A stretch of 64,000 nucleotides of DNA from Streptomyces sp. NRRL F-6676. Lineage in GTDB: Bacteria > Actinomycetota > Actinomycetes > Streptomycetales > Streptomycetaceae. Positions 1-64,000 of the stretch are shown here, in pieces. How positions within the stretch are numbered: position 1 is the stretch's first letter; the number at the start of each line of letters is the position of its first letter. Below the pieces are notes generated by a model that saw only the letters and a list, made by a program, of their open reading frames with translations, was not told where the DNA came from and searched no databases. Location of the stretch: positions 62,001-126,000 of the forward strand of contig NZ_KL647083.1 of NCBI RefSeq assembly GCF_000725625.1. Reading direction: 5' to 3'. The translations under genes were made by a program, and so were the position numbers.

Positions 1-160
1 TGCGGTGGTGCGGTCGACGGGATCGGTCCGGCCCGCGCCGGCGTCGGCCGGGCAGCGTCAATGTACCGATACGAGGCGGGCCGGGCCATCGCCGCCCGAG
101 TCGCCGGCTCCCGCGACGAGGCCCACGCCGTGCCCGCACGGGGACACGGGGAACCACCCC

Positions 161-1243
161 TCACCCCATCTCCGCCCGGAAGATCGCCGGCGTCAGGCCG
201 GTCCGCTGGTGGAAGAACTTCGAGAAGTTCGCCGCGTCCGGGAACCCGAGGGCCGCGCCCACGCGGCCGACCGGCACATCCGTATGTGCCAGGAGCCGCT
301 TCGCCTCCAGCACCACCCTCTTGTCGATGAATCCCTTCGGCGTCTCCCCCGTCGCCGCGCGCACCGCGCGCACCAGCGTGCGCCGGCTGTACCCGAGCGC
401 ATCCGCGTACGCGCTCACGCTGTGGTTCGTCGCGAAGTCCCGTTCCACCGCCTCCCGGAACCGCCCGAACGTCGTGCTGTCCGCCCCCTCCACCCCCGGC
501 CGTCCCGCCGAGCCGACGGCGAGGTGGGCGAGGCGGTACAGGAACGCCGTCAGCGTGTGCCGCAGCACCGCCGTGTGCAGGCTCAACGGCAAGGTCGCCG
601 TATCGACGTACTCCCGCTCCAACTGCCGCAAGCAGTGCCGCAAGGCGGCGAGCTGCGCGCCGTCCGGGCGCAGCAGGGGCGGCAGGTCGTACCGGTACAG
701 CCCCGTCGCCTCGACGATCGCCCGCGGCAGGAACCCGGGCTGCATCGTCAGCGCGGTCCCCCGGTACGCGTGCGCGGGCCGGAACCGGTGGACCTGCCCG
801 GGCCGGATCCACAGCACGTCACCCGCCCGCGCCTCGTGATCGGTGAAGTCGATCATGTGGGTCACCGGCCCCCCGGTGAACAGCATGACGACATGGAAGT
901 CCACCCGGTGGACCCGCTCCGGCACCGCCCGGGACTGCCATGTCGGCCCGTCCTCCCCCATGGGCCCGATCTGCATCCCGACCCCGCTCACGCTCGCGCG
1001 CGGATCGAACGGAAAGGTCTGGATCGCCCCCTGGGCCACTTGAGACCCCTGCGGTCCCTCTGGCCCCTGCGGTCCCTCTGGCCCCTCTGGCCCCTCTGGC
1101 CCCTCTGGCCCCTGCGGCCCTTGCGGCCCCTGCGCCCCTTCCGACGACCCCTCCGACGGGCCGATCTCCGCGTCGGAGGTCTGGAACGCGTCTCCGTAGG
1201 TACCCGTGCCCGTGTCCACCATGTCCGTCTCGCGTGAGTTCAT
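161..1243 (-). CDS. AraC-family transcriptional regulator with collagen-like insert
   Basis: This is a DNA-binding regulator. The N-terminal cupin-like sensor (a His-rich stretch with [14 protein letters not shown] and [13 protein letters not shown]) is followed by a C-terminal AraC double helix-turn-helix ([20 protein letters not shown], then [20 protein letters not shown]). Residues 36-68 form about eleven Gly-Pro-Glu/Gln triplets, a collagen-like Gly-X-Y run not normal for AraC proteins. It is transcribed divergently from tkt and may control the sugar-phosphate operon, which is inference from position. I chose ATG 1243. A further ATG at 1222 is possible, and the longest reading (TTG 1321) would start inside a palindrome. 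The start is therefore uncertain, but all ATG choices include the Gly-X-Y run. Confidence 0.85.
1040..1138 (-). repeat. In-frame 9-bp tandem repeat coding Gly-X-Y triplets
   Basis: Near-identical 9-bp units (plus-strand core cctctggcc/cctgcggcc) encode eleven consecutive Gly-X-Y triplets in the AraC-type regulator. The reading frame is kept, so copy-number change would lengthen or shorten the linker without a frameshift. Confidence 0.85.
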
Positions 1244-1319
1244 CCGGCCGCACGGCGCCCGCCGACCGGGGCCGTGTCCCACTTTCACCGAAGCGTGGCA
1301 CAGTGCGACCTGGCCTGCC

Positions 1320-1334
1320 AAAAGTCAGACTTTT
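1320..1334. promoter_or_regulatory. Perfect 15-bp palindrome in the araC/tkt divergent region
   Basis: The sequence AAAAGTCAGACTTTT has perfect 7-bp arms around one base. It lies between the AraC-type regulator and tkt and directly abuts TAGGTT (1335-1340), which could be a -10 element for tkt. It is a plausible operator for the divergent regulator or for a sugar-responsive factor. That assignment is inference. Confidence 0.5.
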
Positions 1335-1387
1335 AGGTTTGAAGGCGTCCGACCGGTCTTGCCACACGATGTGAGGACTTCTTGAAG

Positions 1388-3472
1388 ATGAGTATTCAGA
1401 ACCTCGGCCGCCCCGGCCGCCTGGAGTGGACCGAGCTCGACCGCCGTGCCGTGGACACAGCCCGTGTCCTGGCCGCCGACGCCGTGCAGAAGGTCGGCAA
1501 CGGCCACCCGGGCACGGCGATGAGCCTGGCCCCGGCGGCGTACACGCTCTTTCAGAAGGTGATGCGGCACGACCCGGCCGACCCGGAGTGGACCGGCCGC
1601 GACCGCTTCGTCCTCTCCCCCGGCCACACCTCCCTCACGCTCTACACCCAGCTCTACCTCTCCGGCTACGAGCTGGAGTTGGACGACCTCAAGGCGTTCC
1701 GCACCCACGGCTCCAAGACCCCCGGCCACCCCGAGTACGGGCACACGGCCGGCGTCGAGACGACGACGGGGCCGCTGGGCCAGGGCGTGGCCAACGCCGT
1801 CGGCATGGCGATGGCCGCCCGCTACGAGCGCGGTCTGTTCGACCCGGAGGCCCCCGAGGGCGAGTCCCCCTTCGACCACACCGTCTGGGCGATCGTCTCC
1901 GACGGCGACCTGGAGGAGGGCATCTCCGCCGAGGCCTCCTCGCTCGCCGGCCACCAGCGGCTCGGCAACCTCGTCTTCCTCTACGACGACAACCACATCT
2001 CCATCGAGGGCGACACCGCGACCGCGTTCTCCGAGGACGTACTGAAGCGCTACGAGGCGTACGGGTGGCACGTCCAGCGCATCGAGCCCGCCGAGAACGG
2101 CGACATCGACGTGCACGCGCTGTACACGGCGCTCGGTGAGGCGCAGGCCGAGACCGCGCGCCCCTCGATCATCGCCATGCGCACGATCATCGCCTGGCCC
2201 GCCCCGCACGCCCAGAACACCGAGGCCGCGCACGGCTCGGCGCTCGGCGCGGACGAGGTCGCGGCCACCAAGCGGGTCCTGGGCTTCGACCCGGAGAAGA
2301 GCTTCGAGGTCGCCGACGACGTCCTCGCGCACACCCGCAGGGCCCTGGACCGGGGCGCGGAGGCGCACGCGGCCTGGGACAAGGAGCTGGCCGGCTGGCG
2401 CGAGGCCAACGGCGAGCGCGCGGAGCTGTTCGACCGGGTCGTGGCCGGCCGCCTGCCCGAGGGCTGGGAGGACGCCCTGCCGGTGTTCGAGGAGGGCAAG
2501 GCCGTCGCCACCCGCGCCGCCTCCGGCAAGGTGCTCCAGGCACTCGGCGCGATCCTGCCCGAACTGTGGGGCGGCTCCGCCGACCTCGCCGGTTCGAACA
2601 ACACCACGATCGACAAGACCAGCTCCTTCCTGCCCAAGGGCAACCCGCTCCCCGAGGCCGACCCGTACGGCCGCACGGTCCACTTCGGCATCCGCGAGCA
2701 CTCCATGGCCGCGGAGATGAACGGCATCGCGCTGCACGGCAACACCCGCATCTACGGCGGCACGTTCCTGGTCTTCTCCGACTACATGCGCAACGCCGTA
2801 CGGCTGTCCGCCCTCATGCAGCTCCCGGTGACGTACGTCTGGACGCACGACTCCATCGGCCTCGGCGAGGACGGCCCCACCCACCAGCCGGTCGAACACC
2901 TGGCCTCGCTGCGCGCCATCCCCGGCCTCAACGTCGTCCGCCCGGCCGACGCCAACGAGACCGCGCTCGCCTGGGCGGAGATCCTGCGCCGGCACGCCAC
3001 GCATCCGGCCCCGCACGGCCTGGCCCTGACCCGCCAGGGCGTGCCGACGTACGCGCCCAACCCCGAGACGGTCAAGGGCGCCTACGTCCTCCAGGAGGCC
3101 TCCACCGGCACCCCCGACGTCATCCTGCTCGCCACCGGTTCCGAGGTGCAGCTCGCCGTCGGTGCCCGGGAGCGGCTGGAGGCCGAGGGCGTCGCCACCC
3201 GCGTGGTGTCGGTGCCGTCGGTCGAGTGGTTCGAGGAGCAGGGCCCGGAGTACCGCGAGCGGGTGCTGCCGGCCGCCGTGAAGGCACGCGTCGCCGTCGA
3301 GGCCGGCATCGGGCTGACCTGGCACAAGTACGTCGGGGACGCCGGCCGCATCGTCTCCCTCGAACACTTCGGCGCCTCCGCGGACGCCGGGACGCTCTTC
3401 GCCGAGTTCGGGTTCACCGCGGAGCACGTGGCCGCCGCGGCGAGGGAGTCCCTGGCCGCCGCGCGCGGCTGA
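1388..3472 (+). CDS. tkt: Transketolase
   Basis: A thiamine-diphosphate enzyme of the non-oxidative pentose phosphate pathway, transferring two-carbon ketol units between sugar phosphates in the cytoplasm. At 694 aa it has the family length. Visible are the N-terminal GHPGTAM motif (H40), the TPP-binding SDGDLEEG (from about 171) and the catalytic IREHSM segment with its Glu near 437. I prefer ATG 1388 over the in-frame TTG at 1382 because GAGGA (1373-1377) is then at normal spacing. It is the first gene of an operon with tal, zwf, opcA, pgi and gnd. Confidence 0.95.
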
Positions 3473-3534
3473 CCCGCGCCCACGTTCACGTCCACGTCCA
3501 CCGAAATCCGCAGCAGAAGGAAAGAAAGATCACT

Positions 3535-4704
3535 GTGACCACCGAAGGAACGTCCGCCGCCCCCTCCCCCGAGCCGCTCGCGCTGCTGGCGAAGGAGGGT
3601 GTCTCCGTGTGGCTGGACGACCTCTCCCGCCGCCGTATCGCCTCCGGGAACCTGGCCGGGCTGATCGCGGACAAGCACGTCGTCGGCGTGACCACCAACC
3701 CGTCCATCTTCCGCGCCGCCATCGGCTCGGGCGAGGGGTACGAGGAGCAGCTCGCCGACCTGGCCGTGCGCCGGGTCACGGTCGACGAGGCCGTACGGAT
3801 GATGACCACCGCCGACGTACGGGCCGCCGCCGACGTGCTGCGCCCGGTGTACGAGGCGACCGGCGGCCGGGACGGCCGGGTCTCCATCGAGGTGGACCCC
3901 CGGCTCGCGCACGACACGGACGCCACGGTCGCCGAGGCCGTGCAGCTGTCCTGGCTGGTCGACCGGCCCAACGTGATGATCAAGATTCCGGCCACCGAGG
4001 CCGGGCTGCCCGCGATCACCGAGGTGATCGCCCGGGGCATCAGCGTCAACGTGACGCTGATCTTCTCCCTGGCCCGCTACCGCCAGGTGATGGACGCCTA
4101 CCTCACCGGTCTGGAGCAGGCCCGGGAGCGCGGTACGGAGCTGTCCGGCATCCATTCGGTGGCCTCGTTCTTCGTCTCCCGCGTGGACGCCGAGATCGAC
4201 AAGCGGCTGACCGCGCTGGGCACGGACGAGGCCCTCGGCCTGCGCGGCCGCGCGGCGCTCGCCAACGCCCGCCTGGCCTACCAGGCGTACGAGGAGCTGT
4301 TCGGCACGGCGCGCTGGGCGGCCCTGGAGAGCGCCGGAGCCAACCGGCAGCGCCCCCTGTGGGCCTCCACCGGGGTGAAGGACCCCGCCTACAAGGACAC
4401 CCTGTACGTGGACGAACTGGTCGCCCCCGGCACCGTCAACACCATGCCGGAGGCCACGCTGGACGCCACCGCCGATCACGGTGACGTCCGGGGTGACACG
4501 GTCACCGGTGGGTACGCGCAGGCCCGGGCCGACCTCGACGCGGTGGCACGGCTGGGCATCTCGTACGACGAGGTGGTCGGGCTGCTGGAGGACGAGGGCG
4601 TGGCGAAGTTCGAGGCCGCCTGGCAGGAGCTGCTGGACGCGGTCGCGGCCTCGCTGCGCGTCAAGGACGGCGCCGACGACGACGGCAAGGAGGTGCACGC
4701 CTGA
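3535..4704 (+). CDS. tal: Transaldolase
   Basis: Transfers a dihydroxyacetone unit between sedoheptulose-7-phosphate/glyceraldehyde-3-phosphate and erythrose-4-phosphate/fructose-6-phosphate. The 389-aa product carries the family's VTTNPSIF segment near the N terminus and the Schiff-base lysine in [13 protein letters not shown] (K150). The GTG start follows a purine-rich AGAAGGAAAGAAAG Shine-Dalgarno at 3514-3527. The gene is second in the operon, and its stop overlaps the zwf start by one base (TGATG), suggesting translational coupling. Confidence 0.94.
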
Positions 4705-6521
4705 TGAGCGACGACGAGACGGCCGCCAAGGCCACCAAGCGCGCGGCCAAGGGCACGAGGAGCAGGGCCGCCGGGACCGCCGGGACCAGGTCCCGGGCTG
4801 CCAAACCCAAGGTGGCCCAGGCACCCGAAGAAAAGCCCCAGAGGCCCCAGGAAACCCAGAAAAACCAGGAATCCCAGGGAAGCCAGGAAAGCCAGGAACC
4901 CACGGCTTCCCGGAACGCCCAGGCTTCTCAGAACCCCCAAGCCGCCCAGGACGCCGCGGACGCCGTGGGCGCCTGCGCCACCCCCGACGACCTGCTCGGC
5001 GACTGGGCCAACGAGCTGCGTGACCCCCGGGACCGCCGGCTGCCCCGTATCGCGGGCCCCTCCGGTCTGGTGATCTTCGGGGTCACGGGCGACCTGTCCC
5101 GCCGCAAGCTGATGCCGGCCGTGTACGACCTGGCCAACCGCGGTCTGCTGCCGCCGGGCTTCTCGCTGGTCGGGTTCGCCCGCCGGGACTGGGAGGACCA
5201 GGACTTCGCGCAGGTGGTGCACGACGCGGTGCGCGAGCACGCCCGTACGCCGTTCCGCGAGGAGGTCTGGCAGCAGCTCGCCGAGGGCATGCGGTTCATC
5301 CCCGGCGACTTCGACGACGACACGGCGTTCAAGCAGCTCCGCGCGGCCGTCGACGAGCTGGACTCCTCCCGCGGCACGTGCGGCAACTACGCCTTCTACC
5401 TCTCCGTGCCGCCGAGGTTCTTCCCCAAGGTCGTCCAGCAGCTCAAGAAGCACGGGCTGGCGGACGCCCCGCAGGGCTCCTGGCGCCGCGCGGTCATCGA
5501 GAAGCCGTTCGGCCGTGACCTGGCGAGCGCGCGCGAGCTGAACGCGCTCGTGCACGAGGTGTTCGCCCCGGACCAGGTGTTCCGCATCGACCACTACCTG
5601 GGCAAGGAGACCGTCCAGAACATCCTGGCGCTGCGCTTCGCCAACCAGATGTACGAGCCGATCTGGAACCGCTCGTTCGTCGACCATGTGCAGATCACGA
5701 TGGCCGAGGACATCGGCATCGGCGGCCGGGCCGGCTACTACGACGGCATCGGCTCGGCGCGTGACGTCATCCAGAACCACCTGCTCCAGCTGCTCGCGCT
5801 CACCGCGATGGAGGAGCCGGCCGCGTTCGACGCGGAGTCGCTGCTGGCCGAGAAGCTGAAGGTGCTCAAGGCGGTCAAGCTGCCCGAGGACCTGGGCGCG
5901 CACACCGTGCGCGGGCAGTACGAGGGCGGCTGGCAGGGCGGTGAGCCGGTGCGCGGCTATCTGGAGGAGGACGGCATCGACCCGAAGTCGAAGACCGACA
6001 CCTTCGCCGCGATCAAGCTGGAGATCGACAACCGCCGCTGGGCGGGCGTGCCGTTCTATCTGCGCACCGGCAAGCGGCTCGGCCGCCGGGTCACCGAGAT
6101 CGCGGTGGTCCTCCAGCGGGCGCCGCACTCGCCGTTCGACTCGACGGCCACCGAGGAGCTGGGCCAGAACGCGATCGTGTTCCGGGTCCAGCCCGACGAG
6201 GGCATGACCGTGCGGTTCGGCTCCAAGGTGCCGGGCACGTCGATGGAGATCCGGGACGTGACGATGGACTTCGCCTACGGCGAGTCCTTCACCGAGTCCA
6301 GCCCGGAGGCGTACGAGCGGCTCATCCTCGACGTACTGCTCGGCGACGCCAACCTGTTCCCGCGCCACCAGGAAGTGGAAGAGTCCTGGAAGATCCTCGA
6401 TCCGATCGAGGGGTACTGGGACGCGCACGGCACGCCCGCGCAGTACGCCTCGGGAAGCTGGGGTCCCAAGGAAGCCGACGAGATGCTCGCACGAGACGGA
6501 CGGAGCTGGCGCAGGCCATGA
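4704..6521 (+). CDS. zwf: Glucose-6-phosphate 1-dehydrogenase with Gln-rich N-terminal extension
   Basis: Oxidises glucose-6-phosphate to 6-phosphogluconolactone, making NADPH. The Rossmann motif GPSGLVIFGVTGDLSRRKL begins only at about residue 118. IEKPFGRD (K267) and RIDHYLGKE (294-302) are intact. The 605-aa length exceeds the roughly 510 aa I expect for Streptomyces Zwf by about 95 residues. The excess is a Lys/Arg-rich, then Gln/Ser-rich, low-complexity leader (repeated Q-E-S/P units at about 45-82). AAGGAGG just before ATG 4704 and the tal overlap argue that this leader really is translated. opcA follows with a 4-base overlap. Confidence 0.94.
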   Translation: MSDDETAAKATKRAAKGTRSRAAGTAGTRSRAAKPKVAQAPEEKPQRPQETQKNQESQGSQESQEPTASRNAQASQNPQAAQDAADAVGACATPDDLLGDWANELRDPRDRRLPRIAGPSGLVIFGVTGDLSRRKLMPAVYDLANRGLLPPGFSLVGFARRDWEDQDFAQVVHDAVREHARTPFREEVWQQLAEGMRFIPGDFDDDTAFKQLRAAVDELDSSRGTCGNYAFYLSVPPRFFPKVVQQLKKHGLADAPQGSWRRAVIEKPFGRDLASARELNALVHEVFAPDQVFRIDHYLGKETVQNILALRFANQMYEPIWNRSFVDHVQITMAEDIGIGGRAGYYDGIGSARDVIQNHLLQLLALTAMEEPAAFDAESLLAEKLKVLKAVKLPEDLGAHTVRGQYEGGWQGGEPVRGYLEEDGIDPKSKTDTFAAIKLEIDNRRWAGVPFYLRTGKRLGRRVTEIAVVLQRAPHSPFDSTATEELGQNAIVFRVQPDEGMTVRFGSKVPGTSMEIRDVTMDFAYGESFTESSPEAYERLILDVLLGDANLFPRHQEVEESWKILDPIEGYWDAHGTPAQYASGSWGPKEADEMLARDGRSWRRP

Positions 6522-7459
6522 AGATCGACCTGACCGACACCACGGCAAGCAAGATCAACAAGGCGTTGGTGCGGGGCCGCCGCGCCATCGGCACCCCGGC
6601 CGTGGGCATGGTCCTGACGATGGTGATCGTCACGGACGAGGAGAACGCCTACGACGCGCTGAAGGCGGCCGAGGAGGCCTCGCACGAGCACCCCTCGCGC
6701 ACCCTCGTCGTCATCAAGCGGCACGCCCGCACCCTGCGCGACCGCACCACCTCCCGGCTCGACGCGGAGGTGCGGGTCGGCTCCGAGGCGGGCACCGGCG
6801 AGACGGTCGTCCTGCGGCTGTACGGCGAGGTGACCGGGCACGCGGACTCGGTGGTGCTGCCGCTGCTGCTCCCCGACGCGCCCGTCGTCGTCTGGTGGCC
6901 GGTGGACTCGCCGGAGAACCCGGCGAAGGACCCGCTGGGCGCGCTCGCCCAGCGCCGGATCACCGACCTGTACGCCGTCGAGTCCCCGATGGACGTACTG
7001 CGCACCCGGGCCGCCTCCTACGCGCCCGGCGACACCGACCTGGCCTGGACCCGGCTCACCCTGTGGCGTTCGATGCTGGCCGCCGCCCTGGACCAGGCCC
7101 GTACGCCGGTGACCTCGGCCGCGGTGGAGGCCGAGGCCGACAACCCCAGCGCCGAGCTGCTGGCGCGCTGGCTGGAGGCCCGGCTGAAGGTGGACGTGGA
7201 CCGGGTGGAGAGCGGCGGCCCGGTGGTGACGACGGTGCGGCTCGGCACGGACAAGGGCGAGATCGTCCTGGACCGCCCGGCCGGCCCGCTGGCCACGCTG
7301 ACCCTGCCCGGGCAGCCCCCGCGCTCCCTGGCGCTGAAGGTGCGCCCGCTGTCCGAGCTGATCGCCGAGGAGCTGCGCCGGCTGGACGCGGACGAGATGT
7401 ACGAGGTGGCGCTGCGCGGCGCCGACGCCTCCACCGAGGAGGCCGTGGCCCGTGTCTGA
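6518..7459 (+). CDS. opcA: Glucose-6-phosphate dehydrogenase assembly protein OpcA
   Basis: OpcA proteins assist assembly or activity of G6PDH in actinobacteria and cyanobacteria. The 313-aa protein contains [29 protein letters not shown] and the [12 protein letters not shown] segment characteristic of the family. It starts within the zwf stop (ATGA overlap) and is followed by pgi with an 8-base overlap, so the operon is tightly coupled. It has no membrane segments and should be cytoplasmic. Confidence 0.93.
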
Positions 7460-9137
7460 GACCACCCCCGGCCGCCACCCGTGGCTCACCCGCCGGCCCG
7501 AGTGGACGGCCCTGGAGGACCACCGCGCCGACGCGATACCGCAGCCCCGGCTGCGCGACCTGTTCGAAACGGACCCGGGGCGCGCACAGCGCTACCGCGT
7601 CCGGGCCGGCGATCTGCTCATCGACTACTCCAAGCACCTGATCACCGACGAGACGCTGGCCCTGCTCCAGGAACTGGCCACCGCCACCGACGTGTTCGGA
7701 CGGCGGGACGCGATGTTCCGCGGCGAGCGGATCAACACCACGGAGAACCGCGCGGTCCTGCACACCGCGCTGCGCGCCCCGCGCGACGCGGTGGTCGAGG
7801 TGGACGGCGAGAACGTCGTGCCCGCCGTCCACCAGGTCCTGGACCGCATGGCCGACTTCGCGGACCGCGTCCGCTCCGGCGAGTGGACCGGCCACACCGG
7901 CAGGCGCATCCGCACTGTCGTCAACATCGGCATCGGCGGCTCCGACCTGGGCCCCGCGATGGCGTACGAGGCGCTGCGCGCGTTCACCGACCGCGAGCTC
8001 ACCGTCCGGTTCGTGTCGAACGTGGACGGCGCGGACCTGCACGAGAACCTGCGGGATCTGGACCCGGCGGAGACCCTGTTCATCGTCGCCTCCAAGACGT
8101 TCACGACGATCGAGACGATCACCAACGCCACCTCGGCCCGCTCCTGGCTGCTCGCCGGGCTCGGCGGCGAGGAGAACGCGGACGACAAGGCGGTCGCGAA
8201 GCACTTCGTGGCGCTGTCGACCAACGCGGAGAAGGTCGCCGACTTCGGCATCGACACGGCCAACATGTTCGAGTTCTGGGACTGGGTCGGCGGCCGCTAC
8301 TCGTACGACTCGGCGATCGGCCTCTCGCTGATGCTGGCGATCGGCCCCGACCGCTTCCGCGAGATGCTCGACGGCTTCCACACCATCGACGAGCACTTCC
8401 GCACCGCCCCCGCCGAGGCCAACGCCCCGCTCCTCCTCGCCCTGCTGGGCATCTGGTACGGCAACTTCCACGACGCGCAGTCGCACGCCGTACTGCCGTA
8501 CTCGCACTATCTCTCCCGGTTCACCGCCTATCTCCAGCAGCTCGACATGGAGTCCAACGGCAAGTCCGTCGACCACGACGGCCGCCCCGTGGAGTGGCAG
8601 ACGGGCCCGGTGGTGTGGGGCACGCCCGGCACCAACGGGCAGCACGCCTACTACCAGTTGATCCACCAGGGCACCAAGCTCATCCCGGCGGACTTCATCG
8701 GCTTCGCCCGCCCGGTGGCCGAACTGAGCGACGAACTGGCGGCGCAGCACGACCTGCTGATGGCCAACTTCTTCGCCCAGACCCAGGCGCTGGCCTTCGG
8801 CAGGACGGCGGAGGAGGTGCGCGCGGAGGGCGTGCCGGAGGAGCAGGTGCCGCACCGCACGTTCCGCGGCAACCACCCCACCACCACGATCCTCGCCCCC
8901 GAACTGACCCCCTCGGTCCTCGGCCAGCTCATCGCGCTCTACGAGCACAAGGTGTTCGTGCAGGGCGCGGTGTGGGGGATCGACTCCTTCGACCAGTGGG
9001 GCGTCGAGCTGGGCAAGGTCCTCGCCAAGCGCGTCGAGCCCGCGCTCAGCGAGGGCGCCGACGTCCCCGGTCTCGACCCGTCCACGGCCGCGCTGGTGGC
9101 CGACTACCGCGAACTCAAGTCCAGGGAAGTGAAGTGA
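7452..9137 (+). CDS. pgi: Glucose-6-phosphate isomerase
   Basis: Interconverts glucose-6-phosphate and fructose-6-phosphate, letting pentose-pathway output recycle into Zwf. The 561-aa sequence has [11 protein letters not shown], the sugar-phosphate site SKTFTTIET, the signature region [23 protein letters not shown] and FRGNHPTTT, all intact. GTG 7452 overlaps the opcA stop. The gene lies one base upstream of gnd. Confidence 0.95.
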
Positions 9138-9138
9138 C

Positions 9139-10020
9139 ATGCAGCTCGGCCTGATCGGTCTCGGCAAGATGGGCGGCAACATGCGGGAGCGGCTGCGCCG
9201 CGCCGGCCACACCGTCGTCGGCTACGACCGCAACCCCGACCTCTCCGACGTCAAGGACCTCGCGGAGCTGGTCGACAAGCTCGAAGCCCCGCGCACCGTC
9301 TGGGTGATGGTCCCGGCCGGCAATGCCACCCAGTCCGTCATCGACGAGCTGAAGGACCTGCTCTCCCCCGGTGACACGGTGGTCGACGGCGGCAACTCCC
9401 GCTGGTCGGACGACGAGAAGCACGCCGCCGAACTCGGCGTCAAGGAGATCGGCTTCGTCGACGCGGGCGTCTCCGGCGGTGTGTGGGGCCTGGAGAACGG
9501 CTACGCGCTCATGGTCGGCGGCAGCAAGGAACACGTGGACCGGCTCCGGCCGATCTTCGACGCGCTCAAGCCGGAGGGCCCGTACGGCTACGTCCACGCG
9601 GGCAAGGTGGGCGCCGGGCACTTCTCCAAGATGGTCCACAACGGCATCGAGTACGCCATGATGCAGGCGTACGCCGAGGGCTGGGAGCTGCTGGAGAAGG
9701 TCAAGTCGGTGGACAACGTCCGCGAGGTGTTCCGCTCCTGGCAGGAGGGCACGGTCATCCGTTCCTGGCTGCTCGACCTCGCCGTCAACGCCCTGGACGA
9801 CGACGCCCACCTGGACAAGCTACGCGGTTACGCGGAGGACTCCGGCGAGGGCCGCTGGACGGTCGAGGCGGCCATCGACAACGCGGTCCCACTGCCCGCC
9901 ATCACGGCGTCCCTGTTCGCCCGGTTCGCCTCCCGGCAGGACGACTCGCCGCAGATGAAGATGGTCGCGGCGCTGCGCAACCAGTTCGGCGGCCACGCGG
10001 TGGAGTCCGCGAAGAAGTAG
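9139..10020 (+). CDS. gnd: 6-phosphogluconate dehydrogenase, short form
   Basis: Oxidative decarboxylation of 6-phosphogluconate to ribulose-5-phosphate. The 293-aa protein belongs to the short class (the classical enzyme is about 470 aa). It has the N-terminal cofactor loop GLGKMGGNM, VVDGGNSRW, the substrate segment DAGVSGGVWGLENGYALM and the catalytic GHFSKMVHNGIEYAMMQAYAEG. It closes the operon so that Zwf, Gnd, Tal, Tkt and Pgi form a full oxidative/non-oxidative cycle. A strong terminator follows. Confidence 0.93.
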   Translation: MQLGLIGLGKMGGNMRERLRRAGHTVVGYDRNPDLSDVKDLAELVDKLEAPRTVWVMVPAGNATQSVIDELKDLLSPGDTVVDGGNSRWSDDEKHAAELGVKEIGFVDAGVSGGVWGLENGYALMVGGSKEHVDRLRPIFDALKPEGPYGYVHAGKVGAGHFSKMVHNGIEYAMMQAYAEGWELLEKVKSVDNVREVFRSWQEGTVIRSWLLDLAVNALDDDAHLDKLRGYAEDSGEGRWTVEAAIDNAVPLPAITASLFARFASRQDDSPQMKMVAALRNQFGGHAVESAKK

Positions 10021-10028
10021 GCCAGGCG

Positions 10029-10065
10029 GAAGGTGCGGCCGGTCCCGGGGACCGGCCGCACCTTC
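10029..10065 (+). terminator. Perfect 17-bp hairpin after the pentose-phosphate operon
   Basis: GAAGGTGCGGCCGGTCC (10029-10045) pairs perfectly with 10049-10065 around a 3-base loop. It starts 9 bases after the gnd stop. There is no long T-tract, which is common for actinomycete terminators. Confidence 0.85.
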
Positions 10066-10082
10066 GCGCCGTCAGGAGGCTG

Positions 10083-10111
10083 TTGACATCCGGGGCCACC
10101 CGGGCAAAAGT
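10083..10111 (+). promoter_or_regulatory. Possible promoter for the beta-helix membrane protein
   Basis: A consensus -35 TTGACA (10083-10088) is followed after 17 bases by AAAAGT, a weak -10. It sits just after the operon terminator and immediately before the next gene, so the transcript would have an almost absent leader. Confidence 0.35.
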
Positions 10112-10119
10112 CCCCGTTG

Positions 10120-11583
10120 ATGGAGATCAACGAGCTGACGGCGGCCGAGCGGCGCGTGTGGGAGGCGTTCCCCGACGGCGCGGAGGTGGACTTCCGGCGG
10201 TCACCGGACGAGGACCCCGCCGACGGCGCCGGCTGGGGTCCCGAACGCACCGTACGCGCCCGGGTGTTGCGCTCCCTGCTCCTGGACGGCCCCGCCCGCG
10301 CCGCCGAGATACCCGTACTGAAAGTCATCGGCGCCCGCATCACCGGCCGGCTCGACCTCAAGTACGCCACGATCGACCACGCCGTGGAGCTGAAGCACTG
10401 CCACTTCACGGACGGCCCCGCGCTGTACGACTTCCGTGTCCGCCAGCTCAATCTGCGCGGCTCGGTCATGCCCGGCCTGCACGCCGCACGCCTCCAGGTG
10501 GACGGCGTCCTGCGGCTGACCGGCTGCCGGATCACCCACCAGGTACGGCTCGGCGGCTCCCGCATCGCCGGAGCACTGTTCCTCGACGAGGCACACCTCA
10601 CCTCGGAGAACCTGGCGGAGCCGGTGCTCCAGCTCAACCAGGTCACCATCGGCGACGCGCTGTGGGCGCCGGGGCTGCGGGTGGAGGGCGAGACCCGGCT
10701 GGAGAGTGCGACGGTGACCGGCCTGGTCATGCTCAAGGACGCCCACTTCCACCACCCCGGGGCGACCGCCCTCCAGGCCCGCAACCTCACGGTGGACTCC
10801 GACGTCCAGGCCGGCTGTCTCGTCGCCCACGGCATGCTGAACCTGCGCGGCGCGCGCATCCCCGGCCAACTGAACCTGTCGTACGGCCGGTTGTCCCACC
10901 CCGAGGGCACGGCACTGCGGGTGAGCAGCGCGGTGATCGGCGAGCTGTGGCTGCGCGAGCCCGAGCGGATCGAGGGCGCGCTCAACCTCCGCCGCGCCCG
11001 TATCGACGCGCTGCACGCGGCGCCGGAGGTGTGGCCCGAGGAGCTGTGCCTGGACGGCCTCACGTACACCACCCTCACCCCGCACGCCCCGGCCGAGCGG
11101 CGCCTGACCGTGCTCGAGCGGGACGTGGACGGCTATGTGCCGTACGCCTACGAGCAGTTGGCGGCGGCGTACCGGCGCGTCGGCGACGAGCACGCCGCCC
11201 GTACGGTGCAGCTCGCGAAGCTGCGGCGGCATCGGGGGACGTTGCCGTGGTACGGGCAGGTGTGGGGGCATGTGCAGGACGCGACGGTGGGCTACGGGTT
11301 CCGGCCGCTGCGGGCGGCCGGGTGGTTGCTGTCGCTGCTGGCGGTCGGCGCGGTGGCGTTCGGCGTGCACCCGCCCGCCGCGCTGAAGCCGGCGGAGGCG
11401 CCGCCCTTCAACCCGGTCTTCTACGCGCTCGACCTGATGCTCCCGGTGATCTCCTTCGGCCAGGAGGGGGCGTTCGCACCGGCGGGCTGGTACCAGGCCC
11501 TGTCCTACGTCCTGGTCCTGACCGGCTGGATCCTGGCAACGACGGTCCTGGCAGGCGTCACCCGCGCGGTCAGCCGCCAGTAG
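10120..11583 (+). CDS. Beta-helix-repeat protein with C-terminal membrane segments
   Basis: Function unknown. Residues about 50-310 show repeated blocks of the type A-R-I-x-G-x-L-x-L with periodic Leu/Ile/Ala, like pentapeptide or bactofilin-type right-handed beta-helices. Two hydrophobic segments (AGWLLSLLAVGAVAFGV and ALSYVLVLTGWILATTVLAGV) near the C terminus anchor it in the membrane. ATG 10120 was chosen over the adjacent TTG 10117. AGGAGG lies about 40 bases upstream and does not serve this start. The gene stands alone behind a terminator, so no role follows from context. Confidence 0.75.
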   Translation: MEINELTAAERRVWEAFPDGAEVDFRRSPDEDPADGAGWGPERTVRARVLRSLLLDGPARAAEIPVLKVIGARITGRLDLKYATIDHAVELKHCHFTDGPALYDFRVRQLNLRGSVMPGLHAARLQVDGVLRLTGCRITHQVRLGGSRIAGALFLDEAHLTSENLAEPVLQLNQVTIGDALWAPGLRVEGETRLESATVTGLVMLKDAHFHHPGATALQARNLTVDSDVQAGCLVAHGMLNLRGARIPGQLNLSYGRLSHPEGTALRVSSAVIGELWLREPERIEGALNLRRARIDALHAAPEVWPEELCLDGLTYTTLTPHAPAERRLTVLERDVDGYVPYAYEQLAAAYRRVGDEHAARTVQLAKLRRHRGTLPWYGQVWGHVQDATVGYGFRPLRAAGWLLSLLAVGAVAFGVHPPAALKPAEAPPFNPVFYALDLMLPVISFGQEGAFAPAGWYQALSYVLVLTGWILATTVLAGVTRAVSRQ

Positions 11584-11586
11584 TTT

Positions 11587-11690
11587 CCGCGCCCCCTGCT
11601 TGTCAGGGGCGCGGGGAACTGCGCGAGAAGCCCCACCGTCGGTCGGCCGACAACGCACCCCCAGGGGATCCAAGGGGCGGAACCTCTTGA
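11587..11690. repeat. Streptomyces-type intergenic GGGGCGCGGGGAACTGCGCGA repeat with terminator hairpin
   Basis: CCGCGCCCC (11587-11595) pairs with GGGGCGCGG (11606-11614), and the following bases (GGGGAACTGCGCGA then AAGCCCCACCG) match a dispersed intergenic element I know from many Streptomyces genomes. It probably terminates the upstream gene and the convergent TetR gene. Confidence 0.65.
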
Positions 11691-11727
11691 AAGGACGGGA
11701 AGGGTAGGGGCGGAGGGGGCGGAAAAC

Positions 11728-12321
11728 TCACCGCCCATCCACCGCCGCGTCCAGCGCCACCCCCAACTCCCCCACCACCGCCTCCAACGCCCGCACATCC
11801 CGCTCCGCCCGCGCCACCACCACCGCCCCCTCCACCGCACTCACCATCACCACGGCGAGCCCCCCGGCTCGCCCCACCGGCACACCCATCCCCACCAACG
11901 CCTCCCCCACCGCCCCCACCCACTCCCCGAACGCCCCCGCCGCCGCCACCCGCGTCGACTCCACCGACTCCGCACACCCCACGGTCGCCGCCACCACCGG
12001 GCATCCGCCCGCGAATCCCTCCCGCGCGAACTCCTCCGTCCACTGCCCCACCATCGCCGCGAACAGCCCGCTCGGCGTCGGCTCCGCCATCTCGGCCACG
12101 AACCTCGCGACCCGCTTCGCCGCATACCGCCCCGCCCACCGCACCGCCTCGTTGACGAGCTGCTCCTTGCCACCCGGGAAGTAGTGCTGCAACGAACCGC
12201 GCGGCGCGTGCGCGTGCGCCACCACGTCCCGCATCCCCGCCCCGGCCACCCCCCGCCGCCGGATGAGCTGAGCGGCGCTGAACACCATCCGCTCCCGAGG
12301 CCCCCGCTCGGACTCCGTCAT
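11728..12321 (-). CDS. TetR-family regulator
   Basis: A 197-aa repressor-type protein. The N-terminal helix-turn-helix ([20 protein letters not shown], then [19 protein letters not shown]) is followed by a helical ligand-binding domain with a conserved GCPVVA segment, as in the LmrA/YxaF group. GGAGGTGG precedes ATG 12321. It diverges from a dehydrogenase gene whose promoter carries two ATGAC-N4-GTCAT palindromes, so it likely represses that gene and possibly itself. Confidence 0.88.
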
Positions 12322-12388
12322 CGTCCACCTCCGCACCCGCCCCGAACCACCCGGAAGCGGGCGGACAGCTTACGACCCCACCCCCACC

Positions 12389-12428
12389 ATGACACCTGTC
12401 ATAATCACCCCACTATGACAACCGTCAT
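12389..12428. promoter_or_regulatory. Pair of ATGAC-N4-GTCAT operators
   Basis: ATGACACCTGTCAT (12389-12402, perfect palindrome) and ATGACAACCGTCAT (12415-12428) share arms and are centred 26 bp apart. The 14-bp size and divergent placement suit a TetR-type repressor. The second site overlaps an in-frame ATG at 12415, implying that this ATG is not the real start of the downstream gene. Confidence 0.7.
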
Positions 12429-12459
12429 AGCCACACCTCACAAGCACCCGGTGGTCGCC

Positions 12460-13338
12460 ATGCGCACAGTGGGATTCCTCGGCCTCGGCGTCATGGGCAC
12501 CCCCATGGCCCTCAACCTGGCCCGCGCGGGCACCCCCCTCATCACCTGGAACCGCACCCCGCACAAAGCGGAACCCCTGCGCGCGGCCGGCGCGACGATC
12601 GCCGCGACCCCCACGGAGGTCTTCGCCACCGCCGGCACCGTCATCCTCATGCTGGCGAACAACCACGCCACCGACGCCGTACTGGAACGCGGAACCCCCG
12701 CCTTCCGCACCCTCACCGCCGACCACACGGTGGTGAACATGGGCACCACCGCCCCCGACTACTCCCGCGCCCTGGCGGCCGACATCCGCGAAGCGGGCGG
12801 CCGCTACGTGGAGGCCCCGGTCTCCGGCTCCCGCATCCCCGCCGAACAAGGGACGCTGGTGGCCATGCTGGCCGGGGACGAGAAGGACGTAACAGAAACC
12901 GAGCCCCTCCTCGCCCCCATGTGCCGCACGGCCTTCACCTGCGGCCCCGTACCGAACGCGCTCCTCATGAAGCTGTCCGTGAACCTCTTCCTGATCACCC
13001 AGGTCACCGGTCTCGCGGAGGCGTTCCACTTCGCCGACCGCCACCGCCTCGACCGACAGCTGTTCCTGGACGTCCTGGACGCCGGCCCCATGGCCAGCGC
13101 GGTCTCCCGCATGAAGGCGCCCAAACTCCTGCACCGCGACTTCGCCGTGCAGGCGGCCGCCGCGGACGTCCTGATGAACAACCACCTGATCAGCGACGCC
13201 GCCCGCACCACCGGCCTGGCCACCCCTCTCCTCGACGCCTGCCACGCCCTGTTCACCGAGACGGTGGCCCTGGGCCACGGCACGGAGGACATGGCGGCGG
13301 TCCTCCACGCCCTGGAAGCCCGCACCCGGAATCTCTAG
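12460..13338 (+). CDS. NAD(P)-dependent 3-hydroxyisobutyrate-type dehydrogenase
   Basis: A 292-aa beta-hydroxyacid dehydrogenase. The cofactor fold [16 protein letters not shown] is at the extreme N terminus, the substrate segment [16 protein letters not shown] follows, and KLSVNLF carries the catalytic lysine. I placed the start at ATG 12460, directly before the Rossmann fold, because the in-frame ATG at 12415 lies within an operator-like palindrome. The true substrate is unknown. The family acts on small 3-hydroxyacids or reduces imines. It is probably controlled by the divergent TetR. Confidence 0.85.
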
Positions 13339-13733
13339 GCTTCGGCGGCGTCATACCGCTGCTGAGCGGCCTCCAGCGCGGAGGTGTTGTCGCTGAACCA
13401 GCTCAGCAGCGCGCACAGCTGCTGCGCCAGGCTCTCTCCGAGCGGCGTCAGGCTGTAGGTGACCTGCGGCGGAACCGTCGGCTCCACCACTCGTTCGACC
13501 AGCCCGTACCGCACGGTCGACTTCAGATACTGCGACAGCATCTTCTGGCTGATGCCACCGATGTGCTGGTGCAGGCGGGAGAAGCGCATCGGTCCGGGCA
13601 CCAGCGCGGCAATGATCAACGCGCCCCACCGGCCGGTCACCTGGGCCATCACCGGACGCGTCGGACAGTCCTTGTCGAACGACGCCGCCGGAAGCCGGGC
13701 GAAGACATCCTGGGCCTGCTCACTCACCGCCAT
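13335..13733 (-). CDS. HxlR-family winged-helix regulator
   Basis: A 132-aa MarR/HxlR-type regulator with the conserved N-terminal [19 protein letters not shown] and the wing region [40 protein letters not shown] single Cys at the head of the domain can be redox-active in relatives. It converges with the dehydrogenase, sharing the self-complementary CTAG as both stop codons. It diverges from a metallo-hydrolase gene and probably represses it through the AAGTACGTACTT palindrome between them. Confidence 0.88.
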
Positions 13734-13750
13734 GGCACCAGCTTACAAAA

Positions 13751-13762
13751 AAGTACGTACTT
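13751..13762. promoter_or_regulatory. AAGTACGTACTT palindrome, likely HxlR operator
   Basis: A perfect 12-bp palindrome in the short region between the HxlR-type regulator and the metallo-hydrolase it faces. Its size and position fit an HxlR dimer site. Confidence 0.6.
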
Positions 13763-13832
13763 ACGAAAGGATACCGGCGGTTCTAGAGTCAGCCCCGAGA
13801 TCGAGAACCAAGCACGGACGAATGGATCAAAA

Positions 13833-14744
13833 ATGTTTGCGAGCCGCGTATCCCCGGCCTTCCTGGGCTGGGATCTCGGGGGCATCATCGTGCGCCGGGT
13901 CGACGAGATCGACATGTCCCCGGAGACCAGTCAATGGCTGCTGCCCGGTGCCACACCGGGACACCTCCAGGATCCCTGGCTGCGACCCGACTTCACCGAC
14001 GGGGCATCCTTCTCGATGCACGTTCACATCTTCGCGATCGAGGCACACGGCAGACGCATCCTGGTCGACACCGGCATCGGCAACGACAAGCCCCGGCAGA
14101 TACCCGACGCCGACCACCTGCGGACCCCGCTGCTGCACGCCCTGACCGCCGCGGGCTTCGCCCCGGACACCGTCGACCTGGTCATCAACACGCACATGCA
14201 CGTCGACCACGTCGGCTGGAACACTCACCTGGCGGACGGGCGCTGGACGCCGACCTTCCCGAACGCCCGCTACCTGACCGACCGCAGGGAATGGGACCAC
14301 TGGACCACCGCCGCCGAAACCGACGAGGAAGTCGCCCAGGTGCACCGCGACTCCCTGCGGCCCATCCGCGACCACGGCCTGTACGACCTGCTCGACCTCG
14401 CCGCCCCGGGCCTCGAGGTGGCCGACGGCGTCCGCCTGGTGCCGACACGCGGTCACACCCCCGGCCACCTGTCGGTACGGCTGACCGGCACCGACCGCAC
14501 CGCGCTGATCAGCGGCGACAGCCTGCACCACCCCGTGCAACTGGCACACCCGGAGATGGGCAGCGTCGGCGACGTCGATCCCGGCGGGGCACGGACCACC
14601 CGCCACCGTCTGCTCACCGAGTTGGCCGGCACGGACGACCTGCTGCTGGGCACCCACTTCACGCATCCCACCGGCGGCCGCGTCCACCAGCAGGATGGCC
14701 GGTTCCAGCTCCTGGCCGATCCCCCGGTCTTTCTGGCGAGGTAG
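13833..14744 (+). CDS. Metallo-beta-lactamase-fold hydrolase
   Basis: A 303-aa MBL-fold hydrolase. The metal site THMHVDHVGW (H121, H123, D125, H126) is complete, with RGHTPGHLSVR, SGDSLHHP and GTHFTHPTGG providing the further ligands. There is no signal peptide, so it is cytoplasmic. The family includes lactonases (quorum quenching) and other esterases. The substrate cannot be read from sequence. It is divergent from the HxlR-type regulator and converges, 4 bases apart, with the PPOX gene. Confidence 0.86.
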   Translation: MFASRVSPAFLGWDLGGIIVRRVDEIDMSPETSQWLLPGATPGHLQDPWLRPDFTDGASFSMHVHIFAIEAHGRRILVDTGIGNDKPRQIPDADHLRTPLLHALTAAGFAPDTVDLVINTHMHVDHVGWNTHLADGRWTPTFPNARYLTDRREWDHWTTAAETDEEVAQVHRDSLRPIRDHGLYDLLDLAAPGLEVADGVRLVPTRGHTPGHLSVRLTGTDRTALISGDSLHHPVQLAHPEMGSVGDVDPGGARTTRHRLLTELAGTDDLLLGTHFTHPTGGRVHQQDGRFQLLADPPVFLAR

Positions 14745-14748
14745 GTGC

Positions 14749-15171
14749 TCAGCGCCTCGGAACGCCGTACACCCGCTCGACCCGCAACCGCAGCACGAGC
14801 CGGCGTTCGCGCACCATGGCGGCCCGGTAGTCGTCCCAGTCGCCGTGCTCGCCCCGCACATCGCGGTAGAGGCGCACGAGCTCCTCCACCGTTTCGTCGT
14901 GCGGGTCCTCCGCGACGGGCGTGAGATCGGCCGTGCCCTCGGCGACCGCGTACGCCCACCGGTCCGCCGTCGTCACGTGGTACGAGGCCCGCGGGTCCCG
15001 CCGCAGATTGCGGGTCTTGGCCCGGTCGTCGGTCAGGGAGATCCGGAGGAGCCGCTCGTCCGGGTAGTACACATGGGCGACATTCGACAACTGCGGCCGT
15101 CCGTCGCGCTTGAGGGTGACCAGCACCCCGCCCTTGTGCTCGGCAAGAAGTTCGAGCAGCGCTTCGTCCAT
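14749..15171 (-). CDS. PPOX-class F420-dependent oxidoreductase/FMN-binding protein
   Basis: A 140-aa split-barrel protein with the usual order: GGVLVTLKRDGRPQLSNVAHVYY, RISLTDDRAKTRNLRRDPRASYHV, then WAYAVAEGTADL. Members bind F420 or FMN and reduce small molecules. I used ATG 15171, which sits behind AGGAGGTCGGTGTC, rather than a longer reading from 15255. It is a single gene, divergent from the serine hydrolase. Confidence 0.85.
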   Translation of the reverse strand: MDEALLELLAEHKGGVLVTLKRDGRPQLSNVAHVYYPDERLLRISLTDDRAKTRNLRRDPRASYHVTTADRWAYAVAEGTADLTPVAEDPHDETVEELVRLYRDVRGEHGDWDDYRAAMVRERRLVLRLRVERVYGVPRR

Positions 15172-15257
15172 GACACCGACCTCCTGAGCGCGGCACCGTC
15201 TCCCCACGAGGTACCCGGCAGGCGTCCGGCCACCCCCACCAGGGAAGGGAGACACCC

Positions 15258-16442
15258 ATGAAGGACCTGCGACAAGAAGTGGACCCCACCGAGGCCGGTC
15301 TGGACCCCCATGCCCTGACCCGCCTGAACGCCCACTTCGCCCGCGCGGTGAGGGACGCCAGACTCCCCGGCTACCTGCTCTCCCTCTCCCGCCACGGTCA
15401 CGTGGCCCACCTCACCACCCACGGAGAACGCGACCAGCGGACGCACGCCCCCGTCACCACCGACACCCTCTGGCGCATGTACTCCATGACCAAACCGGTG
15501 ACATCCGTCGCCGCGCTCATGCTCGTCGAGGCAGGAGACCTCACCCTCGACACACCCCTGGCCGAGATCATCCCGTCCTTCGCGAACCCCCAGGTCTACG
15601 TGGACGCCACCCACACCCGCCCGGCCTCTAACCCACTCCTCATCCGCCACCTGATGACCCACACGGCGGGCCTGACCTTCGGCTTCTACCACGACCACCC
15701 GGTCGACGCGCTCTACCGCGAGGCCGGCCTGGAGTCCTCCGTCGTCCCGGGCACCACCCTCGCCGAGACCTGCGAGACCTACGCCCGCCTCCCCCTCCAG
15801 TTCGACCCCGGCACGGCCTGGAACTACTCGGTCGCGACGAACATCCTCGGCCGCGTCATCGAAACAGTCTCCGCCACCCCCCTGGACGACTTCTTCCGCG
15901 ACCGTATCTTCACCCCCCTGGACATGCGCGACGCCGGCTTCCACGTCACCCCCGAACAAGCCCCCCGCCTGGCCGAGCTGTACGGCGAAACGGAAACCGG
16001 CGGCATCACCCCCGTCCCCGGCCTCCCCCTCCACACCCGCCCCAAGCTCCTCTCCGGCAGCGGCGGCATGGTGGCGACGGCCCGCGATTACCACCGCTTC
16101 ATGGAGTTCCTCCGCCGCAAGGGCGAACTGAACGGCACTCGCCTCCTCACCTCCCGCTCCGTGACCCTCATGACGTCGAACCATCTCCCCCACCACACCG
16201 ACCTGCACAGCTACGGCACCCCACCTCACCGCACCGAGACCAACAAGAACACCGGCTTCGGCCTGGGCGTCTCAGTAAGCACCACAGGCACCTACGGCTG
16301 GAGCGGAGTAGCGAGCACAACATTCTGGGTGGACCCCGCCCACGACCTCACCGTGCAGTTCCTCACCCAGGTCCGCCCGAAGGGCAGCAACCCGTTCTTC
16401 CAGGACCTACGCAGACTGGTCCACGAGGCAGTGACCAGTTGA
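15258..16442 (+). CDS. Serine hydrolase, beta-lactamase/esterase class C fold
   Basis: A 394-aa protein of the class C beta-lactamase/EstB family. The nucleophile motif SMTK (S76, K79) and a second motif WNYSVATN (Tyr190) are present. The third-motif region near GWSGVASTTFWVDP lacks a clear KTG. There is no signal peptide, which argues for an intracellular esterase or transacylase rather than a secreted beta-lactamase. AGGGAAGGGAG precedes ATG 15258. Confidence 0.86.
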   Translation: MKDLRQEVDPTEAGLDPHALTRLNAHFARAVRDARLPGYLLSLSRHGHVAHLTTHGERDQRTHAPVTTDTLWRMYSMTKPVTSVAALMLVEAGDLTLDTPLAEIIPSFANPQVYVDATHTRPASNPLLIRHLMTHTAGLTFGFYHDHPVDALYREAGLESSVVPGTTLAETCETYARLPLQFDPGTAWNYSVATNILGRVIETVSATPLDDFFRDRIFTPLDMRDAGFHVTPEQAPRLAELYGETETGGITPVPGLPLHTRPKLLSGSGGMVATARDYHRFMEFLRRKGELNGTRLLTSRSVTLMTSNHLPHHTDLHSYGTPPHRTETNKNTGFGLGVSVSTTGTYGWSGVASTTFWVDPAHDLTVQFLTQVRPKGSNPFFQDLRRLVHEAVTS

Positions 16443-16613
16443 CCGACCGGGAAAGCCGCCCACGAACGGGAGGGGCCGGGCCGGTGCGTCACAAGCCCGT
16501 TGCGTACGCCCGGCCCAGGAAACCTCAGCTCCCCCCGGATACGGCCATGTCAGCAGGCAACGGGCGGATGCACCGGCCCGGCCCCGACCCACCACCGAAC
16601 CGGACGCGCCCCC

Positions 16614-17243
16614 TCAAGAAGACTGCACCACCGCGTCCAGATGCGGCAGATAGTGATCCAACCGCTCCCGCTTGGTCCGCAGATACGTGATGTTGTTCTC
16701 GCACGGCGGTATCAGCAACGGTACCTGCGTCTCGACCTTCACCCCGTGCCGCTCCAACGACTCCCGCTTCCGCGGGTTGTTGGACAGCAACCGCACCGAC
16801 CGCACCCCCAGATCCCGCAGCATCTCCGCGGCCACGCGGTAGTCCCGCGCATCCACCGGCAACCCCAGCGCGAGATTCGCCTCGACCGTGTCGAGCCCCT
16901 CCGCCTGGAGCTTCATCGCCCGCAGTTTCCCCAGCAGCCCGATGCCCCGCCCCTCGTGCCCCCGCAAGTACACCAGCACACCCCGCCCCTCGGCCACGAT
17001 CTCCCGCAGCGCGGTGATGAGCTGGGGCCCGCACTCGCAGTGCGTGGACCCGAACGCGTCCCCCGTCAGGCATTCGGAATGCAGCCGGACGAGCATTCCC
17101 TCCGCCTGCACATCCCCGTACACCAACGCCACTTGCTCGTCACCACGGACGTTGTCCTGGTAGCCGACCGCCTCGAAATCACCGTATTTCGTGGGCAACG
17201 GCGCGGTAACCACCCGAGTGACCCCGGCGACAACTTCTGTCAT
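16614..17243 (-). CDS. ribA: GTP cyclohydrolase II
   Basis: Opens GTP to a diaminopyrimidine phosphate, the first step of riboflavin-type pathways. The 209-aa stand-alone protein (no RibB domain) has the zinc cysteines HSECLTGDAFGSTHCECG (C58, C69, C71) and the catalytic VYLRGHEGRGIGL with Tyr92. It is probably a paralogue serving the neighbouring specialised cluster, not the riboflavin operon, because no other rib gene is here. Only 46 bases separate it from the divergent creatininase-family gene, so the two promoters must overlap or lie within the genes. Confidence 0.9.
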   Translation of the reverse strand: MTEVVAGVTRVVTAPLPTKYGDFEAVGYQDNVRGDEQVALVYGDVQAEGMLVRLHSECLTGDAFGSTHCECGPQLITALREIVAEGRGVLVYLRGHEGRGIGLLGKLRAMKLQAEGLDTVEANLALGLPVDARDYRVAAEMLRDLGVRSVRLLSNNPRKRESLERHGVKVETQVPLLIPPCENNITYLRTKRERLDHYLPHLDAVVQSS

Positions 17244-17289
17244 GATCAGTTCCTATCTGAAGAACACATTGAGGAAGGGAAGCCACGAA

Positions 17290-18039
17290 ATGAAGAAAGA
17301 AGCACCGACCGACACCACCGGCGTCCTCCCGACCGACACCACCGAGGACGTACGACGCCGGGCCGCCGGCCAGAACCCCCAGGTCGCCGTCCTCCCCATC
17401 GGCAGCTTCGAACAGCACGGCCCCTGCCTGCCGTTGGCGACGGACACCCTGGTCGCCTGCGCGATAGCCCGCGCGGTCGCCGCGCGATACCCGGTGCACC
17501 TCCTGCCCCCGGTGACGATCGCCTGTTCGCACGAGCATGCGGACTGGCCCGGCACGGTCAGCATCTCCTCCGTCACTCTCCACGCGGTGGTACGGGACAT
17601 CGCACAATCGCTGCGCCGCTCCGGAGTCGAGGCCCTCGTCCTGGTCAACGGCCACGGCGGCAATTACGTACTCGGCAATGTGGTGCAGGAAGCCACCGCG
17701 GCCGAAGGACCCACCATGGCGCTTTTCCCGGCCCCGGAGGACTGGGAATCCGCACGCGAACGGGCCGGAGTCGAGACCTCGTTGCTGACCGACATGCACG
17801 CGGGGGAAATAGAGACCTCCCTCCTCCTCCACTGTCATCCCGAGGTGGTCCGCGGTGGATACGAGGCCACCGATCTCGTCGCCGACGACCGCCGGCACCT
17901 GCTGACGACCGGCATGGCCGCCTACACGGAATCCGGTGTCATCGGCCGTCCTTCACTCGCCTCGGCGGAGAAGGGGGAACGCATACTCACCGCACTGACC
18001 GACTCCTTCGCCGCGTACTTCACCCTGCTGAACCCTTAG
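17290..18039 (+). CDS. Creatininase-family amidohydrolase
   Basis: A 249-aa metal-dependent amidohydrolase. VAVLPIGSFEQHGPCLPLATDT is the family N-terminal metal site, NGHGGN the central one and DMHAGEIETSL the third. The family includes creatininase and ArfB, the archaeal deformylase of the formylated GTP ring-opening product. Standing next to a GTP cyclohydrolase II makes an ArfB-like role plausible, but that is inference. GGAAGGGA precedes ATG 17290. It converges with the YbhN-type gene, their stops overlapping by 3 bases. Confidence 0.85.
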   Translation: MKKEAPTDTTGVLPTDTTEDVRRRAAGQNPQVAVLPIGSFEQHGPCLPLATDTLVACAIARAVAARYPVHLLPPVTIACSHEHADWPGTVSISSVTLHAVVRDIAQSLRRSGVEALVLVNGHGGNYVLGNVVQEATAAEGPTMALFPAPEDWESARERAGVETSLLTDMHAGEIETSLLLHCHPEVVRGGYEATDLVADDRRHLLTTGMAAYTESGVIGRPSLASAEKGERILTALTDSFAAYFTLLNP

Positions 18040-19166
18040 GCGTAACGGGAACCCGGCCCCGTCTCCGTCTCCGAATCCGTCACCCCAGGAGGCGACCGGG
18101 GAAACGGAACATGGGACAGGACCCGCGAACCGCCGACCCACCGCACCACCAACACGACAACCCCCGGCAGACTCGCCACGAAGCTCAGCACCCCGTACAC
18201 GACGGCGACACTGAGTCCCGTCCCCGCACCCAGCCCCGCCGCCCCGAACGCCCAGGCGGTGACGCCTTCCCGGGGCCCCCAGCCGCCGACGTTCAACGGC
18301 AGCCCCATGGCGATCAACGCGAGCATGGCGAGCGGCAGCAGCCGCAGCGGACTCACGTCGGCCCCGGCGGCCCGCGCGGCAACGAGGAACGTCAGCAGAT
18401 ACCCACCGAGCACGGCGAGGGAAGAGAAGAGCACCCCACCCCCGACCCGCCGGTCGAGCAGCACACCCCGCGCCTCGGCACATTCCGCACGCACAGCCCG
18501 CCACCGCGAACCGGAAGCGGAACCGGCATCCGCCCCCGCACCCGCACCCGCACCATCTGCACGCACCGTACGAGGCACACGCCCCGCACGCCCCATCCGC
18601 ACCGCGGCCACCACAGCCGCCACACCCACGATGACCACCCCGAGCACGGCCACACCGTGCCGCACCTGGTGCACCACGGGCGACTCGACCAGAAGCAGCA
18701 CCGGCACCCCCGCCGCGACCAACGCGAGCTGCCCCGCCGTCCGTTCCATCACCACGGCCCGCACCCCGCGCCCGAGGTCGCCGGAGTCGCGCCCGTGCCG
18801 CACGGCACGGTGCACGTCGCCGAGGACGCCGCCGGGCAGGGCGGCGTTGAGGAACAGCGCCCGGTAGTAGTCGGCGACGGCGTCCCGCAGCCGCAGCCGG
18901 ATGCCGAGGCGCCGCGCCACCAGGCACCAGCGCCAGGCGCTGAGCACGGTGGTGAGCAGCCCGATGCCGAGCCCGGCGAGCAGCGTCGGCGTGTCGATGC
19001 GCCGCAGCCCGTCCAGGAACACCCCGGTACCGAGCCGCCACAGCAGCACGGCGAGGATGACCACCCCGGCCACGCTCCCGAAGTGCCGCCGCACAACCGC
19101 CGGCACCCGCGACCGCCCCGCCGCGGCCCCCGCCGCTCCCGTCACCTCCGAAACCGCGGTGGTCAC
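18036..19166 (-). CDS. YbhN/LPG-synthase-type integral membrane protein
   Basis: A 376-aa polytopic membrane protein of the lysylphosphatidylglycerol-synthetase transmembrane (UPF0104/YbhN) family. It has about seven or eight hydrophobic segments, the central ALFLNAALPGGVLGDVHRAVR and the C-terminal LNVGGWGPREGVTAWAF typical of the family. Members act as lipid flippases or membrane partners of lipid-modifying enzymes. Its ATG overlaps the stop of the upstream methyltransferase (ATGA), so it is the last gene of a minus operon that includes the PTPS-like, glycosyltransferase and methyltransferase genes. Confidence 0.86.
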   Translation of the reverse strand: MTTAVSEVTGAAGAAAGRSRVPAVVRRHFGSVAGVVILAVLLWRLGTGVFLDGLRRIDTPTLLAGLGIGLLTTVLSAWRWCLVARRLGIRLRLRDAVADYYRALFLNAALPGGVLGDVHRAVRHGRDSGDLGRGVRAVVMERTAGQLALVAAGVPVLLLVESPVVHQVRHGVAVLGVVIVGVAAVVAAVRMGRAGRVPRTVRADGAGAGAGADAGSASGSRWRAVRAECAEARGVLLDRRVGGGVLFSSLAVLGGYLLTFLVAARAAGADVSPLRLLPLAMLALIAMGLPLNVGGWGPREGVTAWAFGAAGLGAGTGLSVAVVYGVLSFVASLPGVVVLVVRWVGGSRVLSHVPFPRSPPGVTDSETETGPGSRYA

Positions 19167-20140
19167 GACACCCCACCCGCCCCCGGCAGCACGAGCACAT
19201 CACTGTGCCCGACCACGATCCCCAACTCCCCGCCCCCGCACTGGGCGAGCCGCTCCCGCAGATACGTATCCGCACACGCCGCCAGCTCCGGCCGCTGTTC
19301 GACGGCCGCGCCGACCCATCCCCGCAGCCACTCCCCCGCCAGCTCGGCGTGCTCGGCCCCGAGCCGCCAGGGGCTGGGGTGCACCCGCACCGTCGCACCG
19401 AGGCGGCCGAACGCCTCGCAGGCGGCGGTGACCGCGTCCGGGCCGAGGAGTTCGCCGCGGCGCTGGTGGGCGTCGAACGCGGCGGCGAGTTCCGCGTCGA
19501 GCGGGCGGGAGGGCGTCAACTCGACCCGTCCGACGACGGACAGGGTGAGCAGCGCGGGGACGCCCGCCCCGACACAGGCCGCCGCGAGCGTGTCGATCTC
19601 CTCGCGGGTGAGCACGTCGAGCAGCGCGGACGCGGTCACGAGGGAGGCACCGGCGAGCACGTCGGCGGTGAGCCGGCCGAGGTCGCCGCGTTGTGTGGTG
19701 ACCTCGATCCGGCTGCCGTCGGCGGCGGACCGGGGCGCCCCCACGGCGGCGAAGTGCAGCAGATAGGGGTCGCGGTCGTGCAGGATCCAGTGCTGGGGCC
19801 CGTCGAGCAGGGGCGCCAGCCAGCGCCCCATGGAGCCGGTACCGCAGCCGAGGTCGTGCACGACGAGCCCGGCCCCGCGCCGGCCCGGCCGGTTGGCGAG
19901 CCGGATGCGCAACGGGTCCAGCAGGTCATGGGCGCGCGCGGCGGCGTCGGCGGGCTCGCGCAGCCGCAGCCACCGGGGGGCGTACCGGGGCACGCCCGAC
20001 TCGTCGTCGACGGGCCCGGCGCCGGGCGCGGGCACGGCGGAAAGCGAACCGACGGGCCCCGCACTCACATCCGCCCCCGGCCCCGCACCCGCACTTACGT
20101 GCGCACCCGCATCCGCGTTCGCACCCGCCCCCGTCCTCAC
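19163..20140 (-). CDS. SAM-dependent methyltransferase
   Basis: A 325-aa class I methyltransferase: VVHDLGCGTGSMGRWLAPLL is motif I and ILHDRDPYLLHFA the acidic motif II. The first ~45 residues are Gly/Ala/Pro low complexity. The GTG start lies in a GTGA overlap with the glycosyltransferase stop, and the stop overlaps the membrane-protein start. The substrate is unknown. Context suggests methylation of a product assembled by the neighbouring glycosyltransferase and GTP-derived chemistry. Confidence 0.83.
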   Translation of the reverse strand: MRTGAGANADAGAHVSAGAGPGADVSAGPVGSLSAVPAPGAGPVDDESGVPRYAPRWLRLREPADAAARAHDLLDPLRIRLANRPGRRGAGLVVHDLGCGTGSMGRWLAPLLDGPQHWILHDRDPYLLHFAAVGAPRSAADGSRIEVTTQRGDLGRLTADVLAGASLVTASALLDVLTREEIDTLAAACVGAGVPALLTLSVVGRVELTPSRPLDAELAAAFDAHQRRGELLGPDAVTAACEAFGRLGATVRVHPSPWRLGAEHAELAGEWLRGWVGAAVEQRPELAACADTYLRERLAQCGGGELGIVVGHSDVLVLPGAGGVS

Positions 20141-21444
20141 GCCGCCTCCCGGGACTCGGGCCGCAACCGGCCCAGTACCGCCGCGAGGCTGCGCGCGGTG
20201 GTGGCCCAACCGTCGAGCGCGGCCCGGCGCCCCCGCGCGGCGGCCTTCAGCCGGCGCCGTACGTCCGCCTCGCCGAACCACCCGCGCAGCTCGGCGGCGA
20301 GCGCGGCGGGGTCCTCCGGCGGTACGAGGATGCCGGGCACCCCGCCGTCCGGCGCGCGTCCCACCGCTTCGGGCAGCCCGCCCACGTCGGTGGCGAGGAC
20401 GGGGATGCCCCGGGCGAGCGCCTCGGTGACGGCCATGCCGTAGGTCTCGGCGTAGGAGGCGAGGACCATCAGGTCGGCGGCGGCGTAGCTGGCGTCGAGC
20501 GCGGCGCCGGAGCGCGGCCCGACGAGGCGGAACCGGTCGCCGAGCCCGTGCGCGGTGATCAGCTCCTGGACCCCGGCGACATACTCGGGGTCCTGCGTGA
20601 GCGAGCCGACGCACACGCAGCTCCACGGCAGGTCGGGGGCGGTCGCGAGCGCCTCGACCAGCCGGTGCTGCCCCTTGCGCGGGGTGACGGACGCGACGCA
20701 CAGGAGCTGCGAGAGGCCGTCGGTGCCGGAGGCGAGGGGGGCGATGTCGGCGCCGGGGGCAGCGACGTGCACGCGGTCGGGGGCGAGCCCGTGGTGGGAG
20801 ACGAGCCGGCGTACGGCCCAGTCGCTGGTGGCGATCACCGCGGAGACGGCGCGCAGGGTCTCGCGCTCCTTGGCGTCGAGCGCGGCGGCGATGTCGGCGT
20901 CGAGCCCGGTCTCGTCGCCGAGCGGGAGGTGGACGAGGACGGCGAGACAGAGCCGTTCGGCCTCCGGGACGACGACCTCGGGGACGCCGCAGGCGACGAG
21001 GCCGTCGAGCAGCACGACCGTGCCGTCGGGCAGTTCGCGCAGGGTGCGGGCGAGGGCGGCGCGGGCGTCGGCGCCGGGGGCGGGCCAGGCGCCGCCGACG
21101 GTGTGCTTGACGACCTGCCAGCCGAAGCCGGGGAGGTCGAGGCAGATCCGGCGGTCGTAGGCGTTGCCGCCGCTGGGGTTGGCGGGGTCGTCGACCCCGG
21201 CCGGCAGCACGAAGTGCAGGGTGCGCAGGGACATGGGGATGATCTCGGCGTGGGTGGGGACGGAAGCGGGGGCGGCCTGCTGGAAGGGCACGTAGTCCAG
21301 CCGCCGACGGACGGCGGGGGCCGTCTGCCCGGCGGTGGGACGGGCCGGCTGTCCAGTGGTGGGACGGGCCGTCTGCCCCGCAGTGGGACGGGCCACCTGC
21401 CCCGTGGTGGGACGGGCCGTCTGCTGGGTGATCACGTCACTCAC
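20137..21444 (-). CDS. GT4-type glycosyltransferase
   Basis: A 435-aa GT-B glycosyltransferase. [17 protein letters not shown] and [33 protein letters not shown] (with the E-x7-E pair) are the nucleotide-sugar domain hallmarks. The N terminus carries four 8-residue repeats (consensus T-A-R-P-T-T/A-G-Q, residues 9-40). A shorter start at ATG 21234 ([13 protein letters not shown]) would remove them, so the repeat may be partly untranslated leader. The stop and start overlaps with its neighbours indicate one transcript. Confidence 0.85.
21325..21420 (-). repeat. Four 24-bp tandem repeats at the glycosyltransferase 5' end
   Basis: Four units of 24 bp encode T/V/P-A-R-P-T-T/A-G-Q. They are in frame with the downstream glycosyltransferase and immediately follow the PTPS-like gene. 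Confidence 0.8.
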
Positions 21445-21839
21445 AGGTCACGCTCGTAACTCGCCCAGGCGATGTGCGACTCGTGCAGGGTGACGGTGAG
21501 CCCGGTGAGCCCGCGGGCCCCCTCGCCGAGCCGGCCGTCCTGGACGCGCTGGGCGAGCCGGTCGGCGACGACCTTCGCGAGGAACTCCGTCGAGGTGTTG
21601 GTGTCGGCGAAGTCGGGCTCGTTGTCGAGGTTGCGGTAGTTCAGCTCGGCGACGACGGCGCCGAGTTCCTGCGTGGCCAGTCCGATGTCGACGACGATGT
21701 TGTCGTCGTCCAGCTCGGGGCGGCGGAAGGTGGCGTCCACGAGGAACGTCGCTCCGTGCAGGCGCTGCGCGGGGCCGAAGACCTCGCCGCGGAAGCTGTG
21801 GGCGATCATCAGGTGATCGCGGACCGTGATGCTGAACAA
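21441..21839 (-). CDS. 6-pyruvoyltetrahydropterin synthase/QueD-fold protein, catalytic residues altered
   Basis: A 132-aa T-fold protein aligning over its length with QueD/PTPS. Compared with E. coli QueD as I remember it, AHSF keeps the first zinc His, RLHGATF keeps the second but has Ala in place of the third (HGH to HGA), GPAQRLHG lacks the catalytic Cys, and LNYRNLDN replaces the LDHHYLN Asp-His pair. The C-terminal Glu (LHES) remains. It may be a carrier or structural partner, or use different chemistry. I chose TTG 21839 because GGAGGG lies at good spacing before it. Its start overlaps nothing, and its stop overlaps the glycosyltransferase start. Confidence 0.83.
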
Positions 21840-22036
21840 CGGACGACCCTCCAGGTGCGGTGCGTCTGAGCGCCCGGACGGTACCCCCGTCACGGAGGAC
21901 GGGAACCCCGGCCGGGCCAGGCATGCCGTGTAGTACGGCCGATCGACGCGGGTTGTTCAGTTGTTCAGCAGCGGCTTCGCCGGTTCACGGGCCGCCACCT
22001 GCCGGCGGGCGGCCCCAGCCGTGCCGGCGGGCGGCT

Positions 22037-23074
22037 TCAGACGTACGTCACCCGGTGGCAGAGCCCGCCGAGTTCGCCCGAGGTGAGCCGCGACAACAGC
22101 TCCGGCAGCTCCTCGAAAGAACTGTCTCCGCTGATGAGCGCGTCGAACGCGGGGTCGGCGAGCAGGTCGAGGGCGAGGGCGAGCCGGTCGCCGTACGTAC
22201 GCCCGGACCGCGCACGGGGCGAGACCGTGCCGACCTGGCTGCTGCGCACGGTGAGCCGCCGGGAGTGGAAGGCCTCGCCGAGCGGCAGCCCGACGATCCG
22301 GTCCCCGTACCAGCTCATCTCGACCAAGGTGCCCTCGTGGGCGAGCAGTTCGAGTGAGCGTCGGGCCCCGGCCTCGCTCGCGCTGGCGTGCACGACGAGG
22401 TCGCACTCCCCGAGCGCCTCCTCCGGCAGGGCGAAGTCGACCCCGAGCGCGCGGGCGACGTCGGCCCGTCCCGCCTCGGCGTCGACGAGCTGCACCCGCA
22501 CCCCGGGGAACCGGGCGAGCAGCGCGGCGACGCTGCATCCGACCATCCCGCCCCCCACGACGGCGATGCGGTCGCCGAGCAGCGGCGTGGCGTCCCACAG
22601 GGCGTTGACGGCGGTCTCGACGGTCCCCGCGAGGACGGCCCGCCCGGCCGGTACGCGCTCGGGCACGGGGGTGACGGCGGAGGCGGGCACGACGTACCGC
22701 GTCTGGTGCGGGAAGAGGCAGAACACGTTCCGTCCCAGCAGCTCCCCGGGCCCCCACTCGACGACCCCGACGCTGAGGTACCCGTACTTGACCGGGGCGG
22801 GGAAGTCGCCGTCCTGGAAGGGCGCGCGCATGGCGCCGTACTGGTTCGCGGGCACACCGCCCCGGAAGACGAGGGTCTCGGTGCCGCGGCTGACCCCGGA
22901 GTACAGCGCCCGTACGACCACGTCGCCCTCGCCCGGCTCGGGCAGCGCGACGTCGCGGATCTCGCCGAGCCCGGGCTCCCGCACCCAGAAGGCCCGAGCG
23001 GAACGTTCCGTGCTTCGTTCGCTTCGTTCGCTTCCTGCGTTTCCTGTGCTTCCTGTGCTTCCTGTGCTTTTCAT
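22037..23074 (-). CDS. Zinc-type alcohol dehydrogenase-like oxidoreductase
   Basis: A 345-aa medium-chain dehydrogenase/reductase relative. YSGVSRGTETLVFRG and KYGYLSVGVVEWGPGELLGRNVFCLFPHQTRYVVP form the GroES-like part, and IAVVGGGMVGCSVAALLARF is the cofactor-binding fold. The structural-zinc Cys cluster is absent. BchC-like and QueD-neighbouring dehydrogenases look like this. The N terminus (residues 3-25) is a Ser-Thr-Gly / Ser-Glu-Arg repeat. GAGGGG precedes ATG 23074. It diverges from the CDP-alcohol phosphatidyltransferase. Confidence 0.82.
   Translation of the reverse strand: MKSTGSTGSTGNAGSERSERSTERSARAFWVREPGLGEIRDVALPEPGEGDVVVRALYSGVSRGTETLVFRGGVPANQYGAMRAPFQDGDFPAPVKYGYLSVGVVEWGPGELLGRNVFCLFPHQTRYVVPASAVTPVPERVPAGRAVLAGTVETAVNALWDATPLLGDRIAVVGGGMVGCSVAALLARFPGVRVQLVDAEAGRADVARALGVDFALPEEALGECDLVVHASASEAGARRSLELLAHEGTLVEMSWYGDRIVGLPLGEAFHSRRLTVRSSQVGTVSPRARSGRTYGDRLALALDLLADPAFDALISGDSSFEELPELLSRLTSGELGGLCHRVTYV
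23000..23068 (-). repeat. In-frame 9-bp tandem repeats at dehydrogenase N terminus
   Basis: Units of 9 bp (core agcacagga, then agcgaacga) encode Ser-Thr-Gly and Ser-Glu-Arg repeats at residues 3-25 of the dehydrogenase-like protein. Confidence 0.8.
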
Positions 23075-23190
23075 TTGCGCCCCTCTGAACGATCGACGGA
23101 TTCCCCACGTACCGCAGCTACAAGAAGTCCCGAAGCACATCACGAAGTCGCGCACAACGTACGCAACGAAGATCGAATCTGTCACTCGAC

Positions 23191-23226
23191 GATCTCGCTG
23201 ATCTCACTGATCTCGCTGATCTCGAC
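23191..23226. repeat. Four 9-bp GATCTCGCT repeats in a divergent promoter region
   Basis: GATCTCGCT, GATCTCACT, GATCTCGCT and GATCTCGAC run head to tail just upstream of the CDP-alcohol phosphatidyltransferase. They may be a binding array or slippage-derived filler. Confidence 0.75.
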
Positions 23227-23248
23227 GACACCGGCCGGAGGGTGAGCG

Positions 23249-24109
<861 letters not shown>

Positions 24110-24150
24110 GGAGGACGCACGCCTCCGACCCGCTCAAGGGGGCGGTGGAA

Positions 24151-24204
24151 GGGAGGCGTGGCCTCCCCTTGTGCGCCCTTTCGTGACGGGGTCCGTCCCG
24201 TCAC
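24151..24204 (+). terminator. Two consecutive hairpins after the phosphatidyltransferase gene
   Basis: GGGAGGC (24151-24157) pairs with GCCTCCC (24161-24167), followed by a short T/C run. GTGACGGG (24183-24190) pairs with CCCGTCAC (24197-24204). Both are perfect stems and suggest termination before the Cys-rich gene, whose start must then lie further downstream. Confidence 0.6.
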
Positions 24205-24277
24205 ACTGATGTCGTTCGGCGCTGTCCGGCTTCTGCCCCGGGCGGTGGAGGCGCGCCTGGGGGGAGTGAGCGTCGCG

Positions 24278-25357
24278 GTGACGAACGACGACCCGTCCGA
24301 CGACGAGGTGCACAAGGCGCTCGACGCGTTCTCGGCACGCGGCCGGCGCAGACGTCCGGGACCGGCTCCGACGGATTTCCGGCTCTCCCGGCTGCATCTG
24401 CTAGAGGCCTCCGTCACCCGCCGCATCGAGCAGCGCTCCGAGAGGACGCATCACCGGCCCGGCACCGTCGACCTCTCGGAGCGACCCCTCTACGACGTGC
24501 TGCGGGACTACAAGCTCGGCCCGCACGAGAAGCCCGTCGACCGGCCGATCGACCTGGTCAGGCGTGGCACGGTGCATCTCGCGTCCTGCGACTGCGGCAA
24601 CGGCCGACGGCAGTGCGCCGACTGCAAGGGGATGAGATACCGCCCGTGCGAGCCCGCCCAGACGTGCACGGTGTGCGAGGGTGTCACGGCGTGCACGCAG
24701 CTCCTGAAACACGGCGGCCTGCCCAGCACCCCACCACGGCCGGTGAAGCCGGGCAGGGCCGACCGCCCCCAGGAGCGGGTGACCTGCGAGGCCTGCCGGA
24801 CACCTGACAGCGCGTGCCCCGGATGCCGGGGCTGGGGGAAGGTGAGGTGCACGGAGTGCGAGGCGAGGGGGCGTATCCCCTGCGGTCCGTGCAAGGCGTC
24901 GGGCACCGTCGACTGCACCACGTGCAAGGGGCACGGGAGCCTCACGTCCTGGACCGCCGGACGAATAGAGTGGGTCTCCCGGACCCGCTCGGTGCCGCCC
25001 CCCGTCCCGAGGCCCCGGCAGGTGGCGTCGGAACTGGGCTCGGCCGGCTGGCGCGAGGACCGGCTCGGCGCCGACGATCCGCTTCCCGACGGCCTCCTCC
25101 CTTCCCATCGCTCCGCACTCGAGCCCGAACTGGGTGTACAGCCGGGCGAGAAGGAACGCGAGGTCGTCCTCCGGCGGCTCACGGTCGTCAGGGCGACACC
25201 ACCCGGCTCCGGCAACCTCGAGCTGTACGTTTTCCGAGACGTCGGCGGACAACTCACAGTACGACGGCGGGTGTCGGAGGAGGGGCGGCGCAAAGCCCTG
25301 CTGGCCGTGGCGGCGGCCGTGGCTCTTGTCGTCCTCGTGCTGCTCCTGGCCCATTGA
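24278..25357 (+). CDS. DnaJ-zinc-finger-like Cys-rich protein with C-terminal membrane anchor
   Basis: Function unknown. The central region has many C-x2-C pairs in CxxCxGxG-like spacing (CDCGNGRRQCADCKG, CTVCEG, CEACRT, CPGCRGWGKVRCTECEARGRIPCGPCKASGTVDCTTCKGHG), resembling a DnaJ or thiol-disulfide zinc-binding repeat without a J domain. A final hydrophobic helix (LLAVAAAVALVVLVLLLAH) would tail-anchor it with the zinc domain in the cytoplasm. I chose GTG 24278, with GGGGAG upstream. ATG 24209 is possible; a still earlier GTG at 24158 lies in a terminator loop. Confidence 0.7.
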   Translation: MTNDDPSDDEVHKALDAFSARGRRRRPGPAPTDFRLSRLHLLEASVTRRIEQRSERTHHRPGTVDLSERPLYDVLRDYKLGPHEKPVDRPIDLVRRGTVHLASCDCGNGRRQCADCKGMRYRPCEPAQTCTVCEGVTACTQLLKHGGLPSTPPRPVKPGRADRPQERVTCEACRTPDSACPGCRGWGKVRCTECEARGRIPCGPCKASGTVDCTTCKGHGSLTSWTAGRIEWVSRTRSVPPPVPRPRQVASELGSAGWREDRLGADDPLPDGLLPSHRSALEPELGVQPGEKEREVVLRRLTVVRATPPGSGNLELYVFRDVGGQLTVRRRVSEEGRRKALLAVAAAVALVVLVLLLAH

Positions 25358-25469
25358 CCCGTTTCCGGCAGTGCTCGCGCGCCGTGCCTCCACCGGCCGG
25401 GTGGAAGGGTGGAAGCCGTCGGGATCGACGTACTGGGCGGACACGGCGGACGCGGCGGACGCGGTCGCC

Positions 25470-25565
25470 CCGGCAGGGGAGCCGGGCGCGATCGCCCCGT
25501 CCGGAAAGCCGGACCCGGTCTCCCCGGCCGGAAAGCCGGACGCGATCGCCCCGTCCGGCTCCCGG
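25470..25565. repeat. 27-bp tandem repeat in the 25358-25664 intergenic region
   Basis: Blocks built on CCGGAAAGCCGGA recur with a 27-bp period (25501 and 25528) within alternating cgatcgccccgt / ggtctccccgg contexts, about 3.3 copies. The 307-base gap between the Cys-rich gene and a TetR gene otherwise holds no supportable gene. Confidence 0.7.
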
Positions 25566-25664
25566 CCCGATGCCGGATCCGCGCGGATGCGCAGCCTGTC
25601 GCCGGAGGCGGCGGCATCCTGGGCATGTTCCTCTCCGCCCTCCCAGCGGGAGCCGCCCGCCCAC

Positions 25665-26195
25665 TCAGCGCGGACCGGCCCCGCCCCGCAACCCGTCGAC
25701 GAGAACGGCGAGCATGCGCTTCCGCCGCTCCCGCCACGCGGCCCCGTCGCCGCCGCTCTCCCAGAGGAACGCCCCGAGAATGAGCACGTCCTCCGCCCCG
25801 GCGTCCACCCGCACCTGCCCCGCGTCCTTTCCCGCCGCGAGCAGCAGCTCCAGCGCGGCGAGGACGGGCGGGTGGCACCGTCCGTACCGCCCGCCCCCGT
25901 CGGCGATCCGCTCCAGCCACAACCGAAGCGCCTCCAGCGGCTCATGCTCGTCGAGCAGCCGCCCGGCGTCCTCGGCCAGCCCGGCGACCTCCGCCTCGTG
26001 GACGGCCAGCAGCAACTCCTCCCGGCCGGAAAAGTGCCGGTAGAGCGTGCCCTGGCCGACCCCGGCCGCCTTGGCGACGGAGGCGAGGCTCGCGGAGGGG
26101 TCGGCGGAAAAGGCCGCGCGGGCGGACTCGACGAGGCGTGCGCGGTTTTCCCGTGCATCGATGCGCGGCGCACGCCGCGGGCGGGCAGGGGGCAT
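25665..26195 (-). CDS. TetR-family regulator
   Basis: A 176-aa TetR protein: ARLVESARAAFSADPSASLASVAKAAGVGQGTLYRHFSGREELLLAV is the DNA-binding domain, followed by a helical C-terminal domain of the SBP-associated/TetR_C type. ATG 26195 has GAGAGG upstream. It is divergent from a second TetR gene, with one palindrome between them. Confidence 0.87.
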   Translation of the reverse strand: MPPARPRRAPRIDARENRARLVESARAAFSADPSASLASVAKAAGVGQGTLYRHFSGREELLLAVHEAEVAGLAEDAGRLLDEHEPLEALRLWLERIADGGGRYGRCHPPVLAALELLLAAGKDAGQVRVDAGAEDVLILGAFLWESGGDGAAWRERRKRMLAVLVDGLRGGAGPR

Positions 26196-26243
26196 GGTCC
26201 GGCGCCTCTCGCGTTGCCTGGCCTGAGGCCTGCCATCCTGCTC

Positions 26244-26267
26244 TACTTGTTGGTCGGCTGACAAGTA
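26244..26267. promoter_or_regulatory. TACTTGT-N10-ACAAGTA operator between two TetR genes
   Basis: Perfect 7-bp inverted arms TACTTGT (26244-26250) and ACAAGTA (26261-26267) are separated by 10 bases. The site sits just upstream of the plus-strand TetR start at 26286, so one or both regulators probably bind it. Confidence 0.65.
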
Positions 26268-26285
26268 AGTGAGTAGTCTGACCCC

Positions 26286-26951
26286 ATGACCACCCCCGCC
26301 CGCACCCAGAAGCAGCGCCGCGACGAGGCGGAGTCGGCCCTGCTCAACGCCGCCGCCGAACTGGTCGCCGAGCAGGGCCTGCGCTCCCTGACCCTGGCTC
26401 GCGTCGGCGAACGCGCCGGCTACAGCAGGGGCCTCGTCACGCACTACTTCGGCTCCAAGCAGGCCCTGGTCGAACGCCTGGCCCGCGCGGCCCAGTCCGG
26501 CTTCGTCCCGGGCCTGGAGGACGTGCCCCCCGGCCTGGACCGCCTCCTGCGCCTCATCGACGGCTACCTCGCGCAGCAGGCCAAGCACGCGAGACCGCTG
26601 AACAAGGCGTTCCTCCTCCTCTGGATCGAGGCCGCGACCTCCCCTGACCTGGCTCCCCTCTTCCACGACCGCACGGAGGCCTTCCGCAGGGACCTGCGCG
26701 AGGACCTCACGGCAGGCCTCACCGAAGGCACCATCCACCCCGGCATCGCCCACACCCTCGACGAGACGACAGCCGCGATCGTCACCCAACTCCGCGGCCT
26801 GGCCCTCCAACTCATGGTCGACCGCGAGTCGGTGAACGTGCGCGAGATGCGGACGTACCTGACGGAACACTGGCGTCGGGCGCTGACGCGAGCTCCCGGG
26901 CCCCGGGATCACGACTTCGCGGCGGGCGGCGGCAGTTCGCGCACGCCGTAG
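26286..26951 (+). CDS. TetR-family regulator
   Basis: A 221-aa TetR protein with a typical N-terminal HTH (AAELVAEQGLRSLTLARVGERAGYSRGLVTHYFGSKQALVERL) and a C-terminal ligand domain of the TetR_C_6/AcrR-like kind. It is divergent from another TetR gene and converges with the defence-type ATPase gene (21 bases apart). No obvious target enzyme is adjacent, so the divergent TetR pair may autoregulate or act elsewhere. Confidence 0.87.
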   Translation: MTTPARTQKQRRDEAESALLNAAAELVAEQGLRSLTLARVGERAGYSRGLVTHYFGSKQALVERLARAAQSGFVPGLEDVPPGLDRLLRLIDGYLAQQAKHARPLNKAFLLLWIEAATSPDLAPLFHDRTEAFRRDLREDLTAGLTEGTIHPGIAHTLDETTAAIVTQLRGLALQLMVDRESVNVREMRTYLTEHWRRALTRAPGPRDHDFAAGGGSSRTP

Positions 26952-26972
26952 AAGAGCACGGGGCGGGGCCTT

Positions 26973-28082
26973 TCAGGCCTTCGGCGACCGCGGCGGTGAG
27001 TCCTCCCGCAGCAGGTCCCCCCTCGGCACCCGTGCCAGCACCGGCGGCTCGTGTTCGCCCTCGTAGCCGAGGTGGAGTTCGCGGTGGGCGCGGGTGGCCA
27101 GGACGTAGTACGCCATGCGCAGGGTCGCGGACGTGGGGTCCTCGGCGGCGTCGGAGTGGGTGTCGGGGACGACCACGGTGTCGAAGCCGAGCCCCTTGGC
27201 GCTGCGGCGGTGGACGAGGACGATGCCGGGCCGGCCCAGGTCGAGGTTGCGGTACTGGCCGCCCCTCGCGTCGGATGTGTAGAGCTGCGGCTTGAGCCGC
27301 GGTGCCCGGCGCGACAGGCTGCCCAGCAGGGAGAACTGGGTGTGCTTGGAGTTGGTGATCACGCCGATGCTCCGTCGGGGGTGCTGTTCGGCCAGCAGGA
27401 TCAGCAGGTCGGCGGCGCCTCGTTCGGGGAAGCGGTGCAGGCGTGGCGGCGGCCCCTGCCGGTCGGGGAGGACCGGCTGCGCGGTGCCGGTGTGGAAGTG
27501 GGCGGCCAGCGCGGCTATCTGGGCGGTGTTGCGGTGGTTGCCGTCGAGTTCGTGACGGGTGCAGTGGCCGAGCCGTCCGGTGATCTCCTCCACCGTGGAG
27601 TTGGTGTCGGTGAGCCGCTGGTACTGGTCCGCGCAGACCGTCGTGCGGGCGCCCAGCATCCGGCAGAGCGTGTAGAACTCCGGCGGCAGGTCCTGGCCTT
27701 CGTCGACGACCAGTGTGAGACCGGGGACGGGACCGGTGCCGGCGGCACGGTCCCAGAGAGCCGGCCAGTCGTACCAGTCGCCGGAGCGCGGCGCGCCCGG
27801 CCCGTACCACTCGGCGAGCCACGCGTGCGCGGTCGTGACGCGGACCGAGCGGTCGCCGGGCCCCAGCGCGTGCACCGCCCCGGCGAGCGACTGGCGCAGC
27901 AGGTTGGAGTAGGTCAGCAGCGTCACCGGGGTGCCGGTGAGGGCGAGCATGACGGCGCGCTGCACGGCCAGCAGGCTCTTGCCGGTGCCGGGCGGGCCGC
28001 TGATCAGGTGGTTGCCGTCGAAGGGGAGTCCGTCCAGGCAGCCGCGCTGGTCCGAGGTGAGGTCGAGGTAGGTGAGGGTCAT
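26973..28082 (-). CDS. UvrD/AAA-type ATPase of the DISARM-like minus operon
   Basis: A 369-aa superfamily 1 helicase-like ATPase. It has Walker A SGPPGTGKS (K35), Walker B VVDEGQDLPPEF (D127), an ADQYQRL motif III and a C-terminal VHRRSAKGLGFDTVVVPDTH plus YVLATRAHRELHLGY resembling UvrD motifs V and VI. It is shorter than UvrD because the 1B/2B insertions are missing. ATG 28082 overlaps the drmB stop (ATGA), so it is the last gene of the sigma-drmA-drmB operon. It occupies the place where DISARM usually has the PLD-type drmC, and no PLD motif is visible. Confidence 0.82.
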   Translation of the reverse strand: MTLTYLDLTSDQRGCLDGLPFDGNHLISGPPGTGKSLLAVQRAVMLALTGTPVTLLTYSNLLRQSLAGAVHALGPGDRSVRVTTAHAWLAEWYGPGAPRSGDWYDWPALWDRAAGTGPVPGLTLVVDEGQDLPPEFYTLCRMLGARTTVCADQYQRLTDTNSTVEEITGRLGHCTRHELDGNHRNTAQIAALAAHFHTGTAQPVLPDRQGPPPRLHRFPERGAADLLILLAEQHPRRSIGVITNSKHTQFSLLGSLSRRAPRLKPQLYTSDARGGQYRNLDLGRPGIVLVHRRSAKGLGFDTVVVPDTHSDAAEDPTSATLRMAYYVLATRAHRELHLGYEGEHEPPVLARVPRGDLLREDSPPRSPKA

Positions 28083-29953
28083 GCCTGCTCCAGTGCGTCG
28101 GCCGCGGCGGCCCGGGCGGCGGTGACGATCGTCTCCAGGTAGCCGGGTACGTGTGCGCCGCCGACGACGAGGGCCCGGTCCAGCAGGGTGTTGCCGGTCT
28201 CGCAGCTGGTCTCGGGGAGCAGCGCGCAGGCGTGGCAGGCGGCGCGGTTGAGGTTGCCGAAGCCCTGGCCGGTGTGTTCGGCGCACAGCGGGTCGGCCGA
28301 GCACCAGGCGGCGGCCTCGGTCATCCGCAGCAGGGTCTCGGCCAGGCGCGGCGGTTCACCCTGGCGGACGAGGCCGCCGAGGGTGCCCTCGGCGTCCCCG
28401 GCGGCGGTGTAGACGAGGATGCCGTACTGGTCCTGTTCGGGGCGGGCGTAGATCCGTTCGCGCAGGCTCGCCGTGGTGTAGCCGGACTCGAAGGAGAGCT
28501 GGCGGATCAGCAGGTGGGCGAGGGTGTGCAGAAGCACGAACCGGGGGGCGAGTTCCGCGCCGGTCAGCGCTTCGAGGCGGTCCTTCTGGAAGGAGCGGTC
28601 GAGGTCGGCGCGCATTCCGGCCACGTGCGCGCGGACGTCCCGGTCGTCCTCCCACTCCGACAGCGCCGTGCGGTTCAGCGTGAGGAACAGGCCCTCGCCG
28701 AACACCTCGACGGCCGGCAGCCACTTCAGCCGGCGGGCGGTGTCGACGGGGACGACGGTCGCGTCCGGGGAGACCCGGGTGAAGCCGGACAGGGCACGCA
28801 CCTCCCGCAGCCGATCCGCGAGGACGATCCGGCCGAAGCGGTGGCCGAGCGCGGCCCAGGGGTCGGTGGTCTCACCGGCGAGGCCGAGCGTCGTCTCGCG
28901 GAGTGCGAAATCCCGGGTGGCGGGCGGTACGGGGGCGATGAACGCGGCCCACTCCTCCCGGCTGAGATCGAGGCGAGCCGCTCCACCACCGGCGTCGGAA
29001 GCCGCGCCCGCATCACCGGACGGCCCGCCCGGAGGCGCCGCCTCTCCGGTCTCCTCCTCCAGCAACGCGTCGAGCAGCGCCTCGTCCGCCCCGGTGTCCT
29101 CCTGAATGATCGTCCGGTACATGACTGCCCGCGGCGTCCCCGCCACCTGGCACAACGGCACCCACAGATGGTGCGCACGCACCTCGTCCGCGCGAGCGTC
29201 GTCCGCGTGCGCGGGCACGTCCGTCTCCGGGATGTCGAGTGCCGAGTGCGTGACCGGGTAGTACAGGTTGCCGGCCGTGCGCTGCACGATCTGCACCGGC
29301 CGGACGCAGTCCACCGCGTCACCGGCCCGCTGCCAGGGGTTGCGTCCCGAGCAGCGCATGCCGTGGGTGCCGAGGATGTCGAGCAGATCCCGGCCGGCGC
29401 CGCAGCCCTTGGCCGTGCAGACGACGGACAGCGCCTCCAGGCCGGAGGCCCGTTCGGAGACCTGGAAGCGCAGCCGCTCACGTTCGCCGCAGTTGCGGCG
29501 TTCACCCGCGTCGCGCTGGGAGTGGGCCCAGAACCACCAGTCGACGTCACTCAGGTGCCCGGCCTGGCAGATCTGCACGAACCGCATGGGCGCCAGGGTC
29601 CGCGCCGGTGAGCAGGACGGGCAGCGCGGCGGCTGCCCGGGCTTCTCGTCGGCGATCCGCCACCGCTTCATCCGCCGGCAGGCGCCGCAGAACAGCCAGG
29701 ACGGGAAGCGGATGTACGGGGCCCCTGGCGCGTCGGGGACGTCGAAGCGGTCGTTGACGGTGGCGGGCGCGGCGTGGAAGCCGCTGACCCCGAGGCGGGC
29801 GGCGAGCCGGGCCGACTCGATCCGCTGCCTGCCCCTGGCCGGCCAGTCCCCGATGCCCGTGGCCACGAACGACTCACCCTGGATGTCGAAGACGGCCCCG
29901 ACGCCGAACGGCACCACCGTCTGCGACTGGCGTACCCGGAGCGTGCGGCTCAC
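28079..29953 (-). CDS. drmB: DrmB-like DUF1998 protein
   Basis: A 624-aa protein of the DrmB family of DISARM antiphage systems. The N terminus begins with RQSQTVVPFGVGAVFDIQGES, followed by a Cys4 zinc ribbon (CGACRRMKRW then CPSC). The C-terminal DUF1998/MZB-type region has HTLAHLLIRQLSFESGY, CSADPLC and the Cys-rich NLNRAACHACALLPETSCE. The GTG start overlaps the drmA stop (GTGA). In DISARM, DrmA and DrmB form a complex on DNA, and this adjacency fits. It has no nuclease motif of its own. Confidence 0.85.
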   Translation of the reverse strand: MSRTLRVRQSQTVVPFGVGAVFDIQGESFVATGIGDWPARGRQRIESARLAARLGVSGFHAAPATVNDRFDVPDAPGAPYIRFPSWLFCGACRRMKRWRIADEKPGQPPRCPSCSPARTLAPMRFVQICQAGHLSDVDWWFWAHSQRDAGERRNCGERERLRFQVSERASGLEALSVVCTAKGCGAGRDLLDILGTHGMRCSGRNPWQRAGDAVDCVRPVQIVQRTAGNLYYPVTHSALDIPETDVPAHADDARADEVRAHHLWVPLCQVAGTPRAVMYRTIIQEDTGADEALLDALLEEETGEAAPPGGPSGDAGAASDAGGGAARLDLSREEWAAFIAPVPPATRDFALRETTLGLAGETTDPWAALGHRFGRIVLADRLREVRALSGFTRVSPDATVVPVDTARRLKWLPAVEVFGEGLFLTLNRTALSEWEDDRDVRAHVAGMRADLDRSFQKDRLEALTGAELAPRFVLLHTLAHLLIRQLSFESGYTTASLRERIYARPEQDQYGILVYTAAGDAEGTLGGLVRQGEPPRLAETLLRMTEAAAWCSADPLCAEHTGQGFGNLNRAACHACALLPETSCETGNTLLDRALVVGGAHVPGYLETIVTAARAAAADALEQA

Positions 29954-32900
29954 AGGTCGGCTCCCTTCACCATGACCTGGCATTCCCGGTCGACGTTGCG
30001 CATGGAGTTCGGTGTCTCCCAGAGGCCGTAGTTCTGTTCGAAACTCTTGATCAGGTTGGTCTGTCCCTTGCCCTGGCCGCGGTAGTAGAGCTCGCGGCCG
30101 TCCCGGCGGGCCTCGCGTGCGGCGTCCTCCCAGTCGGCGATCAGCCCGGCCAGTTCCTTGCGGACCTCGTCCCCGGCCGACGGCTCGGCCGCCTCGGCCC
30201 GGACCGCCAGCTCCTCCGCGAGCGCCTCCACTTCGGGCAGCCGGTCGAGGATCTGTCCGGCCTGGTTCTCGGCGGCGAGCCCGAGCCGGTGCCGTACGAG
30301 GACGACGAGCGCGGCGTGCAGCGCCCGCCGCCGCGAGGGCACGGACCAGGGGGTGACGCTGGTCGGCTCGACGTGCCGGTACAGCGAGCGGTGGTAGACA
30401 TCGAAGGTCTCGTAGTGCGAACGGTCCCTGGGCCGGGTGGCGTTGAAGAAGGTGACGACGAGACCGGGCACGGAGTGCCGGCCCACCCGGCTGGTGGCCT
30501 GGATGTACTCGGCGGTGGTCTTGGGCTGGCCCTGCATCAGCATCAGCGCGAGCCGCTTGACGTCGACACCGACGGACAGCATGTTCGTGCAGGGCAGGAA
30601 GGACACCGACTGCGGGTCGTCCCACCGCTTCTCCAGCCGGTCGAGCAGCACGGGCTGTTCGGCACGCGGCAGGTTGCTGGTCAGCTCCTGCACCTGGTGG
30701 TCCGCCAACTGCCGTACGCCATCGCCGGTACCGGGGTCGAGGCCGGCGAGCTGGGCGGGGATGTCGTCGGCCGCCGCGGTGACGGTGCGGCCGAGTTCGC
30801 GCAGGCTGTGGTGGTAGGCGACGAGGGTCCAGTAGGCGTCCCGGTGCTCCTCGGGCAGCTCGTACGCGCCCTGGAGCAGCGCGGCCGCGGTGGCGACGGC
30901 GGCGCGGCCGGCGGTGTGTCCCTGAGCCATGACGCCGAGGTAGCGGCGACCGGGGCGGGAGGTGTCGGGTTCGGCGAAGTAGGAGTGACGGGCGTCGAGT
31001 CCGGCCGGCGGGAAGAGCTGGACGCCGCCACCGTACAGGGCGCGGACCTGCTCGCCGGAGCGGCGGATGGTGGCCGTGGAGGCGACCACCTTGGGGCCGG
31101 TGCCGTCGGGCGCGGTGCACAGCCCGAGGACGGCCGCCTCGTACAGGCCGACGGTGGTGCCGAGCGGGCCGGTGAGCAGATGCAGCTCGTCCTGGATGAC
31201 GAGGGACGGCGGCAGGTTCCGTACCGATGTCCCGCCCGTGGCCCCGAACAGCCGTCCGGCGCGCGGTTCCCAGGCCAGCCGGGCGAACTTGTCGACGGTG
31301 CCGAGGACGAAGGTGGGCGGCCGGTCGTAGAGCTGCTCGTCGACGACGGCGACGGGCAGTTCGTCGTGGAAGACGCAAGTCTCGCGCGGGCAGAAGAAGG
31401 CGAAGGAGTCGGCGCCGGCGCGCACTCCGTAGTCGCCGATGTCGGGCGACTTGTGTGCGGGCAGAACGCGTGTGCCGCACCAGGGGCAGCGGTCGAGGAT
31501 GAACACGTCCTCCGGCCGGGCGGCCTGGCGGGCGTTGTCGAGGGCGGCGCGGGCCTTCTCGTAGGTGTTGGGTGTGGTGGTCTCGCCCACCCACAGACCG
31601 ATGGAGAAGGGCTCCTCGCCGTACGTGGCCGGATCGGCACGGCGCAGGGTCTCCAGGGCGCAGACGGTGGTGGCGGCGCGCTGGAACTGCTGGGTGGTGA
31701 GCAGGCTGAGGGTGTAGCGGCTGAGTACGGCGGTACCGCCGCCGTCGGGTCGGCGGCGGCGCAGCACCATGGCGAACGCGGCCAGCAGCAGGTAGGCCTC
31801 GGTCTTGCCGCCACCGGTGGGGAACCAGATCAGGTCGGTGACGGACCGGTCCGGGTGCCGGGGGTCGGACACCCCGTCCAGGGCGAGCAGGAAGAACGCG
31901 AGCTGGAAGGGGCGCCAGTCGGCGTCGGCCGCGGGCTCCGCGCCTGCCGGTACGGCGTCCCGGCGGGATCGCCGGGTGCCCGCGAGGTCGGGCGCGGAGT
32001 GCCGCATTTGCAGGGCCATCGCGCGGTTGGCGGCGCGGAAGGCGTGCAGCAGCTCGGGACGGCGCGGATCGCACAGGGTGCGGACGCCGGACTCGACGCG
32101 GGTGACGGCGGCGTTGATCCGGCCGAGCACCCGGTCGGCGGCGTCGCGCCCCCACTCGGGGATGTCCGCGTTGAGCTGCCCCACGTACCAGGCGCGGTAG
32201 TCGGCGGCGAACTCGGCCAGCTCCTCGCGCAGTTGGTCGACGGGAACGTCCGGGTCGGCGAGGTGGCACAGGTTGAGCACAGGTGAGCCGCTGGGGCCGG
32301 CCGCCCGTACACCGGTGACCTCCGCCTCGGGGAGCACGGCGGCGCGCAGCCCGGTGACTCGCTCACCCGTCTCGTCGTACCGCTCCTCGACCGCGCATCC
32401 GTGGCCGACGGCGTGGGTACGGACGTGCCGGTACTGCAACCGCAGTTCCTGCTCCTCGGGGTCACGGCTGGCCAGGCGCACGCTCGGGTACTGGAGCACC
32501 CTGCCGTTCACCGGCCGCCCCTCCAGCTCCACCTGGAACAGCATGCGGTCCCAGTGGGCGGCCCTGCCGAGGCCGGGTTCGTGCGTGGCGGAGTTGACAA
32601 GGGCGACGGTGACGAGCTGCCCGGTGCCGAACGCCCGTCGCCGCAGCCGGAGTTCGGCGCGGCCGTCCAGTACGGGAACGTGATCGCGGTCGGGGCCGAG
32701 GGTGTGCGTCTCGGCGGGCAGTGGAATGCGCTGCCAGCTCCGGCCGCGCTCACCCGTGCGCGAGCGGGTCGCGTAGTGGGCGGCCGCGCAGACGACCTCC
32801 ACGGTGTCGGCGTCGGTGTAGAAGCTGAAGCCGAGGGAGGAGGGCAGCCAGGAGTTGGACTCGGGTACGGGGTCCCCGGCCGGTGCGGTGTCCTCGGCCC

Positions 32901-33093
32901 GCCCCTCCGTCCCCGCCCCCTCGCGCTCCTCAGCGGCGAGGTCCAACTGGCGCTGGAGGTCGGCTTCCTGGGGGTAGAGGGTGCCCATCAGGTACTGGCG
33001 GTCGGGCGGGGCGTCGAGTGTCTCGTGCGCACCGCGGGCCGGGCCGACGAGTTGCCGCCGGAGGTAGGAGACGAGTTCGTGTCGGGGATCCAT
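29950..33093 (-). CDS. drmA: DrmA-like superfamily 2 helicase
   Basis: A 1047-aa helicase of the DISARM DrmA type. Walker A is FPTGGGKTEAYLL (about residue 424-433), the motif II box is DELH (D635) and motif VI is QATSRVGRHSVPGLVVTFF. The C terminus ends in SMRNVDRECQVMVKG. ATG 33093 follows AGGA at normal spacing. It lies 59 bases downstream of the sigma-like gene and overlaps drmB. DrmA normally loads on single-stranded or entering phage DNA with DrmB. That function is taken from the family. Confidence 0.86.
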   Translation of the reverse strand: MDPRHELVSYLRRQLVGPARGAHETLDAPPDRQYLMGTLYPQEADLQRQLDLAAEEREGAGTEGRAEDTAPAGDPVPESNSWLPSSLGFSFYTDADTVEVVCAAAHYATRSRTGERGRSWQRIPLPAETHTLGPDRDHVPVLDGRAELRLRRRAFGTGQLVTVALVNSATHEPGLGRAAHWDRMLFQVELEGRPVNGRVLQYPSVRLASRDPEEQELRLQYRHVRTHAVGHGCAVEERYDETGERVTGLRAAVLPEAEVTGVRAAGPSGSPVLNLCHLADPDVPVDQLREELAEFAADYRAWYVGQLNADIPEWGRDAADRVLGRINAAVTRVESGVRTLCDPRRPELLHAFRAANRAMALQMRHSAPDLAGTRRSRRDAVPAGAEPAADADWRPFQLAFFLLALDGVSDPRHPDRSVTDLIWFPTGGGKTEAYLLLAAFAMVLRRRRPDGGGTAVLSRYTLSLLTTQQFQRAATTVCALETLRRADPATYGEEPFSIGLWVGETTTPNTYEKARAALDNARQAARPEDVFILDRCPWCGTRVLPAHKSPDIGDYGVRAGADSFAFFCPRETCVFHDELPVAVVDEQLYDRPPTFVLGTVDKFARLAWEPRAGRLFGATGGTSVRNLPPSLVIQDELHLLTGPLGTTVGLYEAAVLGLCTAPDGTGPKVVASTATIRRSGEQVRALYGGGVQLFPPAGLDARHSYFAEPDTSRPGRRYLGVMAQGHTAGRAAVATAAALLQGAYELPEEHRDAYWTLVAYHHSLRELGRTVTAAADDIPAQLAGLDPGTGDGVRQLADHQVQELTSNLPRAEQPVLLDRLEKRWDDPQSVSFLPCTNMLSVGVDVKRLALMLMQGQPKTTAEYIQATSRVGRHSVPGLVVTFFNATRPRDRSHYETFDVYHRSLYRHVEPTSVTPWSVPSRRRALHAALVVLVRHRLGLAAENQAGQILDRLPEVEALAEELAVRAEAAEPSAGDEVRKELAGLIADWEDAAREARRDGRELYYRGQGKGQTNLIKSFEQNYGLWETPNSMRNVDRECQVMVKGADL

Positions 33094-33152
33094 GTCGTTC
33101 CTGGTGATCGCGGTCTGTGGACTTCTCGGACAGGAGGCGGGGACTGGGCGGC

Positions 33153-36100
33153 TCAGGGCCGACGCCAGCGGTCCCGGAGGGAGGTACGGCTGCCGGCCGC
33201 CTCCTGTACGACGGCGAGCTGCGCCTGGGCTTCGGCGAGCCGGGTACGGGCGTCGGCGAGCTGCGCCTGGGCGTCGCCGAGCTGCGCCTGGGTGTCCGCG
33301 AGCCGGGCCCGCAGATCGGTGAGGGCGACCCATGCCTCGTGCTCGCTCCGCGCGATGCGCTCGGTGGCCTGCCGCTCGGCCTCCTCGGCACTCGCGCGGG
33401 CTGCCACGACGAACCGGTCCCGCCGCGCGAGCTCGGCCTCGCTCTCCCCCAGCCGCCGCTCCAGCTCGGTCACACGTGCCTGGGCGCCCCGGCGGTACTC
33501 CTCCCGTGCCGACGCGACCGCGCGCTCCCGCTCGGCCGCGGCCGCCTCGGCCTGCCGCAGTTCGGTCTCCCGCTCGGCGCCGACCGCCCGGGCGTCCGCC
33601 AGCCGCGACTCGAGGTCGCCGATCCGGGTCTCGGCACCCTCCCGGTACGCGCGCAGCCACTCCCGGTGCTGCTCCCTCACGTGCGCGAGCCGCTCCTCGG
33701 CCTGCCGCTGGAGATGCCTCTCGCGCCGCTCCCGTACCTGGTCCGCACGGTGCAGCAGTTCCTCCTCCCACGCGTCGAGCTGCCGCTCGCCCTCCGCCCG
33801 GGCCGCCGCGAGACGTTCGTCGGCGCTGCGGCGCTCCTCCTTCAGCCGACGGCCGTACTCCCGCACGAGCAGTGCCAACCTGACCTCACGCCGGGTCCGC
33901 GCCCCGGCGACCAACCCATCGACGTCGTCCGTCAACGGCGCCATGCCGGCCGGGGGTTCGACCGTCAGCGGTACAGCCGCCGACAGCGACTCCTCCACCG
34001 CGGGAACGACCTCCGGCTCGGCCGCCACCGGTTCCACGGCCGCCGGTGCCACGGTCGACGGCTCGACGGCCGGCGACTCGACTGCCGTCGGCTCGATCGC
34101 CTCCACCGGCGGCTCCACCCGCGGCGGTCCGACCCGCGCGTGCTGCCCCGCCGACGTTGCCGCGTGCCTCGCGGTGAACTCGCTCAGCGCGTCGCGCACG
34201 GCTCGGCGCGGCTCGGCGCCCGTCAGGGGCGCCGTACGAAGGTGCGCCCGCGGCGCCACGCCGGCCAGTGCCTTCGCGGGGTGCTCGAAGAAATGTTCGG
34301 GCCGCAGCCCCAGCTCCCGCACGCCGTCGAATACCTCCCGGAGCACTTCGAGCGCCTGCACCACGGGGCGGTCGAGCGTCCCCTTCTCCCGCGCGGCCCG
34401 CACCACCGCGTCCGCCGCGGACGAGCCCAGCAACGCCGTCAGCTGCCGCTGCCCCAGCGCCAGCACCGCGTACTCCGCGAGCCAGGGCACGCCTCCGCCC
34501 ATGGGCGCTTGCGCCAGCGCCAGGGCCCTGCCCCACTCGGCGGTGATCTCCGGCGCGCCCGCACCCTCCGGTGCCTCGATCTCTTCCAGTTCCTCCGCCG
34601 TCTCCGGGCGGGCCGGCACCGCGGCCAGGAACTCACGCAGCGCGTCTCGCACCGCGAGCCGCGACTCGCCGTTCACCAGCGGCCTGGCCGCGAGGTAAGC
34701 ACCGGGCGTCGCCCCGCGAAGCGCTTCGGTGGGCCGTTCGAAGAAGTCCTCGGGCCGCAGCCCCGCATCCGCGACGTGGTCCAAGACGCGTCGGAGTACT
34801 TCGAGCGCGGTCAGCACCGGCCGGTCGGCCGGCTCCCGGTCCCGGGCGACGCTCACGACCGCCTCGGCCGCGGTCTGCCCGAGGTACGCCACGAGATCTT
34901 CCTGCCCCATGGCGGCGAGCACGTACTCGGCGAGCCAACTCTGCCCGCCGGGCGCCTTCGCCAGCCGAAGGGCACGCGTCCAGTCGGCGGCGACCACGTC
35001 CGGCTCCCCGACGCGCACACTCTCGCCACCGTCAGGGGCCGCCCGTCCGGGCTCCGCCGGGACCTCCGCGCCGCTGGAAACCTCCGGAGCAGGCTCCACG
35101 GGTGTCTCGCCGCCCCCCGGAACCGCCGTCAGGGCCTCTTCCGAACCCGCCTCGCCGCCACCCGGAACCGCCGTCACGGCCTCTGCCGAACCCGCCTCGC
35201 CGCCAGCCGCGACCGCCCGCACGGCCTCCGCCAGTACCGGCTCCACCCGCAGGGGCTCCACCGTGGCCTCCACCGCGCTCTCCGGCCGGGTCGCACTCTC
35301 CGCCCGCGCCACGCGCGCCGCCCGGACCGGCCGTTCCGCCCGGGCCCGGCGAAGGGCCTGCCGGGCGCGGGCGATCCGCGCCGCATGCGTCGCCCGTGCG
35401 TACCGCGCCGCCCTCGCGGCCGCCGCCGCTTTCTCCGCCGCCCGCTCGGCCCTCTCGCACGCCGCGTCGAGGCCGACCAGGCCCACCTCGCGCAGCCGCT
35501 CCCGCAGCGCGGGCCGCATCTTCGCCTCGATCTGCCGGATGCGCTCCCGTGTGACGCCGAACTCGCCTCCGAGTTCGTCCAGTGTCGAGGGATCTTCCCC
35601 GTCGAGCGCGAGGCGCCGCACGAGAATCCTCGCCTCCCGCTCCGTGAACGTGCCCACCAAGTCCAGCACGTCCCGCACGAAGAGCGCCCCCACCACCTGC
35701 TGCTCCACCGGCGGCAGCACATGCGTGCGCGCCACGAAGTCGGCGAGGGTCGCGCCGTCGCCGATGACGCGGTCCAGCGAGTCCGTACGGCGGCTAAGCC
35801 GCCGGGCGTGCTCCACCTTCTCCAGGGTCATGTCGCAGGCCACCGCCACGTCCGCCGCGGTCACCGGGCGCCCCCGCGCGGCCAGGTTCCGCTCGGCAGC
35901 CGCCACCTTGCGCACCTGCTCGTGCATGTGGACGGGGATGCGGATGAGGGCCCCCTCATCGGCGATGGCCCGGCTCATCGACTGCCGGATCCACCAGGTC
36001 GCGTACGTCGAGAACTTGTTGCCCATCCTCGGGTCGAACTTCCGCGCCGCCCGCATCAGCCCCAGCACACCGTGCTGGACCAGGTCTTCGTACTCCAGCC

Positions 36101-36929
36101 CCTGTTCCAGGTGCGACCGCACCAGGGAGTGCACGAGCCGCAGGTTGTGGACGATCAGGCAGTCCCTGGCACGGATACGGAGGTCGCCACTCGGCAGCGC
36201 CTTCAGCTCCTCCTCCGAGGCCTCCTCCGCGATGCGCTCCGGCCCGCCCCGCAGCAGTACGGCCAGCCCGACCTCGGCCTCCGCGCTCAGCAGCCGCTTC
36301 TCCGGTCCCCGGCGGAGGCGGTCGGTCTCCAGCACGGCCCGCGCCGCCGCCATCGCCCCGTCGAGACCGTCCAGCCCCTCCACCACGTCCGCGACGTCTG
36401 AGACATCCACGGCATCCGGGACGTCCGGAGCGGCGTCGTCGGCAACCGGCACAACCGCCGCGGCGTCACCGTTCCCCGGCCTGGCACCACCCGGACCACC
36501 CGAACCACCCGCGGGCTCTGCCCTCACCGCCCGGACCCGTACGGCCCCCCGCAGTGCCGCCGCCTCCGCCGGGTCGAGCCCCGCGAGCCGTACCACCCCC
36601 TCCAGCGCGCCGGAACCGACCCGTCCTTCCACGTCCGCGTAACGCGCCAGCAGCGCCCGCGCCGTCATGACACGCGTGGGGAACACATTTTCTTCACTCT
36701 TTCCGCCGACACGTGCAACCTTTTCCGCTCCCCGCGAGTCGCCGTCTGTGTGCACGTGCAACCTCCGCACGGGCAGCCCCAGCCGGGCCAGCTCGTCGCG
36801 TACCCGCTCCCGCTCGTCGTCGCCGAGCGCGAGCTCCCGGACGGCCGCAAGGAAGGCCCCTTCCGGTACGACGCCGTCCACCGCCGCGCGCCTCAGCCGC
36901 TTGAGCAGCACACCCAGCGCCGCCCGCAC
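33153..36929 (-). CDS. Giant sigma-70-like factor with duplicated domain and coiled coil
   Basis: A 1258-aa protein; primary-type sigma factors are 300-600 aa. Region 1.2 (LLSAEAEVGLAVLL, ~213-226), region 2 with LIVHNLRLVHSLV and KFSTYATWWIRQSMSRAIAD (~251-345), region 3 (RPVTAADVAVACDMTLEKV) and region 4 with HTH LDELGGEFGVTRERIRQIEA (~426-482) are all intact. Beyond these lie an Ala/Arg-rich linker, two ~118-aa repeats (650-767 and 799-917), a Val-Glu-Pro linker and a ~235-residue coiled coil. I placed the start at GTG 36929, behind GGGGAGGAG, because the longest reading begins inside the -35 box. It heads the drmAB operon. Confidence 0.85.
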   Translation of the reverse strand: MRAALGVLLKRLRRAAVDGVVPEGAFLAAVRELALGDDERERVRDELARLGLPVRRLHVHTDGDSRGAEKVARVGGKSEENVFPTRVMTARALLARYADVEGRVGSGALEGVVRLAGLDPAEAAALRGAVRVRAVRAEPAGGSGGPGGARPGNGDAAAVVPVADDAAPDVPDAVDVSDVADVVEGLDGLDGAMAAARAVLETDRLRRGPEKRLLSAEAEVGLAVLLRGGPERIAEEASEEELKALPSGDLRIRARDCLIVHNLRLVHSLVRSHLEQGLEYEDLVQHGVLGLMRAARKFDPRMGNKFSTYATWWIRQSMSRAIADEGALIRIPVHMHEQVRKVAAAERNLAARGRPVTAADVAVACDMTLEKVEHARRLSRRTDSLDRVIGDGATLADFVARTHVLPPVEQQVVGALFVRDVLDLVGTFTEREARILVRRLALDGEDPSTLDELGGEFGVTRERIRQIEAKMRPALRERLREVGLVGLDAACERAERAAEKAAAAARAARYARATHAARIARARQALRRARAERPVRAARVARAESATRPESAVEATVEPLRVEPVLAEAVRAVAAGGEAGSAEAVTAVPGGGEAGSEEALTAVPGGGETPVEPAPEVSSGAEVPAEPGRAAPDGGESVRVGEPDVVAADWTRALRLAKAPGGQSWLAEYVLAAMGQEDLVAYLGQTAAEAVVSVARDREPADRPVLTALEVLRRVLDHVADAGLRPEDFFERPTEALRGATPGAYLAARPLVNGESRLAVRDALREFLAAVPARPETAEELEEIEAPEGAGAPEITAEWGRALALAQAPMGGGVPWLAEYAVLALGQRQLTALLGSSAADAVVRAAREKGTLDRPVVQALEVLREVFDGVRELGLRPEHFFEHPAKALAGVAPRAHLRTAPLTGAEPRRAVRDALSEFTARHAATSAGQHARVGPPRVEPPVEAIEPTAVESPAVEPSTVAPAAVEPVAAEPEVVPAVEESLSAAVPLTVEPPAGMAPLTDDVDGLVAGARTRREVRLALLVREYGRRLKEERRSADERLAAARAEGERQLDAWEEELLHRADQVRERRERHLQRQAEERLAHVREQHREWLRAYREGAETRIGDLESRLADARAVGAERETELRQAEAAAAERERAVASAREEYRRGAQARVTELERRLGESEAELARRDRFVVAARASAEEAERQATERIARSEHEAWVALTDLRARLADTQAQLGDAQAQLADARTRLAEAQAQLAVVQEAAGSRTSLRDRWRRP
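34179..34982 (-). repeat. Two diverged ~118-aa domain repeats in the giant sigma protein
   Basis: Repeat A (34629-34982) and repeat B (34179-34535) share the order W-x-R-A-L-x-L-A-x-A-P, WLAEY, A-M/L-G-Q, DRPV, ALEVLR, LRPE-D/H-FFE-x-P, A-L-x-G, and AVRDAL-x-EF. They are far too diverged at the DNA level to be a recent duplication. I do not recognise the domain. Confidence 0.8.
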
Positions 36930-36999
36930 ATCGGACGACTCCTCCCCGTTCACAGGTCGCAGCACCGTCCCGGTCACCCCCCAGCTTGTTTCACTCAGG

Positions 37000-37028
37000 A
37001 CCGTAAGTCTGCGCGTTGATGATGTCAA
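37000..37028 (-). promoter_or_regulatory. Promoter of the giant sigma/drmAB operon
   Basis: On the minus strand TTGACA (37028-37023) is followed after exactly 17 bases by TACGGT (37005-37000), fitting TTGACa-N17-TAnnnT. Transcription would start near 36993, giving a leader of about 65 bases before GTG 36929. The -35 lies in GTTGATGATGTCAAC (37015-37029), an inverted repeat with 5-bp arms that could be an operator. A second TACGGT lies on the plus strand at 37064-37069, near the kinase-helicase start. Confidence 0.65.
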
Positions 37029-37125
37029 CAGACTAGACGCTACCGCTCCTCACCCATCTCGTGTACGGTGACGAACACTCAGCGCGCACAGAGGAACACG
37101 GACCACGGTGACAAGGGGAGCGGCA

Positions 37126-40100
37126 GTGAGCCAGGGGCTGGTCGACGGCAGATTCCGCGTCGGGCGTGTCATCGGCAGGGGGAACATGGGGGAGGTCCAT
37201 CAGGCGGAGGATCTGCACGCCCCGGAGGGCACCCCGGAACGCACCGTCGCCCTCAAGACGGTCCTGCGCAGCCGCACCGGCAGCCGGATCGACACCGGCG
37301 GCGACACCAAGGCGATGCAGCGCTTCGCGCGCGAGGTGCGGATCATGCGCCGTCTGCGCCACCCCAACCTCACCCGCCTCATCGCGGGCGGCACCGTCAC
37401 CACCGAAGGCGAGGACGCGGCCCCGCTCCCCTACCTCGCCATGGAGTTCCTGGACGGCGAGACCCTCCGCGATCTGATCGCGGAGGAACCCCAGCTTCCC
37501 GTCCCCTGGGCCGCCGCCATCGGCGCGCAGATCGCCGCCGGTCTGGCCGCCGCCCACACCGTCGGCGTCGTCCACCGCGATCTGAAGCCCGCCAACGTCG
37601 TCCTCACCCAGGGCGGCACCGTCAAGGTGCTGGACTTCGGCATGGGCAGCGTCGTCGAGGACCCCGACCAGACCCGGCTGACCAGCACGGGCGTCAGCGT
37701 CGGCACCGCCCGGTACATGGCGCCCGAGCAGTGCCAGGCCAAGCAGGTCACGCAGGCCGCCGACCTCTACGCGCTGGGCTGTGTGCTGTACGAGATGCTG
37801 GTGGGTGTCCCTCCGTTCACCAGCGAGTCGGCCTACGAGCTGGCCGACCGGCACGTCAACCAGCAGCCCGCCCCCGTCCGGGCGATCCGCGCCGAGGTCC
37901 CCGCCGAGCTGGCCCGGCTGGTGGAGCGGCTGCTGGCCAAGAATCCCGCGGACCGCCCCGCCGACGCCGTCACCGTACGGGACGCGCTCCTGCCCCTGGC
38001 CGCGGCGGACGACGGACACCCCCTCCTGCCGCACTGGGGCGCCCTGGACCCCACGGTCCCCCTCCGCGAGCCCGCCCCGGCGCCCGCGCCCGAAAGCGGG
38101 CGGTCCCCCGGAGAGACCGCCACCCCGACCGGCACGACCACATCCCCCACCCCCTCCTCCGTCATGGATGTCTTCGGCGTCCACCGCGCCCTCATCAAGG
38201 ACTACCGCTCCTTCACCGAGGGCGGCACCGTCATCCGCGACGACCGCGTCGCCGACTTCGTCGAGCGGGACCTGGACGGCAAGTCCCAGTGGCCCGACCC
38301 CTGGCTCTCCCTCAACCCCTTCTTCCAGGGCGGCGGCACGGTCGTCGAGCTCGCCCAGGAAAAGGTGCTGCACCCCGAGTGCGCCCGCATCTTCCAGGCC
38401 CGCAAGACCGAGGGCGGCACCGTCTGCGACGGCCGGCCGCTCACCCTCCACCGCCACCAGCGCGACGCGATCGACGCCGCCGCCGCGGGGGCGTCGTACG
38501 TCCTGACGACCGGCACCGGCTCCGGCAAGTCGCTGTCCTACATCGTCCCGATCGTCGACAAGGTGCTGCGCGAGCGCGACCAGGAGGGCCCGGGCGCCAC
38601 CAAGCGCGTCCGGGCGATCATCGTCTACCCGATGAACGCGCTCGCCAACAGCCAGCTCCGCGAGCTGGAGAAGTACCTGCGCGACGGGTACGGCGCCGGC
38701 CAGGAGCCCGTCACCTTCGCCCGGTACACCGGCCAGGAGGACGACGCCCGGCGCAAGGAGATCCGGGACAACCCGCCGGACATCCTGCTCACCAACTACG
38801 TCATGCTGGAGCTGATGCTCACCCGTCCCGCCGACCGGGCGAGCCTGATCACCATGGCCCGGGGCCTGGAGTTCCTCGTCTTCGACGAACTGCACACCTA
38901 CCGCGGCCGCCAGGGCGCCGACGTGGCCCTGCTCATCCGCCGGGTCCGCGAGGCCTGCCAGGCCTCCGCCCTCCAGTGCGTCGGCACCTCCGCCACGATG
39001 TCGACGGAGGGCACGGCGGCCGACCAGCGGCAGGTGGTCGCCGACGTGGCGAGCACCCTGTTCGGCACCCGGGTGCGGCCGGAGCACGTCATCGGCGAGA
39101 CCCTGGTCCGCGCCACCGGCGAGGCCCCGGACACCGTCCCGGCCGAACGGCTGCGCACCCCCGCCGCCCCGCGCCGCTACGACGACCTGGTGCGCGACCC
39201 GCTGGCCCGCTGGATCGAGGGCCGCTTCGGCCTCGTCGAGGACGACGCATCGGGCCGTCTGGTGCGGCAGCGACCGGCGAAGATCGAGACGGCGGCGCAG
39301 GAGCTGAGCGAGGCGTCCGGCGTGCCCGCCGAGGACTGCGCCGCCGCCATCCGCGCCACTCTGGAGGCAGGTTCGCAGGCCCGCCACCCGGTCACCGAGC
39401 GGCCCCTGTTCGCGTTCCGGCTGCACCAGTTCCTCTCCAAGGGCGACACGGTCTACGTCACCCTGGAGGACAAGTCCTCCCGCCACCTCACCCGCTCCTA
39501 CCAGCTCGAACAGCCCGGCAGCGGCGGCAAGTTGCTGATGCCGCTGGCGTTCTGCCGAGAGTGCGGGCAGGAGTACCTGACGGTGTGGCGCACCGAGAAG
39601 GACGGCGAGGTCCGCTACGAGGCCCGCCGTGACACCTCCGCGACGGGCGGCCGGCAGGGCGACGGCTATCTGTACGTCGACCACGAGCGCGAGTGGCCGT
39701 CGAACACGCAGTACGCCGTGGACGACCGCCGGCTGCCGGAGTCCTGGCTGGAGGTGGACGACCGGGGCCAGGAGGTCGTCAAGCGCGCCTACCGCGACCG
39801 CGTTCCGCGCGCGATCACCGTCGACCCCTACGGCCGGGAGGGCCAGGGCGAGCTCAAGGCCGCCTTCGTCCCCTCCCCCTTCCTGTTCTGCCTCCACTGC
39901 GGCGTCGCCTACGAGCAGACCCGCGGTCGTGACTTCGCCAAGCTGGCCACCCTCGACCAGGAAGGCCGCTCCTCCGCGACCTCCCTCGTCTCGGCGTCCA
40001 TCGTCCGCTCGCTGAAGTCGGTGCCGGAGGAGGCCCTGGACAAGGAGGCGCGCAAGCTCCTCACCTTCGTCGACAACCGTCAGGACGCCTCCCTCCAGGC

Positions 40101-43100
40101 GGGCCACTTCAACGACTTCGTGCAGATCACCCAGTTGCGCGGCGCCCTGTACCGCGCGGCCCTGGACGCCGGCGCGGACGGTCTGCACCACGAGGAGCTG
40201 GCCTCGGCGGTGACGAACGCCCTCGCGCTCGCCCCCGCCGACTACACCGGCGACACCGACCTCTCCCCCGGCCTGGCCCGCAACGCCGCCCGCACGCTGC
40301 GCGACGTGGTCGCCTTCCGGCTCTACCTGGACCTGGAGCGCGGGTGGCGCATCACCATGCCGAACCTGGAGCAGACGGGCCTGCTGGAGATCGACTACGA
40401 GGACCTGCACTGGGTGGCCGGCAAGCAGGACCGCTGGGCGGACACACACCCGGCGCTCCGGGACGCCGACCCCGCCCTGCGCGCGGAGATCGTCAAGACG
40501 CTCCTGAACGAGATGCGCCGCTCCCTCGCCATCGACGTCTCGTACTTCCGCGACGACACCTTCGAGTCGCTGCAACGCGCCACCGAGGAACGCCTGGTGG
40601 ACCCCTGGATCCTGTCCGCCGGTGACAAGCCGCGGGTCGGCACGGCGTACCCGCACCCCTCCCGCCCGGGCGCCGACCGCTCCAGTCTGTTCCTCTCCGC
40701 GCGCGGCAAGTACGGCAAGTACCTGAGGCGGGCGGACGGTTCGTTCGCGGGCCTGGACCAGGACGATCTCCAGCTGATCATCGCCCAGTTGCTCACGGTC
40801 CTCACCGGGGCGGGCCTGGTGAAGGAGGTCGAGACCGCCCCGCGGCGCCCAGGCCGTTACCGCAGGCCCTCCGGCCCGGCGACGACGGGCTACCGGGTCG
40901 CGGCGCAGTCGCTCGTGTGGCGGGCGGGCCGGGGCGAGTCGGGCGCGCACGACCCGCTCACCCGCACCTACCAGAGCGGCGACGGCCCGCGCATCAACTC
41001 CTTCTTCCTCAAGCTGTACCGGGAGACCGCCGACGCGCTCTCCGGCCTGTTCGCCCGCGAGCACACCGCGCAGGTGGCGCCGGAGGACCGCGAGAAGCGC
41101 GAGGAGGCCTTCCGCAAGGCCGAGCTGAAGCTGCTCTACTGCTCCCCGACGATGGAGCTGGGCGTCGACATCTCCTCGCTCAACGCGGTGATGATGCGCA
41201 ATGTGCCACCCACGCCCGCCAATTACGCCCAGCGCTCCGGCCGCGCGGGCCGCAGCGGCCAGCCCGCGCTGGTGACGACGTACTGCGCCACGGGCAACAG
41301 CCACGACCAGTACTACTTCCGCCGCTCCGCGCGCATGGTGGCGGGCGCGGTCGCCCCGCCCCGCCTGGACCTCGCCAACGAGGACCTGGTCCTCTCCCAC
41401 CTCCAGGGCATCTGGATCGCCGAGGCGGGCCTGCGCCTCGGCCGCGCGATCCCCGAAGTCCTGGACGTCTCCCACCCCGACACCGGCGACCGCCCCGACC
41501 CGGCGCTGAAGCTGCTGCCGGAGATCGAGGCCGCCGCACACGACGAGGGCGCCCGGCGCCGCACGGTCGACGCCGCCCTGCGCGTCCTCGGCCCACTGCT
41601 GCCCGACTTCGCCGACACCACCTGGTGGCACGACGACTGGATCCAGGACCGGGTGCGCACGGTCCCCGAGCGTTTCGACGACGCCTTCGACCGCTGGCGC
41701 ACCCTGTTCCGTGCCGCGCTCGACGACCAGTACGTGCAGAACAAGCGGCGACTGGACTACAGCCTCACCGAGTACGACCGCAACCGCGCCAACGCCCGCC
41801 GCCGCGAGGCGGAGACCCAGCTCAACCTGCTGATGAACGAGAGCGTCGACAGCAAGTCGGTCCTCTCGGACTTCAACCCCTACCGCTATCTGGCCTCCGA
41901 GGGCTTCCTGCCCGGCTACAGCTTCCCGCGCCTGCCGCTGGCCGCCTACATCCCGACGGTCGGCCGCCGCCGGGGCGACGGCGACTACCTCCAGCGGCCC
42001 CGCTTCCTCGCCATCCGCGAGTTCGGCCCCGGCGCGCTCATCTACCACGAGGGCGCCCGCTACCAGGTGACCCGCATCCAGCTCCCGCCGGACTCCTCCG
42101 GCGAGCTGACCACGGGCGAGGCCCGCCGCTGCGCCCACTGCGGCTACCACCACGACCCGAAGAACCGCGAGGACCGCTGCGGCTTCTGCGACGAGCCGCT
42201 GGGCTCGGCCACCTACGGGCTGCTGCACCTGCACACGGTGTACACCACCCGCCGGGAGCGGATCTCCTCCGACGAGGAGGAGCGGCGCCGGGCCGGGTTC
42301 CGGCTCCAGACGTCGTACCGCTTCCACGACCACGGCGCCCGCCGGGGCCGCCTCAACGCGAGCGTCGCCGACGCGGCGGGCGGGCCGCTCGCCGGGATCG
42401 CGTACGGCGACTCGGCGACGGTCCGCATCACCAACACCGGCCGGGTGCGCGCCAAGCAGGACGAGCCGCCGGGCTACTGGCTCGACCTGGCCGACGGCCG
42501 CTGGATGACCGACAAGGACGCCGCCGAGGCCTCCGGCGACGTCAGCGAACTGGATCTGGTGGACGCCGACGGCAACGAGCGGCGCCGCAAGAAGCGGGTC
42601 ATCCCCTTCGTGGAGGACCGCCGCAACATCCTCGTCGTCACCCTCGACGAGGCACTGCCCGAGCCGGTCGCGCTGACGCTGATGTACGCGCTGGAGCGGG
42701 GCATCGAGGCGGCGTTCGAGCTGGAGGACGCGGAGCTGACCGCCGAGCTGCTGCCGCCGGACGACGGCCCCCGCCGCCGCATCCTGTTCATGGAGGCGGC
42801 CGAGGGCGGCGCGGGCGTGCTGCGCCGCCTCCAGGCCGAGGACGACGCGCTGGCCCGGGCGGCCCGCCGCGCCCTGGAGATCTGCCACTTCGCGGCCGAC
42901 GGCACGGACGAGGGCGACGAGGCCCACCGCCCCGGCCGGGCCTGCGCGCGCGGCTGCTACGAGTGCCTGCTGACGTACGGCAACCAGCTCGACCACGCCC
43001 GCATCGACCGCCACACGGTGGCGGCGCTCCTGGTGCGCTTCGCGTCGGCGACGGCGACACGGGAGGCGCGCGGGGAGTCCCGCTCGGAGCAGTACCGCCG

Positions 43101-43470
43101 CCTGGTCGCGGACACCGCCGGGCCGACGGCGGGGCCGACGCCGGTGGAGACCGCCACGGCGGCGGAACTGGCGTCGAAGGGCGACTTCCTCGGCTGGCTG
43201 AAGGCCCGGGGCCTGCATCTGCCGACGGAGACCGCCACCCTGCTCACCGAGGCCAACGCGATGCCCGACTACGTCTACCGGGAGCCCGGCACGCGCCTGG
43301 CCGTCTTCGTGGACCTGCCGGACACCGAGCGGAGCGCCCTGCGCGACGAGGACGCCGAGGAGCGCCTCCTCGACGCCGGCTGGGAGGCCGTACGCTTCCG
43401 CCCCGGCGACGACTGGGACGCGCTCGCCGCGTCCTACACCGACTGCTTCGGCACCCCCGCCGCCGACTGA
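37126..43470 (+). CDS. Ser/Thr kinase-SF2 helicase-DUF1998 fusion protein
   Basis: A 2114-aa fusion. Residues 9-290 are a Hanks-type kinase with glycine loop GRGNMGEV, K44, HRD (150-152), DFG (170-172) and APE (199-201), apparently active. A Pro-rich linker (~315-345) leads to an MrfA/YprA-like helicase: Walker A TGTGSGKS (K468), DELH (587-590), QRSGRAGRSG (~1369). CxxC pairs CRECGQEY, FCLHCGVAYE and CAHCGYHH...CGFC (1669-1688) punctuate it. The C-terminal DUF1998/MZB-type domain has MEAAEGGAGVLRRL and ACARGCYECLLTYGNQ. I prefer GTG 37126 (AGGGGAG upstream) over GTG 37108. It heads the plus operon and faces the sigma gene. Confidence 0.88.
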   Translation: MSQGLVDGRFRVGRVIGRGNMGEVHQAEDLHAPEGTPERTVALKTVLRSRTGSRIDTGGDTKAMQRFAREVRIMRRLRHPNLTRLIAGGTVTTEGEDAAPLPYLAMEFLDGETLRDLIAEEPQLPVPWAAAIGAQIAAGLAAAHTVGVVHRDLKPANVVLTQGGTVKVLDFGMGSVVEDPDQTRLTSTGVSVGTARYMAPEQCQAKQVTQAADLYALGCVLYEMLVGVPPFTSESAYELADRHVNQQPAPVRAIRAEVPAELARLVERLLAKNPADRPADAVTVRDALLPLAAADDGHPLLPHWGALDPTVPLREPAPAPAPESGRSPGETATPTGTTTSPTPSSVMDVFGVHRALIKDYRSFTEGGTVIRDDRVADFVERDLDGKSQWPDPWLSLNPFFQGGGTVVELAQEKVLHPECARIFQARKTEGGTVCDGRPLTLHRHQRDAIDAAAAGASYVLTTGTGSGKSLSYIVPIVDKVLRERDQEGPGATKRVRAIIVYPMNALANSQLRELEKYLRDGYGAGQEPVTFARYTGQEDDARRKEIRDNPPDILLTNYVMLELMLTRPADRASLITMARGLEFLVFDELHTYRGRQGADVALLIRRVREACQASALQCVGTSATMSTEGTAADQRQVVADVASTLFGTRVRPEHVIGETLVRATGEAPDTVPAERLRTPAAPRRYDDLVRDPLARWIEGRFGLVEDDASGRLVRQRPAKIETAAQELSEASGVPAEDCAAAIRATLEAGSQARHPVTERPLFAFRLHQFLSKGDTVYVTLEDKSSRHLTRSYQLEQPGSGGKLLMPLAFCRECGQEYLTVWRTEKDGEVRYEARRDTSATGGRQGDGYLYVDHEREWPSNTQYAVDDRRLPESWLEVDDRGQEVVKRAYRDRVPRAITVDPYGREGQGELKAAFVPSPFLFCLHCGVAYEQTRGRDFAKLATLDQEGRSSATSLVSASIVRSLKSVPEEALDKEARKLLTFVDNRQDASLQAGHFNDFVQITQLRGALYRAALDAGADGLHHEELASAVTNALALAPADYTGDTDLSPGLARNAARTLRDVVAFRLYLDLERGWRITMPNLEQTGLLEIDYEDLHWVAGKQDRWADTHPALRDADPALRAEIVKTLLNEMRRSLAIDVSYFRDDTFESLQRATEERLVDPWILSAGDKPRVGTAYPHPSRPGADRSSLFLSARGKYGKYLRRADGSFAGLDQDDLQLIIAQLLTVLTGAGLVKEVETAPRRPGRYRRPSGPATTGYRVAAQSLVWRAGRGESGAHDPLTRTYQSGDGPRINSFFLKLYRETADALSGLFAREHTAQVAPEDREKREEAFRKAELKLLYCSPTMELGVDISSLNAVMMRNVPPTPANYAQRSGRAGRSGQPALVTTYCATGNSHDQYYFRRSARMVAGAVAPPRLDLANEDLVLSHLQGIWIAEAGLRLGRAIPEVLDVSHPDTGDRPDPALKLLPEIEAAAHDEGARRRTVDAALRVLGPLLPDFADTTWWHDDWIQDRVRTVPERFDDAFDRWRTLFRAALDDQYVQNKRRLDYSLTEYDRNRANARRREAETQLNLLMNESVDSKSVLSDFNPYRYLASEGFLPGYSFPRLPLAAYIPTVGRRRGDGDYLQRPRFLAIREFGPGALIYHEGARYQVTRIQLPPDSSGELTTGEARRCAHCGYHHDPKNREDRCGFCDEPLGSATYGLLHLHTVYTTRRERISSDEEERRRAGFRLQTSYRFHDHGARRGRLNASVADAAGGPLAGIAYGDSATVRITNTGRVRAKQDEPPGYWLDLADGRWMTDKDAAEASGDVSELDLVDADGNERRRKKRVIPFVEDRRNILVVTLDEALPEPVALTLMYALERGIEAAFELEDAELTAELLPPDDGPRRRILFMEAAEGGAGVLRRLQAEDDALARAARRALEICHFAADGTDEGDEAHRPGRACARGCYECLLTYGNQLDHARIDRHTVAALLVRFASATATREARGESRSEQYRRLVADTAGPTAGPTPVETATAAELASKGDFLGWLKARGLHLPTETATLLTEANAMPDYVYREPGTRLAVFVDLPDTERSALRDEDAEERLLDAGWEAVRFRPGDDWDALAASYTDCFGTPAAD

Positions 43471-43509
43471 CCGCCCGCATCCGGCCCTTCGAGGAAACAG
43501 ACGACTGAC

Positions 43510-46500
43510 ATGGCACTCACGTACTCCGCCGGCTCGCTGGTGACCGCTCGCGGCCGGGACTGGGTCGTGCTCCCCGAGAGCGAGCCCGACCTGCTGGTAC
43601 TGCGCCCGCTGGGCGGCTCGGACGACGACATCGCGGCGGTGTTCCCGGCCTTCGAGACGGTGAAGGGCGCCGAGTTCGCACCCCCGGTCCCCGGCGACCT
43701 CGGCGACCAGCGCGCCGCCGGCCTGCTGCGCACCGCGCTCCGCGTCGGCTTCCGCTCGGGCGCGGGCCCGTTCCGCTCGCTGGCCGGGATCGCCGTCGAG
43801 CCGCGGGCGTACCAGCTCGTCCCGCTGCTGATGGCGCTCCGGCAGCGGACCGTGCGCATGCTGATCTCCGACGACGTCGGCATCGGCAAGACGGTCGAGG
43901 CGGGTCTCGTCGCGAGCGAGCTGCTGGCGCAGGGCGAGGCGACGGGCCTGGCGGTGCTGTGCTCGCCCGCGCTGGCCGAGCAGTGGCAGCAGGAACTGCG
44001 TACCAAGTTCGGCATCGACGCCGAGCTGGTGCTGTCCTCGACGGTCTCCCGCCTGGAGCGGGGCCTGGACCTCGGCCAGTCCCTCTTCGACCGCTACCCG
44101 CACGTCATCGTCTCCACGGATTTCATCAAGTCCACCCGCCACCGTGACGACTTCGTGCGCCACTGCCCCGATCTGGTGATCGTCGATGAGGCGCACACCT
44201 GTGTCACCGCCGACGACACGAAGGTGAGCACGCAGAACCAGCTCCGCCACGAGCTGCTGCGCCGCGTCGCCGAGGACGCCGAGCGCCACCTGCTGCTCGT
44301 GACGGCGACCCCGCACAGCGGCAAGGAGTCCGCGTTCCGCAACCTGCTGGCCCTGGTCAGGCCCGAACTGGCGGACGTGGACCTGGACTCGGAGTCCGGC
44401 CGCAAGCTGCTCGCCCAGCACTTCGTGGCGCGCAAGCGGGCGGACGTACGGCAGTACCTCACCAAGGAGGACGGCCTGGCGGACGACTCGCTCGCCGAGC
44501 GCACGGCGTTCCCCTCGGACCGCTACTTCAAGGACGAGACGTACAAGCTCTCCCCCGCCTACCGGGCCCTCCTCGACGACGCGATCGCCTACGCGAGCGA
44601 GCGCGTGGAGGAGGCGGACGGCCGGGGCCGGCGCGAGGCCCGTATCGCCTGGTGGTCGGCGATCGCGCTGCTGCGCTCGCTGGTGTCGTCCCCGAGGGCG
44701 GCGGCGCAGACCCTCCGGACCCGTTCGGCCGCCGCGGTGGCCGCCTCCGCCGAGGAGGCCGACCGGCTCGGCGCCCCGCTCACCAGCGACTCCGCGGACA
44801 GCGACGCGCTGGAGGGCATGGACGTGGCCCCCGGCGCCGAGACGGAGGAGAACGCGGGCTCACGTCTGGCCGAACTCGCCACACGCGCCAAGGAGTTGGA
44901 GGGACCGGCACAGGACCTGAAGCTCAAGGCGCTCATCAAGCATCTCAAGGCGCTGCTGGCCGACGGCCACAACCCGATCGTCTTCTGCCGCTACATCCCG
45001 ACCGCCGAGTACCTGGCGGACCAGCTCGGCAACGACCCCGAGGCGAAGAAGCGCGGTCCGCTCGGCGCGCGGACGGTCGTCAAGGCGGTCACCGGCACGC
45101 TCTCCCCGCAGCAGCGCATCGAACGCATCGAGGAGCTGGCGGCGGAGGCCGGCGGGGACGCCGCCGCGCGCCGGGTCCTGATCGCCACCGACTGCCTCTC
45201 CGAGGGCGTCAACCTCCAGCACCGCTTCGACGCCGTCCTCCACTACGACCTGGCCTGGAACCCCACCCGGCACGACCAGCGCGAGGGCCGCGTCGACCGC
45301 TACGGGCAGAAGCGCGACGAGGTCCGCGTCATCACGCTGTACGGCGAGGACAACGGCATCGACGGCAAGGTGCTCGAGGTGCTGATCAAGAAGCACCGCC
45401 AGATCAAGAAGGACCTCGGCATCTCGGTCTCCGTCCCCGACGAGATGTCGACGGGCGTCACGGACGCGATCGTGGAGTGGCTGCTGCTGCGCGGCCGCCA
45501 GGGCGAGCAGGAGGCGCTGTTCGAGTCGGACGCGTTCCAGCAGAGCTTCGCCGACCTGGAGCAGGACTGGAACTCGGCCGCCGACCGGGAGAAGGCGTCC
45601 CGCTCGCGGTTCGCGCAGCGCTCGATCCACCCGGAGGAGGTGGCCCGCGAGGTCGCCGCAGTGCGGGAGGCGCTGGGCGGGGCGGGCGAGATCGACACGT
45701 TCGTACGGGAGTCGCTGCACGCGCTCGGCGCGGTGCTGCGCGAGTCCGGCGGACCGGGCGCGTCCGGCTCGCCCGGCGGGTCCGGCGCGTCCGATTCGTC
45801 CGCCTCGTCCGGCGCGGACTTCACCGCGCAGGTCGGTGGCACCCCGGCCGGCCTGCGGGACGCGCTCGCCCCGGTGGTCGGCCCGGAGACGGTGGAGCAG
45901 GACCGCCCGATCCCGTTCCGCACGGACCCGGCGGTGGCACGCGGCGAGGCCGCCCTCGTCCGCACGGACCCGGTGGTGGGCGCGCTCGCCTCCCACGTGC
46001 TGAACGCCGCCCTGGACCCCGAGGCGGACGGCGCCCGCCCGGCCCGCCGCTGCGGTGTCGTCACGACGGACGCGGTGAGCACGCGCACCACGCTGCTCCT
46101 GGTCCGCTACCGCTTCCACCTCACCCTGCCGTCCCGCAACGGCGACAAGCAGCTCGTGGCGGAGGACGCCCGCCTGCTCGCCTTCGAGGGCGCCCCCGGC
46201 AAGGCGGTCTGGCTCCCGCCGGAGCGTGCAGCGGCGTTGCTGGACGCACAGGCGACGGAGAACACCGCCCCGGCTGCCGGCGAGCGCACGATGACCCGCA
46301 TCCTCGGCCAACTGGACGACGTACGCCCGTACCTGGAGTCGTACGGCGACGACCTGGCCGCCGAGCTGGACGCCTCGCACCGCAGGGTCCGCGCGGCCTC
46401 CGGCGAGATCGTCCGCGGCCTGTCCGTGACGGCCCAGAAACCGGCCGACGTCCTGGGCGCCTACGTCTACCTGCCCGCCGCTCCCTCCGCCGTCCCGGCG

Positions 46501-46551
46501 TCCGCCGCCTCCGCCTCCGCCGCCTCTGCCTCCGCTGGAGTGACCGCCTGA
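43510..46551 (+). CDS. drmD: DrmD-like SNF2-family helicase
   Basis: A 1013-aa Swi2/Snf2 ATPase. Walker A is SDDVGIGKTVEAGL (K127), motif II VDEAH (D226-H229), motif III VTATPHSGK, and motifs V-VI ATDCLSEGVNLQ and HDQREGRVDRYGQ. This is the architecture of DrmD in class 1 DISARM (RapA/HepA-like). A Ser/Gly/Ala-rich linker lies at about 745-775, and the tail is a Ser-Ala repeat. It starts 39 bases after the kinase-helicase and its stop overlaps the methyltransferase start (TGATG). It may remodel or translocate DNA for the modification module. Confidence 0.86.
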   Translation: MALTYSAGSLVTARGRDWVVLPESEPDLLVLRPLGGSDDDIAAVFPAFETVKGAEFAPPVPGDLGDQRAAGLLRTALRVGFRSGAGPFRSLAGIAVEPRAYQLVPLLMALRQRTVRMLISDDVGIGKTVEAGLVASELLAQGEATGLAVLCSPALAEQWQQELRTKFGIDAELVLSSTVSRLERGLDLGQSLFDRYPHVIVSTDFIKSTRHRDDFVRHCPDLVIVDEAHTCVTADDTKVSTQNQLRHELLRRVAEDAERHLLLVTATPHSGKESAFRNLLALVRPELADVDLDSESGRKLLAQHFVARKRADVRQYLTKEDGLADDSLAERTAFPSDRYFKDETYKLSPAYRALLDDAIAYASERVEEADGRGRREARIAWWSAIALLRSLVSSPRAAAQTLRTRSAAAVAASAEEADRLGAPLTSDSADSDALEGMDVAPGAETEENAGSRLAELATRAKELEGPAQDLKLKALIKHLKALLADGHNPIVFCRYIPTAEYLADQLGNDPEAKKRGPLGARTVVKAVTGTLSPQQRIERIEELAAEAGGDAAARRVLIATDCLSEGVNLQHRFDAVLHYDLAWNPTRHDQREGRVDRYGQKRDEVRVITLYGEDNGIDGKVLEVLIKKHRQIKKDLGISVSVPDEMSTGVTDAIVEWLLLRGRQGEQEALFESDAFQQSFADLEQDWNSAADREKASRSRFAQRSIHPEEVAREVAAVREALGGAGEIDTFVRESLHALGAVLRESGGPGASGSPGGSGASDSSASSGADFTAQVGGTPAGLRDALAPVVGPETVEQDRPIPFRTDPAVARGEAALVRTDPVVGALASHVLNAALDPEADGARPARRCGVVTTDAVSTRTTLLLVRYRFHLTLPSRNGDKQLVAEDARLLAFEGAPGKAVWLPPERAAALLDAQATENTAPAAGERTMTRILGQLDDVRPYLESYGDDLAAELDASHRRVRAASGEIVRGLSVTAQKPADVLGAYVYLPAAPSAVPASAASASAASASAGVTA

Positions 46552-49500
46552 TGTCCGCCACCACCCGCAACCAGGTGTTCACCGCCGTCCACACGGTCGG
46601 CGGCCTGCTCCCGGCCGACATGCTGGTCCGCGTCTCCGAGGGCAAGGACGTCCCCGGCTCGGGCCCCGCCGACTACGGCCTGCCGTCCTCGCGTTCGGTA
46701 CGGGACGAGGCGGAGCGCAGCTGGGAGTACCTCAAGCCGCTCTGGCGCGACCTGCGCAAGCACCTGCCCGGTTCGACGGAGACGGGCGCCCCGTCCACCG
46801 ACCCCACCGGCCGCGCCGACACGGACTGGCTCGCCCCGCTCTGGCGCGAGCTGGGCTTCGGCCGGCTCACCCCGGTCGGCCCGGCGGGCATCACGGCGGA
46901 CTCGGACCCGGAGAAGAAGTTCCCCGTCTCCCACCACTGGCAGCACGCCCTCGTCCACCAGACCCCGTGGAACGCGGAGCTGGACAAGCGCCCGGCCGGC
47001 CCGGGCAGCGTCCCGCCCCAGTCCATGCTCCAGGAGTGCCTGAACCGCACGGAGGCCCACCTGTGGGCCGTCCTCACCAACGGCCGCCAGGTCCGCCTCC
47101 TCCGCGACTCCAGCGCCCTCGCGACGGCGTCCTACGTCGAGTTCGACCTGGAGTCGATCTTCGACGGCGAACTCTTCAGCGAGTTCGTGCTGCTGTACCG
47201 GCTGCTGCACGTGTCCCGGTTCGAGGTGGCGGAGGGGGCGGCGCCGTCGGCTTGTTGGCTGGAGAGCTGGCGGACCGTCGCCATCGAGTCCGGCACCCGC
47301 GCGCTGGAGCACTACCGTGACGGCGTCCAGGCCGCCCTCACCGCGCTCGGCACGGGCTTCCTGCGCCACCCCGACAACGCGGCACTGCGCGAGAACCTGG
47401 ACCCGGCCGCGTTCCAGTCCGCTCTGCTCCGCCTCGTCTACCGGCTGATCTTCCTCTTCGTCGCCGAGGACCGTGAGGCCCTACCGGACCCGCGGGCCGA
47501 CGGGCGGGACCGCGACCGCTACACCCGCTACTTCTCCACCGTCCGCCTCCGCGAGCGCGCCCTGCGCCGGACCGGCACCGCCCACAGCGACCAGTACGAG
47601 GCCCTGCAACTCGTCCTCGCCGCCCTCGGTGACGAGGAGGGCCGCCCCGAGCTCGCCCTGCGCGGCCTCGGCGGCCTGTTCAACACCACGGACGCCGACG
47701 CGCCCCTCGACGGCGTCCGCCTCTCCAACCGGTACTTCCTGGAGGCCGTACGCCACCTCGCCCGCGTGCGCGACCACGGCTCCTCGCGCTGGCGCCCGGT
47801 CAACTACCGCAACATGGGCGCCGAGGAACTGGGCTCGGTCTACGAGGCGCTGCTGGAGCTGGTCCCCAAGCACAGCGCCTCCGACCGCACCTTCGCCCTC
47901 GTCGACCGCCTCGGCAACGACCGCAAGAAGACAGGCAGTTACTACACACCCACCGCGCTCACCGAGACCCTCCTCGACTCGACGCTGAACCCGGTGATCG
48001 ACGCCGCCGTCGCGCGCGGTGAGGAACGGGCCGCGGCGGCGGGCCGCACGGACCCCGCCGACGCCTCCGACGCGATCGTCGAGGAACTGCTCTCCCTCAC
48101 CGTGTGCGACCCCGCCTGCGGCTCCGGCCACTTCCTCGTCGCCGCCGCCCGCCGCATCGCCAAGCGGGTCGCCTCCGTCCGCGAGCGCAACCCCGAGCCG
48201 ACGGCGGAGGCGGTACGGCACGCGCTGCACGAGGTGGTCGAGCGCTGCGTCTACGGCGTCGACCTCAACCCCATGGCCGTGGAGCTGGCCAAGGTCTCCC
48301 TGTGGCTGGAGGCCATGGAACCGGGCCGTCCGCTGGGCTTCCTGGATGCCCATATCCGGCACGGCAACGGCCTGATCGGCGCGACGCCCGCGCTGATGCG
48401 GGACGGCATCCCCGACAAGGCGTTCAAGAAGGCCGAGGGCGACGACGAGGCCTGGGCGAAGATGCTGCTCGCCCGCAACGAGCAGGAACGGGCGGGACAG
48501 GGCGGCCTGTTCGACGTCGAGTCCGAGACGCGGGTCGCCAACACGGCGTTCGCGTCCGGCCTGCGCCGCATCACGACGGCGCCCGCGCACGACCTCGCGG
48601 ACGTACGCCGCAAGGAGGCCGCGTTCCGCGAGTGGTCGACGTCCGGCGACTACCGGCAGGCACTGCACCTCGCCGACGCGTGGTGCGCGGCGTTCGTGTG
48701 GGTCAAGCGGGAGGACGCACCGCCGGCCCTCACGGACAAGGTGTTCCGCGGCCTGGAGGACCCCGAGGGCGACGCGGCCCCCGAGTCCACGCACGAGGAG
48801 ATCACCCGCCTGCGGGACCAGTACGCGTTCTTCCACTGGCACCTGGAGTTCCCGGAGATCTTCACGGTCCCGGAGGACGGCTCCGGGGAGTCGGCGAAGG
48901 TCGACCCGGGCACGGGCTGGGCGGGCGGGTTTTCGTGCGTGGTGGGCAACCCGCCGTGGGACAAGGTCGACTTCGAGGACAAGAAGTACTTCAGCGTGGT
49001 CGACCCGGACATCGCGGCGATCTCCGGTACGGCTCGGCGTACGCGGATCGCGGAATGGGAGATCGAGCACCCGGAGGCGGGGGCGCGGTACCGGGAGGCG
49101 CGGCGGACGGTCAAGGGGAACTTCCATTTCCTCGGGAACTCGGGAGTGTTCCCGCTGTGCGCGAAGGGGCTGACGGTCAAGGGCGTCAACTCTCTCCAGA
49201 CCGACACCTTGTTCGCCGAGCGCATGTCCAGTGTGGTGGGGCCAGAGGGGCGGTTCGGCGTGATCCTGCCGACCTCCATCGCGACGGGAGCGGGCTCACA
49301 GCACCTCTTCTCCCACTTCACCAGGCAGAAGTCATTGGTCTCGCTGTACGACTTCGAGGTGAGGCGTCCCAGGTCGGCAGCGCTGCCCCAGGGCGGCAAG
49401 TGGTTCGACATCGACTCAAAGCAGTCGTTCTGCCTGCTCTCCCTCACTGGGCGTGGCCTGCGGCAGAGTGCTGCTCGGTTCGGCTTCTCCATCGGCGACA

Positions 49501-50708
49501 TCACCGAACTCGATGATCCCGAGCGCGTCTTCGCCTTGAGTTCAGAGGACCTGGCCCTCATCAACCCCAATACGGGCACGCTTCCCAAGTTCCGTTCCCA
49601 GCGTGATGCAGCCCTGGCGGCAGACATCTATCGGCGTATCCCGGTGCTGTGGGATGAGGGACGTCGGAACGGCAACCCCTGGGGCATCCTCTTCAAACGC
49701 CTCTTCGACATGACCGACGACTCCGACCTCTTCCGCTCACGGAAGGAACTGGAGGACGCCGGCTGGTTGTTGGACGGGAACGTGTTCCTGCGCGGTAAGG
49801 AACGGATGCTGCCCCTGTACGAAGGGAAGATGGCGCACCTGTTCGACCACCGTTGGAACAGCTACACCGGAACGGGCACCGAGGACCGCCGTCGAATCGA
49901 CCCCGTCGAGAAGCAGGACCCGGCCGCCTGCGCCGACCCGCGCTACTGGGTCGCGGAGCATGGACCAATCGCCACCGTCCGCAAGGGCAAGGAGCTGAAG
50001 GAACGTGGCATCGCGGACCGCCTCGGCGAAGTGAACTGGGAGCATGACTGGTTGATCGGCTGGCGTGACGTCACGTACTTCACCAACGAGCGAACGGCCA
50101 TTCCCGCGTTCCTGCCACGAGCCGCCGTCGGCCACACGTACCCCCTGATGCTCCCGCGCGTCTCGCCGCCCCTGGTCGCCACCCTCATCGCCACCCAGTC
50201 CTCCTTGATCTTCGACTTTGTCAGCCGGCAGAAGATCAGCGACGCGCACATGAAGCTGTTCGTGTGGAAGCAACTGCCCGTCCCCACCCCCACCACCCTC
50301 GAACCGCACCTCCCCTTCCTCCTCCCCCGCGTCCTGGAACTCGTCTACACCGCCAACGACATGACCCCCCTCGCCCGCGACCTCGGCGACGAGGGCGAGC
50401 CGTTCCGTTGGGACGAGTCCCGTAGGGCTCAGCTCCGTGCCGAGCTGGACGCCTACTTCTTCCACCTGTACGGCATCTCCGCCGAGGACACCGACTACAT
50501 TCTGGAGACCTTCCAGTCTGAGTCGGGCGGCCTCAAGAACAACGAGATCGCCAAGCACGGCGAGTACCGCACCAAGCGCCTCGTCCTCACCGAGTACAAC
50601 CGCATGGCGCAGGCCGACCTCACCCTGGAGTCCCCCCTCGTGGGCAGCGAGGCCTACACCTCGCCCCTCACTCCACCCCCTGGCCACGGCCCCCGCCACA
50701 GCGCCTGA
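46551..50708 (+). CDS. drmMI: DrmMI/Eco57I-like N6-adenine DNA methyltransferase
   Basis: A 1385-aa methyltransferase. The SAM motif [16 protein letters not shown] (from 520) precedes the catalytic NPPW (800-803), the gamma-class order seen in type IIG, PglX and DrmMI enzymes. [17 protein letters not shown] is the usual lead-in. I see no clear nuclease motif, so modification only is likely. The target-recognition region (about 49180-50110) uses codons less biased to G/C than the rest, as if exchanged. The catalytic site predicts adenine methylation of host DNA at an asymmetric or short site. Distinguishing DrmMI from a PglX relative needs phylogeny. Confidence 0.85.
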
Positions 50709-50746
50709 CAGAGCACACCACCGCCATCCACATCCCAGGGGGGACC

Positions 50747-51874
50747 ATGAGCAACCCGACCCAGCCCGATCCGATGCCCTCGAAGTACGAACTCGAGGTG
50801 TGGGACTCCATCCAGCAGTACAAGGGCCGCCCACTGTCACAGGCGATGCAGAACGCCGGCGAGCACGTGGCCAACGGCGTCACACGGCTCGGCAAGCAGG
50901 CGGCGAAACAGTTGGAGAAGCACCCTCGCGCCGCGTCGGCCGTGTCGCGAGGTCAGGAGTTCGTAGCCAAGGGCGCCTCCAAGGCCGGCGCGAAGGCACG
51001 CAACGCCGCCGAGAACATGCCGGAGTGGGGCGGCACGGCCGTGCAGTCCGTACGGAAGACGGTGGGGAAGATCTCGCGCGCGGGACTCTCTCCCAAGCGG
51101 GTGGTGGCGCTCCACACCAAGCGAGGCCACGAGGTCGCCTCGCTCTCCGACGTGCGCCAACTCGACCTCGAACTCGTTGAGAAGGTGCGCGGCCGGGCGG
51201 CGAACTGGTACTACCCCATCATGGCAGCGCTCTCAGGAGCGGGCGCCGGGCTTGCGATCACCGGTGGACAGCTCGCGATCACCGCCTCCGCCGGCGCCGC
51301 GGCGGCTCCTTCGGCCGGTGCGATCGCGGGAGCGTTCACTGCCGACACCGCAGCCGTACTCGGACTGTCGTCCCGGGCCGTCGGTCAGATCTCCCTGTTC
51401 TACGGATACGACCCCGAAGACCCGTCCGAGAAGCTCTTCATCATGTCTGTCGTCAACTTGGGGACCGCGAGTTCGGCCACTGCCAAGAACGCCGCGATGG
51501 CCGACATCTCGAAGCTCACCCAGGCACTCTTCCGCGGCAAGACGTGGGACGTCCTCAGCAACTCCTTCGTCACCAAGGTCGCCGAGAAGTTCACCAAGGC
51601 GTTCGGCGTCCGCCTCACCAAGAAGGGGCTCGGCAAGGCCGTACCCGCCTTCGGCATCGTCGTCGGTTCCACGCTCAACTGGGCGACGCTGGAAGGGATC
51701 GTCGACGCGGCCGAGATGGCGTATCGACGCCGGTTCCTGCTGGAGAAGTACCCGTACCTCGCGGAGGAGGAGGCGTTCGTGACGTTCACCGACGCGGACG
51801 TCTCCGACGACGTCGACGAGAAGATCAGCGTGCTCGACGAGATCGTCGACGAGGGCGGCCCGGACCTTCGCTGA
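50747..51874 (+). CDS. EcsC-family protein at the end of the defence operon
   Basis: A 375-aa protein with the EcsC signature: YELEVWDSIQQYKG near the N terminus, then the domain from about 120 with LSPKRVVALHTKRGHEVASLSDVRQLDLELVEKV. Two hydrophobic, Ala/Gly-rich stretches (about 162-210) could insert in a membrane. EcsC proteins have no settled activity. It begins 38 bases after the methyltransferase stop behind AGGGGGG, so it probably belongs to the operon. It is a candidate accessory or effector, which is inference. Confidence 0.75.
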   Translation: MSNPTQPDPMPSKYELEVWDSIQQYKGRPLSQAMQNAGEHVANGVTRLGKQAAKQLEKHPRAASAVSRGQEFVAKGASKAGAKARNAAENMPEWGGTAVQSVRKTVGKISRAGLSPKRVVALHTKRGHEVASLSDVRQLDLELVEKVRGRAANWYYPIMAALSGAGAGLAITGGQLAITASAGAAAAPSAGAIAGAFTADTAAVLGLSSRAVGQISLFYGYDPEDPSEKLFIMSVVNLGTASSATAKNAAMADISKLTQALFRGKTWDVLSNSFVTKVAEKFTKAFGVRLTKKGLGKAVPAFGIVVGSTLNWATLEGIVDAAEMAYRRRFLLEKYPYLAEEEAFVTFTDADVSDDVDEKISVLDEIVDEGGPDLR

Positions 51875-51926
51875 CGTGACGTCCCGGCGGTGCGCGTCCC
51901 CACGCCCACCGCCGGGAGCAAGCGGC

Positions 51927-52112
51927 TCAGTCCCCGGCCGCGAACGCCACGAAGTGAGCCCAGCCCTCACGCCCTACGGCGAACGGCTGCCTTGCCACGT
52001 CCTTGGAATCCCGTACGTGGACGGCTTCCTCAGCGACGGCGATCTCCACACAGTCGTCGCCCTGTGCGCTGCTGTAGCTGGACTTGAACCAACCGAGTTC
52101 GGACGTCTTCAT
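51927..52112 (-). CDS. DUF397 small protein
   Basis: A 61-aa DUF397 protein (ELGWFKSSYSSAQGDDCVEIA, then VHVRDSKD). Streptomyces pairs these with an upstream XRE/DUF5753 regulator, as here. The ATG overlaps the regulator's stop (ATGA), and AGGAG lies 5 bases upstream. BldB-like and XRE/DUF397 pairs affect development, but the specific partner target is unknown. Confidence 0.88.
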   Translation of the reverse strand: MKTSELGWFKSSYSSAQGDDCVEIAVAEEAVHVRDSKDVARQPFAVGREGWAHFVAFAAGD

Positions 52113-53008
52113 AGTGCTCCTCTGATCCGCATCAGCAGGCCCATGGAGTCCTTGGGTGAGAGTGCCTGCGAACGCAGTCTTGCATAGCGCATATGGATGC
52201 GGCTCACCTCTTTCGCACCAGTGATCAAGCGGCCGTTCTCCTGCCCCTCGGAGTACGCTCGCCAGCGGCCGTCCGGCACCTCCAGCAGTCGTACGGGCCC
52301 CGAAAGGCACGCGTGCTGCTCGCTGTTCGCAGGCATGACCTGGACGGTGACGTTGCGCAGCAAGCCAAGCTCAAGAATGAGGTCGAGCTGCTCCGCAGTG
52401 ACCTGCGGCCCTCCCAAGTGGCGCATGAACACTGCCTCTTCGATGATGAAGTCGAACGCCGTGTTGGGTCGTTCGCGGAGCAGTCGCTGACGCTCCATGC
52501 GCACCTGCACGGTGGTTTCCAGAGCGTCATCCGACAGAGGCGGGATCTCGTTCTCGCAGAGAGCCCGCACGTACCCCTCCGACTGCAACAGCCCAGGGAT
52601 CAGCCGACACTCGTACGTGCACAGACTCACCGCCGTACGCTCCAGCCTTGCCCACTGCCGAAACCAGGCCGCAAGGCCCACGTCCCCCCTCGTCAAAAAC
52701 CTGGCCGAACGCCGCAACGCCCCCGTGTTACCGGTCGCCCCCTCCGCCCGCTCCACGAAGGACTCGTCCGGCATCCTCCTCCCCAACTCCACGGACTCCA
52801 CCGTGTGCCTGGAGAACCGCACCAGCTCACCGAACTCCGCCCGGCTCAGCCCCGCGTGCTCGCGCAGCGCCTGCACCACCGCCCCGAACGTCCGCAGGCT
52901 GTCCGACGGATCCGGCTCCCGCTCACACTCCCCACCCGACACCCCCGGCCCCACCGCTCCCCCCGGCTCCGCCGGATCCACGGCCCCCACGTGGTCGGTC
53001 GTCGTCAT
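52109..53008 (-). CDS. XRE-family regulator with DUF5753 domain
   Basis: A 299-aa protein. A lambda-repressor-like HTH (FGAVVQALREHAGLSRAEFGELVRFSRHTVESVELGRRMP) is followed by DUF5753 (CTYECRLIPGLLQSEGYVRAL to the C terminus). GGAGGTGA precedes ATG 53008. It is coupled to the DUF397 gene by a 4-base overlap. It is located directly beside the defence island and transcribed towards it. Confidence 0.88.
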   Translation of the reverse strand: MTTTDHVGAVDPAEPGGAVGPGVSGGECEREPDPSDSLRTFGAVVQALREHAGLSRAEFGELVRFSRHTVESVELGRRMPDESFVERAEGATGNTGALRRSARFLTRGDVGLAAWFRQWARLERTAVSLCTYECRLIPGLLQSEGYVRALCENEIPPLSDDALETTVQVRMERQRLLRERPNTAFDFIIEEAVFMRHLGGPQVTAEQLDLILELGLLRNVTVQVMPANSEQHACLSGPVRLLEVPDGRWRAYSEGQENGRLITGAKEVSRIHMRYARLRSQALSPKDSMGLLMRIRGAL

Positions 53009-53671
53009 TGCGAGGTCACCTCCAGATACATACACACGCGCCAAGTCCCCCGCGATCAGGGTGCGAAGGTTCCCACCGTGACCCACCGGAATTCGTACAG
53101 TCCACCGAACGCGTCCGTACGCTGACGCACCGTACGGACACGTTCACGCGGCAGTCCGCAGGAGCACTTCCGGAAATGCCCGTTGCCGAGGTCAACGCGA
53201 TAACTGTTCGGTGGCGATCCGCCCCACCTCGGCGATGACACCGACCGGGAGGCCGGCGGTCTGGGTACTCCTCGTTCGGGTTGTCATCCCACTTCCAGTC
53301 AGGTCACAGCCCTGCCTCGTCCGCCGCGTCCGCGCGGATCTTCCGGATCTTGCGAGAAGGGCGCACGCCCTCCTCGGCCACCACCTCGCCGGCGCCGCAC
53401 CCCGGCCCCCGGCGTGGCCGTCCGTCCTGCCCGCCACCGCTCGGCGATGTGCTGGCCACGTCCCGCCTGGGAGAACCGGTCGAGACCGGAGCTGGTGGCG
53501 CACTGAGTAGTTCATGGAGCAACCGCGGAAAGGCTGACCGCCAACGACCGGACGCTCACACCGGCCACTCATGAAGTGAATTCCAGCCATTCATGCGCCT
53601 TACGACTGGCCTGCGGCGGGTCCGATCAGAAGACTATCGACCAACCGCACCGCTGCGATCCGAGGTACTCC
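53009..53671. other. Accessory intergenic region with a gene remnant
   Basis: 663 bases without an intact gene I can support. A short stretch (53304-53351, minus strand) duplicates the 3' end of the DUF6247 gene at 56022. The rest shows mixed codon bias and no clear start with a ribosome site, looking like decayed DNA next to the low-GC gene that follows. Confidence 0.55.
53304..53351 (-). pseudogene. Remnant of a DUF6247 gene 3' end
   Basis: The minus strand reads KIRKIRADAADEAGL then stop, against EIRKIHADAAAEVGL then stop at 56022. The DNA is also alike (shared GGTCACAGCCC boundary and rCGCGTCCGCGyGGATCTTCC). No upstream part survives. Confidence 0.6.
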
Positions 53672-55030
53672 ATGCCGAAGAAATCGTTCAGACACAGATG
53701 GCCTGTGACCTTTGTCGCTCTGTCCACGTTAGCAGTGTCGATAATAGGAGGGAGTCCTGCGGCACAGGCGAGCCCTCTCGACGGGCTCGTCGACATCGGT
53801 AAAGTGACGCAGACTGAAATAGCGTCCAAGTTGGCTACTTCACAGCCGAAAAGCCTCAGTGACGGAGTGTCACCCTCCCGAAAGAGCTGCGAAACGTTCA
53901 CGAACGGGGACAAACTCTGCAACCAAGTTGCAGCCGACTTGTCTGCGGCGACAAAATCAGCCATGTCGACTCTGGACGACACAGATGAGGCGCACGACGA
54001 CGACTCGGACCCGGGAACTGACGGAGAAACTCCCGCGAGCTGCTCGGTTACGCTCAACTCGTACAACTATTCTCGATTCAGCTACTGCTACAACTTGACC
54101 GTCACTACGACATTCACTGACGCCAAAGATGGAGTATTCGTTAGCCACAGCCTTATCAACGGCAGAGGGACTCTCCACAGGAACAGCGGATTCTGGCAAG
54201 AGGAGGATCTGATAACGCTTGTTGACGGCGAAGGGCCATTGGCGACATCGAACGTCTTGTTCAACGCGGGGTGCAGCGGGGGATCCTGCGTGGCACTTTC
54301 GAATTGGCCCACGACAGGGACCCCTATGGTCCCGGGAGAAAGCCTGACTGCGGATATCACTTTCAGCGCCGCCCCAGCAGCCGGCGAGAGCAACAACCTC
54401 TCGCCTTCATACACCTACAGCGCGAGGCCGGCCACTAAGCCAGCTACTGGCACTCCGGCCACCTGGAGTGCCACGAGACCTGTCAGGTGCGACAAAACCA
54501 TGGTCAGGAATACGTCAATTGGATGCGTGATTGCATCCCACATTCCCGTTCTCAGTATATCTGCTGCGGACAACAGATACGGGGCCGCGGCAGTCACGTA
54601 TCTGTACGGAGAGATCTACTTGGCGGGAAAGTTCGGAACCTCGGAATCCAAGCTGACACGCATCGACGATGTAGCCAAAAAAACTAAGAACAGGAGACAG
54701 ACCTGCGAGGATCTGGCCTCGGTGAAATTCGAGCCCAGGGATGATATTGTGCCGAACGACTCCTGCGATGAATACCCATTCGCGGGTACCAAGCAGGGAG
54801 GTACCGACGGGGCGCTGTGCGCCGAAATAGTCCCACTCTGGCACACCGACGACAAGTCGTGGCACATACACACTTTCACCAACCATCCCAACACCGGCAA
54901 AGAACCATGCGTCCGTTCACACGTTCCACTGCTACAGAACACCACCGCCGGCTCCAAGTACGCTGGATTCATCAATAGCTGGCATGTAATCGGCGGCGAG
55001 GACTTCATAGTTCACCCAACACTCACCTGA
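53672..55030 (+). CDS. Secreted protein with NucA/NucB-type nuclease domain
   Basis: A 452-aa exported protein. MPKKSFRHRWPVTFVALSTL with a following hydrophobic core and AAQA-S cleavage site (~31) is a signal peptide. The C-terminal third has TCEDLASVKFEPRDDIVPNDSCDEYPFA (C365, D366, E367), matching the NucA/NucB DNase family, then an H-x-H region WHIHTFTNH. Many Cys residues suggest disulfides. GC is clearly below the surroundings, with ATA codons and a TTA at 53729, marking horizontal acquisition and likely bldA dependence. GAGG precedes ATG 53672. Possible antibacterial toxin or DNA scavenging enzyme. Confidence 0.8.
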   Translation: MPKKSFRHRWPVTFVALSTLAVSIIGGSPAAQASPLDGLVDIGKVTQTEIASKLATSQPKSLSDGVSPSRKSCETFTNGDKLCNQVAADLSAATKSAMSTLDDTDEAHDDDSDPGTDGETPASCSVTLNSYNYSRFSYCYNLTVTTTFTDAKDGVFVSHSLINGRGTLHRNSGFWQEEDLITLVDGEGPLATSNVLFNAGCSGGSCVALSNWPTTGTPMVPGESLTADITFSAAPAAGESNNLSPSYTYSARPATKPATGTPATWSATRPVRCDKTMVRNTSIGCVIASHIPVLSISAADNRYGAAAVTYLYGEIYLAGKFGTSESKLTRIDDVAKKTKNRRQTCEDLASVKFEPRDDIVPNDSCDEYPFAGTKQGGTDGALCAEIVPLWHTDDKSWHIHTFTNHPNTGKEPCVRSHVPLLQNTTAGSKYAGFINSWHVIGGEDFIVHPTLT

Positions 55031-55107
55031 TCTTCTAGCGTCGCGATCAGAGCCGACTTCAGCGAGAGCGGGCGCATGCTTCGAAAGGCGGCCCGCCGGG
55101 GGGTATA

Positions 55108-55752
55108 GTGTCATATTCCTCAAGTGACGAGGACGCACTGTTCGGGCTCGAGCTTCCCGGATTCCAGTTGTCCTACATCCGCGGTGTTTCTCCAGACATT
55201 CTGTTGCGTTGCATGGGAGTGGAACAGCCGGCCTCAGGCGAACCCGCACTGGACCTGTGGGAATCGCAGAAGCTAGTTCCCTCCGACCCAGACGGTGCAG
55301 TGGTGCGAGCAACTGAGCTGGGTGAATGGTCCCTCTGTTTTGAAGCGTGGGGGGCGGCATCGATATGCCAGAACCTGTTGAGTGGCATCTCTCAACAGTC
55401 CGAGGCAGTGCTCTACCATAATGGCGGCACGGGAATGGATACGGTTTGGCGATGGGAGAGCGGGAAGCTCGTTGAGGTTTTCGAAGTTCTCAATCCGTCG
55501 TCACTGCGCGCTTACGCTCGGAAGACACTCTGGGATTCTGCCCAACGTCATGCGGTCAGGGTGGATGATCGGGGCTCCGCCACTCTACAGGCGATACACG
55601 AATACATCGGACACACTCCCTCGATCGAACTACTGACGGGACCGATGCACACTGCGTGGGTACCTTATTCTGCGCTCCCTGAAAAAGTGGACGAAATCTT
55701 CCCTCCGCGAGTCCCGCAACATCACACAGATCCGCGTGAGCTCAATAATTGA
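55108..55752 (+). CDS. DUF6461-like protein, possible immunity partner
   Basis: A 214-aa soluble protein that resembles DUF6461 (DALFGLELPGFQLSYIRGVSPDILLRCMG, then GAVVRATELGEWSLCFEAWG). It has no signal peptide, and low GC like the nuclease gene 77 bases upstream. The shared composition and order (secreted nuclease, then small cytoplasmic protein) suggest an immunity gene, but I know no direct evidence for the family. GTG 55108 has a G-rich upstream and is a moderate choice. Confidence 0.7.
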   Translation: MSYSSSDEDALFGLELPGFQLSYIRGVSPDILLRCMGVEQPASGEPALDLWESQKLVPSDPDGAVVRATELGEWSLCFEAWGAASICQNLLSGISQQSEAVLYHNGGTGMDTVWRWESGKLVEVFEVLNPSSLRAYARKTLWDSAQRHAVRVDDRGSATLQAIHEYIGHTPSIELLTGPMHTAWVPYSALPEKVDEIFPPRVPQHHTDPRELNN

Positions 55753-55803
55753 GACCGGCTGAAGGCGCGGGTACGCGGACGGGTGTTCCGCACGCTGGAC
55801 GCG

Positions 55804-55839
55804 GAGGTCCGGCGGCAGCAGGTGCTGCCGCCGGACCTC
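55804..55839. terminator. Perfect 16-bp hairpin
   Basis: GAGGTCCGGCGGCAGC (55804-55819) pairs perfectly with 55824-55839 around AGGT. It lies between the DUF6461-like gene and a convergent gene fragment and would terminate transcription from either side. Confidence 0.8.
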
Positions 55840-55846
55840 GCCTGCA

Positions 55847-55999
55847 TCAGTAACGCTGCTCGACCGTGCGGTCGTCGGTGTGCACGAGGTCGTCGTCCGG
55901 CGCGAGCCCCATCGCCTCACGCTCGGGCGACGCCCAGTACAGCGCGTTGCCCTCGGCGAAGGTCTCGGGGCCCTCGTAGGAGAGCAGCCAGACGAACTG
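55847..55999 (-). pseudogene. C-terminal fragment of a NIPSNAP-like gene
   Basis: The minus strand reads QFVWLLSYEGPETFAEGNAL, then YWASPE and a tail ending DRTVEQRY-stop, like the C terminus of NIPSNAP-family proteins. The N-terminal half and any start are missing. The fragment ends only about 20 bases from the DUF6247 stop. It is a truncated remnant marking a deletion or insertion scar. Confidence 0.65.
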
Positions 56000-56021
56000 A
56001 CTGCGCTACCGCTCCCCTCGG

Positions 56022-56333
56022 TCACAGCCCGACCTCGGCCGCCGCGTCCGCGTGGATCTTCCGGATCTCCGCGATGGCATCCGTCGGATCCTCGACACCG
56101 GCACTCACGATCTCCTCCAGATGTCGCAGGCGCGCGCCGCGTGAGGGGTACCGCTGAATCGCGACGAACACACCCCACGTGTGGACGAAGGTGCGCAGTG
56201 GCGCGAGGGACTGTTCCTGCTGAGCGCTGGTGGTCGCGTCGACGAGATCACGGACGAATGTCGGCATGCGGCTCGGCGTCAGTCGCTCGACCGCACCACG
56301 CAGCGCATCAGGGGTGAGTGCGGGCATGGGCAT
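56022..56333 (-). CDS. DUF6247-like small protein
   Basis: A 103-aa protein (LTPDALRGAVERLTPSRMPTFVRDLV, SLAPLRTFVHTWGVFVAIQRYP, ending IRKIHADAAAEVGL) that looks like the DUF6247 family, sometimes found near toxin-antitoxin-like genes. ATG 56333 has GGTGAG upstream; ATG 56327 is close behind. It diverges from a membrane protein gene with only 52 bases between. Function unknown. Confidence 0.75.
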   Translation of the reverse strand: MPMPALTPDALRGAVERLTPSRMPTFVRDLVDATTSAQQEQSLAPLRTFVHTWGVFVAIQRYPSRGARLRHLEEIVSAGVEDPTDAIAEIRKIHADAAAEVGL

Positions 56334-56385
56334 GAGTGGCTCACCGGCCTGCGGCTCTGCATGCGGTGCGGTCACGGTCGCCCGC

Positions 56386-56988
56386 ATGTCCGACAACACC
56401 CCCGAAGGACCGGAAGCCGTCCCCGCTCCTCCGGTGCCCGCCACTCCCCCGACGCCGGTTCCGCCGGCTCCCGGCGGCGGTTCGGGACGGCGGGGCAACC
56501 GCATCCGCCTCGTCGCCGCCGCAGCCGCCGTGCTCGTCGTGGGCAGCGGTGTTAGCTACTGGGCGCTGTCGGGCGACGGGGACCCGATGGACCATGTCGC
56601 TGTCTCCGGCGGCAAGTTAGTCACCGGCGACAGCGATGTGGACGACGACAGCGACGACGACGCGTACTGCGACGACACGGACACCTACACGTTCAACGAC
56701 TGCGACACGGACGACGACGCCGAGCCGGAGTCGACGTACGAGTTCGTCTACAAGATCACGAACGAGGGCGACGAACCCGCCAACTACTCCGTCCTCGTCA
56801 ACGCCTTCGACAAGGACGGCGACTACGTCGGCCAGACGTACCTCGGCGTAGAACACCTGGCGCCGGGCAAGACGGACGCGGACAAGAGCGAGTTCACCTC
56901 GTACGGCACGTTCCAGGACAAGCACGGGGTGTCCGACATCGCGTCGGTGAAGGTCGCCCACGTGGAACGCACGGCACTGGCCAACTGA
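56386..56988 (+). CDS. Membrane-anchored protein with FxLYD-like exposed domain
   Basis: A 200-aa protein with a short Pro-rich cytoplasmic head, one transmembrane helix (LVAAAAAVLVVGSGVSYWAL, ~48-67), an Asp-rich spacer, and an extracellular domain (YEFVYKITNEGDEPANYSVLVNAFDKDGDYVGQTYLGVEHLAPG) like FxLYD or CARDB-type folds. A TTA leucine codon at 56617-56619 suggests bldA-dependent expression. The start has no strong ribosome site. Confidence 0.75.
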   Translation: MSDNTPEGPEAVPAPPVPATPPTPVPPAPGGGSGRRGNRIRLVAAAAAVLVVGSGVSYWALSGDGDPMDHVAVSGGKLVTGDSDVDDDSDDDAYCDDTDTYTFNDCDTDDDAEPESTYEFVYKITNEGDEPANYSVLVNAFDKDGDYVGQTYLGVEHLAPGKTDADKSEFTSYGTFQDKHGVSDIASVKVAHVERTALAN

Positions 56989-57136
56989 CGGGGCGTAACG
57001 GCAAGGCGGCCGGGCCGGTTGGACGTCGTACCCGCGCCAAGAGCCCGGCCCGGACCGCCCACACCGAATACCGACCACGCCACACGCCAATCGCAGATCA
57101 CCGGCCGTCGGCCGGCGGCCGCCGGTCACCGATCCC

Positions 57137-57160
57137 CGATCGCCGATCGCCGATCGCCGA
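57137..57160. repeat. Short tandem CGATCGCC repeat upstream of a membrane protein
   Basis: About three 8-bp CGATCGCC/CGATCCCC units run just before the ribosome site of the next gene, inside the 189-base gap 56989-57177, which otherwise shows nothing recognisable. Confidence 0.6.
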
Positions 57161-57177
57161 AGAACGAGAGAGCGCCC

Positions 57178-58413
57178 ATGAACCCGTACAACACCCCTCC
57201 GCCCCCGCGCTGGACCCCGCCCCGATCCCGGCCCTGGTGGCGGACCACCCCCGCCGTGCTCGGCCTCCTGGCGCTCATGGCGGTGCTCAGCGCGGTGAGC
57301 TTCCCGCTGGGCTTCCTGGTGATGATCGGCGCGATGGTGGCGGTGTGGGTGCTGCCGCCGTGGCGCTGGTACGCCCGGCTGGGCGCCACGTTCGGCGCCT
57401 TCCTCCTGACGGTGATCGGCGCGGGCATCGGCGGACAGCTCGACGACAACGCACCGAGCACGACCGAGGCGGGTGCGAAGAACGCCGCGGCGAGCGCGTC
57501 CCCGGCCGCCTCGAAGGCCCCGCCCCTCACCGACTACACGGGCAAGGCCCTGGACGAGGCGGAGAAGGGCGCCCGCGCGGCCGGCTACACGCTCGGACGC
57601 CACGACGCGTCCCCCGAGGACCGCGCGATCGCCGTGCGGTCGGCGTGGACGGTGTGCTTCCAGAAGGCCGACGCCACCGAGAAGATGGTCACCTTCGCCG
57701 CCGTCAAGGACGACGAGCCCTGCCCGGTGAAGGACGGCGGCGCCCTCCCCTGGCCCACGATGCCGGACGTCGTCGGCGACACGTACAACACGGCGCTCAA
57801 GGCCCTGGACCGCGCCGGCATCGACACGGCCGACGTCACCCTCGACGACGTCTACCTCGACGTCGACGCGCCCACGGCGAAGCAGGCCGCCGCGAAGGGC
57901 GACGAGTGGCGGGTCTGCTTCCAGCGCCCCGCCGAGAACAGCGACGTCACCTCCACGACCAAGGTCCGGCTGGACCTGGGCCGCTGGACCGACGCGGACA
58001 CGGTCCAGAAGTGCCCGTCGAAGAAGAACACGACGTACAAGATCCCCGCGAACGATCCCGACCACCACGACAAGACCCCCGGCACCCACACCACCACGGG
58101 CGGCACCTCGACCAACGGCGGTTCGAACAACGCCCGTTCGACCAACGGCGGCACCGGAAACGGCGGCTCGACCGGTGGCAGTTCGTCGTCGTCGAGCGGC
58201 GGCTCCTCGACGTCGTCCGGCGGCGGCAGCTCCACCAGCGGCGGCAGCAGCTCCTCGTCCGGCGGGAGCAGTTCCTCGTCCGGTGGCAGCGCCGGCACCG
58301 TCCACCCCGGCTCCTTCTGCTCCCCGGCCGGCGCCACCGGCGTCACCGCGGCAGGCACCCCCATGGTCTGCGGCCCCGGCTCCGACGGCCGCGACCGCTG
58401 GCACTCCGCCTGA
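57178..58413 (+). CDS. PASTA-like membrane protein with Gly/Ser/Thr tail
   Basis: A 411-aa protein. Two N-terminal transmembrane helices (AVLGLLALMAVLSAVSFPLG and WYARLGATFGAFLLTVIGAG) lead to two PASTA-like repeats (DYTGKALDEAEKGARAAGYT, then PDVVGDTYNTALKALDRAGI), each ending in a W-x-V-C-F-Q segment. A Ser/Gly repeat linker (~320-380) precedes a short Cys-bearing tail (GSFCSPAGATGVTAAGTPMVC). PASTA folds bind cell-wall fragments or act structurally. No kinase domain is present. ATG 57178 follows GAGAGAG. Confidence 0.78.
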   Translation: MNPYNTPPPPRWTPPRSRPWWRTTPAVLGLLALMAVLSAVSFPLGFLVMIGAMVAVWVLPPWRWYARLGATFGAFLLTVIGAGIGGQLDDNAPSTTEAGAKNAAASASPAASKAPPLTDYTGKALDEAEKGARAAGYTLGRHDASPEDRAIAVRSAWTVCFQKADATEKMVTFAAVKDDEPCPVKDGGALPWPTMPDVVGDTYNTALKALDRAGIDTADVTLDDVYLDVDAPTAKQAAAKGDEWRVCFQRPAENSDVTSTTKVRLDLGRWTDADTVQKCPSKKNTTYKIPANDPDHHDKTPGTHTTTGGTSTNGGSNNARSTNGGTGNGGSTGGSSSSSSGGSSTSSGGGSSTSGGSSSSSGGSSSSSGGSAGTVHPGSFCSPAGATGVTAAGTPMVCGPGSDGRDRWHSA

Positions 58414-58461
58414 CCCGTTCCCTTGCGCTCGGCGCTGATTGCGCGCTGCGCGAGCGCGGGT

Positions 58462-58488
58462 GGGCTGCGGCGAGTCGTGCCGCAGCCC
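58462..58488. terminator. 10-bp hairpin between convergent genes
   Basis: GGGCTGCGGC (58462-58471) pairs with GCCGCAGCCC (58479-58488). It lies between the PASTA-like gene and the convergent YdeI gene, and no gene is apparent in the 187-base gap. Confidence 0.65.
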
Positions 58489-58600
58489 CAGGCCACGCGG
58501 ACGAACAGCGGGCCTCGCGTCAGCGGTTCGGGTCGGAGGTGGCCGAGCGGTTCAGCCGTGGTGACGGGAGCACGGTCGTCGTTCGTGGCCTTTTCCACCG

Positions 58601-59224
58601 CTACGGGTGCGGCTTCTCGCCCTTCGCCAGCATCGCCACGTACTTCTCGATCCGCCGCGCCCGGGTCTCGGGCCGCTTCGCGTCCTGGATCCGGTACAGG
58701 ATCGCGTAGCGGTTCTGCCGGTCCAGTGTCTCGAAGAACGCCGCCGCGGCCGGGTCGGCGGCCAGCGCCGCCGCGAGGTCGTCCGGCACCGTGGCGGTCT
58801 TCGCGCCGTCGTAGGCCGCCTCCCAGCGGCCGTCCGCCTTGGCGCGGTCGACCTCCGCCTGCCCCGGCGGACGCATCCGGCCCTGCTCGGTCAACGCGGC
58901 CACCTTGTCCCGGTTGACCTTGGACCACTTGCTGCCCGGCTTGCGCGGGGTGAACCGCTGGAGCCACCACTGGTCGTCGAATCCGGCCTTCTGCCCGTCG
59001 ATCCAGCCGTAGCAGAGCGCCACGTCGAGCGCCTGGGCGTAGTCCAGCGCGACGATTCCGGGGCCCTTCTTGCGCAGCTTGAGCCAGATGCCGGGCGAGA
59101 CGGCATGGTTCTCGCCGAGCCACGCCTCGAACTCCTCGGCGGATGCGAAGGCGACGGTCTCCAGTTCCTGAGTCACCCTCGCAGCGAACCACATCCGGCC
59201 GACCGCCACTACACGTTCGACCAC
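58601..59224 (-). CDS. YdeI/OmpD-associated family protein
   Basis: A 207-aa (or shorter) cytoplasmic protein of the YdeI/OmpD-associated family: VAFASAEEFEAWLGENHAVSPGIWLKLRKK, DVALCYGWIDGQKAG, WWLQRFTPRKPGSKWSKVN, and the C-terminal FFETLDRQNRYAILYRIQDAKRPETRARRIEKYV. The role is unknown in bacteria. Start is uncertain: GTG 59224, ATG 59194 and GTG 59176 are all possible and none has a strong ribosome site. Confidence 0.85.
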   Translation of the reverse strand: MVERVVAVGRMWFAARVTQELETVAFASAEEFEAWLGENHAVSPGIWLKLRKKGPGIVALDYAQALDVALCYGWIDGQKAGFDDQWWLQRFTPRKPGSKWSKVNRDKVAALTEQGRMRPPGQAEVDRAKADGRWEAAYDGAKTATVPDDLAAALAADPAAAAFFETLDRQNRYAILYRIQDAKRPETRARRIEKYVAMLAKGEKPHP

Positions 59225-59361
59225 CGTTCCGACGAGCTTGTCCGGTCTCCTCTCACGCCGACAGCCGCCGACAGCCGCCGACAGCCGCAGGCATACGGCG
59301 GCATACGGCCGGCGAGGTCACCCGCGTCCTCAGCCGGGCGCCGCTGTGCGCAGGCGGCTGT

Positions 59362-60198
59362 TCATCGGAACAGGTCCAGGTTGTCGGCGGCCCAGCGGCG
59401 GAACGGGCGGCCGGGGCGGCCGGTCAGTCGCTCGGTGGAGCGTGCTGCCTCATGGTGCTCGGTGGGCAGCGCGGCCCAGTAGTCCAGGATGGCATCGGCC
59501 AACGCCGCGGGCACATGAGCGCTCAGGTGCCCGGCTGCCTGTTGACGAGTGGGTTCGCACAGGTCGACCGGACGGTCGAGCAGTTCGCCCAGTATCCGCG
59601 CCTGGTCACGGAAGCTGAGCACTTCCGGCCCGCCGAGAGCGACGGTCTCGCCGTCCAGTCGGTCGCTGGTGAGGGCCAGTTCAGCGACGTCGGCGATGTC
59701 CTCGGGGTGGATGACATCGAGCTGGGCGTCCGGATGCAGCTGTTCGACGGGTCGGCCGGCACGGATGGCTTCCGCCCAGTGCAGCGCCATGGTGGCGAAC
59801 CCGCCCGGGCGCAGCACGGTCGCCGTCAGCGGGGCGGCCCGTAGCGCACGTTCCACCCGCAGGTGGTGCCGGGCCAGCGCGTTGTGTTCCGCGTCGGGGA
59901 GGGCCGCCGAGTCCGACGAGAGCAGTACCACCCGCTGGACCCCGGCCGTGATCGCGCTGCTCAGCAGGGCTTCGATCCCGGCCGGTTCGGCGTAGAGGAA
60001 GACGTCGGTGACGCCGGCCAGCGCGGGAGCGAAGGTCTTCGGGTCCGCGAGGTCGAGGGCGACGGCGGGTATGCCGGCAGGCAGCTCGAGCCGTTCCGGG
60101 GCGCGACTCGCCGCCCGGACCTCGTACCCGGACGCGTGCAGGCGCCGCAGCAGACCGGCGCCGATGCCGCCGCGCGCTCCGGTGATCAACAGACTCAC
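59362..60198 (-). CDS. NmrA-like NAD(P)-binding protein
   Basis: A 278-aa atypical short-chain dehydrogenase: LITGARGGIGAGLLRRL is the cofactor loop, and the later RVVLLSSDSAALPDAEHN and TVLRPGGFATM match NmrA/quinone-reductase-2 types. The usual Tyr-x3-Lys is not visible, so it may sense cofactor or reduce quinones. GTG 60198 follows GGAGTAGG. It diverges from a LysR gene, which probably regulates it. Confidence 0.85.
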   Translation of the reverse strand: MSLLITGARGGIGAGLLRRLHASGYEVRAASRAPERLELPAGIPAVALDLADPKTFAPALAGVTDVFLYAEPAGIEALLSSAITAGVQRVVLLSSDSAALPDAEHNALARHHLRVERALRAAPLTATVLRPGGFATMALHWAEAIRAGRPVEQLHPDAQLDVIHPEDIADVAELALTSDRLDGETVALGGPEVLSFRDQARILGELLDRPVDLCEPTRQQAAGHLSAHVPAALADAILDYWAALPTEHHEAARSTERLTGRPGRPFRRWAADNLDLFR

Positions 60199-60335
60199 GT
60201 GTCCTACTCCTCATGGTTGCTGGGATGCGGCCCCCTAAGCGGTGCCGGGTGCCGGATGCCAGCCTGCGACGATCACGGCATCGAGTCCAACGAAGATTGC
60301 CGATGACATCGATCGGTGTGCGCTATAAATGGGGG

Positions 60336-61235
60336 GTGGAACTACGTCAGCTGGAGTGCTTCGTCGCCGTGGCAGAGGAACGCAGCTTCACCCGCGCCGC
60401 AGCCCGTTTGCACCTCGTGCAGTCCACCGTGTCCGCCACGATCGCCGCTCTGGAGAGTGAACTGGCCGCCCCTCTGCTGGTGCGCACGACCCGGAAGGTC
60501 ACCCTTTCCGACGCCGGGTTCGAGCTCCTCCCCAAGGCCCGGGCGGCGCTCGACGCCGTACGGGACGCGCGCGACGCCGTCCATGCCGTCCAGGGCGGGC
60601 TGCGCGGAACCCTGCACATCGGCACCATGAGCTCACTCGGGCCTCTCGACCTGCCCGCCCTGCTGGGCCACTTCCACCGCGGTCATCCCGAGATCTCCTT
60701 GCGCCTGGCGACGGCCGCGTCCAGCGGAGGATCACCGGGGCTCGTCACCGCGCTGGCCGAAGGCCGGCTCGACCTCGCCTTCGTCTCGATCCCCGGGCCT
60801 TCCCCGGCCGCCGCACGGCTGCGTCACCTGACCTCGACACCGCTCGACCTCGTGGTCCCCCAGGAGCACCCCCTGGCCGGCCGCGGCACGGCAACGCTCT
60901 CGGACCTGGCCGACGAGCCCTTCGTCGACTTCCCGTCCGGCTACGGGAACCGGGCGGTGACCGACCGCGCCTTCACCGCCGCCGGAATTCGGCGGCACGT
61001 GACCATCGAGATCAACGACATCACTGCCGGTGTGGACTTCGTTCGCCACCGTCTCGGCCTGGCGCTGCTGCCGCGCGGTGCCGTCACCCCCGACCACGAT
61101 CTCGCCACCGTCCCGATCACGGACGCCGACCTGGACTGGCCCATCTCGCTCGCCTCCCCGACGGGACGCAGCCCTTCCGCAGCCGCGCGGGCCTTCGAGC
61201 AGTTCGTCGAGGATCACCTGGCCGCGGGCTCCTGA
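60336..61235 (+). CDS. LysR-family regulator
   Basis: A 299-aa LysR protein. ELRQLECFVAVAEERSFTRAAARLHLVQSTVSATIAALE is the N-terminal HTH, followed by a two-lobed periplasmic-binding-type effector domain. The family starts within a few residues of ELRQLE, so GTG 60336 (G-run directly upstream) is preferred over upstream ATG codons. TATAAAT lies at 60324-60330. It is divergent from the NmrA-like gene, the classic LysR arrangement. Confidence 0.88.
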   Translation: MELRQLECFVAVAEERSFTRAAARLHLVQSTVSATIAALESELAAPLLVRTTRKVTLSDAGFELLPKARAALDAVRDARDAVHAVQGGLRGTLHIGTMSSLGPLDLPALLGHFHRGHPEISLRLATAASSGGSPGLVTALAEGRLDLAFVSIPGPSPAAARLRHLTSTPLDLVVPQEHPLAGRGTATLSDLADEPFVDFPSGYGNRAVTDRAFTAAGIRRHVTIEINDITAGVDFVRHRLGLALLPRGAVTPDHDLATVPITDADLDWPISLASPTGRSPSAAARAFEQFVEDHLAAGS

Positions 61236-61320
61236 AGCACAGCCACCGCCGCCGTACACTCACGCAGCGTACGGATCTTCCGTATGGCGTGCGCCCCCGC
61301 GCGCCCCGCACGGTGGCCCC

Positions 61321-61752
61321 ATGAACGTCACCACGTCCGCGTCGGCCACCGCTGCCGTCAGGACTTTCGTACAGCAGTTGTCCTCCACCCGGCGCGGCGC
61401 GCGGCTCGCGCGGCTACTCGCGGCGGCGCAGTTCCAGGCCTGGCAGGTGTCACCGTCCGTGGCCGAGCGCGGGGAGCAGATCGTCGCCGAGCTGGCCGCG
61501 AACGCGGCGCTGCACGGCCACGTCCAGGGCCGCGACTTCCGCCTCACGCTCCGCTTCGACCCGGCGGCCGGCCGGCTCCGCATCGAGGTCACCGACGCAC
61601 GCGGAGACCACCTCCCCGCCCCCGCCCCCGTCGCGCCCACGGACTCCGAGTCCGGCCGCGGCCTCCTCCTGGTCACCGCCCTCGCCGACCACTGGGGCAC
61701 ACGCCCGTACCCGCCGAGCGGCAAGACGGTGTGGGCGGAGTGCGGGCCCTGA
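61321..61752 (+). CDS. HATPase_c anti-sigma-type ATP-binding protein
   Basis: A 143-aa RsbW/SpoIIAB-like ATP-binding protein. GEQIVAELAANAALHG is the N box, IEVTDARGD the G1 box and GRGLLLVTALADHWG the G2 box. Streptomyces encodes many such proteins, most acting as anti-sigma kinases or orphan ATPases. No sigma factor is adjacent, although a giant sigma factor lies 24 kb away. There is no evidence that they are linked. Confidence 0.85.
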   Translation: MNVTTSASATAAVRTFVQQLSSTRRGARLARLLAAAQFQAWQVSPSVAERGEQIVAELAANAALHGHVQGRDFRLTLRFDPAAGRLRIEVTDARGDHLPAPAPVAPTDSESGRGLLLVTALADHWGTRPYPPSGKTVWAECGP

Positions 61753-61848
61753 GCGCGCCCGTCACCCGTCGGGGACCGCTGTCAGTGGGAGCCCCTACTG
61801 TGTGAGTCGGTCGTACGGTGAGCAAGCGGGAGAAAGCGTGGGGGATCG

Positions 61849-63669
61849 ATGACTGTGGAGGGCCAGCGGGCCGCCGCCTACCCGGAGTTCCGGTTGCGGC
61901 TGCCGAACGGCGGTCCCTACGCGCGGGGGCGGGTGCTGCCCGCGAAGGGGCTCAACGGCAGTCCCAAGTTCCTGCTGCTCGCCGGGTCGCCCGTGCGGCC
62001 GGAGCTGACCGCCGGCGCGGGGCGGTACGCGGCGGAGCAGCGGGAGGCGCTGATCGCCGAGGGGGCGGTCCGGCCGTCGGAGCGGTGGCCGGGGTATCTC
62101 GAGACCGCGCGGGACATCGAGTGCAACTCGCCCTCCGCCGCGGCCTCCCTCGCCGCCGGACACGGCTCCAACGCGCTGTCGGAGTGGCGGACGGTGGAGG
62201 AGGACTTCCCCCTCGTCGACTACCTCGGTCACTCCTGGCGGCCGCCCCGCAAGGCCTGGCTGGTCCGCGGGTCGAACGTGGCGGGGCGGGACCTGGTGCG
62301 GCGGCTGTGGCTGCCGGAGGGCCTGGTCACGCTCGCCGCGGCGCACCTCCCGCCGCTCGGCGAGGAGGACCCCACCAAGAGCGCCCTGCGCCGGTACGTC
62401 CAGGAGGGCTACGACGCCACCGCCTCGTACAGCCAGAAGCAGGCGCTGGCCGACGAGTTGCACTACTTCCTGACTCAGATGCGGCCCGGCGACACCGTCT
62501 GCACGATCTCCGGCGGACAGCTGTACGTCGGCCTCGTCGAGGGGCGGGCGGAGCAGGTCGAGTCCGAGGGCGGGCTCGCCAACCTGCGCCGCAGAACGGC
62601 GTGGCGGCCCGAGGGCGTGCCGTACGACGCGCTGCCGGAGGCGTTGCAGCAGAAGCTGTCCGTGCAGCACGACGTCGTGGACCTGACCCCCGTGCTCCCC
62701 CTCGTCGACGGACTCGGCCGCAGCGACGAGGAACTGGCCGAGGAGGCCGGGTCCGCGGACGGCGACGCCACCGCGGAGGCGGCGGCCCTCGTCGCCCGCC
62801 GCGACCCCGAACTGCCCGCGCCCACCGACGCGCTGGCCGCCGAACTGCTGGTGCACGACCCCGCCTGGCTGGCCGAGGTGCGCGATCTGCTCGCCGACGA
62901 GCGGCAGTTGGTGTTCCACGGCCCGCCGGGCACCGGCAAGACCTACCTCGCGCTGAGGCTCGCCGAGTACTTCGGGGGCGGGCCCGAGCAGGTCAAGCTG
63001 GTGCAGTTCCATCCCTCGTACGCGTACGAGGACTTCTTCGAGGGGTTCCGGCCCCAGGAGGACCCCGAGACACGGGAGGTCGCCTTCCGGCTGACCGCCG
63101 GACCGCTGCGCGAGCTCGCCGACCTCGCCTCCCGCGAGGGGAACCGGCACGTCCCGCACTTCCTGGTCATCGACGAGATCAACCGGGCCAACCTGGCGAA
63201 GGTCTTCGGCGAGCTGTACTTCCTCCTGGAGTACCGCAACAAGTCGGTGCGGCTGACCTACTCGGGGGACGACTTCGCGCTGCCGCCCAACCTGTTCGTG
63301 ATCGGCACGATGAACACCGCCGACCGGTCCATCGCCCTGGTGGACGCGGCGATGCGGCGGCGGTTCGCGTTCGTGGAGCTGTCGCCGCGCGTGGAGCCGA
63401 CGCGCGGGCTGCTGCGCCGCTGGCTCGCCCGGGAGGAGCGCGGCGCCGAGCCCGCCGATCTGCTCGACGCGCTCAACTCCCGCATCGACGACCCCGACTT
63501 CCGCATCGGGCCGTCGTACCTGATGAAGAAGGGGGTCTACCGGGAGGGCGGCCTGGAACGCACCTGGCGGACCAAGATCCTGCCCTTGCTGGAGGAGCAC
63601 CACTACGGGGAGGGCGTGGACGTCGAGAAGCGGTACGGCCCGGCGGCGCTGCGGGAGTCGCTGGGGTGA
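61849..63669 (+). CDS. mcrB: McrB-type AAA+ GTPase with N-terminal DUF4357
   Basis: A 606-aa motor subunit of a McrBC-type modification-dependent restriction system. An N-terminal DUF4357-like domain (FRLRLPNGGPYARGRVLP to NSPSAAASLAAGHGSNALSEW) replaces the usual methylcytosine-binding domain. A middle segment GDTVCTISGGQLYVGLVEG looks EVE/PUA-like. The AAA+ core has GPPGTGKT (~358), the McrB-specific DEINRANLAKVFGELYFLLE (~442) and MNTADRSIALVDAAMRRRF. GTG of the next gene overlaps the stop. Confidence 0.85.
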   Translation: MTVEGQRAAAYPEFRLRLPNGGPYARGRVLPAKGLNGSPKFLLLAGSPVRPELTAGAGRYAAEQREALIAEGAVRPSERWPGYLETARDIECNSPSAAASLAAGHGSNALSEWRTVEEDFPLVDYLGHSWRPPRKAWLVRGSNVAGRDLVRRLWLPEGLVTLAAAHLPPLGEEDPTKSALRRYVQEGYDATASYSQKQALADELHYFLTQMRPGDTVCTISGGQLYVGLVEGRAEQVESEGGLANLRRRTAWRPEGVPYDALPEALQQKLSVQHDVVDLTPVLPLVDGLGRSDEELAEEAGSADGDATAEAAALVARRDPELPAPTDALAAELLVHDPAWLAEVRDLLADERQLVFHGPPGTGKTYLALRLAEYFGGGPEQVKLVQFHPSYAYEDFFEGFRPQEDPETREVAFRLTAGPLRELADLASREGNRHVPHFLVIDEINRANLAKVFGELYFLLEYRNKSVRLTYSGDDFALPPNLFVIGTMNTADRSIALVDAAMRRRFAFVELSPRVEPTRGLLRRWLAREERGAEPADLLDALNSRIDDPDFRIGPSYLMKKGVYREGGLERTWRTKILPLLEEHHYGEGVDVEKRYGPAALRESLG

Positions 63670-64000
63670 GCACGGTCGTCGAGCCGGTCGAGCACGGGCC
63701 GGCCCGGAGCATCGACCTCGTCGAGTACGGCCCGGCCCGCAGCATCGCCCTGCCCGACGCGGTGGGGCGGGCGCTCGCGGTCGGGAACGTCGTGGACGCG
63801 GCCCCGGACCCGTACGCGCCCGGGCACTGGTCACTGCGCGCCGGCAGCAGGGTCGGCGCGGTCGCGCTCACCGTGCCGGGGGCCGGGGCGCCCGTGACCG
63901 TGCGGGTCGCCCCGAAGGTGCCGATCGCCCGGCTGTTCTTCCTGCTCGGCTACAGCCTCGACCCGAGGGGCCCCTGGCGGGAGGGGGACGTCGACGTCGC
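63666..64000 (+). CDS. mcrC: McrC-type nuclease subunit, 5' part only
   Basis: The gene runs off the right edge. It starts at GTG in a GTGA overlap with mcrB. The visible ~112 aa include VTVRVAPKVPIARLFFLLGY, the N-terminal hallmark of McrC-family proteins that couple the McrB motor to a C-terminal PD-(D/E)xK nuclease. The nuclease domain is outside the window, so the call rests on this segment and the operon. Confidence 0.75.
   Translation, partial: MSTVVEPVEHGPARSIDLVEYGPARSIALPDAVGRALAVGNVVDAAPDPYAPGHWSLRAGSRVGAVALTVPGAGAPVTVRVAPKVPIARLFFLLGYSLDPRGPWREGDVDV

What the first reader, a model, noticed from the sequence alone, without database searches (positions are those of the whole stretch)
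26973..51874. Composite DISARM-like defence island with a kinase, a giant sigma factor and a UvrD-like ATPase
Two divergent operons hold drmA, drmB, drmD and drmMI homologues (seen by motifs), the set that defines class 1 DISARM, but no PLD-type drmC. In its place are three parts I do not know from DISARM: a kinase-helicase-DUF1998 fusion, a 1258-aa sigma-70-like protein and a UvrD-like ATPase, plus an EcsC protein. Overlapping stops and starts within each arm show they are co-transcribed. The combination suggests a signalling-controlled restriction system in which phosphorylation and dedicated transcription gate a DISARM core.
Basis: partly seen in the sequence, partly recalled or inferred. 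Interest (0 to 1): 0.93.

Follow-up and report, generated by a model that had tools for sequence, protein, structure and literature searches.

The report
Sigma-linked DISARM beside kinase-fused ARMADA
This stretch of a probable Streptomyces genome holds two neighbouring but separable gene sets of predicted phage defence; in one of them an RNA-polymerase sigma factor travels with a DNA-helicase pair and a small UvrD-like ATPase, which would tie immunity to the cell's transcription machinery.

Summary
The eight genes are real, but they are not one DISARM operon. The plus arm (kinase-helicase-MZB fusion, SNF2 helicase, adenine methylase) has the content and order of ARMADA type I, a published DISARM relative, with a Ser/Thr kinase fused in front. 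This trio is kept in 77-80 of the 80 best relatives; DrmA lies beside it in 16. The minus arm is a second module: sigma-70 factor, DrmA, DrmB, 369-aa UvrD-like ATPase. A sigma gene stood beside drmA-drmB in all 23 loci of this DrmA clade where the stretch was held. In five loci, Frankiaceae by name or kinship, the UvrD-like protein has lost its ATPase motifs and is fused to sigma. Of 25 genomes with this DrmA, 10 also hold kinase-ARMADA, within 30 kb; 15 do not. Sigma as gate of the whole island is not supported: promoter-like elements of the kinase operon also occur in genomes without this DrmA. I read the quartet as a sigma-linked DISARM variant, in which sigma plus UvrD-like likely brings DrmAB to RNA polymerase or promoter DNA. 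No activity was tested; nine paper searches listed no such module.

The parts
33153..36929 (-). giant sigma-70 family protein, 1258 aa: sigma regions 2-4 at residues 258-476; modelled C-terminal part with two helical repeats and a ~235-residue helix
   Evidence: Pfam Sigma70_r2/r3/r4; GTG start, 1258 aa; 126 homologues of the C-terminal part, best 120 listed, every named one Streptomyces; model of residues 481-1258
29950..33093 (-). DrmA, split YprA-type helicase, 1047 aa
   Evidence: PADLOC DrmA 1.3e-207; solved DrmA 7s9v_A E 2.3e-153
28079..29953 (-). DrmB, MZB/DUF1998 protein, 624 aa
   Evidence: NCBIfam DrmB_fam 424 bits, cut-off 240; solved DrmB 7s9v_B E 5.8e-64
26973..28082 (-). small UvrD-like SF1 ATPase, 369 aa, Walker motifs kept
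37126..43470 (+). kinase-YprA fusion (2114 aa): Ser/Thr kinase, DEAD helicase, Helicase_C, MZB, C-terminal PD..VD stretch
   Evidence: Pfam; helicase part in 80 of 80 loci, kinase part matched in 77; 10-row alignment
43510..46551 (+). SNF2/BrxHII-like helicase, 1013 aa (ARMADA partner)
   Evidence: PADLOC 'DpdE' PDLC02853 2093 bits; DrmD NF038317 299 bits, cut-off 610; 79 of 80 loci
46551..50708 (+). PglX/DrmMI-like adenine methyltransferase, 1385 aa, NPPW motif
   Evidence: Eco57I, MmeI_Mtase; NPPW at residue 800; 77 of 80 loci
50747..51874 (+). EcsC-family protein, 375 aa, optional
   Evidence: Pfam EcsC 2.7e-23; 8 of 80 loci, 6 of them at 73-90% identity
37015..37029 (.). palindrome GTTGATGATGTCAAC in the shared intergenic region; read on the minus strand it holds a TTGACA, likely the -35 of the sigma-arm promoter
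   Evidence: alignment of 20 intergenic regions; position; minus-strand -35/-10 pattern in 18 of 21 regions, no chance control made
37060..37069 (+). CGTGTACGGT element upstream of the kinase gene, likely -10 region
   Evidence: GTGTAC in 20 of 20 aligned regions; also upstream of kinase genes without sigma arm

Best explanation
The locus is two adjacent, separable modules: a plus-strand trio with the content and order of ARMADA type I whose YprA helicase carries an N-terminal protein kinase, and a minus-strand quartet in which a sigma-70 factor, the DrmA-DrmB helicase pair and a small UvrD-like ATPase travel together, the sigma-UvrD pair likely acting as one unit that brings DrmAB to RNA polymerase or promoter DNA. 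Both modules are predicted, not shown, to act against phage. Inferred steps: DrmAB senses and moves along single-stranded or unmodified invader DNA, as in DISARM; the sigma domain holds the complex at RNA polymerase or at a promoter bubble, so that transcribed incoming DNA is met early; the UvrD-like protein serves as motor or adaptor. In the Frankiaceae fusions it has lost its ATPase motifs, so there it would be an adaptor only. The methylase, SNF2 helicase and kinase-helicase next door would form their own methylation-guided restriction system, with the kinase as a likely switch.
For: Trio: helicase part in 80, SNF2 in 79, methylase in 77 of the 80 best relatives, same order and strand, the misses lying at contig ends. 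Kinase part matched in 77 of 80: L051 and L062 are cut by contig ends, L071 is not and lacks it in the match. Quartet: sigma beside drmA-drmB in 23 of 23 loci of this DrmA clade where the stretch was held (12 genus-level, the window included, 11 class-level; in G078 the sigma gene spans a contig break). L141 and L172 are cut; L173 is a distant DrmA without sigma or UvrD-like. All 16 head-to-head loci of the other scan with drmA also have sigma; some are the same genomes. In 111 same-genus genomes the 13 with DrmA of 57% or more are the same 13 with UvrD-like matches over most of the protein; two more (G017, G108) have short matches. Fusion: UvrD-like and sigma lie in one ORF right after drmB in 5 of 5 held loci of one family. 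A database search with the UvrD half gave 11 proteins, all with sigma-70 domains (its length filter shuts out stand-alone copies). Walker A in 34 of 35 and Walker B in 35 of 35 stand-alone sequences, in 0 of 5 fusions (two genes are counted twice). Of 40 sigma sequences, 35 keep FSTY of region 2 and 32 the VTRERI-type stretch of region 4. ARMADA: Results of PMC12458937 read in part.
Against: No phage, expression or binding data exist here. Sigma genes often sit with the genes they transcribe, so a purely regulatory role would give the same gene order, apart from the fusion. Some sigma copies have drifted: 5 of 40 lack FSTY and 8 of 40 lack the region 4 pattern, only three of these rows being at contig ends (L035, L131, L132). 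The quartet has no recognised nuclease of its own in the window. The link of sigma to DrmAB was examined only for the window's DrmA clade: 45 of 111 genus genomes have some DrmA at E<=1e-20 and the 32 with more distant ones were not looked at. Within the genus the quartet co-occurs with ARMADA far more than chance (8 genomes with both; 12 and 13 of 111; Fisher p 1.2e-6), and drmA and kinase distances correlate over 17 loci (Mantel r 0.63, p 0.0005; within arms 0.91-0.93), which leaves room for a joint system there. Relatedness of the genomes was not corrected for.
Confidence: 0.5

Rival explanations
1. The sigma factor is a dedicated regulator: it transcribes its own arm (and perhaps other genes) on infection and plays no part in the attack on DNA.
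For: Most sigma copies keep the region 2 and 4 stretches that would bind -10/-35 DNA. A -35/-10 pattern lies in front of the sigma gene in 18 of 21 head-to-head regions (no chance control).
Against: Fusion to a UvrD-like protein without ATPase motifs and a C-terminal part that varies from short to giant point to a protein that does more than start transcription. The sigma-arm promoter looks like an ordinary housekeeping one (consensus recalled), so it needs no dedicated sigma.
Confidence: 0.33
2. One joint system: kinase and sigma gate a DISARM core that spans both arms.
For: Shared intergenic region whose palindrome overlaps the sigma-arm -35; co-occurrence above chance in the genus (Fisher p 1.2e-6) and correlated divergence, r 0.63; where both occur (10 of 25 genomes) they lie within 30 kb (G078 inferred across two contig ends).
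Against: Each arm often stands alone. The exact palindrome with GTGTAC 44-46 bases on occurs upstream of 19 of 60 kinase genes without an adjacent sigma arm (58 had enough upstream DNA), 13 of them in genomes searched and without DrmA at E<=1e-185. Orientation differs: head-to-head in the window group, other side and 13-26 kb apart in G013, G049, G085, G057.
Confidence: 0.15
3. Plain defence-island neighbourhood: two independent systems side by side, with no functional link and with a sigma gene that has no special role.
For: Other defence genes also sit next to the quartet elsewhere: McrBC, PglW, NERD-UvrD, AIPR.
Against: May hold for the arms, but not for the sigma gene, which is present in its arm in 23 of 23 held loci and fused in five.
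Confidence: 0.12

Closest known systems
ARMADA type I (Bell et al. 2025 preprint, PMC12458937)
   Same: YprA-family helicase first, then BrxHII/RapA-like helicase, then PglX-like methylase; [quoted passage not shown]
   Different: A Ser/Thr kinase precedes the helicase in the same protein; the word kinase does not occur in that paper's main text. Its supplement and tree were not available to me.
DISARM (DrmA-DrmB core; cryo-EM 7s9v/7s9w, PMC9142583)
   Same: DrmA and DrmB are clear homologues of the solved pair
   Different: No DrmC, no DrmD or methylase of its own; sigma factor and UvrD-like ATPase instead; the match to solved DrmA starts at its residue 146
MZA system (MzaABCDE)
   Same: Uses a sigma factor, MzaA (PMC9523054 passage), the best NCBIfam model for the window's sigma domain (230 bits); locus L168 adds an MzaE-like AIPR gene (345 bits) and its fusion a stretch matching MzaB (5.4e-8)
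   Different: All NCBIfam scores are below the equivalog cut-offs (800 and 1050); no Mza partner match in the window; that MZA has no DrmAB is from recall
BREX type 2 (PglW kinase, PglX methylase)
   Same: Kinase plus adenine methylase in an actinomycete defence operon (by recall; PMC12839542 passages)
   Different: No PglZ, BrxD or PglY among the rows shown (lists capped at 25); the PglW model scores 44.5 bits against a cut-off of 990
Druantia type III (DruE)
   Same: DruE models match the helicase part (PADLOC E 6.6e-102)
   Different: No DruH among the rows shown; kinase, SNF2 and methylase partners instead

Membership tests
DISARM | DrmA helicase | tested here: met
   PADLOC DrmA 1.3e-207; 7s9v_A E 2.3e-153
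DISARM | DrmB (DUF1998/MZB) | tested here: met
   NF038324 424 bits over cut-off 240
DISARM | DrmC PLD nuclease in the operon | tested here: not met
   no PLD match in the eight window proteins by Pfam
DISARM | class 1 DrmD and DrmMI belonging to the DrmAB operon | tested here: not met
   SNF2 and methylase lie on the other strand and go with the kinase-helicase in loci without DrmAB; DrmD model 299 bits, cut-off 610
DISARM | EVE-like N-terminal domain of class 1 DrmA | tested here: inconclusive
   alignment to 7s9v_A begins at its residue 146; the fold of the N-terminus was not predicted
ARMADA type I | YprA helicase, BrxHII-like helicase, PglX-like methylase, in this order | tested here: met
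   families; order kept in 77 of 80 loci
ARMADA type I | place in the ARMADA clade of the YprA tree | not tested
   no reference sequences of the paper were at hand
ARMADA type I | C-terminal Vsr-type nuclease | tested here: inconclusive
   PD..VD stretch present in the window; a loose pattern for it in 55 of 76 proteins of 2000 aa or more
MZA | MzaA sigma factor | tested here: not met
   230 bits against 800, sigma domain only
MZA | MzaB-E partners | tested here: not met
   no such row for the window proteins (lists for sigma, kinase, SNF2 and methylase were partly capped at 25 rows; DrmA was not scanned against NCBIfam)
BREX type 2 | PglZ and full PglW | tested here: not met
   no PglZ row shown; PglW 44.5 bits, cut-off 990 (same caps)
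Druantia III | DruH + DruE pair | tested here: inconclusive
   DruE-like match; no DruH among the rows shown, some lists capped

The most novel reading that the evidence does not exclude
A class of transcription-coupled restriction: a sigma factor, alone or fused to a dead UvrD-like ATPase, plugs the DISARM helicase core DrmAB into RNA polymerase, so that incoming DNA is attacked when it is first transcribed rather than by sequence or methylation alone.
Probability: 0.3. Interest if true: 0.92.

Novelty: new variant of a known kind. Interest (0 to 1): 0.72.

Why it matters
DrmC appears not to be essential for DISARM, and how DISARM picks its target is still argued (PMC9142583 passages). A lineage in which its core comes with a sigma factor, even fused to the partner ATPase, gives a direct handle: test whether transcription is part of target choice. 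It also links DISARM to MZA, another defence system with a sigma subunit, and adds a kinase-fused form of ARMADA spread over many actinomycete genera.

Full report
1. Observation. The ORF table, codon-position GC and start-codon list show four genes on each strand, diverging from an intergenic region of about 200 bases (36930-37125). Minus: sigma-70 (1258 aa), DrmA (1047), DrmB (624), UvrD-like (369). Plus: kinase-helicase-MZB (2114), SNF2 helicase (1013), adenine methylase (1385), EcsC (375). Start and stop overlap at 3 of 6 junctions; gaps of 59, 39 and 38 nt separate the others.

2. The plus arm is a module of its own. One of the two peptide patterns of that scan lies in the kinase domain, so the set leans towards kinase-bearing proteins and towards close relatives. 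tblastn of the window proteins finds the kinase-helicase in 80, the SNF2 gene in 79 and the methylase in 77 of 80, in one order and strand; the misses (L084; L052, L056, L084) are at contig ends. The kinase part is matched in 77: L051 and L062 are cut by contig ends, L071 is not and lacks it in the match. DrmA of more than 60% identity is in 16 of 80, all Streptomyces or Kitasatospora, each divergent from the kinase gene; L035 has a sigma gene cut by a contig end; L037, L041 and L092 keep only an N-terminal part of a sigma gene. Gene content and order are those of ARMADA type I as described in PMC12458937 (Results, parts 1 and 2 of 3 read). The paper names no kinase in its main text. Of 76 kinase-helicases of 2000 aa or more, 75 keep the HRDLKP motif and 76 a DFG. 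In 111 same-genus genomes 15 full-length YprA-part loci were found: 13 with open frames long enough for the kinase and 2 (G003, and the second copy in G022) of about 1,780 aa, which leaves no room for it.

3. The minus arm is a second module, and sigma is part of it. In the same 111 genomes 45 have a DrmA match at E<=1e-20; 13 have one of 57% identity or more, and only these were followed. The UvrD-like protein gives matches over most of its length in the same 13, and short ones in two more (G017, G108). Loci of these genomes and of class-level hits (394 genomes searched, 16 with DrmA at E<=1e-185, four of them already in the genus set; loci; genes) show a sigma-70 gene beside drmA-drmB in 23 of 23 loci where the stretch was held: 12 genus-level (the window included; in G078 the sigma gene spans two contig ends) and 11 class-level. 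L141 and L172 are cut by contig ends. L173 is a second, more distant DrmA (44%) of genome G449 with neither sigma nor UvrD-like. The 16 head-to-head loci of point 2 all have sigma too, some being the same genomes. Sigma length varies widely (393 or 518 aa in L135 by the start taken, about 1,280 aa in L143). In G090, G073, G088, G355 and G340 (L143, L144, L145, L165, L166) a NERD-UvrD homologue precedes drmA (NERD domain seen by Pfam in the two tested).

4. Fusion. In L167-L171 (five genomes of family f18) the UvrD-like protein and sigma are one ORF right after drmB. A search with the UvrD half returned 11 proteins, all with sigma-70 domains; stand-alone copies could not appear because of the length filter. 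The eight named ones are Frankia, Pseudofrankia, Parafrankia and Protofrankia, and four of the five genomes share contig lengths with them (G215, G427, G411, G442); G387 is in the same genus group as G442. All five fusions lack the Walker A lysine and the Walker B DExQ; of 35 stand-alone sequences of 280 aa or more (two genes counted twice: L087/L129, L139/L140), 34 keep Walker A and 35 Walker B; the exception, L162, is the split frame. In L168 an AIPR gene follows the fusion that matches MzaE (345 bits, below the cut-off of 1050), and the fusion's C-terminus matches MzaB (5.4e-8). Fusion is classic evidence that two proteins act together; here the UvrD half is unlikely to be an ATPase.

6. 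Are the arms one system? For: 8 genomes hold both, against 12 with kinase-ARMADA and 13 with the quartet among 111 (Fisher p 1.2e-6; 6.9e-6 without G000); distances of drmA and kinase over 16 loci plus the window correlate (Mantel r 0.63, p 0.0005), less than within arms (0.93 and 0.91). Where both occur they lie within 30 kb (10 genomes: the 8 plus G396 and G404; in G078 each part lies at a contig end, so adjacency is inferred). Against: of 25 genomes with this DrmA (G099 and G395 cut) 15 have no kinase-ARMADA at E<=1e-100; of 45 genomes with kinase-ARMADA searched (42 of the 60 loci without sigma match, plus 3 with a remnant) 37 have no DrmA at E<=1e-185, 2 a distant one and 6 one of 71-79% (from the coordinates 5 of these 6 look like neighbours 12-26 kb away). 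18 of the 60 were not searched. Two orientations exist.

7. Promoters. Twenty aligned intergenic regions, including those of L041 and L092 with a sigma remnant, share a palindrome (consensus GTTGAC-N3-GTCAAC; the GTCAAC half exact in 19 of 20, the other half more variable) and, some 45 bases on, GTGTAC (20 of 20). On the minus strand a TTGAC with a TANNNT 17-19 bases after the hexamer is found in 18 of 21 regions with a sigma gene or remnant (not L037, L039, L092); no chance control was made. The exact palindrome with GTGTAC 44-46 bases on occurs in 10 of 20 loci with sigma and upstream of 19 of 60 kinase genes without an adjacent sigma arm (58 with enough upstream DNA); 16 of the 19 lie in genomes searched, 13 of these without DrmA at E<=1e-185. 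So in those genomes the kinase operon keeps these elements without this sigma module. Other loci without sigma lack one or both elements or have diverged.

8. Reading. I take the quartet as a sigma-linked DISARM variant and the trio as kinase-fused ARMADA. What is shown: gene sets, conservation, fusion, motif loss. What is inferred: antiphage activity, contact of sigma with RNA polymerase, DrmAB recruitment, kinase as switch. The best rival is a regulator role for sigma.

Noticed in passing
window 53576-55030: NucA/NucB-type DNase gene in a stretch of 56-58% GC, against about 65-75% around it, so probably acquired recently.
   Followed up: no
window 61855-63669: 604-aa protein matching PADLOC type II restriction enzyme and PDC-S14 models (E 7e-18 and 3e-12).
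   Followed up: no
L160 (G000:C9:17000-36900): The same genome has a second DrmA-DrmB locus (40% and 49% identity) with an SNF2-like gene and a 636-aa gene upstream; may be an ordinary DISARM.
   Followed up: partly
L168, L169 and relatives: Loci with DrmA-DrmB, the UvrD-sigma fusion and an MzaE-like AIPR gene (MzaE match tested in G215 and G387): a DISARM/MZA hybrid.
   Followed up: partly
L184, L186-L189: MZA-like loci carry a ~480-500-aa protein whose C-terminal domain is 31-35% identical to the C-terminal domain of the UvrD-sigma fusion; no sigma match seen there.
   Followed up: partly
L164 3343-7956: A full PglW (BREX-2 kinase, 1613 bits, cut-off 990) lies next to the sigma gene of a quartet.
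   Followed up: no
L133, L135, L137, L140, L161, L162: McrC-type gene beside the quartet in all six; in L135 with an AAA_5 gene and a 711-aa UvrD helicase; a ~440-aa gene without Pfam match follows the UvrD-like gene in four of them and in L141.
   Followed up: partly
[not shown]
   Followed up: partly
L027, L029, L032, L047, L092, L105: The six close EcsC homologues (73-90%) among 80 loci all lie in loci with the sigma arm or its remnant.
   Followed up: no
L028 1493-9712: Four genes upstream of a kinase-ARMADA without sigma arm have sizes like Wadjet JetA-D (by recall, not searched).
   Followed up: no
L071: A trio copy away from contig ends whose match lacks the kinase part (residues 312-2112 matched); loss or frame break not examined.
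   Followed up: no
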